A DNA stretch of 40,564 bases from Frankia sp. AiPs1 (lineage in GTDB: Bacteria > Actinomycetota > Actinomycetes > Frankiales > Frankiaceae): assembly GCF_023716945.1 (NCBI RefSeq), contig NZ_JAMQQF010000013.1, positions 1 through 40,564 of the forward strand. The letters are read 5' to 3'. Within the stretch, counting starts at the first letter, position 1; every line of letters begins with the position of its first letter. A program made the translations under genes and the position numbers. Shown in pieces: positions 1 to 40,564 of the stretch. The notes under the pieces were generated by a model. The model ran no database searches, was not told the DNA's origin, and was given only the letters and a program-made list of their open reading frames with translations.

Positions 1-125
1 GCCATGCCCGGCGCCCGCGCCCACAGCCCGGCGGGGACGGGCACGACGTCGAGAACCGCCGGGTCCAGCCCGCGTGGCACGCCGACGGGCGACCGGACCG
101 CGGGGCGTGCGGGCCGTCTGCCCAT
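1..125 (-). CDS. possible partial gene, N-terminal 41 residues, runs off left edge
   Basis: An open frame begins at an ATG (complement of 123-125) and stays open to the left edge. It has mostly G or C at third codon positions, as real genes here do. The visible peptide starts MGRRPARPAVRSPVGVPRG and is rich in Pro, Arg and Val. No domain can be recognised in so short a piece. It lies downstream of, and on the same strand as, the MFS exporter and the GlxA-like fragment, so it could be the last gene of that group. It could equally be a chance frame in GC-rich DNA. Confidence 0.3.
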   Translation of the reverse strand, partial: MGRRPARPAVRSPVGVPRGLDPAVLDVVPVPAGLWARAPGM

Positions 126-257
126 CAGCCGCCCGATCCTGCTGCCGCACCCGCGTGCACCGCTCGCATGCTCTGTCTCTCCTGCCTTCCCTGCCCGCTG
201 CCCCGCTCCCGCCCTCGTCGGCATCACGTACGGACGGGCGCCGCGGTTCACCCGGGG

Positions 258-713
258 TCAGTCCGGGAACGGGGCGGCGGCGACGCGTCCGAGGAAATCC
301 AGGTTGCGGATGTGCGCGGCGATCGTCGACGCCGGTTTCCTGGCCGCCTCGGCCCGCAGGACGTCGATGACGAACGCAGTGAAGCCCGCCCGCGGGTACG
401 CCGTAGGCACCTCGTCGACGAGCGCGGCGTACGCCGGACCGACGCCCACCCCCGTACCCACGCCTGTGCCGGCGTTCTCGCCCATGGCCATACCTGTGCC
501 GACGTCCGTACCCGCGCCGACGTCCGTACCCGCGCCGACGCCCGCGCGCAGGACCGTCGTCGCGCTCGCGGCGCGGTCCGGTCCCGGGCCGTCGCCGTTG
601 GCCGACCGCGCCTGCAACACGCGCGACGCCGACGCGAACACGTCCGCCGGCCCGGTGATGTCAAGAAGCTGGACGCCGTCGAAGGCCACGATCACGACTT
701 GCCGGGGGTCCAC
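258..713 (-). pseudogene. chimeric ORF: GlxA/DJ-1-like start joined to HD-hydrolase-like tail
   Basis: This 151-codon frame opens with a GTG (complement 711-713), 48 bp downstream of the MFS exporter on the same strand. Residues 5-31 (VVIVAFDGVQLLDITGPADV and on) match the first beta-strand and helix of DJ-1/PfpI domains of GlxA-type AraC regulators. The homology then stops and a low-complexity Gly/Thr/Val stretch follows, built from short DNA repeats. The last 60 residues (PTAYPRAGF, ARKPASTIAAHIRNLDFL, PFPD) resemble the C-terminus of cyanamide-hydratase-like HD proteins. Neither half is a complete domain: the DJ-1 part lacks its nucleophile elbow and the AraC DNA-binding region, and the HD part lacks the HD motif. 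I read it as a deletion fusion of two genes, so probably a pseudogene. Both domain assignments are by eye. Confidence 0.5.
446..546. repeat. short tandem repeats inside the chimeric ORF
   Basis: An 18-bp unit beginning GACGTCCGTACC occurs twice in tandem at 501-518 and 519-536. Decayed 6- and 12-bp variants of the same GTACCC/GTGCCG theme extend on the left to about 446. On the minus strand they encode Gly-Thr/Asp-Val-Gly repeats. They sit exactly between the GlxA-like and HD-like halves of the surrounding frame. Confidence 0.8.
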
Positions 714-761
714 CAGCCCAGCATCGCCGCGGGCCCGTCAGGCGGCAATGACACCTCTCTG

Positions 762-2363
762 TCAGATCCGGCCATCCGACGCCAGCCCATCAGCCGCAGT
801 GCGATCGGGTGGCTCCGTGCCCGCCCCATCCGTGCCCGCCACGGTGGTGGGTCCGGGCGGCCGTGGTGCGTCTCCCATCGGGATCGGATGGGTCAGCAGC
901 ACGGTGAGGAAGAGGACCGCTACGCCGATCGCGCCGACGGTGAACGCCTCGGCCACCCCGTGCGCCAGCACATATCTCGCCAGCTCGTCGGGGGCAAGGC
1001 CACCCGGCGCGTCGCCGCGCGCGTGCCGGGCTGCGCTGCCGAAGACGGTGACGAGGACGGCCAGGCCCAGCGAGCCGCCGACCTGCTGGGTCGTGACCAT
1101 CATGCTGGCGGCCGCCCCGGAGTGCTCGGCGGGAACGCCCGCGACGAGGCTCACGCTCAGCGGCACGAACAGCAGGCCCAGACCGGCTCCGAACAGCAGC
1201 AGCGGCCCGAGCACGACCGAGGTGTAGCTGCTGGTCGCCGAGACCTGCGCCAGCCACAGCATGGCCCCCGTGCTCAGCGCGGCCCCGACCAGCATGAGCG
1301 GCTTCGGACCCACCCTGGGCAGCAGTCTCGACGCCCGCGAGGCCGACACCAGGATGCCCAGTGACAGCGGGAGGAACGCAAGCCCCGCGCGCAACGCGCT
1401 GAGTCCGAGGACCTCCTGCAGGACCTGGGTACCGAAAAAGAACATGCTTAGCATGCTTCCGGTCAGCAGCAACAGGAGAAGATAGGTCCGCGCCCGGCTG
1501 GCCTCGGCGATCAGCCGCAGCGGGACGACCGGCTGCGCGGCCCGCGACTCGACGACCACGAGCGCCGCGAGTGCGAGGACGGCGAGCAGGAACGCACCGA
1601 GAGTCCGTCCGTCTGCCCAGCCGGCCGCGGAGGCGCGCAGGAACCCGTAGACGCCGGACGCGAGACCGACCACGGAACACAGCGCCCCGGCCACGTCGAA
1701 GCGGCCCTCGCGACGCGGCGGTGTGCGCAGGAAGCGCGGGGCCAGCAGCAGAATGGCGAGCCCGAACGGCACGTTGATGAACATGACCCACCGCCAGGAC
1801 AGCCAGGTGGTGAGCATGCCGCCGGCGATCAGCCCGATCGAGCCGCCGACGCCGGCCACCGCCGCCCACGCCCCCATTGCCCGGGTGCGGGCGGGGCCCG
1901 GCGGAAAGTTGGCGGCGATGAGCGCCAGCGCGTTCGGCGACGCGCACGCGGCCCCGACGCCCTGCCCGACGCGGGCGGCGACGAGCATCCACGGTGCGGT
2001 GGACAGGCCGCCGAGCAGCGAGGCGACCGTGAACAGGGCGATCCCGCCGAGCAGGGTGGCGCGGCGCCCCAGCAGGTCCCCGGCCCGCCCGCCGAGCAGC
2101 AGCAGTCCGCCGTAGGCCAGCGTGTAGGCGTTGATCACCCAGGCCAGGTCGGTGGCGGTGAAGCCGAGGGACTCCCGAATCCTGGGCAGCGCAACATTCA
2201 CGATCGTGATGTCGAGGACGAGCATGAGCTGGCAGGTCACGATCGTGACCAGCGCGATCCGGGCGCGCCTCGCCTCCTGCGCCGGCGGCCCCGCAGCGGT
2301 CTGCCCCGCCGACGACGCAGCGGACGACGAGGAGGCCGGCGACGAGGACGACGACGAGGACAT
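762..2363 (-). CDS. MFS drug exporter, DHA2 (14-TM, EmrB/QacA) family
   Basis: A 533-residue proton-driven efflux transporter of the cytoplasmic membrane. After a Ser/Ala-rich start, the first membrane segment reads TCQLMLVLDITIVNVALPRI, the DHA2 signature region around motif D1 (LDxTIVNVALP). Motif A follows (GRAGDLLGRRATLLGG), then RVGQGVGAACASPNALALI (motif B, with its Arg) and the motif C-like GVGGSIGLIAGG. Length and hydrophobic pattern fit 14 segments. The ATG at 2361-2363 precedes a charged region and the first helix, which supports the start. It is divergent from a TetR regulator at 2598, with a palindrome (2391-2406) between them, the usual arrangement for a locally repressed drug pump. 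The substrate cannot be predicted. Confidence 0.93.
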   Translation of the reverse strand: MSSSSSSSPASSSSAASSAGQTAAGPPAQEARRARIALVTIVTCQLMLVLDITIVNVALPRIRESLGFTATDLAWVINAYTLAYGGLLLLGGRAGDLLGRRATLLGGIALFTVASLLGGLSTAPWMLVAARVGQGVGAACASPNALALIAANFPPGPARTRAMGAWAAVAGVGGSIGLIAGGMLTTWLSWRWVMFINVPFGLAILLLAPRFLRTPPRREGRFDVAGALCSVVGLASGVYGFLRASAAGWADGRTLGAFLLAVLALAALVVVESRAAQPVVPLRLIAEASRARTYLLLLLLTGSMLSMFFFGTQVLQEVLGLSALRAGLAFLPLSLGILVSASRASRLLPRVGPKPLMLVGAALSTGAMLWLAQVSATSSYTSVVLGPLLLFGAGLGLLFVPLSVSLVAGVPAEHSGAAASMMVTTQQVGGSLGLAVLVTVFGSAARHARGDAPGGLAPDELARYVLAHGVAEAFTVGAIGVAVLFLTVLLTHPIPMGDAPRPPGPTTVAGTDGAGTEPPDRTAADGLASDGRI

Positions 2364-2390
2364 GACAGCCTCCCGATCAACGCTTCATAA

Positions 2391-2406
2391 GATACGAATC
2401 CGTATC
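2391..2406. promoter_or_regulatory. palindromic operator between MFS exporter and TetR gene
   Basis: GATACG-AATC-CGTATC is a 6+4+6 perfect inverted repeat, 28 bp upstream of the exporter start codon and inside an AT-richer patch that would hold its promoter. Size and position fit a TetR-type operator for the divergent regulator. The binding partner is inferred from position only. Confidence 0.6.
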
Positions 2407-2597
2407 CAATTCGGGAGGGTAGCAGAGCGCCGCCCCCCGATCACCCACCTTTCCGCCGACCTCGTCCCGCCCATGTCGACCCCCTGGCGCGGGTACGCTC
2501 GGGGCCGGGCCGACGATCCGCCGCCGGGGTGTGTCGCACGGTCGGCGGCCACGGGCGGACGGGGCAGGCGGACCCGCGGACGGGAGGCAGGGCGATC

Positions 2598-3254
2598 GTG
2601 GGCGTCGTTCCCGCCGACAGGCAGCGCGCGGAGGTGACCCAGGGGCCCCGCGCCGGTGTGGTCGCCACCCGTCGCCGCGGCGACACGCTGCTGGAAGCGA
2701 TCTTCGACGCGGTCTTCGACCAGCTCCGGACCGTCGGTTATGCCAACCTGACGATGGACCGGGTCGCGGCCGCCGCCGGAACCAGCAAGACCGTGCTGTA
2801 CCGCCGCTGGGCCACCAAGGAAGGCATGATCGCCGACGCGTTGCGGCACCGGCTGCCCTCGCCGGGCGACATCCCCCTGACCGGCGATCTGCGCGCCGAT
2901 GTCCACGCACTGCTGCGCTGCGTGCAGGCGTCCTTCAGCGCCACCCGCGGCACGGCGTTCCAACTTGTGTCGGCTGAGGCGGGCTGCGGCCGTCCCGCCA
3001 TTCGCCAGACGATCATCGACCACGTGGTCGAGCCGTGCGTCGAGCTCATCGGGGAGGTCCTGCGCCGGGCGGCCGAACGCGGCGAGATCCGGCCCGAGGC
3101 CGCCAGCGAACTGGTGGCCGCCAGCGGACCTGCCATGCTCGTGCAGTACTCGCTGATCCGGGAGCCTGTCGTGCCCGACGAGTTCGTCGCCTCCGTCGTC
3201 GACCAGATCGTCCTGCCGCTGACGACCAGGTCCGCGAGCGCTGAGCACCGCTGA
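2598..3254 (+). CDS. TetR/AcrR family transcriptional regulator
   Basis: A 218-residue one-component repressor. The N-terminal helix-turn-helix is clear: LLEAIFDAVFDQLRTVGYANLTMDRVAAAAGTSKTVLYRRWATKEGMIADAL, with the canonical S-K-x-x-L-Y-R-R-W recognition helix. The C-terminal part (ISAxxRP-type, here SAEAGCGRPAIRQTIIDHVVEP) fits the TetR_C ligand and dimer domain common next to MFS pumps. I chose the GTG at 2598 because GGGAGG lies 10 bp upstream; a longer frame from 2529 has no better signal. It is divergent from the DHA2 exporter and probably represses it and itself. Confidence 0.9.
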   Translation: MGVVPADRQRAEVTQGPRAGVVATRRRGDTLLEAIFDAVFDQLRTVGYANLTMDRVAAAAGTSKTVLYRRWATKEGMIADALRHRLPSPGDIPLTGDLRADVHALLRCVQASFSATRGTAFQLVSAEAGCGRPAIRQTIIDHVVEPCVELIGEVLRRAAERGEIRPEAASELVAASGPAMLVQYSLIREPVVPDEFVASVVDQIVLPLTTRSASAEHR

Positions 3255-3299
3255 GCACCGCTGATCACGGCCGAGCACGGCCGAGCACGGCAGCCACCG
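3240..3299. repeat. 10-bp tandem repeat at the end of the TetR gene
   Basis: About six degenerate copies of a decamer (GCTGAGCACC, then GCTGATCACG, then GCCGAGCACG) run through the TetR stop codon (3252-3254) into the intergenic region. The rest of the gap up to the kinase gene (3300-3496) shows no gene. It should contain the kinase promoter, but I see no convincing -35/-10 pair. Confidence 0.75.
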
Positions 3300-3496
3300 C
3301 CGGCGCGCGGCGAACGGAGTGCGGCGGCCGGCGAGCGCGGAGTCGTGTCCAGAAGCCTTCTGCTCTGCACTAGTTTGGTCATGACCGATGGGCGTCGTAT
3401 TGACACAGAGCGAACCGCCTTCGGTCGGCCCTTCCACCCTTGACCGTGACATGTACCCATGACGGAGCGTGATGAGTTCTGCGGACGGACGCGTCG

Positions 3497-5404
3497 ATGC
3501 AGAATCTTGAACCGGGGGATCCGTCGACGATCGGCCCCTACCACCTGCGTGCCCGGATCGGTGAGGGCGGCATGGGGCGGGTGTTCCTGGCCCACTCGCC
3601 CTCCGGTCGGCTGATGGCCGTCAAGGTGGTCCGGCCTGAGCTGGCCGGGGACGGCGGGTTCCGGGACCGTTTCCGGCGGGAGGTCGCGGCGGCGAGGCTG
3701 GTCAGCGGGGCGTTCACCGCCCCGGTCGTGGACGCCGACCCGGATGCGGCGACGCCGTGGCTGGCCACCCTGTATGTGCCCGGCCCGTCGCTGCACGAGG
3801 CGGTGACGCGCTGCGGGCCCTTCGGTCCGACGGTGCTGCGTCGGCTGGGGGCCGGCGTGCTGGAGGCGATCGTCGCCGTGCACCGAGCCGGCATCGTCCA
3901 CCGGGATGTGAAGCCGAGCAACGTCCTGCTCGCCGCCGACGGGCCGCGCCTGATCGACTTCGGCATCGCCCGGGCCGCCGATCACACGGAGCTCACCCGG
4001 GCGGGCGACATCGTCGGCACCGCCGCGTACATGTCGCCGGAGCAGGCCGCCGGTGGTGCCGCGGGGCCCGCGGCCGACGTGTTCTCGGCCGCCGCCGTCC
4101 TCGTCTTCGCCGCCACCGGACGCGGTCCGTTCGGCCGGGGCGATCCGGCCGCGATGCTGTTCCGGGTCGTGCACGGCTCCCCGGACCTGACCGGGGTGCC
4201 GGCCGATCTCGGCGACGCGCTGCGGTCCTGCCTGGCGAAGGACCCGGCCGAGCGGCCCCGCCCCGACATGCTGCTGCGCTGGTTCGCCGACGGGGTGGAG
4301 GTCGCGGCCGAGACCTGGCCACCGGCGGTCAGCACGCTGGTGGCGCAGCACACCGCCGAGGTCGGCGACCACCTACCACCGGCGCGTCCGGACCCGCCCG
4401 CCTGGTCGGCGACCCCGGACGCCCCCCGTTCGCCGACCCGGGTCATGGCCCCGGCCTACGTCCCGCCCCCACCGACCCCACCGCCCCTGCTGACACCCCG
4501 ACCTCCGCAGGTCTCCCCACCGGCACGAACACCACCACCGGCCCGAACACCACCGCCTGACCGAACACCACCGCCTGACCGAACACCACCGCCCGCACGA
4601 ACACCGCCTGTCCGGACGCCGCCACCCGCCCGGACACCCGCGCCCCCGCAGACACCCGCGCCTCCACGGACACCCCCACCGCCGCAGACGCCACCACCCG
4701 GGCAGACGCCACCACCCGGGCAGACTCAGCCACCCGGGCAGACGCCACGACCCTGGCAAACGCAGCCAAGCCCGTGGACGCCTCCCCCGCAGCCGGTCCA
4801 GGTGCCCCGCCCCCTCGCGGGCGACGAGGCCGTCTTCCTGGGGCCGCGGCGGAGGTTGCTGGTCGTCGGCTCGCTACAGGTCGGCGTCGGCGTCGTCCTG
4901 CTGGCTGCGGCCTTGATCGTCCTCGTTGAACTCCTGTTCACCTACCGGGGCTACAACTCCAGTGGTATCTCCACCGCGCTCCTGGGGGCCGGCGTCGTCG
5001 TTGTCGTCGGCGCCGCCGCGCTGTTCCCGGGCTGGCGGCGGCTGCGCTTCGGCCTGCGGCCCGCGAAGCTGACGATCGGCCCCTACGGCCTGCGCGCGGA
5101 GCTCGGCGGGCAGCGGTACGAACGCGCCTGGCCGGAGGTCGCCCGTGCCGACGTCATCCGGCTGGGTCGCCGGGAGGTGCTGGCGGTCTGGCCAGCGCGG
5201 CCCACCGTCCCCTGGGCGGCCGGGCCGCCCCGGCCGTCGCGCCGGACCCCGAAGGCCCGCTACCGGTTCGCCTGGTACAACCCGGTGCTCCACTGTGACG
5301 TCGTGATGGACATGGCACAGCTGCGGGGACGCCCCGCGCGGCGCGTCTCCGCCGCACTCGGCGCGGTCAGCGCCGCGACGCGCAGATCCGCCCCCGGGCG
5401 ATAG
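3497..5404 (+). CDS. membrane Ser/Thr protein kinase with Pro-rich linker and two TM segments
   Basis: A 635-residue Hanks-type kinase. The glycine loop is IGEGGMGRV (residues 21-29), the catalytic lysine K43 lies in MAVKVV, the loop is HRDVKPSN with D137, the DFG aspartate is D154, and activation-segment residues GTAAYMSPEQA follow. All key residues are present, so it should be active. Residues about 310-440 form a Pro/Thr/Arg linker of TPPPARTPPP and TPPPGQ repeats. Two hydrophobic segments follow (about 455-480 and 490-512). A soluble tail of about 120 residues (TIGPYGLRAEL, W-P-E-V) resembles a bacterial PH-like domain by eye. With two membrane segments both the kinase and the tail would be cytoplasmic. 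There is no PASTA sensor. The gene stands alone, facing the CDF transporter gene. Confidence 0.92.
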   Translation: MQNLEPGDPSTIGPYHLRARIGEGGMGRVFLAHSPSGRLMAVKVVRPELAGDGGFRDRFRREVAAARLVSGAFTAPVVDADPDAATPWLATLYVPGPSLHEAVTRCGPFGPTVLRRLGAGVLEAIVAVHRAGIVHRDVKPSNVLLAADGPRLIDFGIARAADHTELTRAGDIVGTAAYMSPEQAAGGAAGPAADVFSAAAVLVFAATGRGPFGRGDPAAMLFRVVHGSPDLTGVPADLGDALRSCLAKDPAERPRPDMLLRWFADGVEVAAETWPPAVSTLVAQHTAEVGDHLPPARPDPPAWSATPDAPRSPTRVMAPAYVPPPPTPPPLLTPRPPQVSPPARTPPPARTPPPDRTPPPDRTPPPARTPPVRTPPPARTPAPPQTPAPPRTPPPPQTPPPGQTPPPGQTQPPGQTPRPWQTQPSPWTPPPQPVQVPRPLAGDEAVFLGPRRRLLVVGSLQVGVGVVLLAAALIVLVELLFTYRGYNSSGISTALLGAGVVVVVGAAALFPGWRRLRFGLRPAKLTIGPYGLRAELGGQRYERAWPEVARADVIRLGRREVLAVWPARPTVPWAAGPPRPSRRTPKARYRFAWYNPVLHCDVVMDMAQLRGRPARRVSAALGAVSAATRRSAPGR

Positions 5405-5525
5405 CCTCGCCGGGCCGGACCCCGCCCACCGGCGCCATCGCAGCCGTTGCGTGGTCCCGGCCGCCGGGACGGCCCGGTGGGACCAGCAGGATCGCGGAAG
5501 TCGAGGTCGTGCTCGGCAGCGTGGC

Positions 5526-5556
5526 GCGGTTCCGCGGAACCGCCCCGGGCCCGGGG
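5526..5556. terminator. back-to-back palindromes between convergent genes
   Basis: An 18-nt perfect palindrome (GCGGTTCCGCGGAACCGC, 5526-5543) runs directly into a second (CCCCGGGCCCGGGG, 5543-5556). They lie between the kinase gene (+) and the CDF gene (-). No T-run follows, so if it terminates transcription it would be as a hairpin without a U-tract, common in high-GC actinobacteria. Otherwise the 5405-5637 gap holds nothing I recognise. Confidence 0.45.
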
Positions 5557-5637
5557 CTGGGGGCATGGGCAGGGCGGTGGTCGGAGGGTCGGAGGGGATG
5601 ACGCAGGGCGCGGCAGCGGTCCCGCGAGCAGACCGGC

Positions 5638-6777
5638 TCAGGAGGTGGCCGGGGTGGCGGCAGGCGCGTCGTCGGGGGTGAGGGAGGGCTCGTCGGGGGC
5701 GGAGAGGCTGAGCACGGCGTCGACGACGGCGGGTGAGGCGGACAGCTTGGCCTCCACCCCGCGCAGGCGCAGCGCGACGTTGGGCTCGATGTCGTCGCCG
5801 ATCAGGTCCACATCCCCGACAACGGTGATCATCCTGGGACCCACGACCTCCAGGCGCAGGCGGGTGACCCGGTCGACCTCGGGCAGCGCCAGCAGGGCCC
5901 GCAGTGTCGCCGCCCGCACCTGCGGGTCGGCCTCCTGCCCGACGAGGAACCGCCGGTTGTGGCTGATGAGCACGGTGGCCACCACCCCGAGCAGCAGCCC
6001 GACCAGGATCGAGCCGAGCGCGTCGAAGGCCGCCACGCCGGTGATCTGGTGCAGCGCCAGCCCGAGCGCGGCGATCACCACGCCGGCGAGCGCCGCCGAG
6101 TCCTCGGCGAAGACCGCGCGCAGCGTCGGGTCGGACGTCTCCACCACGTGCTCGAGGACGTCCCGGTTCATCGACGCGGCCTCGGGCCGGGCCTGGCGCA
6201 CCGACTGCAGGAACGAGGTCCCCTCCAGCAGGAACGACACCGCCAGCACGATGTAGCCGATCAGGTAGTCCCCGCCGGACTCGCCGGCGAACAGTTCCTG
6301 CACCCCGTGGGTGATGGAGACCGCGCCCCCGGCGACGAACAGCCCCATGGCCGCGAACAGCGCCCAGACGTACGCCTCGCGGCCGAACCCGAGCGGATGA
6401 CCCGGCTCCGGCGGGCGACGCGAACGCCGGTTCGCCATCACCAGGAAGACCTCGTTGCCGGTGTCGGCCCAGGAGTGGGCGGCCTCGGCGACCATCGAGG
6501 CGGAGCCGGTGAGCAGGGCCGCCCCCGTCTTCGCGATCGCGATGACCAGGTTCGCGACGAAGGCGACGGCGACGGTGAGGCCGCTCTCGCTCTTGCCGCC
6601 GCCGCCGTCCTGCTGCAGCGGGATGGCGTCCTGCGCCTCGGACGGCAGCTCGGCCGTGGCGGGCGGCGTCGTCAGGCTCTCGGTCGCCGGCTCGCACTCC
6701 GCCGAGGCCGCCGGCGCCGCAGGTGATGCAGGGGTGGGCTGGGTGGCGGCAGGCGCGCCGTCGGTGTCAGCGGGCAT
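5638..6777 (-). CDS. cation diffusion facilitator (CDF) transporter
   Basis: A 379-residue inner-membrane metal(II)/H+ antiporter. After an Ala/Pro-rich cytosolic start come six hydrophobic segments: GLTVAVAFVANLVIAIAKTG; ALLTGSASMVAEAAHSWADTGNE, with the CDF metal-site signature of membrane helix 2 (H-S-x-x-D); YVWALFAAMGLFVAGGAV; and onwards to FAEDSAALAGVVIAALGLAL. A C-terminal cytoplasmic domain has the VDRVTRLRLEVVGP and DVDLIGDD pattern. The H/D and E/D pairs resemble the SLC30A9-like branch. The ATG at 6777 is preferred because AAGGA lies 7 bp upstream; the ATG at 6804 has no such site. Substrate is probably zinc or another divalent metal. A TetR gene is divergent at 6930 and could regulate it. 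Confidence 0.88.
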   Translation of the reverse strand: MPADTDGAPAATQPTPASPAAPAASAECEPATESLTTPPATAELPSEAQDAIPLQQDGGGGKSESGLTVAVAFVANLVIAIAKTGAALLTGSASMVAEAAHSWADTGNEVFLVMANRRSRRPPEPGHPLGFGREAYVWALFAAMGLFVAGGAVSITHGVQELFAGESGGDYLIGYIVLAVSFLLEGTSFLQSVRQARPEAASMNRDVLEHVVETSDPTLRAVFAEDSAALAGVVIAALGLALHQITGVAAFDALGSILVGLLLGVVATVLISHNRRFLVGQEADPQVRAATLRALLALPEVDRVTRLRLEVVGPRMITVVGDVDLIGDDIEPNVALRLRGVEAKLSASPAVVDAVLSLSAPDEPSLTPDDAPAATPATS

Positions 6778-6929
6778 GCCTTGGTCCTTAGCCCCGATGA
6801 CCATGTTCTAACCCGACAATGCTGGATGTGTCGCACGGATCGCCGCGGCGGCCGTGGTGTCGCTCATGTGACCGGCCAGACGCCGCCGGCTCGGCACGGG
6901 AACGGGTCGCACGCTGTTAGCGTGCCCCG

Positions 6930-7541
6930 GTGGAAGTAACGGGCGGGCGGGGCCTGCGGGTCGACGCGGCGCGCAACTACGAACGGATCATCGCCGCGGC
7001 GGACCGGGCCTTCGAGGACGTCGGGCGGGCCGTGACGCTGGAGGAGGTGGCCCGGCGCGCCGGCGTGGGGGTCGCGACGGTCTACCGCCGGTTCCGCAAC
7101 CGCGACCAGCTCCTGCGCGCCGTGTTCGACCACCTCGTCAGCACCGAGATCGTGCCCCGGTTGACCCGGGAGACCGACGACCCGTGGCACGACCTCGTCG
7201 GCGCGTTGGAGGCCACGGTGGCGGCGCTGGCCGGCCGGCAGGTCATCCTCGCCCTCGCCCGCGAGACCGACGCCTTCCACGTCGAGGGGGTGCACCGCTA
7301 CCTGGAGTCAATGGAACGGCTGCTTGGCCGCGCCCGCGACGCCGGCGTGGTCCGCCCCGAGCTGGAGCGCCGGGACCTGTCCGCGGTCGTCGTGATGGCC
7401 CTGGCCACCGTGAACCCCGACGACCCGGCGGGCCTGGACCGCCGCCGCTACCTCGCGCTGCTCGTCGACGGGCTGCGCCCGGCCCCCGGCGAGCTGCCAC
7501 CCCCGGCCCCCGACGGCCAGCAGACCTCCGCGGCGAGCTGA
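6930..7541 (+). CDS. TetR family transcriptional regulator
   Basis: A 203-residue regulator with a typical N-terminal helix-turn-helix: RIIAAADRAFEDVGRAVTLEEVARRAGVGVATVYRRFRNRDQLLRAVFDH. The C-terminal region (EATVAALAGRQVILALARETDAFH) fits the ligand/dimer half. The GTG start at 6930 follows TTAGCG and has no Shine-Dalgarno, so the message may be leaderless. It is divergent from the CDF transporter (126 bp start to start by frame ends) and precedes a lipoprotein gene on the same strand. The ligand is unknown. Confidence 0.88.
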   Translation: MEVTGGRGLRVDAARNYERIIAAADRAFEDVGRAVTLEEVARRAGVGVATVYRRFRNRDQLLRAVFDHLVSTEIVPRLTRETDDPWHDLVGALEATVAALAGRQVILALARETDAFHVEGVHRYLESMERLLGRARDAGVVRPELERRDLSAVVVMALATVNPDDPAGLDRRRYLALLVDGLRPAPGELPPPAPDGQQTSAAS

Positions 7542-7562
7542 CCGCAGGCGTCCCACGGTTCC

Positions 7563-8051
7563 GTGCACGGATACGGTGAACTCGGATCAGGCTGGCCGCA
7601 GCCACCTTCGGATGATCGAGGAGGGGCCGTAATCCGGATTCGTGGCGCAGTCGTGTGTGGGGTCGCGCTGGTTGCACTGGCCGGATGCACCTCGGGCGAA
7701 GCCGGGAAAGGCGCGCCAGCCGTGGGTGCACCTGTCACGGCGGGCCCGCTCGAGACGTTCCAGCGGCGGCCCGGGGTGGTCGCGTTCGTGGCCGCGTTCC
7801 GTACAGCGCTCCCCGATCTGGCCGACGGCCGATCCGACGAGGCCATCGCCTCGGACGTCACCCAGGTCTGCCTGGACGATCTGCGGGACCCGACGACGGG
7901 TCAGCCCGCGCCCGACGGGGAGGCAGCCGCGCTGCGGCGCATCCCGAGTAGGTTCGAGCGGAACGGAATCACGCCGGACACCGTCGCCGCCAGACTGATC
8001 CTTTCTCTGGCCAGGGGTACGGCATGTAGCCGGGTGCACGTCGTCGAGTAG
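7563..8051 (+). CDS. small secreted lipoprotein, DUF732-like
   Basis: A frame of up to 162 residues. A signal peptide with a lipobox is clear: RIRGAVVCGVALVALAGC, with the LAGC cysteine as lipidation site. The mature part has two further cysteines (VTQVCLDDL and GTACSR). Its helical pattern, FVAAFRTALPDLADGRSDEAIASDVTQVC then TPDTVAARLILSLARGTAC, resembles the short DUF732 proteins of actinobacteria. The only usable start codon is GTG at 7563, which leaves about 27 extra residues before the hydrophobic core. The true start may be a rare codon near 7630, so the 5' end is uncertain. It follows the TetR gene by 21 bp. Confidence 0.7.
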   Translation: MHGYGELGSGWPQPPSDDRGGAVIRIRGAVVCGVALVALAGCTSGEAGKGAPAVGAPVTAGPLETFQRRPGVVAFVAAFRTALPDLADGRSDEAIASDVTQVCLDDLRDPTTGQPAPDGEAAALRRIPSRFERNGITPDTVAARLILSLARGTACSRVHVVE

Positions 8052-8155
8052 ACAGGTCGCACTGTGGTCGTGATCTGACGGCCTGCCCGCGCCGCCTGAT
8101 CCGGACCGTCGAGCCGTATCCAGGTCGGGACCGGGAGGCGCCCTGCGGTACGCGA

Positions 8156-8183
8156 TGTACGGTCTGCGGGCCCAGACCGTACA
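8156..8183. promoter_or_regulatory. 11-bp perfect inverted repeat upstream of the Sir2 gene
   Basis: TGTACGGTCTG (8156-8166) and its exact reverse complement CAGACCGTACA (8173-8183) flank a 6-nt spacer. It lies about 105 bp downstream of the lipoprotein gene and 78 bp upstream of the Sir2 ATG. It could terminate the upstream unit (no T-run follows) or be a regulator-binding site. A possible -10 (CATAAT, 8248-8253) lies just upstream of the Sir2 start. Confidence 0.55.
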
Positions 8184-8261
8184 GAACGCACCGCCACCGG
8201 CGCGGTTCCGCGGATCCCCTTGATCACCAGGGGCGGTTGCGGGCCGCTCATAATTGCTGCG

Positions 8262-8741
8262 ATGACAAACTCCAGCCATGCGGGCCGCCACCAACCCGTG
8301 ACCGCCTCGGTGGGACGGAGCACCGCCGAGATCGAGGCCGCGCTGGACGCCGCCGCCGCGCTGCTTGCGGGCGCGGGGGCGCTGCTGGTGTGTGCGGGCG
8401 CCGGGATGGGCGTGGACTCGGGGTTGCCGGACTTCCGCGGCGACGCCGGCTTCTGGCGGGCCTACCCGCCGTACGAACGCCTCGGCCTGTCGTTCGTGGA
8501 GCTGGCCGACCCGGTCCACTTCCGCGACGATCCGACGCTGGCCTGGGGTTTCTACGGCCACCGCCTCGGCCTCTACCGGTCGAGGCGGCCGCACGAGGGC
8601 TTCGCCGTGCTGCGCCGGTGGGGCGCGCGGCTGCCCGGCGGAATGTACGTGTTCACGTCCAACGTCGACGGCCAGTTCCAGCGGGCCGGCATCGACGCGG
8701 TGGCGGAGGTCCACGGCTCCATCCACGTGCATCGAACTTAG
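8262..8741 (+). pseudogene. Sir2 NAD-dependent deacylase, N-terminal half cut by element insertion
   Basis: Residues 1-155 of a Sir2-family protein. NAD-binding motifs are intact: CAGAGMGVDSGLPDFRG (residues 44-60), FTSNVDGQFQRAG (the TQNxD region) and EVHGSIH with the catalytic histidine H151. At 8727 the sequence switches to element DNA, which adds V-H-R-T and a stop at 8739-8741. The rest of the gene (zinc-binding and C-terminal part) lies at 22861-23289. Fusing codon 155 (CAC, 8724-8726) to 22861 gives SIH-HLQCAGPC in frame and a 297-residue protein, normal for this family. As it stands the half lacks the zinc module and cannot be a complete enzyme. The ATG at 8262 is close to a CATAAT -10, so a leaderless or nearly leaderless message is possible. 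Confidence 0.93.
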
Positions 8742-8745
8742 TAAC
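8722..8745. other. attL: left junction of the integrated element
   Basis: The 5-bp core TCCAC (8722-8726) is shared with the right junction (22856-22860). To its left is Sir2 coding sequence. To its right is element sequence ending in TAGTAAC (8739-8745), the mirror of GTTACTA at the other end of the element. The stop codon that truncates the Sir2 half is inside this arm. Confidence 0.85.
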
Positions 8746-8778
8746 GACAGAAGATCGCCGTCCCGCCTCACCGCGGCC

Positions 8779-9327
8779 ATGCACCGGGGCCTGATCTACC
8801 TTGCCACCAAGGGTGGCCGCATCCACCACCTGGACACCGCCGTCCGCGCCAACACGATCACGGCTCTCATGGCGCGCAACCTGGTCACACAGACCGTGGC
8901 GCGCGGGACGACGCTGTTCTATGTCCTGACCGACGCCGGATGGGCTGCCCTGGCGGCAGCGTACGGCGTCGAGGTGCGGCCGGAGCAGGATGCCCCCACC
9001 GTCACGGTGCCGCAGGCGAGCGACGTCACCAGCACCCCCGACCGTCCCGAGGCCCGGACGGTCCGTTTGTGGTGGAGCTGGGATCTTGATCCCCGCACGG
9101 CCGCGCCGTGGCTGTCTAGGAACGGCACGATCAACTGCCCGGTCGGGGCCCTGGTGGCCACCGCGGTAGGGCTCGACGCGACCGTGACCGGCACCGGCCG
9201 GACGAAGCGCCGGTGCGCCCTGCGGAACCTACCCGCCATCCTCCGTGGCCACGTCGATGCCGCCATCCGCGACCACGTGACCAATCCGGACACTCACCCC
9301 ATGCGTGACCTCGCGATCGTCTCGTGA
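8779..9327 (+). CDS. element protein with winged-helix-like N-terminus
   Basis: 182 residues from the ATG at 8779, the first start codon in this frame after the attL junction. Residues 1-60 (LIYLATKGGRIHHLDTAVRANTITALMARNLV then LFYVLTDAGWAAL) look like a MarR/winged-helix fold with a beta-wing ending in a TDAG motif. The C-terminal part (LWWSWDLDPRTAAPWLSRN, RTKRRCALRNLPAIL) is unknown. Shine-Dalgarno is weak. It has the same orientation as the interrupted Sir2 gene, so it may be transcribed from the Sir2 promoter. Its stop overlaps the next start (GTGATG), which indicates translational coupling. Confidence 0.6.
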   Translation: MHRGLIYLATKGGRIHHLDTAVRANTITALMARNLVTQTVARGTTLFYVLTDAGWAALAAAYGVEVRPEQDAPTVTVPQASDVTSTPDRPEARTVRLWWSWDLDPRTAAPWLSRNGTINCPVGALVATAVGLDATVTGTGRTKRRCALRNLPAILRGHVDAAIRDHVTNPDTHPMRDLAIVS

Positions 9328-9566
9328 TGGACGATTTCCCCCGCGCCTACGCCGATGGCGACCCGTGGGAGACGATCACCGGATCGTGGTGGGCTCAGGA
9401 CGAGGTCATGAGAGGCCGGCATCCCCTGACCGGCGAGTGGCTAGCCGTGATCGATGTGGACCGGCCGTCCGGCCGTGACGGCGGGCTCGCCCTATGGCGG
9501 CATCCCGCGGACGACGACGGCGGTTGGCCGTTCTGGCAGTCCTGCCCGGCAATCCGGCTCAGCTAG
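9327..9566 (+). CDS. small acidic element protein of unknown function
   Basis: 79 residues starting at an ATG that shares one base with the stop of the upstream gene (a GTG at 9324 would overlap it by four). The sequence is rich in Asp, Trp and Gly (DDFPRAYADGDPWETITGSWW; DVDRPSGRDGGLALWRHPADDDGGWPFW) and has no recognised domain. The overlap is good evidence that it is translated. A strong hairpin follows 20 bp after the stop. Confidence 0.55.
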   Translation: MDDFPRAYADGDPWETITGSWWAQDEVMRGRHPLTGEWLAVIDVDRPSGRDGGLALWRHPADDDGGWPFWQSCPAIRLS

Positions 9567-9586
9567 CAACCACCCCGGAAATGCCG

Positions 9587-9611
9587 AGAGCCCCCACGTG
9601 GAGGGCTCTCT
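9587..9611 (+). terminator. hairpin after the first left-arm operon
   Basis: GAGAGCCC (9587-9594) pairs perfectly with GGGCTCTC (9604-9611). The loop region itself contains the palindrome CCACGTGG. A short pyrimidine run (TTCCTC) follows. It is probably an intrinsic terminator between two left-arm transcription units. Confidence 0.65.
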
Positions 9612-9666
9612 TCCTCGCGGGTGCAACCGCGGGGGCACTACCAAAACACCACCTCGAAGGATACCC

Positions 9667-10281
9667 GTGTCTCTTGGTCATCAGCTAGCCGCGTGGGATG
9701 TGTTCCCCGGCGAGCTCTCACCACAGGAACGTGTCGTTCTGCTCGCCCTGGCGGAGGATGCCCGGTCGGGCCGCGACGTCTGCAGCCCCGGACACCGGGT
9801 CCTGACGGCCCGGACCGGCCTGGGCCGCTCCCAGCTATCCGCCACCATCGCCCGTCTCGTCTCCCGCGGCCTGGTGCTCCTGGCGGAGCGGGCACGTCGA
9901 GGTAGGCACGCCGTCTACCGGCTACTGTTCGCCGAAAGAGAGCGTCCGGCGGACCGGACGCAGAACGCGCCGACTGGTACCGATCATGGTTCGGAAAGCG
10001 TCCGGCCTGCCGGGAGCCTCCCTGGTGGTTCTTCTCCCCGGAAAAACATCCTGTCGCGCGTCCGCGCTCCGAAGAGATCATCACCAACATCGAAGCTGCA
10101 GCCGTGGCAAGAGCCGTCGAACGCGCCGACGAACCGGCTCAAGCCGTCACCGCGGCCCGACCTGTCAGCCCTGCCTGAGCCGCCAGCGTGGGCCGTCGAG
10201 GTGGCCAGGGGGCAACTGGGACGGTTCGCGGGCCCGTCGGCCGTGCTGGCCGTGGCCCGCACGATCGCAGATGCGGCGTGA
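9667..10281 (+). CDS. winged-HTH element protein, possible replication or regulatory protein
   Basis: 204 residues from a GTG at 9667 with GAAGGA (9656-9661) five bases upstream, a strong ribosome-binding site. Residues 15-85 form a helix-turn-helix of the kind found in phage replication initiators and plasmid Rep-associated proteins: LSPQERVVLLALAEDARSG, VLTARTGLGRSQLSATIARLVSRGLVLL, RHAVYRLLF. The central region is Ser/Pro/Arg-rich and probably disordered. The C-terminus (PPAWAVEVARGQLGRFAGPSAVLAVA) is helical. No primase or helicase motif is present. The stop overlaps the start of the next gene by four bases. Confidence 0.65.
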   Translation: MSLGHQLAAWDVFPGELSPQERVVLLALAEDARSGRDVCSPGHRVLTARTGLGRSQLSATIARLVSRGLVLLAERARRGRHAVYRLLFAERERPADRTQNAPTGTDHGSESVRPAGSLPGGSSPRKNILSRVRAPKRSSPTSKLQPWQEPSNAPTNRLKPSPRPDLSALPEPPAWAVEVARGQLGRFAGPSAVLAVARTIADAA

Positions 10282-10664
10282 ACCTCACCCCCACCCAACG
10301 CGCCGCGGTGCGAATCGCCATGGCGCATCGTCTCGCCGATGGCCTGCCCGTCACCCGCGAGCAGCTCGTCCGGAAACTGTTCGGCCCGCCGGTCATCGCC
10401 GTCGCCACCGTCCGGCCCGTCGAGGTCGCCACCCTGGCGCCGTCCCTGGCGGTGGTGTTCGTCGAGCCCCCACCCGTCACCCCTGACGTCACCCCCGACG
10501 GGGTCGACGTGCACCCCGATCAGGTCATCACCTTCACCGAGGCTGCCCGGATGACCGGACTATCCGTCGGGACCGTGCGCCGTTACTGCGCCCCCTCGTC
10601 GGGCAAGCTCCGCAGGTCGGGCACCGGGGTGAGCCTGGCGTCCATCGAGGCCATGGCAGCCTGA
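10278..10664 (+). CDS. small protein with C-terminal excisionase/MerR-like HTH
   Basis: 128 residues from a GTG at 10278 that overlaps the upstream stop by four bases (GTGA). The N-terminal half (LTPTQRAAVRIAMAHRLADGLPVTREQLVRKLFG) is helical. The C-terminus, ITFTEAARMTGLSVGTVRRYCAPSSGKLRRSGTGVSLASIEAM, is a typical HTH_17/excisionase-type DNA-binding domain. In elements with tyrosine integrases such proteins are excisionases. With a serine recombinase a directionality role is possible but unproven, because those factors are very diverse. It ends convergent with the XRE-TPR gene. Confidence 0.68.
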   Translation: MNLTPTQRAAVRIAMAHRLADGLPVTREQLVRKLFGPPVIAVATVRPVEVATLAPSLAVVFVEPPPVTPDVTPDGVDVHPDQVITFTEAARMTGLSVGTVRRYCAPSSGKLRRSGTGVSLASIEAMAA

Positions 10665-10732
10665 CCGGTCGTAGTCCTGGTGGGCGTTGTTGCAGGTCAG
10701 CCGGCAAGTTGTGTAAACGACCCGTGCGGGTG

Positions 10733-11917
10733 TCACACGTCGGCGATCTCCTCCCGAAGCATGGCGGCAGCGTCCATAGCTGACGAGGATGCAGGCGAGT
10801 GGAGAACCTTAGCCGTGGCACTAAGGAGAATCTCATTGACTCGAGATGAGTTGATCTCTCCCGTATACACCAATAGGCCCTCCATAGTCGACTCCAAATC
10901 CACCCACGCTCCGGCCATAACCTGTACATCCAGCAGTGACGCAAGGTTATGGTATCTACGGCGCCTTTCCCTCGCCGGGGTAACCTCGATAGATCTTTGC
11001 AGCGCCTCAAGCGAATCAGACCACCGACCGAGGTCGGAATAGATCATTCCCTCATGCCAAAGAATTTCCTGATCATTGATCCACCAAAACCAGTAGGGCT
11101 CACTGTCGCGTACACCCTCCATGTACAGGCTTCGCGCCTTCGCGAAGCTGTCGAGCGCGCCACTTATATCGCCCCCCTGGGCCAGGGCGCGGGCCTCCCG
11201 CGTGCGGAACAATGCCTCTAGACGAGGGGTCAGCCTGTTGGTTTCGAGCACTTGCCGGGCGAGCGTGAGAGCCTCGGCAGGGCGGCCAAGGTGGGCCGCA
11301 TGCATCGCCATATTTTGCGTGACGAGCAGCTCCATTGCATGATCTCCGGCCGCTCTGCTCATACGTAATGCCTGTCGGTTTACGTCTCTAGCGGCGTCAT
11401 GTTTTGCAGCATCGTAGAGAAGCCACCCCGTTACCTCGGCCAACTCTGCCGCACTCGCTTGCAGATCTCGTTCAAGTCGCAGGGGAATCGAGGCCACTTC
11501 CATTTTCCGGCTCAGGTTCCCCAGCGCCTGCACCGCAAGCGCCGAGGACTGGTCTCCTCCAAAACTGAGATCCATCTCGACAAGATGCGCTATCCGATCC
11601 CGGACGAAGCCGAGATAGTCATCATCGACCGGCGCCTTTCGGTGCCCCTTCTCGCCCTGGCGTACGTCCTCCGGCATCAGTAAAACGGCGCGCTGCGGCA
11701 CATCCTCGGAGTCAATCAGGCGGGAGAGCTCGTCTAAGGAAATGTCGAGGACTTCAGCAAGCCGTGGCCTCACCGCAGGTTGCGGTTCAGTGTCGCCGTT
11801 TTCCCACCTGAAGATCGTGGTGCGGTCGACTCCAACGGCATGCCCTAGTGCCTCCTGACTCAGGCCGCGGGCCTTACGCCGTTTCACTAGATCCTTACGC
11901 CGCGCCCTGGGTGCCAT
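10733..11917 (-). CDS. XRE-family HTH regulator with TPR-like C-terminal domain
   Basis: 394 residues. Residues 5-60 are an XRE helix-turn-helix (LVKRRKARGLSQEALGHAVGVDRTTIFRWENGDTEPQP, then RLAEVLDISLDELSRL). From about residue 130 the protein is a series of antiparallel helix pairs typical of TPR arrays: AAELAEVTGWLLYDAAKHDAARDVNRQALRMSRAAGD; MHAAHLGRPAEALTLARQVLE; ARALAQGGDISGALDSFAKARSLY; LGRWSDSLEALQRSIEVTP. This architecture is common in actinobacteria and reminiscent of RRNPP-type peptide-sensing regulators, though no ligand is known. The ATG at 11917 is chosen because AGGGA lies 7 bp upstream. It is divergent from the ATPase operon at 12058 with a small inverted repeat between, so it probably regulates that operon and itself. 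Codon use is less GC-extreme than the chromosomal genes. Confidence 0.85.
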   Translation of the reverse strand: MAPRARRKDLVKRRKARGLSQEALGHAVGVDRTTIFRWENGDTEPQPAVRPRLAEVLDISLDELSRLIDSEDVPQRAVLLMPEDVRQGEKGHRKAPVDDDYLGFVRDRIAHLVEMDLSFGGDQSSALAVQALGNLSRKMEVASIPLRLERDLQASAAELAEVTGWLLYDAAKHDAARDVNRQALRMSRAAGDHAMELLVTQNMAMHAAHLGRPAEALTLARQVLETNRLTPRLEALFRTREARALAQGGDISGALDSFAKARSLYMEGVRDSEPYWFWWINDQEILWHEGMIYSDLGRWSDSLEALQRSIEVTPARERRRRYHNLASLLDVQVMAGAWVDLESTMEGLLVYTGEINSSRVNEILLSATAKVLHSPASSSAMDAAAMLREEIADV

Positions 11918-11956
11918 GGTTGCGTCCCTGTCTCCCTTGATCGCCTGCATCAATTA

Positions 11957-11971
11957 TGCAGCAGTTCTGCA
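11957..11971. promoter_or_regulatory. inverted repeat between the divergent XRE gene and cargo operon
   Basis: TGCAG-CAGTT-CTGCA forms a 5+5+5 dyad, with two more TGCA(G) words close by (11946-11950 and 11978-11983). The patch is notably AT-richer than its surroundings. This is a plausible operator/promoter region for the divergent pair, but I cannot assign a -35/-10 pair with confidence. Confidence 0.45.
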
Positions 11972-12057
11972 ACCACCATGCAGTCGCCTAGGCAAGCTGC
12001 CCGGACCAGTGTGGTCGGAGACGTCCGGAGGCAACGTAGACGGAGGGGCAGACGACC

Positions 12058-12162
12058 GTGACCATGACCGAGCCCGAGAGTGGCGGCATGCCGGGGGTCG
12101 CGCCTCCATCCGCGAAACAGCCGGAAGTCCCGCCGGTCCTCCTGCCGGCCGAACCGACGTGA
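12058..12162 (+). CDS. 34-residue micro-ORF coupled to the ATPase gene
   Basis: Starts at GTG 12058 (or ATG 12064) with a strong GGAGGGG (12042-12048) upstream. It encodes a Pro/Glu-rich peptide (TEPESGGMPGVAPPSAKQPE and on). Its stop overlaps the likely GTG start of the ATPase gene by four bases (GTGA). The ATPase itself has no good ribosome-binding site, so this short frame may be the translational feeder for it. It could be a leader peptide, a small partner protein or simply a coupling device. No homologue is recognised. Confidence 0.5.
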   Translation: MTMTEPESGGMPGVAPPSAKQPEVPPVLLPAEPT

Positions 12163-12701
12163 ACCAGTCGATAACTTACGAAGCGGACATCACCGTTCCG
12201 TCGGTGCCATCGGCTGTAGCGTGCTCGCGTCACTTTGCGGCGAGCACGCTTACGCAATGGCGAATTACTGATGTCGTGGACGTCGCCGAGTTGGTGATCT
12301 CGGAACTCGTCACGAATGCAATCAATGCTGGCGACGCTGCCGAGTCGGCCGGCGAGAACATGGTTCGGGTCCGAATCGTCGTGGCAGCGGATCGCCTGTT
12401 CATCAGCGTCTGGGATCGAAACGCGGGCGTCCCTGCCGTACGGGAAGCAGAATCGGATGCCGAAGGCGGTAGAGGTCTCTTTCTCGTCGACTCCTTGAGT
12501 AAGCGATGGGGCCATCGGCCTTCGAGGCGAGGCGGAAAGATCGTATGGGCTGAACTGGCCGCGTCGGTTCCTCGGACCGCTAAGGACCTTCCGATCCGTA
12601 TCCCCTCACCGATTCTGCGCGATCGGTACGTCTTCGATATCCGCGCAATCGACTCCGTACTGTTGAGGCGGACAGTTGACCGCCTCCATGCCCTGGCGTA
12701 G
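12159..12701 (+). CDS. RsbW-like ATP-binding (GHKL/HATPase) regulatory protein
   Basis: 180 residues. It is a stand-alone GHKL ATPase domain of the anti-sigma/RsbW type. The N box is VAELVISELVTNAINAG (conserved Glu and Asn), the G1 box is SVWDRNAGVPAV (D-x-G-x-P region), and the G2 region is GRGLFLVDSLSKRWGHRPSRRGGKIVWAEL. The C-terminal 40 residues (LPIRIPSPILRDRYVFDIRAIDSVLLRRTVDRL) extend beyond the usual domain. Such proteins bind ATP and often act as serine kinases on anti-anti-sigma partners, but no STAS or sigma gene is nearby. The GTG at 12159 overlaps the micro-ORF stop. It is first in a probable operon with the next three genes. Confidence 0.8.
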   Translation: MNQSITYEADITVPSVPSAVACSRHFAASTLTQWRITDVVDVAELVISELVTNAINAGDAAESAGENMVRVRIVVAADRLFISVWDRNAGVPAVREAESDAEGGRGLFLVDSLSKRWGHRPSRRGGKIVWAELAASVPRTAKDLPIRIPSPILRDRYVFDIRAIDSVLLRRTVDRLHALA

Positions 12702-12704
12702 CGG

Positions 12705-13223
12705 ATGCGCCGAATTCACTCGCAGCCAACACGTCGAGAGATCTTGACGGGGCATAGCTTGCCTGAGCCGATAGTCGTGCGCTCTTCCGATCTACCATCC
12801 CTGATGCTGCCCTACCAAGACGGGTTAATCATCGCTGGGCCCCCGGCCGTCCGGGGTCAATGTCAAGGGCGGTCTCGTCTCGATTTCATAGTCGTACCGG
12901 CCCACCGCTTGGCCGTCGCGGTGTATGTAGTCCAGATCGGCAAATCCGTCACGGCGGTCATGCACCGGCGTTGGGTGGCCAGCGAGCGGACCGCCCTGGC
13001 CCTGGTCATCTCTACCCATCTGCACCGAAGACGCACAGACGCGGGTCTCGTCGGAGACGTGGTTACCTCTGCTATACCGCCCGATATTCCCGAGGGGCTG
13101 ACCGTCGTGCCCCACCCCGTTCAGCTCGTCGACGATAACGGACGAGCAGAGGAACAACGAATCTGGGAGGTGAGACGACCGACTCAACACGGAAGGGTGC
13201 AAGCGAGCCAATGGCAAACCTGA
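12705..13223 (+). CDS. hypothetical cargo protein
   Basis: 172 residues in frame, ATG four bases after the ATPase stop. I recognise no family. The middle (LDFIVVPAHRLAVAVYVVQIGKSVTAVMHRRWV, then RTALALVISTHLHRRRTDAGLVG) looks like a small alpha/beta domain. The first 30 residues are less protein-like, and translation may instead start near 12777-12803. Bases 12776-12793 closely resemble a sequencing-adapter end, which raises the possibility of an assembly join inside this gene. It lies between the ATPase and GRDP-like genes on the same strand. Confidence 0.45.
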   Translation: MRRIHSQPTRREILTGHSLPEPIVVRSSDLPSLMLPYQDGLIIAGPPAVRGQCQGRSRLDFIVVPAHRLAVAVYVVQIGKSVTAVMHRRWVASERTALALVISTHLHRRRTDAGLVGDVVTSAIPPDIPEGLTVVPHPVQLVDDNGRAEEQRIWEVRRPTQHGRVQASQWQT

Positions 13224-13256
13224 ATCAAGGAACCAGACAGGAAAGGAATCGGACGG

Positions 13257-13709
13257 ATGACATCTGCGCGTGAGCTGGTCGCCCCCGACCTGTTCAACCG
13301 TCTCGCTGAGAGGGTCATGAAGGACGAGGGCCACGACCGCGACCACTCCGAAAGGATCGTCGATCAGGCGTTGGTCTTCTTGAAGGCGTGCGCCGACAAC
13401 CCCGGTGCCGCCCTCGGACCGTCGACCGCCGTCGACGCCGGATGGCACGCCTTCCTCCTCCACACCCGCGACTACGCCAGCTTCTGCGCCCGCGTCGCGG
13501 GCCGGTTCATCCACCACGAGCCCACCGACGGCGACAGCTCGCGCGCCGGTACCCTGCACCGGACCATCACCGCCGTACGCGCCACCGGGTACGAGGTGGA
13601 CGAGAGCATGTGGGCTCTGGCGGCCGTAGCGGACTGCGCGGACGAAGGGAACTGCTCCGCCTCCGGCAAGGACGGGGACGAGAACAAGGACACTAGAATT
13701 CCCAAGTAG
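13257..13709 (+). CDS. GRDP-like (glycine-rich domain protein-like) cargo protein
   Basis: 150 residues from an ATG with AAGGAA eight bases upstream. The segment PSTAVDAGWHAFLLHTRDYASFC matches the D-x-x-W-H-x-x-L-x-x-T-x-x-Y core that marks the GRDP-like/DUF1399 family, here in its short bacterial form. The N-terminal helices (LFNRLAERVMKDEGHDRDHSERIVDQALVFLKAC) and a second half with a Cys pair (DCADEGNC) surround it. Function is unknown in bacteria. It is followed after 15 bp by the APH-fold gene, so the two probably work together. Confidence 0.65.
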   Translation: MTSARELVAPDLFNRLAERVMKDEGHDRDHSERIVDQALVFLKACADNPGAALGPSTAVDAGWHAFLLHTRDYASFCARVAGRFIHHEPTDGDSSRAGTLHRTITAVRATGYEVDESMWALAAVADCADEGNCSASGKDGDENKDTRIPK

Positions 13710-13724
13710 GAAGAAGGGCGACAG

Positions 13725-14633
13725 ATGGTGACCACCGCATGGGAAGAGCTCCCGGCTCTGCTACGGGACGAGGTAGAACGCCACGTCGGCCCCGTCGCGA
13801 AGGCAACCCCTGTAAGGGTCGGAGGCAATAGCGACGTCGCAGCATTCCTTGACGTACCTGAAGGTCGGGTTTTCCTCAAGGGCGTCAAGGGGATATCGCG
13901 GCCCATGCGGTGGCTCCGCAACGAGGTCTCAGCCGGGACGCTCGCGGCGCCGCTGGCTCCGGCCGTCCTGTTCTCCGTGGAGCTGGACGACTGGTTGGCG
14001 GCCGGCTTCGAGTATGTGCCCGGCCGTCCCGCCGACCTCTCCCCCCGCTCGCCGGACCTAGAACTTGTCGGGTCGACTCTTGAGCGGATGAGCGTCATCA
14101 CGGCCACGGGGCTCAAGGGCCTACACGAGCGGTGGACGGTCCGGGACTGGTGGAGCCGCCTGGCCACAGAAGCACCTGCCCACGTGGCGGACTGGGACGT
14201 CGACAGGATGGACCGATGGACCGCGCTTGCACCGGAAGCCGTGCAAGGCGACCGGCTCACCCATACCGATCTTCACGGTGACCAATTCGTACTCGGCGCA
14301 GACGGGCGGGTCCACGTCATCGACTGGGGATGGCCAGCAGCGGCAGCCGAATGGGTTGATACGGCTTTTATGGTGATCCGGCTTATCGAAGGCGGGCATA
14401 CCCCAGCCCAGGCGGAAGAATGGGCCGGAACGCTGCGGACATGGTCCGGCATTGACGGCGAGGCGGTCACTGCCTTCGCGGCCTTCGTTGCTGGCCTGTG
14501 GACTTACCGCGCGGCCACAGACAACAATTCCGGCATGCACGGCCGTGCGAAGATAGCGCGAGAGTACGCCGCGTGGCGACTTCCGGTCGTGAACTCGACT
14601 TCGAAGACGGGCACGGTCGGACCTCCAAGGTGA
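13725..14633 (+). CDS. aminoglycoside-phosphotransferase-fold kinase
   Basis: 302 residues from an ATG with AAGGG six bases upstream. The APH/choline-kinase fold is shown by the catalytic loop LTHTDLHGDQFVL (Brenner-like H-x-D, with D as catalytic base) and the metal-binding VHVIDWGWP (D-W). The usual asparagine five residues after the catalytic Asp is Gln here (H-x-D-x-x-x-x-Q), a deviation. The N-lobe has FLDVPEGRVFLKGVKG, with a lysine suited to ATP binding, and EVSAGTL. A role in antibiotic resistance is only one possibility; many actinobacterial members are of unknown substrate. It ends the cargo operon (ATPase, hypothetical, GRDP-like, APH). Confidence 0.8.
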   Translation: MVTTAWEELPALLRDEVERHVGPVAKATPVRVGGNSDVAAFLDVPEGRVFLKGVKGISRPMRWLRNEVSAGTLAAPLAPAVLFSVELDDWLAAGFEYVPGRPADLSPRSPDLELVGSTLERMSVITATGLKGLHERWTVRDWWSRLATEAPAHVADWDVDRMDRWTALAPEAVQGDRLTHTDLHGDQFVLGADGRVHVIDWGWPAAAAEWVDTAFMVIRLIEGGHTPAQAEEWAGTLRTWSGIDGEAVTAFAAFVAGLWTYRAATDNNSGMHGRAKIAREYAAWRLPVVNSTSKTGTVGPPR

Positions 14634-14715
14634 CACGGGTACGGGGTGGGGCCCGGATCCTATCCGGCAGGGTCGGACGATCCGTCGACCACGTCGACCG
14701 TGTAAACGACGAAAA

Positions 14716-14748
14716 GCCCCCACCCGACCGGCGAGGTCGGATGAGGGC
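14716..14748 (-). terminator. intrinsic terminator of the leftward capsid operon
   Basis: On the minus strand a GC-rich stem (CCGACC/GGTCGG core at 14724-14729 and 14735-14740, extended by GCCC/GGGC at 14716-14719 and 14745-14748) is followed by CTTTTCG, a typical hairpin plus T-run. It lies downstream of the capsid operon and after the APH gene on the other strand. Confidence 0.7.
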
Positions 14749-14779
14749 AAGGTGGTGCGTCGTCGTCGAGGTTGAACCG

Positions 14780-14876
14780 CCACGGTGATCACTAGGCGTC
14801 ACGGAGCTGTGAAAAAAAATGACTGGGCGATGGGTCACTAGGCGTAGTCGCTCAGAAGAAATCGGCCCACGGTGAT
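14780..14876. repeat. interleaved 10- and 11-bp direct repeats in a gene-free stretch
   Basis: CCACGGTGAT occurs at 14780-14789 and 14867-14876. TCACTAGGCGT occurs at 14789-14799 and 14835-14845. An A8 run (about 14812-14819) lies between them. The whole stretch 14634-14997 has no gene apart from the terminator at its left. Iterated words plus an A-tract are what one sees at regulator-binding or replication-origin sites; the role is unknown. Confidence 0.6.
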
Positions 14877-14997
14877 GGCTGTCCGTATTTCAATTCGTCA
14901 ACGCGACGATGCGAGCCCGTTTCCCCATCAACCCGACGGGAATCATTCGTCTACGTCCATGTGAGCCCCGGCGAGGACCTATGTCGTCGAGGTGCTG

Positions 14998-15402
14998 TCA
15001 CCCCGACGTTCTGTCCCGGCACCGATCGCAGATGAGCGCGAACACGAGCAACGGACCGGCGCTTACGCCGACAACCCGATCCGTCGAGGTGCCGCAGCAG
15101 CAGCACCAGGGATCATCCGGCCAGCGGAGAACCGCCGGTCGGCAAGCCTCGCAGCACACCACATGCCCGACCCACAAAGCGCCGAACGCTGGTTGGGGCG
15201 CGCTGGGCTTCAGGTGGCGGCAGACAGCCGTCTCGCCATCACTGAAGGCGTAGACCAGTTCCAAGAGTTCACGGGCGGCAGTGTCGGGCAGGCTGCCCGC
15301 GTCGAGGGGTTCCGGGGCGCCTGCGGCGATGCCACCGGCAACGGCGTGCAAGTCGCGGATAGCCGCGTCACGCTGATCGTCGAACGCTCCGAATGCACTC
15401 AT
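14998..15402 (-). CDS. cysteine-rich (zinc-ribbon-like) element protein
   Basis: 134 residues. The second half holds clustered cysteines: VCRHL, HVVCCEACRPAVL, WCCCCGTST and LICDRCRD. These fit two zinc knuckles. The N-terminal half is acidic and helical (AARELLELVYAFSDGE). The start ATG overlaps the stop of the upstream gene by four bases (ATGA), so it is translated with it. It is the last gene of the leftward operon before the terminator. No specific function can be assigned; small zinc-ribbon proteins are common in actinophage-like elements. Confidence 0.6.
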   Translation of the reverse strand: MSAFGAFDDQRDAAIRDLHAVAGGIAAGAPEPLDAGSLPDTAARELLELVYAFSDGETAVCRHLKPSAPQPAFGALWVGHVVCCEACRPAVLRWPDDPWCCCCGTSTDRVVGVSAGPLLVFALICDRCRDRTSG

Positions 15403-15821
15403 CGGGGCGCCACCATGCTAAGCACCTTGGCGCGCGTTTCGTCGTCCATCGCTGCGAGAGCGCGAGCCATGTTGTCCGGGTCGCCAACGGCACGTGCCGA
15501 ACGGCAATTGATGTGATCCTCGCGGGTGACATGACCGAACACGCCCCACACGTCCGTGATCACAGGCTTGCCGCAGTGGTGGCACTCCATCGGATCGTTT
15601 GAAACCTGTTTCGCATCCCGTCCGGTGCTCCCGTCTTCAATCGCCCCGGCGTCACGATTCCATTTTCTCGCCATCCGCAGGCAATCGTTCTCGCCGGGCA
15701 GGTCAAGCCCCGGGAAAAGCTTCCGCCCGTTCTCCGTGGAGCCCAACTCAAAGACACGTGCGAGCGCCCGCGCATGGTTGGCACTGAGGTAAATCTTTCG
15801 AAGGTTCGTCGTGTTCGACAT
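15399..15821 (-). CDS. element protein with CxxC zinc-binding motif
   Basis: 140 residues from an ATG at 15821. The N-terminus (LRKIYLSANHARALARVFELG, then GENDCLRMARKWNRDAG) is helical and basic. A C-x-x-C with later His and Cys (MECHHCGKPVITDVWGVFGHVTREDHINC) looks like a treble-clef or HNH-like zinc knuckle, but no HNH catalytic H-N-H is complete. The tail DPDNMARALAAMDDETRAKVLSMV is helical. It lies 81 bp downstream of the capsid gene and is coupled by ATGA to the next gene. Function unknown. Confidence 0.6.
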   Translation of the reverse strand: MSNTTNLRKIYLSANHARALARVFELGSTENGRKLFPGLDLPGENDCLRMARKWNRDAGAIEDGSTGRDAKQVSNDPMECHHCGKPVITDVWGVFGHVTREDHINCRSARAVGDPDNMARALAAMDDETRAKVLSMVAPR

Positions 15822-15902
15822 TCGACATTCCCGTCTTGTGATGGAAAAGGGCGGGGCGCTGTGCACGCCCCGCCCGTCAAGCCTTGCTAACCGCAGCCGT
15901 GC

Positions 15903-17324
15903 CTAGGAGGTCTTATTGACCAGGACTCGGAAAGCGTTGGCGTTGATCACGCCAGCCCCGACACGCGACCACGCGAACAGACCGCGCTGCCCGGTCGGAC
16001 GCCGGTTCGACCCAAACAGATGCGGGACCGCCTCGATCTGCATTCCCGCACGCTGCGCCACGAGGTAGCCCTTGAAGTCGCCCACTGCCAGAATGGCACC
16101 GGCATTGGTGCCGGTCGGGAGGTCAGGCATATACTCATTTTCCGAAAATGCCCTAGAGAACAGCGTCGGGATGCCGCCCTGCGTCAGATCAACCGTGAAG
16201 TTGGGATCGGTCGTCCCGAGCTGCCGGATCGTGTTCTCCACGTCGGTCGAAGCCATAAAGGCACACCCGGGCGCCGCCCGGAAGCGCGCCGGCAACGCCT
16301 TCCACAGGGAGTAGACCGAGTTCGCTCCGAGAGTCCCCGCGGTGGGCACCACCAGGGGCGCCGGAGACGTACTCGCCACCAACTGCGCGATGAGCCCGTC
16401 AGGTTCGCCGCTGCCGTTCGTGCCGACCGTCAGCTTCTGAGCCAACAGCTCGTTGTAGCCCTCAGAGACCAGTTCGCCCATAGACCGAGCGAAATTCACC
16501 CAGTCCATTTCGACCTCGACGCTGAACGGGATGAACCCGTCCGCTCGACGGGCGATAATCTCAGGCTGGGCAATGGTCGGGCTGTTGTCGGTCGCTTCCG
16601 CCGCCTCGGCGTGGAACTGCCAGGACATGCCCGCGCTAGAAAGGCCGGTCCACCGGTCAGTGGTGATCGTCTCGACCCGGGCCAGATTGTAAATGCTGTT
16701 CGGCGAGCCCTGCGCCGTGAGAACGATGGTCGGGTCGATGATCCCGGGGACCGCATAGCCGCCGGTGCCAGGACCCCCAATGGCCAGCGCGCGAACCTCG
16801 CGGATAGCCGCCGCCTCCGCGGCAGTGAAAGCCGGGGCTGCGGGGTCAGCGGCAGCCCGCATGAACGCGGAGAGATACTCCGGCCGGGAACTCGCCAGAA
16901 TGTGGCGGCCCAGACGATCACCGTCGATGTCGTCCGTACGGGACTCCACGAGGCGCTCGACGTGCCCGCGGGCGTCGCCGTCGAGGTGGCGAGCGTCGCG
17001 GCTGTCGAGAACTCGCAGCACCCCATCGCGGACGGTCTGACGGGAAGCGTGACGGAGGTCGATGTCGTTCAGGCTGTCAGTGGTGCCCATCTTGATAACT
17101 CCGGGGTGTGCGGCGCGGCTACGGGTCAGGTTTTCGGAACGCTCAAAGGAACTCAGCTCTCTGTCCCGAAAATCAAGTTCGGCGTCGAGGGCTTCCCATA
17201 CCTGCTGCTGCCGCTCGTCGAGTGCCTGGTCCGTGGCCTCATCGTGGAGCGCCTGCATTGCCTCGGAGATTTCGCCGATGCGATTTCGTGTCTCCAAAGC
17301 CGTGCGGCTTGGAATGTATGACAT
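15903..17324 (-). CDS. HK97-fold phage major capsid protein
   Basis: 473 residues. The N-terminal 60 residues (TRNRIGEISEAMQALHDEATDQALDERQQQVWEALDAELDFRDREL) are a charged coiled coil like the delta domain of HK97 gp5. The core carries HK97-capsid features: ALAIGGPGTGGYAVPGIIDPTIVLTAQGSPNSIYNLARVETI (N-arm and E-loop region), VEVEMDWVNFARSMGELVSEGYNELLAQKLTVGTNGSGEPDGLI (spine helix, then G-x-G-x-x-x-P-x-G), and near the C-terminus VGDFKGYLVAQRAGMQIEAVPHLF. Length with the delta domain is normal. No protease gene is adjacent to process it. It is the only recognisable structural phage gene in the element. The ATG at 17324 is chosen because it begins just before the coiled coil; the Shine-Dalgarno is poor. 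Confidence 0.88.
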   Translation of the reverse strand: MSYIPSRTALETRNRIGEISEAMQALHDEATDQALDERQQQVWEALDAELDFRDRELSSFERSENLTRSRAAHPGVIKMGTTDSLNDIDLRHASRQTVRDGVLRVLDSRDARHLDGDARGHVERLVESRTDDIDGDRLGRHILASSRPEYLSAFMRAAADPAAPAFTAAEAAAIREVRALAIGGPGTGGYAVPGIIDPTIVLTAQGSPNSIYNLARVETITTDRWTGLSSAGMSWQFHAEAAEATDNSPTIAQPEIIARRADGFIPFSVEVEMDWVNFARSMGELVSEGYNELLAQKLTVGTNGSGEPDGLIAQLVASTSPAPLVVPTAGTLGANSVYSLWKALPARFRAAPGCAFMASTDVENTIRQLGTTDPNFTVDLTQGGIPTLFSRAFSENEYMPDLPTGTNAGAILAVGDFKGYLVAQRAGMQIEAVPHLFGSNRRPTGQRGLFAWSRVGAGVINANAFRVLVNKTS

Positions 17325-17548
17325 GGATGACCCATCGTCGTGGCGGTATGGCGCGCGAATGCGCCAAAGGGAAAACCGCACGAACGGCAGCGAACCGATG
17401 TGGAGCCCGTCCGAAATTCAAGGAATTCCGAGGGAGAGCATCGGGGGCCGGAAGGTTCGACGGGGTGTTACGGGGGTGGTGCGATACGGCCGGCACGAAC
17501 TCACACGATGATCAGTCGCGCGAGGGGTGGAAGGCCATGTGCCGCCAG

Positions 17549-17959
17549 TCAGGCGGCAGGGTTGTTGCGTGCTGTCCAGCGGCGCCGATTCTGCAAGCGG
17601 CGATCGTTCGCCACGATCTCCCAGTGGGTGCGCTGGACAGCATCCGGGCCGTAGTCGTCCGCATCGTCGCTGACGTGGCCACGAGCTCGGATGTTCAGGT
17701 TCCCCATCCGTCCGGGGACGGCAGGGAGGTTCGTGATGCGGCGTGGCCCTGCGGGCTCACCACCGGCCGCAGCCGCAGACCTGGGCACCGGCTGCGGCGG
17801 ACGCCAGGGGGACGACCGCGGCCCCCAATGGGTGTTCAGCCACTCCCGGGCCTGCGCGTGCCGCAGGGCTGCGGCGGGCGTTGGCGCGGCGAGTCCGAGC
17901 CGGGCGCGCTGTTCGGCGAGCTCGTCGCCCTGGCCGTCGTCATCCTCGGGCACGTGCAC
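17549..17959 (-). CDS. hypothetical element protein upstream of the capsid gene
   Basis: 136 residues if started at the GTG at 17959 (another GTG at 17953 follows a G5 run). The frame stays open back to 18067, but that part overlaps the previous gene. An acidic start (VPEDDDGQGDELAEQ) precedes a helical stretch (RARLGLAAPTPAAALRHAQAREWLNTHWG), a Pro/Arg/Ala linker and a basic C-terminus (THWEIVANDRRLQNRRRW). I do not recognise it. Its place before the capsid gene would suit a scaffold or DNA-binding role, but nothing in the sequence proves that. Confidence 0.5.
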   Translation of the reverse strand: MHVPEDDDGQGDELAEQRARLGLAAPTPAAALRHAQAREWLNTHWGPRSSPWRPPQPVPRSAAAAGGEPAGPRRITNLPAVPGRMGNLNIRARGHVSDDADDYGPDAVQRTHWEIVANDRRLQNRRRWTARNNPAA

Positions 17960-17972
17960 CCCCGTAAAACGA

Positions 17973-18140
17973 TCAGAGTTGGACGCGGCGCCGGTAGGGT
18001 CGCTCGGCGGCCCGCAAGACAGCGGCCGAGAAGCATCCGGCGGCGCGCAGACGTCCAAGGGCATCATCTACATAGGGCGGTTCGGCGAAGGCCGGAGAAT
18101 CCAGCTCAGGGCCCGCATCGGGGGTAGGGTTGTCGGTCAT
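17973..18140 (-). CDS. 55-residue element protein, coupled
   Basis: Starts at an ATG whose A is shared with the upstream stop (TGATG), strong evidence for coupled translation. The peptide has an acidic, Pro-rich start (TDNPTPDAGPELDSPAF) and a helical basic end (VDDALGRLRAAGCFSAAVLRAAERPYRRRVQL). No family recognised. Confidence 0.55.
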   Translation of the reverse strand: MTDNPTPDAGPELDSPAFAEPPYVDDALGRLRAAGCFSAAVLRAAERPYRRRVQL

Positions 18141-18367
18141 CACGCGGCTCGCCCCTGGCCGGTATCCGAATTCCCCGGAACGACCGTGAGCCGAGCTCGA
18201 CGTGCTGCTAGCCGACGCTCGCGACCGACCTTCAAACTGTGGGCGTACCGGCATCCTGCGCTACAGAACTCTCGCGGCCTTCCACTAGGGGCAGTGATGT
18301 CGACGGTCTCCCCGCAGTGGCGGCACGGGCGCGTCAGCGCACCATCTGCGCTCGGAGGTTCGGGCAT
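18140..18367 (-). CDS. 75-residue zinc-finger protein, first gene of the capsid operon
   Basis: ATG at 18367 with AAAGGA seven bases upstream, a strong site. The cysteines in PCRHCGETVDI and REFCSAGCRYAHS form a C-x-x-C ... C-x-x-x-C zinc finger like those found in small DNA-binding proteins of actinobacterial elements. A very basic helix (KVGRERRLAARRARL) follows. Its stop overlaps the next start by one base. The promoter should lie in 18368-18450. Confidence 0.62.
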   Translation of the reverse strand: MPEPPSADGALTRPCRHCGETVDITAPSGRPREFCSAGCRYAHSLKVGRERRLAARRARLTVVPGNSDTGQGRAA

Positions 18368-18449
18368 GGCCAGGTCCTTTCGTCGAGGTGTGGGGCATGG
18401 CGAATAGACCCGCCGGCCGGTGATCGCCGCGGGCTACGGATTGCGGGTG

Positions 18450-18482
18450 TGGGGATGGGGAAGGGGAAGGGGAAGGGGAAGG
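18450..18482. repeat. G-rich GGGGAA simple repeat
   Basis: Four to five tandem GGGGAA units follow GGGGATGGGG. The four or more G-runs could form a G-quadruplex on the + strand. It lies upstream of the leftward capsid operon and of the rightward HTH frame, in an otherwise gene-free stretch (18368-18569). Confidence 0.8.
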
Positions 18483-18569
18483 TTCCCGAAACTTTCGCTC
18501 TTACCTTAGATAACATGCCGCGCCGCCAATTTCGCGGCACGCAGCGATCACAACGTCTACACAAAAGTT

Positions 18570-19061
18570 CTGCGAAGGTCTCGCCTCTACTTTAATTATC
18601 TCCTAAGCCCATCAGGTGAACACATCCCCGATCTTGAATCGAGTACAGTCACGCAACAGACGCTCGCGGACACCTTCGGGGTATCACAGTTCACGATCTC
18701 CGAAGACCTCAAGGTTATAGGGACCTATAACCCGCCGAAGGGCAAGGGCAGGAAGGGCGGACGCCCGCGCGGACACGGGTCGGACGGCAAGAGCTCCGAC
18801 GCGAGCAAGGCCATTCCCGTACCCCTGGATACGCCTACAGCCGGCGAACTCGACTTCCCGGTCTATACCGGGGCTGGGTGGCGAGGAAAAGGCGCCCAGA
18901 TTGGAAGTGGGGGCGCCTCGGATCGGACCGATGCCCGAGCTACCCCGCTGTCGGTTCACCGACAGCGGGGAGCCCTGCCGGTTCCCTGCCGCTCCGGGCG
19001 GGAGACACTAGTGAGACACGGTCGGCTAGTGGAACGGGGGATGAATGATGGGAACCGATGA
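18570..19061 (+). pseudogene. HTH protein frame without a normal start codon
   Basis: The frame is open from 18510 to a stop at 19059-19061, yet has no ATG, GTG or TTG before the conserved region; CTG at 18570 is the first conceivable start. The peptide is convincingly protein-like: RRSRLYFNYLLSPSGEHIPD, then TVTQQTLADTFGVSQFTISEDLKVIGTY. The latter is a DeoR/sigma-like helix-turn-helix. A basic linker PPKGKGRKGGRPRG follows. From about 18890 the frame runs through a hairpin and loses protein character, so the natural end may also be damaged. Either it starts at CTG or a 5' frameshift has broken it. It overlaps the next gene by 17 bases. Confidence 0.45.
18943..18970 (+). terminator. 12-bp perfect hairpin
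   Basis: CCCCGCTGTCGG (18943-18954), loop TTCA, then CCGACAGCGGGG (18959-18970). No T-run follows. It is probably a transcription terminator after the HTH frame, or a stable structure upstream of the membrane-protein gene. Confidence 0.6.
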
Positions 19062-19788
19062 TCGGCCAGACGATGATGGTCCGGCGCCTAGCCCGAACCC
19101 TGACACCGGCGACACGGACCCGCCGGCACCCGACGACGAGGGCGAGCCCGGTCCAGGCAATGAAGGCGAGCCGCCAGACGAGGAATCGCCCGGCCGGCGG
19201 GGCGGACGGAGCACACTGGAACTGCTGACGGTTGGACTGACGGCCATCGCGTTCATCGTCGGATCAGTCTTCTCGTACCTTTCGGTGGTTGCATCGAAGG
19301 ATTCTGTCGTAGTCGCGCGAGAGGCTCTGGACGACTCCCGTCAAGCCGAAGACGCGGACACTCTAAAAGACTTGTCGCGGATCAGCTTTGATGTTCACCT
19401 GCAAGAAGGGCGTGAGGTTCTTGACGTCAGGAACCGATCATCGAGACCGTTTGGGCTCTACGAGATGTCCTACGTCTACAGTGACCCCCGATCTGGACTT
19501 CGTATGATGAATGCACACCTTGAAGGCATCCCTTCCGTATTGGCCCCCTGTAACGATGTGACCCTTTCCGCGGACGCCGAGTCCGGATTCTGGGTGGTTG
19601 AGAAGAGTCGAAAGTTTTCGGCTAGATTGCTAGAGGGGGTCGACTTTGCGGAGAGCGGAAGCTATGCGATAGGTGAATTCGGAGCGCAGCCGGTGAAGCG
19701 GATCTTCATCGGAATCCAGCCAAAAAATATTGATACGACGATCGTGGAATTCAGGCTCGATAGGAAAGCCGAGATCGAGAACTGCTAG
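19045..19788 (+). CDS. single-pass membrane cargo protein
   Basis: 247 residues with two ATGs in a row at 19045, after a GGGGG site. Residues 1-52 are Asp/Pro/Glu/Gly-rich and disordered (GTDDRPDDDGPAPSPNPDTG and on). A basic stretch (GRRGGRST) precedes one membrane segment, LELLTVGLTAIAFIVGSVFSYLSVV. The remaining 165 residues (DLSRISFDVHLQEGREVLDVRNRSSRPFGLYEMSYVY, LAPCNDVTLSADAESGFWVV, FIGIQPKN) look like a beta-rich domain. By the positive-inside rule this domain is outside. No family recognised. Codon use is markedly less GC-rich than the chromosomal genes, which fits recent transfer with the element. Confidence 0.72.
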   Translation: MMGTDDRPDDDGPAPSPNPDTGDTDPPAPDDEGEPGPGNEGEPPDEESPGRRGGRSTLELLTVGLTAIAFIVGSVFSYLSVVASKDSVVVAREALDDSRQAEDADTLKDLSRISFDVHLQEGREVLDVRNRSSRPFGLYEMSYVYSDPRSGLRMMNAHLEGIPSVLAPCNDVTLSADAESGFWVVEKSRKFSARLLEGVDFAESGSYAIGEFGAQPVKRIFIGIQPKNIDTTIVEFRLDRKAEIENC

Positions 19789-20424
19789 CCGCCGTCGTAC
19801 GGACGAGAGTAGCTGATAGCGGGAGTTCTGAAAATCAGCAACGGCACGACGAACGAGCGCAGGCCAGATCACCTCATGGCCGGAGTGAGTGAGGAGTCCA
19901 CGGCGAACCCCGAAGCGTTCATCAGCTTCGGGCAGGGTGAGCAGTGGCCGCGAGCTGCGGACGCTGCGACCTCGGGAACGTAACCACAGATCTGACCGGC
20001 TCCCCGGGCGGGAGCCTCTGACGACTTCGTAGGCGCTTCTGTGACCGCGTAGGCGCCATCGCCGTAGCGGGTCGGGTGGTTGGGTTACAGACCCGAACGG
20101 AAGCCCTCCGGATGGCCTCCGGACTTCCTTCGCCATGAACGACGAAGGGCGGCCCCCGATGGGACCGCCCGACTCGTACCTACCTCTGTCGCCCCCGCCT
20201 CCGGCCGATTGGGGGCTCTTCGTGCCGGCCGGTGCCGAGTCCGGCCGGTGTCGTTGTCGGGTGCAGCGCCTACCGGCCGATTGCTGCCCCCTTCCCCCAC
20301 CTCGCTCGCTCGCCGTGGCTCGCTTGCCGCTGTGGCTCGCTTCGCTCCGCCTACGCTCCCGTTCGCTCGCCTGTGGGCTCGCTCTTATATAGGGAACAAC
20401 TGCGTTCCTCGTGTTCTCGGTTGA
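19789..20424. other. gene-free stretch with hairpin and GCTCGC-type repeats
   Basis: No convincing gene on either strand. A hairpin (GGGCGG 20147-20152, CCGCCC 20165-20170) and another around 20100-20130 (CCTCCGGA repeated) are present. From 20289 to 20386 the DNA is a run of degenerate GCTCGCT/GCTTCGCTC words followed by an AT-rich TTATATAG (about 20384-20391). Such iterated, palindrome-poor words beside an AT-rich box could be a replication or partition site, or a regulatory region for the rightmost operon. That is inference only. Confidence 0.5.
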
Positions 20425-20925
20425 CTACGCTGCGCTAATCCATCTCTGTACGGTGGACGGGGGCACGCCCATCAACTTCCCGATGGTCTTGGCCGGGTAT
20501 CCCTCGTCCCGGTGCAGCCGCCGCGCCTCCTCCCGGTCGTTCTCGCAGTACAGCCGCGTCCGCGGCTTGCGGGCGAGCTTCGGAGCTACCTCCGCGGGCG
20601 GGTCGGTCAGGAGCCCGCGAGCCTTCATCCACGCCACCCGACGTTCAGCCTCCGGCCGGCACTCGTCGTGGAGCCACACCCCGCGGGCGGTCGGCGCCAA
20701 GCGGACGCGCTTGCTCGCCGGATCGTCACAGACGACACAGCGAGGGTCGGACAGCGGTACCGGTTCGTCGTCGCCGATCGGGTCGAAAAGCTGCTCACGG
20801 CTGGACTGGTACCGACTGCGCCGCTTCCACGATCGCAGAATCTCGCCGGTGTCGATGTCCACCACGCCCACCTCAACGCCCGTGAGACTCACGATCCGAA
20901 GTCGCGGACACTGTTTCGGGCTCAC
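20425..20925 (-). CDS. HTH protein with zinc-like CxxC, downstream of the integrase
   Basis: 166 residues from a GTG at 20925. A four-ligand pattern CVVCDDP and WLHDEC (C-x-x-C, H-x-x-C) sits at about residues 63-89. The C-terminus, REEARRLHRDEGYPAKTIGKLMGVPPSTVQRWI, is a helix-turn-helix of the resolvase/Hin type. The N-terminus (RLRIVSLTGVEVGVVDIDTGEILRSW) is beta-rich. It is the third gene of a probable leftward unit after the serine recombinase and a small protein, a place where recombination directionality factors or regulators of integration are often found. Its role is not proven. Confidence 0.65.
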   Translation of the reverse strand: MSPKQCPRLRIVSLTGVEVGVVDIDTGEILRSWKRRSRYQSSREQLFDPIGDDEPVPLSDPRCVVCDDPASKRVRLAPTARGVWLHDECRPEAERRVAWMKARGLLTDPPAEVAPKLARKPRTRLYCENDREEARRLHRDEGYPAKTIGKLMGVPPSTVQRWISAA

Positions 20926-20959
20926 TCGTCACCGCCCCGGCAGGACCCTCGCCCGCGAC

Positions 20960-21142
20960 TCACGCCGCCATCTCCTCGACATCAGCGGACGTGCGCGCGG
21001 CGATGGACACCAGGACATCGGCGGTCGAGCCAACCGCCGCGGCAAGCGCATCCACAATTTCAGCGTGGGTCGCCCGCGAGGGGATCGGCGCCTTGTCAAT
21101 CATCGCCGCAATCCAGGCCGCATCGGATTCATAGGAAGGCAA
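20960..21142 (-). CDS. small element protein, start uncertain
   Basis: At least 60 residues from a TTG at 21142 (GGGG eight bases upstream): PSYESDAAWIAAMIDKAPIPSRATHAEIVDALAAAVGSTADVLVSIAARTSADVEEMAA. The frame remains protein-like upstream (VVLLLVDDGAILLPSYE) but has no start codon there. A second frame begins at ATG 21198 with GGGAG upstream and encodes a hydrophobic 32-residue peptide (RRFVPVSFFCLLMTGLFFCL) overlapping it. So either TTG is the start or the two frames are linked by a slip. It is helical with no recognised family. Confidence 0.45.
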   Translation of the reverse strand: MPSYESDAAWIAAMIDKAPIPSRATHAEIVDALAAAVGSTADVLVSIAARTSADVEEMAA

Positions 21143-21321
21143 AAGAATAGCCCCGTCATCAACAAGCAGAAGAACGACACGGGAACAAAACGTCGCATGA
21201 CGAACGCTCCCACTATTGCCACCGAATCAATGCGGTGCGCCGTCGTTTTCTCGCCTGGACGGTAAGGCCGTCTCTTGATCCTAGCATGTCCCCGACGTGG
21301 CGATGGTCCGCCCCGGTCGTG

Positions 21322-22827
21322 TCACTCCTGATGTAGCCATCGGACGTCGAGCCGGTCACGGTATGGCGCCCGATCCTTCGGCGAGATACGCCGTAGATCC
21401 GAGGTGTTGGGGTCCGGGTACGCGGCGACGGTGTCCAGGATGGCAGACAGGACCCGCCTTCGGGCTTTGAGATCATCACTACCCCATGCGCGCACCGCGT
21501 CAGCGGGGTCGAGCTGCACTGTTGCCCTTGTCCCTGCTTCGATCTGCTGATCGATATCTGTGATGCGCGACTCAAGCTGTCTGGTAATCACCGTATGTGT
21601 ACGCGGCGAGATCTCTCCGGCTTCTAGCTGTGTATCTGCTCCGTCAAGATCCGCCAAAACGGTGAGGCGCTCTCTGCGCAAGTCTTCCACTGCCGACGCA
21701 CTATCGGACCGTGTCCAGGGGTGCCGCGCAAGGTATGCCGAGACAAGGTCCTCTAGAAGGGCTTCGAGTGGCGTAGCGGAAAAGGAGAACCAGAGATCAC
21801 AGTCACTGTAGTCGCTCCCCCGGCCAGCCTTGTGACGCCAGGACGAAAATTCGTCCTGCTCCCCACGCCGTGTAGTTCCACGGATGAACTTCCCGGCGCA
21901 TTTGTGACAAGATATGAACCCTGCCCACAGGTGGCGCACCCGGGTTCCCGTCGAGCGGTGACGCCCCGAAATGACGTCCAACGCTTTTACAGTCTTCCCC
22001 CATTCGTCGACGGTTAGGATAGGATCCATATTGGTCATCATCCGGCCGTCCGTCACCCACGCCCTAGTTGTTCCCCCCGTGGCGAATAGGCCGGCGATAC
22101 GCGGATGCCGAAGATAGCCCCGTAGCGTCGTCGGAACGATCGGCTTACCCTCGTTAGTGGTAATACCCTTGGCATGCAGGTCTCGACAGATCGCGTTGAC
22201 CGCGGTCCCCTTACGGACCTCCTCGGCGATGCGGCGGAGCTCCTGAGCCTCTTCCGGTACCACAAGCCAGCGAATCGACCATTTTGACCCGTTCCGACGG
22301 TACTCGGATCGCCATCCGAAGCCGACGGGGCCTCCCATATATTCGGCTCTTTCCTCCTTGCGGCGTCTCGCGGCACGTACGTTCTCTGACTTGAGATCGG
22401 AATCCCCGGTCGATTGCGCTACCGCGCTCCGCCAGTTGCCACAGTCCGCCGACCTGGTGAAGTCGTAGACGGTGCTCGTCTTCCCGTCGGTTGAGATCAG
22501 GCGGGCACCGGCTGCCTTCATGGCTTTCTCAAAGAGGTCACCCACGCCGACGTCCCGCGTGATGCGAGACTCCCGCCAGACCAGCACCGTGCGCACCTTG
22601 CCCGCGCGGATCGCGACCATGAGGGCATCGAACCCGGGCCGCTGGACACCCTCACGCCACGCCGACGCCCCGTTGTCCACGAAGCGCTCGACGATGGTCA
22701 ACTCATGGGCTGCGGCGTAGGTGTCCGTGATCGTGATCTGTTCGTCGATCCGCTCGCCGTCGACGTTGAGCTGACTCATCCGGGCATAGGTTGCGCTCTG
22801 TGACGGATCTGGGTATGGCGTGCTCAT
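21322..22827 (-). CDS. large serine recombinase (integrase of the element)
   Basis: 501 residues from ATG 22827. The resolvase domain is clear: ATYARMSQ, with the nucleophile S18 in Y-x-R-x-S; VERFVDNGASAWREGVQRPGFDALM (S/A-W...R-P-x-F region with active-site Arg); and VRTVLVWRESRITRD. The recombinase domain follows (PVGFGWRSEY, EEAQELRRIAEEVRKGTAVNAICRDLHAKGI, LRGYLRHPRIAGL). Next is a zinc-ribbon (FISCHKCAGKF ... SDCDLW) and a coiled coil (SAVEDLRRERLTVLADLDGADTQLEAG, TRQLESRITDIDQQIEAG) that normally controls attP x attB versus excision. Length is typical. Only three ribbon cysteines are obvious. Starting 29 bp inside the right junction and reading inward is the classic integrase position. 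It catalyses integration into the Sir2 gene. Confidence 0.95.
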   Translation of the reverse strand: MSTPYPDPSQSATYARMSQLNVDGERIDEQITITDTYAAAHELTIVERFVDNGASAWREGVQRPGFDALMVAIRAGKVRTVLVWRESRITRDVGVGDLFEKAMKAAGARLISTDGKTSTVYDFTRSADCGNWRSAVAQSTGDSDLKSENVRAARRRKEERAEYMGGPVGFGWRSEYRRNGSKWSIRWLVVPEEAQELRRIAEEVRKGTAVNAICRDLHAKGITTNEGKPIVPTTLRGYLRHPRIAGLFATGGTTRAWVTDGRMMTNMDPILTVDEWGKTVKALDVISGRHRSTGTRVRHLWAGFISCHKCAGKFIRGTTRRGEQDEFSSWRHKAGRGSDYSDCDLWFSFSATPLEALLEDLVSAYLARHPWTRSDSASAVEDLRRERLTVLADLDGADTQLEAGEISPRTHTVITRQLESRITDIDQQIEAGTRATVQLDPADAVRAWGSDDLKARRRVLSAILDTVAAYPDPNTSDLRRISPKDRAPYRDRLDVRWLHQE

Positions 22828-22837
22828 AGCGTCATAG

Positions 22838-22860
22838 GTTACTATGGCTGGCATGTCCAC
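22838..22860. other. attR: right junction of the integrated element
   Basis: GTTACTA (22838-22844) is the element-side arm, followed after 11 bases by the core TCCAC (22856-22860). Sir2 coding sequence then resumes with CACCTGCAG. Joined to the left junction, the element ends give an attP of about 42 bp with matching 7-bp arms around the core. The integrase start codon lies 11 bp inside the arm. Confidence 0.85.
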
Positions 22861-23289
22861 CACCTGCAGTGCGCCGGCCCGTGCGGCGGGGAGATCTGGC
22901 CGGCCGACGGCGTCGAGGTGAACGTCGATCCGGAGACGATGCGCGCGGGCGAGCCGCTGCCCCGCTGCCCGTCGTGCGGCGACCTGGCCCGGCCGAACAT
23001 CCTCATGTTCGGCGACGGATCCTGGGTGAGCGAGCGGACCGACGCCGCGCTGCGCTCCTGTGAGTCCTGGCTGGACGAGGTGACCGCGCCGGGCGCCGAC
23101 GGCCCGCTGGTGGTCGTCGAGATCGGCGCGGGCACCGCCGTGCCGATCGTGCGCCGCACCGCCGAGTCCCTCGCCGACCACCTGATCCGCATCAATCCCG
23201 CCCAGCCCGAGATCCGCCCCGGCACCGGCGTGCCCCTCCCCCTCGGCGCCCTGCCGGCCCTGACCGCCCTCGCCACCCGGCTGCCCTGA
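22861..23289 (+). pseudogene. Sir2 NAD-dependent deacylase, C-terminal half
   Basis: 142 codons plus stop, continuing the Sir2 frame from 8726: HLQCAGPCGGEIWP, then LPRCPSCGDLARPNILMFGD. The two cysteine pairs (C-x3-C and C-x2-C) are the sirtuin structural zinc site, and NILMFGD is the usual conserved strand after it. VVVEIGAGTAVPIVRRTAE matches the C-terminal Rossmann NAD-binding strand (GAGTAV). There is no start codon at the junction; a GTG at 22918 could give a fragment of no obvious use. Restored only when the element excises. Confidence 0.93.
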
Positions 23290-23435
23290 GCCGGCGCGGC
23301 GAGTCCGTCGGCAACCCCGAGGTGACCGGCACCGTCTTCGCGACGACGATGGGCAGGGGCGCCCGACACGACGGACGACCTCCTCGGCGGCGGGCGCCGG
23401 GCAGCGATCGGGAGGGTCAACAGTCGAGGTAGGCG

Positions 23436-25004
23436 ATGTCAGCCAGGCCGAAGATCGGCGTGATCGGCGGCGGCGCGTCCGCCGTCTGCCTTCTCGACGC
23501 GCTGGCACAGCGGCAGGACCTTCCCCCCGGACACCTGACGATCTTCGACGGCGGGCGGCACCTGTGGCGGGGCCGCCCCTATCAGCCGGACCTGGACGCG
23601 ATGCGGGTCAACGCGATACCGCGGGACATGTCGGTACGGGCGGGCGACGACGGCCATCTCGCCGACTGGCTCGCCGCCCGCAGGCTCGTCGTCGGCACCG
23701 GGACGTCCTTCCTCGATCCCGTCTCCGGCGCGCCGTTCATCCCGCGGGCGATGTTCGGCGACTACCTGGAGCAGGCCGCCCGGGTCGCACTGGTGACGTT
23801 GGCCGCGCGTGGCTGGCGCGTCGACCTGCACCGGCGGATGGTGCACCGCGCCGTGCCGACCCGTCACGGGCTGGCCCTGCGCACGGCGGACGGCGAGGAG
23901 CACGAGGTCGACTACGCGGTCCTCGCCACCGGCGCGGGCACACCCGCCGACCCGTACGGGCTGGCCGGTTCCGCCGGGTTCGTGCGCGATCCCTACCCGG
24001 TCGCCGAGAGGCTGGCCGCGATCCGCCGGGACGACGACCTGGCCGTGATCGGCAGCGGGCTGACCGCAGTCGACGTGGCCCTCGCCCTGGCAGCCCGCGG
24101 ACACACCGGCAGGATCCGGCTGCATTCCCGCCAGGCGGTCCTGCCCGCCGTGCGCCAGCGGCCCGCCTGCTTCATCCCGCGCCACGTCACCGCGGCGCGG
24201 TTCCGGGCGATGGCCGCCTGGGATGGATCACTTCCTCTGGCCGACCTGATCGCCATGATCGGCGACGAGCTCGCGGCGGCGGGCGAGAGCCTCGACACCG
24301 TGCGGACGGAGATCGACGCCGCGCGCCGGGAGGATCCCACGCACCGGCTGCTCCGGCAGCTCGACGCGGTCAACGCCCCCGATGGCCCGCTGCGCATCCT
24401 GCAGCAGATCATGCCGGACGTCGGGCCCGACGTCTGGCCGCTGCTGCCCGAGCACGACAAGGACCGCCTGCTGGCCACGCACCACCGCGCCTTCATGAGC
24501 CTGTGCTGTCCGATGCCGCCCGCCAGCGCCGTCGCGCTGCTGGGCCTGCTGGAGTCCGGGCAGCTCGAGCTGATCGGCGGACTCGAACGGATCGAGCGGG
24601 CTGAGCGGGCCGAGCCGGGCGGCTGCGGCTTCGTGGCGAGCTCCGTCCACGGCGAGCACCGGGCGGACGTCATCGTCAACGCCGTCAACGGCCGCCTCGG
24701 CGGCGCCACCGACCTCACCGCGCCCATGCTGGCGTCGCTGGTGGACGCCGGCCTGGCCGAACCACATCCGCACGGTGGGTTTCACCTCGAACGCGCCACC
24801 AGCAGGCTGACGGTGGGCGCCCGCCCGAACCGGCGGCTGTACGCACTCGGCGACCTCGCGATGGGCAGCCTCTTCTTCACCTTCGGCATCCAGTCCCTGG
24901 TGGACCGCGCCGTCGACATCGTCACCTCGATCCGGGGGGACATCGCGCACAGGGCACTCCAAACCCCCCGCCGCGCCGGGCGCGACGTCCTGCAACCGAT
25001 CTGA
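23436..25004 (+). CDS. FAD/NAD(P)-binding oxidoreductase, COG4529-like
   Basis: 522 residues from ATG 23436 (GAGG six bases upstream). The N-terminal Rossmann motif IGVIGGGASAVCLLDAL (residues 7-23) binds FAD. The segment LWRGRPYQPDLDAMRVNAIPRDMSV is typical of the FAD-NAD(P)-binding family related to HcbA/YdhS-like proteins. A second Rossmann motif, LAVIGSGLTAVDVALALAARGH, is the NAD(P) site. The C-terminus LYALGDLAMGSLFFTFGIQSLVDRAVDIV has the conserved G-D of FAD enzymes. Soluble; probably an N-hydroxylase-like or general flavoprotein. The substrate is not predictable. It lies 146 bp after the Sir2 gene, same strand, but with its own ribosome-binding site. Confidence 0.85.
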   Translation: MSARPKIGVIGGGASAVCLLDALAQRQDLPPGHLTIFDGGRHLWRGRPYQPDLDAMRVNAIPRDMSVRAGDDGHLADWLAARRLVVGTGTSFLDPVSGAPFIPRAMFGDYLEQAARVALVTLAARGWRVDLHRRMVHRAVPTRHGLALRTADGEEHEVDYAVLATGAGTPADPYGLAGSAGFVRDPYPVAERLAAIRRDDDLAVIGSGLTAVDVALALAARGHTGRIRLHSRQAVLPAVRQRPACFIPRHVTAARFRAMAAWDGSLPLADLIAMIGDELAAAGESLDTVRTEIDAARREDPTHRLLRQLDAVNAPDGPLRILQQIMPDVGPDVWPLLPEHDKDRLLATHHRAFMSLCCPMPPASAVALLGLLESGQLELIGGLERIERAERAEPGGCGFVASSVHGEHRADVIVNAVNGRLGGATDLTAPMLASLVDAGLAEPHPHGGFHLERATSRLTVGARPNRRLYALGDLAMGSLFFTFGIQSLVDRAVDIVTSIRGDIAHRALQTPRRAGRDVLQPI

Positions 25005-25054
25005 GCCGCGGATCTCCTCGGGTGATCTGCTCGGCGCCGGCGGTCGACCGTTCG

Positions 25055-25990
25055 TCACCCGGACGCCGGTGGCAGCGCTCCGTCTTTCATCCTGTCCACC
25101 ACCTGGCTCCGCATGCTCTGGAGGTCCCGGGGGGAAGGTATGTCGACGGACCGCATGTCATGCGGCGAGAATCGACGGAGAAAGACGCGGATCCACGCCA
25201 GTTCGGCAGCATCGCGCCGGCCCCAGTTCGCCGCGACGGCAGCACAGGCCAGTCTGAATGCGTCCGGGCGCGGCGCCGAGTGCTGTGCGAGGTAGTTCAG
25301 CGCCAGGTCGATCACGGATGAATGCGGATCGGATCTACGGGCCGCATCTTTTTCCAACTGCGCGAGCACCGCGTCGACGGCACGGCCATCGCCGACCGCC
25401 ACAAGCGCCTTCAGCGCCGCTTCGCGTGTCGCCAGATCCCGCCCGCCCAAGCACTCGATTATTCGATCAGTGCACGAAGCATCACCTCGTAGCGCGAGTA
25501 TCGTCAGCCCGACCAGCCTCATCCGACGGTCGCCGCCCGCTATCAGGCCGGAGACCGTCGTCAGCTCCTCTCTGCCCAGCCGCTCCCGACCGTACAACAG
25601 GGTGGAAAGACACCGGAATCTGGAATACGATCCCCGGACCTTCGGAAGTAGGCGCACCATCGCGGCCTCCACGTCCGCGCCCCGCAGTACCAGCAGTCGC
25701 GCGGCGGCCGAAGCGAGGTCGCCATGGCGAACTTCCATGATCTCAAGCAGAAGGTCGCTCGACGTTTCCAGGCAGTGCGACTCCGCCATCACATCGAGAA
25801 TCACAACTCTACGACTGTCCGACGCTTCACGTGCCAGCCATTCGCCCAGAAGCTCACACGCTCCAGGCTCCCCCGTCGCCGCAACGTCACCTACTTCCTT
25901 GAACAGTCACTCGAGCTGCGCGTTCACGAGTCGCCCCGGATAGCGCCGCCTAAGTTCCTGGATCGATGTCACCCCATCATCGTCGACCAT
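25055..25990 (-). pseudogene. HEAT-repeat protein (likely immunity type) with in-frame TGA
   Basis: An ATG at 25990 has GAGGG nine bases upstream and begins MVDDDGVTSIQELRRRYPGRLVNAQLE. Codon 28 (25907-25909) is TGA. The same frame then runs on for 283 codons: LFKEVGDVAATGEPGACELLGEWLAREASDSRRVVILDVMAESHC and beyond. HEAT-like helix pairs include HGDLASAAARLLVLRGADVEAAMVRLL, DRRMRLVGLTILALRGDASCTDRIIECLGGRDLATREAALKALVAVGDGRAVDAVLAQLEKD. The stop cleanly splits one protein, so it is a nonsense mutation or readthrough case. A shorter product could start at GTG 25804. HEAT/Imm-type proteins often follow Rhs toxins, and an Rhs remnant lies just upstream, so an immunity role is a fair inference. 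Confidence 0.72.
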
Positions 25991-26320
25991 AAGGTGTACC
26001 CTCTGCAACAGCGCGACACACACGCTCCAGGATTGAGCCTGGAGATCTCCGAAGACTCCGGAACTTGTCCAGACGAAGCTCGCGACCAATCTGAGCCACA
26101 GACCTCCCGGAGGATCTGTCCAGCGCCGGCATCAACAGTCCGCCACCTCGCAGAGGACCGGCAGGATCTCAGCCGGCGCGAGCGGCCCCCAGGGCAAGCC
26201 GCCGGATCTCCTCGACCACCTCGCTGGACGGAGGTGGCAGGTGATCCGGGCTTTCCAGAGGCACCTGGGGCAGGTACCAGGCGATGACACGGTGCGATCC
26301 TCGCCTTCCGGTCCAGTCCC

Positions 26321-27236
26321 CGCATAGCGAAACGGCCGAGGCTGGGATCGTAGAGCCGGACGCCCATCAGGGTGAGGCCCGACAGGGTGTCACGGGAACG
26401 CTGCTTTGCACCGAGCCAGCCGTAACGCGAGTAGGCCGAGCTTGGAAAGTACGGGCTGCCGAACTCGGTGGACTCCGCGTAGCTCGCCGGCGAGCCGACC
26501 GAGGTCGTGTCGTCGACGGTGGCGACCACATCGCCGTGCAGGTTCGCCAACTGCAGCGTGACCGCGCCGCCGTCGGTCTGGAAGGCGGCCAGGTCACCAC
26601 CGATGCCGGTGATGTTCCGGGTCCAGAAGGAACCGACCCCGATCCACGCGGGACTGTCCCCCGACCCCGACGTGTAGTGGTTCACCGTCGTCGTCGACCC
26701 GTCCGACCACGACCGAACCCGCCGCGCCGGATCCAACGCATACGACCGCGTCGACGAACCGACGGTCTCGCTGGCGACCAGGTCGTTCACGTAGTAGCCG
26801 AGACTCGCCGACGACCCGGACGGCGGATACGGGTCCGTCGTCGTCCGACCGAACAGATCATAGGCGTACCCACTGTTCGTGAGTCGATCAGCCTGATCAT
26901 AGCCGAAAGAATAACCAGTCGCCAATGTTGACGTCGAGCAGGTGCCCGCATCACTACCCTCACCATCCGGATAGCTCGTCAACGACAGTCGGTTCGAATC
27001 CGCGTCGTAGGCATACACCTGGGTCGTGCACGATGCTGGCCCACCATAACGCACCGTGTCCGCCACCGACGTCAACCTGCCCGACGGGTCGTAACCCAAG
27101 GTCTTCACCGACGCCGGCGTCGACTCGGACCGGATCCGCCCATAGACCGAGTTCGCTTCGGAAAACGCCAGCCACGTGCTGCCGTCCTTCGCGTAGGACA
27201 GCGCCGTCGGCTCCCCGTTGTCGTCGCAACGGGGAG
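26321..27236 (-). pseudogene. Rhs/YD-repeat protein remnant
   Basis: About 305 codons of an Rhs/RHS-repeat core without start or toxin tip. YD-type repeats are plain: LGYDPSGRLTSVADTVRYGG, VYAYDADSNRLSLTSYPDG, FGYDQADRLTNSGYAYDLFGR. The closing Rhs hallmark near the C-terminal boundary is SRYGWLGAKQRSRDTLSGLTLMGVRLYDPSLGRF. Complete proteins exceed 1000 residues and continue after GRF with a variable toxin. Here homology begins abruptly at about 27235 (at a 10-bp inverted repeat) and after GRF the frame turns into non-homologous sequence. The region 25991-26320 is remnant DNA; another frame (stop at 26169) reads WYLPQVPLESPDHLPPPSSE, which may be part of a lost C-terminal gene. Confidence 0.75.
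27211..27236. repeat. 10-bp inverted repeat at the Rhs break-point
   Basis: CTCCCCGTTG (27211-27220) and CAACGGGGAG (27227-27236) with a 6-nt spacer TCGTCG. Recognisable Rhs homology stops here. It could be a deletion or recombination end-point, or a coincidence within GEPTAL codons. Confidence 0.55.
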
Positions 27237-27638
27237 TGTCCGACTGCCGCCCACGGCGACCGGCCGGGCGGTCAACGGCACGGCGTGCCGAGACGGCGAC
27301 GGACTCCGGCGGGCCGAGGAGGGCCGGACGGTGGTGCTGCCACGGCGACCTGAGCCGCCTGCGGTCGAGCGGGACGCCGGCGGCCTGCCGGAGGCGGGTT
27401 TCACACCGCGCTGACGACGGCAGGCACCGAGCTGCCCGCCCGATGCGGCGCAGGTTGCGGCGCCCTGGTTGCGGCGCCCTGGTTGCGGTGCGCTGTGTAC
27501 GGCTCCGAGGAGCAGGACCGTGCGGAACGCACCGCAACTGCGGGCCACCGGTGTCAGGCCCCGATCACGGGCCGGCGGGGCCAGGGGCCAGCGGGCCCGG
27601 GCGACCAGCGACCGGCGACCGGCCTCAGGCGTCAGGCG
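27237..27638. other. gene-free stretch with 14-bp tandem repeats
   Basis: No convincing gene. Three tandem copies of a 14-bp unit (GGTTGCGGCGCCCT; third copy with two changes) lie at 27453-27494, and short CAGGCGT repeats at about 27624-27645. A + strand frame ending at 27411-27413 (LRRAEEGRTVVLPRRPEPPA) could be the tail of a deleted gene, but this is weak. Confidence 0.5.
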
Positions 27639-28208
27639 TCAGGCGACGGGGCGCAGGGTGTTGCGGTCGGTGTGGGCGACCGGGCCGCTGGCCACCCGCG
27701 CGTGGGCGATCGTGGTGGTCTCGTCGTAGGCGAAGCTGCCGTCGGGGTTGACGGTGATGGTCACCTCGTACAAGGTCGTGTTCGCCGCGCGAGCCAGGTA
27801 CGGGTTGGACAGGATGCCGTACGTGGTGGAGCCGAGCTCCGCGCGCAGGGTGAAGCTGGTCGCGTCGGGCGCGACGACGCCGCCGGCGATCAGGGTCTGG
27901 CCGCGGGGCACCAGGAAGCTGCGCATGACGTGGCCGAGTTCGGCGTCCCACAGCCAGTAGCCCAGCTCGGTGTGGAACGGGGCCTCCTCGCCGAACCGCC
28001 AGGCGGCCATCTTGTAGTCCAGGCCGTAGAGCTGCTGCGAGCCGTTGGCCACCGGGCCGAACGGCTTCAGGGTGACCCGCTCACGGTAGGGGGTAGTGAT
28101 CATCGAACCTTCGACGTTGCCGAAGGCGACGTCGACTCCCTGGTCGCCTTCCCACTCGCCGGCCAGGGCCGCCAGCGGCCCCCACTCCGGACCAACCTTC
28201 TCCGTCAA
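27639..28208 (-). CDS. nitrobindin-like / FABP-like beta-barrel protein
   Basis: 189 residues from a TTG at 28208, supported by AGGAGGG seven bases upstream. The start GPLAALAGEWEGDQGVDVAFG is the L-x-x-L-x-G-x-W-x-G motif of nitrobindin/THAP4-type heme-binding barrels. Alternating strands follow: TPYRERVTLKPFG, QLYGLDYKMAAW, FHTELGYWLWDAELGHVMRSFLVPRGQTLIAGG, SFTLRAELGSTTYGIL, TLYEVTITVNPDGSFAYDETTTI. It is longer than classical nitrobindins (about 160) and I cannot identify the proximal heme histidine with certainty, so heme binding is not assured. It is transcribed alone. A strong terminator lies between it and the oxidoreductase gene upstream. Confidence 0.7.
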   Translation of the reverse strand: MTEKVGPEWGPLAALAGEWEGDQGVDVAFGNVEGSMITTPYRERVTLKPFGPVANGSQQLYGLDYKMAAWRFGEEAPFHTELGYWLWDAELGHVMRSFLVPRGQTLIAGGVVAPDATSFTLRAELGSTTYGILSNPYLARAANTTLYEVTITVNPDGSFAYDETTTIAHARVASGPVAHTDRNTLRPVA

Positions 28209-28355
28209 CGCCGAACCCTCCTAGACTGAAAACACTGCGAAACCGGCACAAATCCACCGGAACATCCAGACACTACGTGGCGAGCCCCCGAACCTCGCCG
28301 GCCCTGACCCACCCGGGCCCCCGCCGCCGTCAACCGCCGTCGAGACCTCGGCTTT

Positions 28356-28406
28356 CTTGCCCTTTCGGGGGGGCATTTCGGGCGTGAAGCCCCCCCGAAG
28401 GGCAAG
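28356..28406. terminator. 18-bp stem terminator
   Basis: CTTGCCCTTTCGGGGGGGC (28356-28374) pairs with GCCCCCCCGAAGGGCAAG (28389-28406), one bulged T and a 14-nt loop. It lies 62 bp downstream of the oxidoreductase stop and should end that transcript before the beta-barrel gene. Confidence 0.75.
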
Positions 28407-28467
28407 GAAGTGCCCGGGCCCCGCCGCCGTCCGGCTGGGCGGCGGCGGGGGCCGGTGTCGGTGTCGG

Positions 28468-31400
28468 TCAGGTCTGCGAGCCGTCGGGGGTGCGGGGGGC
28501 CGCGGCGGCCTCGTGCTCGTAGGTCTGCCAGCGGGCGCTGATGTCGTCCTGGGCGAGCTCCGCCAGCTCGGCGGCCGCGTCGGGGGCGACCGCGCCGAGC
28601 CGGGTGAACCGGGACTCGGTGGCGGCGAACTCGGCGAAGGTCATCGACGGCTTGCGCGAGTCCAGGCTGAACGCCTGCTCGGCACGCGGGTCGACCCGGT
28701 ACAGCGGCCAGTAGCCCGACTTCACCGCCGCCTTCTGGTGCGACAGGCCCTCGGTCATGTCGATGCCGTGGGCGATGCAGTGGCTGTAGGCGACGATGAG
28801 CGACGGGCCGGGCCAGCTCGCCGCCTCGTTGAACGCCCGCACCGTGTGCTGGTCGTTGGCACCGAGGGCGACCTGCGCGACGTAGACGTCGCCGTAGGCG
28901 GCGGCGATGAGCCCGAGGTCCTTCTTGCGGGTCCGCTTGCCGCCGCCGGCGAACTTCGCGACCGCCCCGCGCGGCGTCGACTTCGACGCCTGCCCGCCGG
29001 TGTTGGAGTACACCTCGGTGTCGAGGACGAGCACGTTGACGTTGCGGCCGGAGGCCAGCACGTGGTCGAGGCCGCCGAAGCCGATGTCGTAGGCCCACCC
29101 GTCGCCGCCGACGATCCACACGCTCTTGTCGACGAGGTTGTCGACGAGCGGGTCGAGGCGGGCGTCGTGCTTGGTGCCGGCGAGGCGCCGGCGCAGCTCG
29201 GCGACCCTGGCTCGCTGGGCGAGGATGCCGGCCTCGGTCGTCTGGTCGGCGTCGAGGAGCTCCTTGACGAGCGCGTCGCCGACGATCGGTGCGGCGGCGG
29301 CCAGCAGCCGGCGGGCCTCCCGCGCGTGGCTGTCGAGCCCCAGGCGCATGCCCAGGCCGAATTCGGCGTTGTCCTCGAACAGCGAGTTCGACCACGCCGG
29401 GCCGCGGCCGTCGGGATCCGTCGTCCACGGCGTCGTCGGCAGGTTCCCGCCGAAGATCGACGAGCAGCCGGTGGCGTTCGCGATGAGGGTGCGGTCGCCG
29501 AACAGCTGGGTGAGCAGTTTCAGGTAGGGCGACTCGCCGCAGCCGGAGCAGGCGCCGGAGAACTCGAACAGCGGCTGGCGCAGCTGCGAGCCGCGGACGT
29601 TCTCCGCGGAGATGCGCGTCGGGTCGATCGGCGGCAGCGTCTCGTAGAACGCCCAGCCGGCGCGCTCCTCGGCGAGGCGCGGCGCGGCGGCGACCATGTC
29701 GAGGGCCTTGTGCTCGGTGTTCTGCCGGTCGGTCGCCGGGCACACCTTGACGCACAGGGTGCAGCCGGTGCAGTCGTCCGGCGCCACCTGGATGCTCACC
29801 CGCAGCCCGGCGAGGTCCTTGTCCTTGGGCTGACGCGACTTGAACGTCGCCGGGGCGTCGGCGAGCAGCGCCGGGTCGAAGGCGGCCATCCGGATCGCGG
29901 CATGCGGGCAGACGATCGTGCACTTGCCGCAGTTGATGCAGAGCTCGGCGTCCCAGACGGGCAGCTCGTGGGCGATGGCGCGCTTCTCGTAGCGGGCCGT
30001 GCCGACCGGGAAGGTGCCGTCGACCGGCAGCGCGCTGACCGGCAGCAGGTTTCCCTCGCCGGCCATGATCCGGGCCGTGACCTCCTTGACGAACACCGGC
30101 GCGTCGCCGGACAGCCGCCGGGTCGTGCGCTCCCCCGCCGTCCGGCCGGTCAGGTCGACCTGGGCCAGCGCGCCGAGGGAGGCGTCGACGGCGGCGAAGT
30201 TGCGCTGCAGCACCGCCTCGCCGCGCTTGCCCTGGGCGATGCGGATGGCGTTCTTGACCGCCGCGACCGCCGTGTCGGTCGCCAGCAGGCCGGACAGGGT
30301 CAGGAAGCAGGTCTGCAACACGGGGCTGACGATCCCGGGCAGGCCGGCGTCGCGGGCCACCCGGTCGGCGTCGACGACGAACAGCCGCGCGTCGCGGTCG
30401 AGCAGGTGGCGCTGGGCGTTGGCCGGCAGGTGCGCCCAGACCTCCTCCGCCGGGTACGGGCTGTTGATCAGCACGGTGGCACCGGTGGCGGCGACGGCGA
30501 GGACGTCGACCCGTTCGAGCAGCGAGAACTGGTGGCAGCCGACGTACTGGGCGTCGTCGATGAGCCAGGGGGCGTCGACCGGGCGCGGCGACAGGCGCAG
30601 ATGCGACACCGTCATCGAGCCCGACTTCTTGGAGTCGAACACGAAGTACGCCTGCGCGTGCAGCGGGGTGTGGTCGGCGGCGATCGCGGCGGTGGCGCGG
30701 GTGGCGCCGACGGTGCCGTCGCTGCCGAGCCCGTAGAACACCGCGCGCCGCACGTCGTCGGGCTCCGGGTGGCCGTGGTCGTCGACGTCGAGGGAGAGGT
30801 TCGTGAGGTCGTCGTGGATGCCGACGGTGACCTCGCGGCGGGGCTGTGGGCGGGCCAGCTCGTCGAACACGGCCGCCGCCATCGCCGGGGTGAACTCCTT
30901 CGACGCCAGCCCGTAGCGGGCGCCGATGACCCGCGGCATGCTCTCGGGCCGCTCGGCGAGGGCGGCGAGCACGTCCAGGCGCAGCGGCTCACCGAGCGCG
31001 CCCGGCTCCTTCGTCCGGTCGAGGACCGCGATCGAGCGGACCGTCGCCGGCAGGCTGGCGAGGAACGCCGCGCCGTCGAAGGGCCGGTAGAGCCGGACCT
31101 GGACGAAGCCGACCCGCTCGCCGCGGGCGACCAGCCGGATGACGGCGTCACGCACCGCCGAGCGGCCCGAACCCATGACGACGACGACCCGCTCGGCCTC
31201 GGGATGACCCTCGTACTCGAAGATCCGGTACGCCCGCCCGGTGGCGGCGGACACCCGGTCCATCGCCCGCTGCACGATTCCGGGGACGGCGGTGTAGTAG
31301 GCGTTGGCCGCCTCCCGGGCCTGGAAGAAGGTGTCGGGGTCCTGGGTGGTGCCGCGGATCACCGGGCTGTCCGGGGACAGCGCGCGCAGCCGGTGCGCCT

Positions 31401-31995
31401 CGATGCGCTCGGCGGACAGCAGCCCGGCGAGCGTGGCGTCGTCGATCTCGGTGACCTCGTTGAGCTCGTGCGAGGTCCGGAAGCCGTCGAAGAAGTGCAG
31501 GAACGGAATGCGGGATTCCAACGTGGCCGCGTGCGCGACCGCGGCCAGGTCATGGGCCTCCTGGGGGGACGAGGAGGCGAGCATGGCGAAGCCGGTCGAG
31601 CGCGCGGCCATCACGTCACTGTGATCACCGAAGATGGACAGCGCGTGCGTGGCGATGGTACGGGCGGCGACGTGGAGGACCATCGGCGTCAGTTCGCCGG
31701 CGATCTTGAACATGTTGGGCAGCATCAGCAGCAGGCCCTGGGAGGCCGTGAACGTGGTCGACAGGGCGCCGGCCTGCAACGCCCCGTGCACGGCACCGGC
31801 GGCGCCGCCCTCGCTCTGCAACTGGACCACCTCGGGGACCGCACCCCAGATGTTCGCCCGGCCCTTCGTCGCCCAGGCGTCGGCGAGCTCTCCCATTCCC
31901 GACGCCGGGGTGATCGGGTAGATGGCGATCACCTCACTTGCCCGGTAGGCCACCGAGGTGGCGGCCTCGTTACCATCGATCGTCTTCTGACCCAT
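28468..31995 (-). CDS. nifJ: pyruvate:ferredoxin (flavodoxin) oxidoreductase, single-chain
   Basis: 1175 residues, the normal length for the fused homodimeric enzyme. It converts pyruvate and CoA to acetyl-CoA and CO2, reducing ferredoxin or flavodoxin. Domain order: domain I (TIDGNEAATSVAYRASEVIAIYPITPASGMGELAD), domain II (RVVVVMGSGRSAVRDAVI), the CoA/gamma part (FYGLGSDGTVGATRATAAIA), then two [4Fe-4S] clusters (CINCGKCTIVCPHAAIR near 683 and CTGCTLCVKVCP near 738), a third cluster with GCSGCGESPYLKLL, and the TPP-binding GGDGWAYDIGFGGLDHVLASGRNVNVLVLDTEVYSNTGGQ. ATG 31995. In nitrogen-fixing Frankia such an enzyme could supply electrons to nitrogenase; that link is inference, since no nif genes are here. 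It is divergent from NAD+ synthetase. Confidence 0.95.
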   Translation of the reverse strand: MGQKTIDGNEAATSVAYRASEVIAIYPITPASGMGELADAWATKGRANIWGAVPEVVQLQSEGGAAGAVHGALQAGALSTTFTASQGLLLMLPNMFKIAGELTPMVLHVAARTIATHALSIFGDHSDVMAARSTGFAMLASSSPQEAHDLAAVAHAATLESRIPFLHFFDGFRTSHELNEVTEIDDATLAGLLSAERIEAHRLRALSPDSPVIRGTTQDPDTFFQAREAANAYYTAVPGIVQRAMDRVSAATGRAYRIFEYEGHPEAERVVVVMGSGRSAVRDAVIRLVARGERVGFVQVRLYRPFDGAAFLASLPATVRSIAVLDRTKEPGALGEPLRLDVLAALAERPESMPRVIGARYGLASKEFTPAMAAAVFDELARPQPRREVTVGIHDDLTNLSLDVDDHGHPEPDDVRRAVFYGLGSDGTVGATRATAAIAADHTPLHAQAYFVFDSKKSGSMTVSHLRLSPRPVDAPWLIDDAQYVGCHQFSLLERVDVLAVAATGATVLINSPYPAEEVWAHLPANAQRHLLDRDARLFVVDADRVARDAGLPGIVSPVLQTCFLTLSGLLATDTAVAAVKNAIRIAQGKRGEAVLQRNFAAVDASLGALAQVDLTGRTAGERTTRRLSGDAPVFVKEVTARIMAGEGNLLPVSALPVDGTFPVGTARYEKRAIAHELPVWDAELCINCGKCTIVCPHAAIRMAAFDPALLADAPATFKSRQPKDKDLAGLRVSIQVAPDDCTGCTLCVKVCPATDRQNTEHKALDMVAAAPRLAEERAGWAFYETLPPIDPTRISAENVRGSQLRQPLFEFSGACSGCGESPYLKLLTQLFGDRTLIANATGCSSIFGGNLPTTPWTTDPDGRGPAWSNSLFEDNAEFGLGMRLGLDSHAREARRLLAAAAPIVGDALVKELLDADQTTEAGILAQRARVAELRRRLAGTKHDARLDPLVDNLVDKSVWIVGGDGWAYDIGFGGLDHVLASGRNVNVLVLDTEVYSNTGGQASKSTPRGAVAKFAGGGKRTRKKDLGLIAAAYGDVYVAQVALGANDQHTVRAFNEAASWPGPSLIVAYSHCIAHGIDMTEGLSHQKAAVKSGYWPLYRVDPRAEQAFSLDSRKPSMTFAEFAATESRFTRLGAVAPDAAAELAELAQDDISARWQTYEHEAAAAPRTPDGSQT

Positions 31996-32309
31996 ACACC
32001 CAGAGTCGGCGCGGGATGACGCAGCGGCGAGGGACTTCCTTCCCTTCCCGGCGGACGGAAGTTACCGGTGTGAGTCCCTGGTTGAGCACCTTCGAGGTGC
32101 CCTGTCGTCCGGTAGGAGTCGGCATCGGTCCTGCCCAGGACGGGTCACTGCCCGCGCGGTCGGCGACCGCCGGCGGTGCGAGCCCGGGCGCGGGCCGGCC
32201 CGCGGGCTCGTTCCACGGCCGCGGGCCGCGGTGAACCGCACCGCCGATGGCACCACCGGTGGTGCGGGCGGATCGAAGGTGCTCACCCATTGGCGGGAGG
32301 ACGACAATC

Positions 32310-32421
32310 GGGACGGCAACAATGCGAGACGGCAACAGCGCGGGACGGGCACAGTGCGGGACGGCAACAGTGCGGGACGGCAACAGTGCGGGACGGCAAC
32401 AGTGCGGGACGGCAACAGTGC
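32310..32421. repeat. seven 16-bp tandem repeats upstream of nadE
   Basis: Unit GGGACGGCAACAGTGC, seven copies in register: the first three diverged, the last four identical (32358-32421). A partial eighth unit (GGGATGACC) leads into the gene. It ends 23 bp before the ATG of NAD+ synthetase, within the 449-bp gap to the divergent oxidoreductase gene. Apart from this repeat I see no gene or clear promoter in 31996-32444. Confidence 0.9.
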
Positions 32422-32444
32422 GGGATGACCGGTGCGACGACAGG

Positions 32445-34589
<2,145 letters not shown>

Positions 34590-36331
34590 CCTCCGGCTCC
34601 AGCCTGACCACCGGGTTCGGTGCCTGCGGATCGGCAGGGCTGGTGGGCGAACGGCGGGCGAAGAGGATGGCGAGGCCGGCGGCGGCGGACAGGCCGGCGG
34701 CGGTCAGGTAGGCGACGGTGAACGGGGCGGCGTGCAGCGCGTCGCCGACGATCGCCGAGAGCAGGCTCATCCCGATCACCGCGCCGATCTGGTTGGCGGT
34801 CTGCTGCAGCGAGGTGGCCAGGCCGAAGCTGTCGGCGGCGGCGGCGTTGCCGGTGATCACCAGCAGCGGCGGCTGGGCGTGCCCGAACGCCAGCCCGCTG
34901 ACGATCAGGCCGGCGACGACCACGGGGAGCTGGTGGGCCTGCGTGCCGAGGGCGAGCACGGCCAGGGCGATCGTGTAGACCCCGCCGGCCACGCCCGCGA
35001 GCACCCGCGGCGAGATCCAGGCCCCCAGCCGGCTCGCCGACGGCGCGGCCAGCGCGATCGACAGGGTCCGGGTCATCGTCACCAGCGAGGTGGCCGCGAC
35101 CGACAGCCCGAACACCCCCTCCAGCAGCAGCGGCGTGACCAGGAAGTTACCCATGTGGGCGGCGCCGAGCAGGAACGAACTCGCCCCCGCGGCCCGGATG
35201 TCGCGCTCGACGAGCAGCACCGTCGGGATGACCGGCATGTCGGTGCGCCGCTCGACCACGACCAGCAGCCACAGCAGCAGCGGGACGGCCACGAGCAGGC
35301 CGATCACGATCGGCCGCAGCCCCCAGCCGGCGGCCCGGTTGACCCCGAAGGTCAGCGCGAACGTGGCCGCACCGAGCACCAGCGCGCCGGTCTTGTCCAA
35401 CCTCAGGCTGCGGTTGCCGACGTCGACCGGCAGCACCTTCACCGCGGCGATCAGCGGGACCAGGGCGATCCCGGCCTGCATGACGAACAGCGGCCGCCAC
35501 CCGATCGAGTCGATGACCAGCCCGCCGATCGCCAGCCCGCTCACCGACGCCCCGGACAGCACCCCCGACGCCCAGGCCGACGGCCGCACCCGCTCGTGCG
35601 GCGGGAAGGCGTGGAACAGCATCGCGAACGACGCGGGGATCGTCGCGGCGCCCGCCACCTGCGCCAGTGCGCGGAAGGCGATGAGCGACACCGGGTCCCA
35701 GGCCACCGCGGTCGCCAGCGAGAACACCACGGCGAGCACGGAGCCGACGAGGAACGTGCGCCGGTGCCCGCGGATGTCGCCGACCCGGCCGAGGATCGGC
35801 ATCGCGACCGCCTGCGCGAGCAGCGAGCCGGTCACCGCCCAGGAGATGACGTCGACGCTGCTGTGCAGGTCGCCGGCCACCGTGCGGATCGATACGGACA
35901 GCACGGTCGCCGTGAACGTCGTCGCGAACATCCCCGCGAGGCACGTCAGCAGGATGAGCTGCCGGTCCCGGCGCCCGCTGGCCGGCTCCGACGCCGACTC
36001 CGCGCGGGCGACGCGGCCACCCCTGCCGCCGCTGCCGCTGCCGCCGGCGTGCGTCCGCCCGGCAGACACCCGTCCTAAGGGCGCGTCCTCGGAAGGGTCC
36101 GCGGCCGGTGTCGCCGGCTCGAACGACGGGGGCGATGGTGCGGCCCGCCCCGGGCCCTGGTCCTGCGCAACCACGCTGCTCCCCTCCAGGGCCACGAGCC
36201 AAACCTGCCGATCGTCAACCGTGGTTGTGCCCGGACGCAACCAGTTACCCGGTGGCGTCGCCCGGACGCTCGCCCGGGCGCCAGCGACAGCGACCGCGCC
36301 GGGGCCGGGCCGGAGCCGGGCCGGAGCCGGC

Positions 36332-38842
36332 TCAGAGGACGGTGCAGTCGGCCGTCGCGGTGGTGGGGCGGTGCAGGCTTTCCGCGATTGTGCCGGGGGC
36401 GACGGTTCTCACCGTGGCATCCGTCGGGTCGAACCGGCGGATGAGCACCGGTGCGCTGGTCGAGTCGCCGTACCGGTCGAAGCTGATGTAGCCGTTCGCG
36501 CCGGCGAGGGCGCCATCGCCGCAGGTGCCGTCCAGGCCCGTCTTGATGTTCGCGCGGAGCTGGCCAGGCGGCGGGTTGGTGCGCTCGGCGACGCCGATGG
36601 CCCGGGCGAGGACCGACATTGCATCGAAGGCGACGATCGTGTGCCCGGAGATGAGCCGCTGCGGGGTGCCGCGCACCTGCGCCGCCCACTGCCCGGGTAC
36701 CGGGCTGGCCGGGCCGACCTGCTCCAGGTACGACTGCGTGACGTCGCCAGGCTGGGCGAGGCCGAAGTCGGCGAAGTAGAAGGTGTGGCCGCCCTGGCCG
36801 CTCCACGCGATCTCCCCCGGGTCGGTCTCCAGTTCCATCGCGTCGTCCCCGGAGATGATGGGCAGATGCGGGTCCGCCCTGCCGCAGCCGGAGCCGGCCA
36901 GGGCCTCCAGCAGGATGCTCACGCTCGTGGTCCGGCCGGTGTAGACGAGCAGGTTCGGCCGCTGCGGCCCGGTGCAGCGCGCGCTCAGCGCGTGGCCGAG
37001 GACGCCCGGCACGGTGGGGCCGCCGTCCGCGGCGCTGGTCGACGCCGCCTGCTTCGAGGTGGGGAAGGGCGCGAGGACGGCCGGGGCGGCGTGGGGCAGC
37101 CGGCGCAGCTCGGCGCTGACGTCCTGGGCGAGGTTGTCGCTGTAGTGGTCAGCGCCGGGGGCGTTCGGGTCACCGACCACGCCCGCGGAGACGATCAACG
37201 GCCGGATCGGCACGTCGCCGCGCCCCTCCAGCTTCATGATCTCCGGGATTGCCCGCGCGATGACGCCCGCCTCCCGGCGGTTGGTCGACCCGACCCGGAA
37301 GTACCAGTCGAACGCGCGGCGGGTCTGCCCGGGTGGCCCGACGGGCAGGGTGAAGCCGTCGTCGGAGGCGGTGGACGACACGATGGGGATGTGGGTGGTG
37401 TCGCTGAGCAGCGCCACCGCCTGCCGGGCGGCCGCCGTGCTCTGGAACAGGCCCAGGACCCCGGCGAGGCCCGGGTCGCCGCGGGCCACCGTGTCGATGT
37501 GTTCGGCGACGGTGAGCGCGCCAGCCGACTGCCATCCGACGTTGGCGACCAGGAGCCGGATCCGGGCCCGGGAGCCGGGGGCGTCCGCGGCGGCGTTGAT
37601 CGCCGCCTGGGCGAGCTGCGCCCCGCGCAGCTCGTTGAGGCCCCCCTGCCCGACGGTCGTCGGCGAGTCGGCCTGCACGCCACCGGGTCGGGAGTGCACG
37701 CCGGTCAGCGGGGCCGCGACCACCACCGTGTACACCCCGCCCTTGCCGGCGACGGCGGCGTTCTGGCGACCGATCGTGGTCAGCAGCGCGACGAGGTCGG
37801 GTGAGGTGGAGTCGAAGGTGTACGCGCCGTCGCTGAACCCGATGCACTGTTCGCTGTGGGATCCCACCCACGTCTCCGCGGCCGGCAGCGCGGTCACGGG
37901 GGCGACCGACCGGCAGGCGCGCGACGATCCCGACCGCCCCACCCCGGCGCCGAGCAACGACCCGGCGGCGACGGCGCCGGCGAGGACCGCCGCGCCGATC
38001 ACGTAACGCCGCCGGCGTCGCCACCAGACCGTGGCCGCCGGTGGGACGGGCGAAGTCCGCTCATCGCCACCGACGTCGACAATGGGCTTCGGATCGACCA
38101 GCCCGGCCGAATCGACCAGTCCGGCCGAATCGACCAGCCGGGCCGAATCGACCAGCCGGGCCGAATCGACCAGCCGGGCCGAATCGGCCGGATCGACCGA
38201 ATCGGCCGGATCCAGCGGATCGACCGGCCCGACAAAACGCACGGGATCGTCCTCACCGCCGCGCCGTAGATGGGTCAGCGCGCGCGTGACCTGCGCTTCC
38301 AGGCTGTCGGCGGTGCGGAAGGTACCGACGATCACACCGGCGGAACGTAGCCGCGCCCGGAAAGCGTCGACCAGGTCGAGATTGCGGTCGGTAAGACCGC
38401 GCGGAATCGGGGTGTCCTCGTGCAGCAGGAACAACAGCCGGGGAATCTCGCTCTCGACCGCCGTGAGGAACTCCAGTTCCGTGTAGGAGACGGCCGTCCT
38501 ACGCGGCGGGCCCGCCGTCGGTCTGGATCCCCCGGCCGGATCTTCCTGCGGCGCAACGGTTGCAGACGCGGTGCCCACCGCCGGGGCGTCGTCGTGCAGG
38601 CCGCCCGCCACCAGTGAGCCGTATCGAAAGCCGATGACCCCGATGTACACATCGCATTCGCGGACCTGTTCCTGGCAGAAGGACGCCGGCAGGCTGCTGA
38701 CCGCGGGAAAGTCCTCCATGGAGATGGCGATGTGCCCACTGCGGCGCACGGCGTCCGCCGCCGCCCGCACGAAGGCCCGGTCAGCCGGGTACGTATTCAT
38801 GTCCGACGTATGGCTGACAAAGACCCGAAGCCCGGCGCGCAC
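36332..38842 (-). CDS. transmembrane fusion: DUF4062 (TIR-like) + TM + extracellular PBP-like domain
   Basis: 836 residues from GTG 38842 (GGGGGA upstream); the frame is open to 38950 but without a better start. Residues 1-160 form a DUF4062 domain: RVFVSHTSDMNTYPADRAFVRAAADAVRRSGHIAISMEDF, CQEQVRECDVYIGVIGFRYGSLV, then SYTELEFLTAVESEIPRLLFLLHEDTPIP. A low-complexity linker of DSARLV/DSAGLV repeats follows. After a poly-Arg stop-transfer flank (WWRRRRRYV) comes one membrane segment, VIGAAVLAGAVAAGSLLGAGVG. The last 530 residues resemble a branched-chain amino-acid-type periplasmic binding protein: TVVVAAPLTGVHS, GAQLAQAAINAAADAPG, VAGVLGLFQSTAAARQAVALLS, HIPIVSSTASD, YFRVGSTNRREAG, and FDAMSVLARAIG near the end. 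Poly-Arg before the helix puts the DUF4062 part inside and the binding domain outside: a one-chain receptor. DUF4062 is often seen in conflict or signalling proteins. Function unknown. Confidence 0.82.
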   Translation of the reverse strand: MRAGLRVFVSHTSDMNTYPADRAFVRAAADAVRRSGHIAISMEDFPAVSSLPASFCQEQVRECDVYIGVIGFRYGSLVAGGLHDDAPAVGTASATVAPQEDPAGGSRPTAGPPRRTAVSYTELEFLTAVESEIPRLLFLLHEDTPIPRGLTDRNLDLVDAFRARLRSAGVIVGTFRTADSLEAQVTRALTHLRRGGEDDPVRFVGPVDPLDPADSVDPADSARLVDSARLVDSARLVDSAGLVDSAGLVDPKPIVDVGGDERTSPVPPAATVWWRRRRRYVIGAAVLAGAVAAGSLLGAGVGRSGSSRACRSVAPVTALPAAETWVGSHSEQCIGFSDGAYTFDSTSPDLVALLTTIGRQNAAVAGKGGVYTVVVAAPLTGVHSRPGGVQADSPTTVGQGGLNELRGAQLAQAAINAAADAPGSRARIRLLVANVGWQSAGALTVAEHIDTVARGDPGLAGVLGLFQSTAAARQAVALLSDTTHIPIVSSTASDDGFTLPVGPPGQTRRAFDWYFRVGSTNRREAGVIARAIPEIMKLEGRGDVPIRPLIVSAGVVGDPNAPGADHYSDNLAQDVSAELRRLPHAAPAVLAPFPTSKQAASTSAADGGPTVPGVLGHALSARCTGPQRPNLLVYTGRTTSVSILLEALAGSGCGRADPHLPIISGDDAMELETDPGEIAWSGQGGHTFYFADFGLAQPGDVTQSYLEQVGPASPVPGQWAAQVRGTPQRLISGHTIVAFDAMSVLARAIGVAERTNPPPGQLRANIKTGLDGTCGDGALAGANGYISFDRYGDSTSAPVLIRRFDPTDATVRTVAPGTIAESLHRPTTATADCTVL
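38095..38195. repeat. 18-bp tandem repeats coding the DSARLV linker
   Basis: Five to six copies of an 18-bp unit (ATCGACCAGCCGGGCCGA and variants), in frame, so each encodes six residues (D-S-A-R/G-L-V) of the linker in the DUF4062 fusion. Copy number could vary without breaking the frame. Confidence 0.85.
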
Positions 38843-39138
38843 CACGCTCCCCCGCACGTCGTGGAAAGTACCTGACCGGACTGTACCGAAATTCCGTCCG
38901 CACCCCCTCCCGCAACCCGTCCGCAACCCGATCGAGCGCCGACAATCCACCGAGGCGGCCCGCGAGCTGCTGCGCGGCGAGTGGACCGACGAGATCGTCT
39001 ACGCGTGTACGCACTCGATGCCAGGCCTGGGCCGCCCACCGCTACTTCGACACCCTCGCCGCCCGGCTTCCCCACCACCCGCCGCGCTGGCCGGCTCCGC
39101 TCAGATCTCCGCCCAGATCTCAGCGCTCCCGACGGCGG
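38843..39138. other. intergenic stretch without a clear gene
   Basis: Upstream of the DUF4062 fusion and downstream of the lipoprotein gene. A pair of CAGATCTC words near 39104-39122 is the only structure I see. It may hold the promoter of the fusion gene. Confidence 0.4.
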
Positions 39139-39723
39139 CTACCCGGCGGTGAAGGCCGTGATGTAGGTGCCCGGGTGGGTGGCGCCCGACTGGTCGAGGA
39201 CAGAACCGCCGTCCCAGCTCAGCGGGACCGCGGTGAACGTGTCCGGCGGGGTGACGAGGACGCGCGCGGGGAGGAACGCGCCGCTGTCGCCGGGCTCGGT
39301 GGCCAGGTATGTCAGGTTGGCCCGGGCGTTGGCGCCGGGCGGCAGGTCGATCCGGCCGGGTCGGACGAGCGGCGATCGCACGACGTCGTAGGCCGATCCG
39401 TCGCGGGCGACGAACCGCACCCCGGGGTAGCCGGTCACGGCGCAGCGCCGCGGCGACCGGTTCGTCACGACCAGCGGACGCTGATGCTGCCCGCCGGCCG
39501 CGGCGTCCACCGCACCGAGCGTGACGGCCAGGTCCCCCGCCTCGCACCGCGGGACCGGCGACGTGCCGCTCCCGGCAGCCACCGCCGGCGTCGGAGACGT
39601 CGCGGAGGTCGGGAGCGGGCTCGTGCCGGTGGCGACGGTGGAGCCACCACAGCCGGCGGCGGTCAGCAGGGCGGCCAGCGAGATGGCCACCAGGCCCGGA
39701 CGCCCCCCGGGTTCGCCACGCAT
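39139..39723 (-). CDS. DUF4232 lipoprotein
   Basis: 194 residues from ATG 39723 with GGAGG six bases upstream. The signal peptide RPGLVAISLAALLTAAGCGG has the lipobox TAAGC. A Ser/Thr/Pro linker (TSPLPTSATSPTPAVAAGSG) leads to a DUF4232 domain: CEAGDLAVTLGAVDAAAGGQ, LVVTNRSPRRCAVTGYPGVRFVARDG, then PPGANARANLTYLATEPGD. The two cysteines of the domain probably form a disulfide. It is exported and membrane-anchored. Function is unknown. It stands alone between the fusion receptor and a GGDEF gene on the same strand. Confidence 0.85.
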   Translation of the reverse strand: MRGEPGGRPGLVAISLAALLTAAGCGGSTVATGTSPLPTSATSPTPAVAAGSGTSPVPRCEAGDLAVTLGAVDAAAGGQHQRPLVVTNRSPRRCAVTGYPGVRFVARDGSAYDVVRSPLVRPGRIDLPPGANARANLTYLATEPGDSGAFLPARVLVTPPDTFTAVPLSWDGGSVLDQSGATHPGTYITAFTAG

Positions 39724-39962
39724 GTCGTACCTCCGCACTCGCCAGTCCGAACTTCGTCGATGGCCTCCCCCGCGCGGGGTCCACCGTGTCCGGGCCCCGC
39801 CGGAAAGTGACTGTATCGACGGGTCCTTCCGGGGAATCCTTCGGGTCACCAGACGGAGGCAGCGGGCGGCCCGGATATCCAGCGACCCCACCGGCCACCC
39901 GATGCCGAAGGTCCCCGTGGGCCGAGAACCGGAGCAGTTGCTGACGAGATCATCGACGCCGG

Positions 39963-40564
39963 TCAGAGCGCCCCGGCCGGACCGGGATCCGAGGGGGCGG
40001 CTTCGGCGTGCGCCAGCGGGCCGAGTCGGGGCCGGCGGCGGGTGGGCTGGGTGCGCAGGGACTCGTCGAACAGGATGCGGCGGTGGCGGCCCTGGCGCTT
40101 GGCGGCGTACATGGCGATGTCGGCGGCGTGCAGGATCTCGCGGGGGTCGCTCAGCCCGGGGCCGGACACGGCGACGCCGACGCTGGAGGTGACCCGCGGG
40201 CCGCCGTCGGGCGAGCGCACGGCGGCGGTCTCGACGATCCGGTCGGCGATGCCGATGACGGCGTCCGACGAGGTGATCCCCGCGCAGAGCACGGCGAACT
40301 CGTCGCCGGCGAGGCGGGCGACGGTGTCGCCGGGACGGACCGCGCGCCGCAACCGTGCCGCCACGTCGCGCAGCACCCAGTCACCCGCCTGGTGGCCCAC
40401 CGAGTCGTTGACGGCCTTGAAACCGTCGAGATCGACGAAGAGCAGGCCCACCCGCTGCTGCCACCCGTCGGCCTCGGCCTGGGCGAGCGCCCGCCCGAGC
40501 CGGTCGAGGAACGACATCCGGTTCGGCAGCCCGGTGAGCCCGTCGCGCAGCGCACGGCGGCGGG
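39963..40564 (-). CDS. GGDEF-domain protein (diguanylate cyclase), C-terminal part, runs off right edge
   Basis: The last 200 codons of a larger gene; the frame is open to the window edge. Sequence: RRALRDGLTGLPNRMSFLDRL (the D-x-L-T-G-L-P-N-R start of GGDEF), VGLLFVDLDGFKAVNDSVGHQAGDWVL (metal site), RPGDTVARLAGDEFAVL, SSVGVAVSGPG, and AADIAMYAAKRQGR. The signature is AGDEF, which is usually active, and an RxxD inhibitory site (RPGD) stands five residues before it. It should make cyclic di-GMP. No EAL domain follows; the tail after the GGDEF domain is short. Sensor domains would lie outside the window. Confidence 0.92.
   Translation of the reverse strand, partial: RRRALRDGLTGLPNRMSFLDRLGRALAQAEADGWQQRVGLLFVDLDGFKAVNDSVGHQAGDWVLRDVAARLRRAVRPGDTVARLAGDEFAVLCAGITSSDAVIGIADRIVETAAVRSPDGGPRVTSSVGVAVSGPGLSDPREILHAADIAMYAAKRQGRHRRILFDESLRTQPTRRRPRLGPLAHAEAAPSDPGPAGAL

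Follow-up and report, generated by a model that had tools for sequence, protein, structure and literature searches.

A Sir2-family deacylase gene of Frankia sp. AiPs1 is split by a 14.1-kb integrated element, and we consider it about 90% probable that this is a real, precise and ordinary insertion, made by the element's own large serine recombinase (LSR) into a Frankia Sir2 attB and lacking any role as a switch. Four things are directly observed in the window (the whole stretch of 40,564 nucleotides analysed, contig NZ_JAMQQF010000013.1) and its relatives: (i) the split itself; (ii) the corresponding empty sites; (iii) the domains of the LSR; (iv) kin elements splitting other genes. We propose that a phage-derived integrative element entered an attB inside the conserved coding motif VHGSIHHLQC via its LSR, with attP x attB recombination taking place at a common TCCAC core. 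Deacylase activity would then be lost in the lysogen as a by-product, and a presumably active LSR, aided by a directionality factor, would excise the element and rebuild Sir2 exactly.

The split Sir2 gene

The 5' half of the gene (8262..8726, plus strand) comprises codons 1-155, ends in VHGSIH and includes one copy of the core; the 3' half (22861..23289, plus strand) runs from HLQC to the stop and carries both Cys pairs, C-x3-C and CPSC. Joining the two leaves the frame unchanged and yields a 297-residue sirtuin followed by a stop, with the break four residues past the histidine of VHG. The sequence-only reading had given these coordinates, the TCCAC core, the reconstructed protein and the position of the break, all of which are borne out. 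The joined protein matches Pfam SIR2 (PF02146, E 2e-19; left ORF alone 1.2e-12). Besides the Cys pairs, the joined protein displays GAGMG/SGLPDFRG, TSNVDG and VHGS, which together we take to be the catalytic motifs of Sir2; it thus combines the domain and the motifs that define a Sir2 family NAD-dependent deacylase. Its closest solved structures are sirtuin-5 and Sir2 deacylases (sirtuin-5 chain 4utn_A at 1.8e-22). In the lysogen, no in-frame ATG, GTG or TTG occurs upstream in the right half between the preceding stop and the junction. A possible 123-aa ORF could start at GTG 22918 within that half, and has no Pfam match at E 0.01.

Attachment sites and their empty counterparts

The core is found at attL (8722..8726) and attR (22856..22860), both given on the plus strand and both defined as the 5-bp overlap in alignments with congeners. 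When the flanks of the element are aligned with G006, G003, G010 and G002, they form a single continuous gene in which the two sides overlap by exactly 5 bp (TCCAC), and hence the Sir2 join is not a chance match; G012 and G004 are also contiguous across the site, their alignment ends being displaced by a few bases. An intact Sir2 gene is present in 6 of the 12 congeners, and the gene is uninterrupted in all 14 close orthologues examined and all 37 named loci (these sets overlap, with at least five genomes in both). Among the genomes compared, only that of the window has the split. A natural two-gene arrangement, which the sequence-only reading had named as an outcome that would undo its interpretation, is rejected on the strength of this contiguity and of the uninterrupted orthologues and named loci. 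That an assembly artefact united two unrelated stretches is scarcely credible: the genome is indeed a draft of 1203 contigs, but the core is common to both junctions, the ORFs at the element ends keep the same order in Frankia sp. QA3 and in four congeners the empty site agrees with the flanks to single-base precision.

The attP site has inverted arms, whose symmetry centre falls within the core and suggests CA as the crossover dinucleotide. The 7-bp run of these arms was reached by 200 of 2000 shuffles in which the centre was free, so that the palindrome is weak by itself, a point that counts against our preferred explanation. The same centre recurs in the attP of the second G011 element, whose 11-bp run was reached by 0 of 2000 shuffles. 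The case provides an LSR whose two attachment sites are resolved down to a core of 5 bp.

The element and its kin

The integrated element spans 8727..22860 (14,134 bp), as delimited by the congener alignments, and its GC content of 64.4% is below that of the sequence on either side (73.6% and 72.3%). Its LSR (21322..22827, minus strand; 501 aa) has Resolvase and Recombinase domains and a YARMS motif, with matches to PF00239 (1.6e-15), PF07508 (2e-10) and phrog_95 (4.5e-56), and a gap of 28 bases separates the start of its gene from the attR core. An integrase with both domains beside an att site, combined with an empty attB in relatives and a short core identity, is the configuration of an LSR-integrated element.

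From the attL side, the plus-strand genes begin with the element's first ORF (8779..9327), followed by an O-like phage replication-initiator-like protein (9454..10281, true start probably internal; phrog_391, E 2.7e-10) and a small helix-turn-helix (HTH) protein (10278..10664). The last of these, scanned as 10188-10664, has weak MerR-like and excisionase matches and is a candidate excision or regulatory factor. The cargo comprises an NsdA-family HTH-TPR regulator (10733..11953, minus strand) and, divergent from it, a HATPase_c_2 anti-sigma-factor-like protein (11916..12701, plus strand). The minus strand further encodes an HK97-type major capsid protein (15903..17381), the true start of which may be internal. 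The interval 17549..18367 upstream of it holds three short ORFs that overlap in part (18140-18367, 17973-18254 and 17549-18067); similar sequences occur in the QA3 element, and some of the three may not be genes. An additional HTH protein is encoded at 20425..20925 (minus strand); its match to phrog_5751 (terminase large subunit, 0.0013) covers only a 35-residue HTH stretch and was read as a cross-match between HTH domains. Scans of 17 element ORFs (Pfam and PHROGs) and of ten further, mostly antisense ORFs (Pfam) detected no portal, no protease, no connector and no convincing terminase.

Six of the window-element ORFs, among them the first ORF and the small HTH protein near attL, recur with their order kept in an element of Frankia sp. 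QA3, which encodes a capsid and a prohead protease and splits an ABC transporter gene that is contiguous in all three congener loci checked. Likewise, a kin element in G011 splits an MFS gene that is contiguous in G008, and one in F. gtarii is flanked by two halves of another MFS gene, an intact copy of which was not among the sequences compared. The second G011 element has an LSR with an in-frame TGA and may thus be stuck. For the first G011 element, the left FMN-reductase half was seen only as a candidate with a disrupted frame, and we do not include this element among the proven splits.

Beyond these, single-protein queries confirmed no LSR relatives in genome and viral contigs and no capsid relatives in viral contigs. 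The LSRs and capsids found in phage records (89 and 69 records, respectively) were all distant, at less than 60% identity, and plasmids held five distant LSRs. Across 393 genomes sampled from the class, each with few candidates scored, an LSR was recovered at E <= 1e-60 only in G000, G011 and G002, while capsid relatives at E <= 1e-30 occurred in 17 genomes, that of the window included. Sequence around the capsid genes of G003, G369, G347 and G280 was retrieved; the comparison leaves aside G347, G280 and the capsid loci outside these four. The G369 locus was rejected as kin, given its terminase- and portal-like ORFs (from ORF reading, with no family search), which mark an ordinary prophage. 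The small capsid-carrying family common to the window and QA3 may merit separate study.

Consequences for the host gene

This Frankia-like strain is presumably a natural knockout of the sirtuin, and congeners that keep the intact gene are available for comparison. Within the genus, the gene seems to be dispensable, given that no close match was found in the single-contig genome of G011 and only a decayed relic in G009. Nine window-private changes in the Sir2 gene, scored with no explicit tree and with orthologues G006 and G012 cut at residue 279, divide into 7 nonsynonymous (two in one codon) and 2 synonymous, as against 8:16 in G006 and G003 (Fisher 0.047) and 28:51 in five other genomes (Fisher 0.026). 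If anything, this hints at slightly relaxed selection on the split copy rather than constraint.

The sequence-only reading was right that a site-specific element splits Sir2 and that precise excision would rebuild the gene; its further proposal, a reversible switch of an NAD+-consuming enzyme, finds no support. In such active lysogeny, a developmental or stress cue (spores, nitrogen-fixing vesicles) would trigger excision and restore Sir2, with subsequent reintegration or with loss of the element in a terminal cell line. Several features are compatible with this: restoration is exact and in frame; the cargo includes a regulator of the NsdA family and an anti-sigma-like protein; and a precedent is available in SPbeta/spsM of B. 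subtilis, with the LSR SprA and the small factor SprB (PMC4191935). Neither half is interrupted by a stop or frameshift, a state that also fits a gene still used through excision and so counts against simple insertion. However, any excision by an LSR should restore its target exactly, so that this feature lends the switch no support; LSR integration by default leaves behind a split gene that can be rebuilt without error. Moreover, kin elements split unrelated genes, the split was seen in the window genome alone, some other congeners lack Sir2 or keep only a decayed form and the 7:2 ratio points weakly to relaxation. The assembly, where alone the excised junction was sought, contains only the two half-sites, which is weak evidence. 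We consequently regard active lysogeny as improbable and infer that the element has no switch role. A more elaborate version, whereby the window and QA3 elements act as phage satellites and form an undescribed family of Frankia LSR islands that bear a capsid gene but no terminase, with excision in vesicles or spores re-activating the sirtuin, is more improbable still.

Some Sir2-domain proteins are antiphage NADases, and this had prompted the suggestion that silencing such an enzyme favours the element; in its strong form, the LSR would have evolved to target Sir2 and disarm the host. We reject this as very improbable. PADLOC at E 0.01 returned no family for the sirtuin or the three flanking proteins scanned (23436-25004, 5638-6804 and 36332-38857), the nearest solved relatives are of the deacylase type, the kin elements sit in transporter genes and a survey of LSRs reported no enrichment for anti-phage target genes (PMC10083194). 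The HTH-TPR regulator of the element matched the PADLOC RmrA models at best at 2.4e-8, in its HTH part only.

Comparison with known systems

Our preferred reading, an ordinary LSR insertion, agrees best with the LSR elements that have an attB in a coding gene, which likewise combine a site-specific LSR, a short core, a hit in a conserved coding motif and disruption of the gene (PMC10083194). The window element differs in having hit a Sir2 deacylase gene; neither "Sir2" nor "sirtuin" appears in the main text of that survey.

A split gene rebuilt by precise excision is shared with SPbeta in spsM, skin in sigK and the prophage in comK, which we take to be of the A118 type, whereas nothing seen for the window element points to regulated excision or to a fitness role of the rebuilt gene. 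The comK prophage is itself mentioned in the SPbeta paper (PMC4191935).

In being small and having its own capsid gene, the element resembles capsid-forming PICIs and the Streptomyces satellites MulchRoom and MiniFlayer. Capsid-forming PICIs are defined by carrying, within a single element, genes for capsid, protease, portal, connectors and terminases (PMC10690885), whereas only a capsid was found here. MulchRoom carries an integrase too, but of the tyrosine type.

An FtsK-type translocase is a criterion of actinomycete integrative conjugative elements (AICEs), such as those of Frankia, and no such transfer protein was found among the element ORFs scanned. The use of an LSR is common to the window element and to 19 of 144 reported AICEs (PMC3218068). 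The window element also has a replication-initiator-like gene, which matches phage O-like families (phrog_391, as above), the AICE Rep profiles having been covered only as they occur within Pfam. Like its kin in other genes, the window element is most simply read as an ordinary LSR insertion.

A restorable insertion in a Sir2 gene

In the sequence-only reading, a 14.1-kb element divides a Sir2 gene, would restore it exactly on excision and may act as a switch. The split and its exact restorability are borne out by our analysis: the two halves (8262-8726 and 22861-23289, + strand), neither of which contains a stop or frameshift, fuse in frame through TCCAC into a 297-residue protein of the SIR2 family (PF02146, E 2e-19 in a Pfam profile search). 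When the window was compared by blastn with stretches from congeners, positions 8245-8726 and 22856-23295 fell on one contiguous place in the Frankia genome G006, with five bases in common. The overlap is likewise exact in G003, G010 and G002; G012 and G004 are contiguous too, with alignment ends off by a few bases, and these five genomes are all of the same genus as the window (Frankia). The five-base overlap in these alignments thus fixes the size of the insertion at 14,134 bp (8727-22860). A search of the assembly with attB (the empty target site) and attP (the circular site of the element) returned no excised junction, the four half-site matches being in the window contig. The best explanation is that the element's own large serine recombinase (LSR) integrated it at an attB inside the Sir2 coding sequence; exact restoration of the gene upon excision is inherent in LSR chemistry.

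Our first orthologue search covered 58 genomes including the window's own, with 12 congeners among them. Six of the 12 have a Sir2 orthologue (77-92% identity) and the remaining six have distant Sir2 matches only (best 1.7e-19); two of the latter are less than 90% complete and one, G011, is a single contig. Two genome searches combined gave matches better than 1e-100 in 14 genomes besides that of the window, all 14 with a single tblastn segment in which VHGS[IL]HHLQC is unbroken, and one segment runs across residues 145-165 in 37 of 37 named loci, a set sharing at least five genomes with the former. Among the genomes and loci searched, the split gene is confined to the window genome, whose one other Sir2 match is distant (35%, contig C1125). 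The congener G009 carries a Sir2 relic, with residues 25-56 and 143-170 left in the stretch read; this decayed copy, with a large internal deletion, lies at 10308-10471 of locus L066.

Substitutions private to the window's Sir2 gene number 7 nonsynonymous (two sharing one codon) and 2 synonymous, as against 8 and 16 in G006 and G003 (Fisher P 0.047) and 28 and 51 in five other genomes pooled (Fisher P 0.026). The split is most simply read as a recent insertion, perhaps with some relaxation, and the substitution counts lend no support to a maintained Sir2 function and, being so few, are compatible with it as well.

Gene content of the element

The LSR gene (21322-22827, - strand) at the attR end codes for a 501-aa protein that combines a Resolvase domain with a Recombinase domain (phrog_95, integrase family, 4.5e-56) and carries a YARMS motif, which we take to be the catalytic-serine motif. 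Further genes encode an HK97 major capsid protein (15903-17381, - strand; PF05065, 2.9e-26; TIGR01554, 3.2e-36), small HTH proteins (including ORF 20425-20925) and a phage replication-initiator-like protein (9454-10281; phrog_391, 2.7e-10). A divergent cargo pair at 10733-12701 comprises an NsdA-family HTH-TPR regulator (NF053720, 1.2e-53) and an anti-sigma-like HATPase (HATPase_c_2 in Pfam); both kinds of gene are associated with streptomycete development. ORF 13725-14633 matches no Pfam or PHROG family, its NCBIfam thiamine kinase match being far under the cut-off. Scans of 17 ORFs with Pfam and PHROGs, and of ten more, mostly antisense, with Pfam, found no portal, protease, tail or FtsK-type gene; a terminase match in ORF 20425-20925 (phrog_5751, 0.0013) is weak, covers just 35 HTH residues and was taken as a cross-match. 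Partial homologues of ORF8779 (8779-9327, + strand) occur elsewhere in the window genome and in three further genomes of the family (5658-5918 of the window genome's contig C714, and loci L072, L073, L074 and L076); these scattered copies are perhaps remnants of related elements.

Related elements in Frankia

In Frankia sp. QA3 (locus L065), six window ORFs (18140, 17973, 17549, capsid, 10278 and 8779) recur in unchanged order, the first three being small and overlapping and the match of 17549 weak (9.6e-5); the LSR beside them is merely 28% identical to that of the window. The QA3 element (13,606 bp core to core, about 13.6 kb) includes a prohead protease gene and separates the halves of an ABC transporter gene at a 7-bp core, TCGCTGG (around 2745 and 16390). 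The left half of this transporter was matched in 14 of the 33 genomes searched, QA3 counted, and the gene is unbroken across the breakpoint at each of three loci inspected, including the copy in the window genome. The layout common to 8727-22860 of the window and 2745-16400 of L065 is LSR, small ORFs, HK97 capsid, HTH, replication-initiator-like gene and ORF8779; in neither element could a terminase, portal or tail gene be convincingly identified. Judged by sequence, the two may represent a family of capsid-bearing islands.

LSRs nearer to the window's (37-39%) are found twice in G011, one with an in-frame TGA, and once in F. gtarii. The second G011 element (12,053 bp, core CCTAC) interrupts an MFS gene that is contiguous in the genome G008; in F. 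gtarii the element (12,431 bp, core TACGC) lies between what would be the two halves of one MFS gene; and the target gene of the first G011 element was represented only by a disrupted candidate for its left half. The insertions in G011 (L062/L082) and F. gtarii (L063/L083) lie near the same MFS N-terminal motif (NSY|N and NGYA|I). A tblastn search of the spans of these three elements recovered the LSR from each and, from two of them, a relative of ORF 12705, but no capsid relative; the relatives of ORF 12705-13223 (30-32% identity) lie within these elements at L061 4901-5874 and L063 4509-4991.

In the attP deduced for the window, GTTACTA and TAGTAAC form inverted arms about a centre within the core. 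With the centre left free, 200 of 2000 shuffles matched this run, so the symmetry is weak by itself. An 11-bp run at the second G011 site, reached by 0 of 2000 shuffles, has the same centre as the window attP, and this coincidence suggests that crossover in the window element takes place at the dinucleotide CA. The F. gtarii (137/2000) and QA3 (50/2000) sites have their centres at other points, either inside the core or at its margin.

Comparison with known systems

The solved structures closest to the joined sirtuin are those of sirtuin-5 and of Sir2 chains of the archaeal type, and the protein matched no PADLOC model. In the limited literature collection searched there was no report of an LSR element within a sirtuin gene. 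The window insertion is ordinary in kind. A survey of LSRs describes target genes disrupted at integration, with competence genes enriched and no enrichment within or near anti-phage genes (PMC10083194). The sequence-only reading's interpretation is supported in part: a site-specific element splitting a restorable Sir2 gene is supported, the switch role is not. SPbeta in spsM illustrates the requirements of a real switch, namely a recombinase, a directionality factor under regulation of its own and a role of the target gene in development (PMC4191935); of these three, only the recombinase is evident for the window element.
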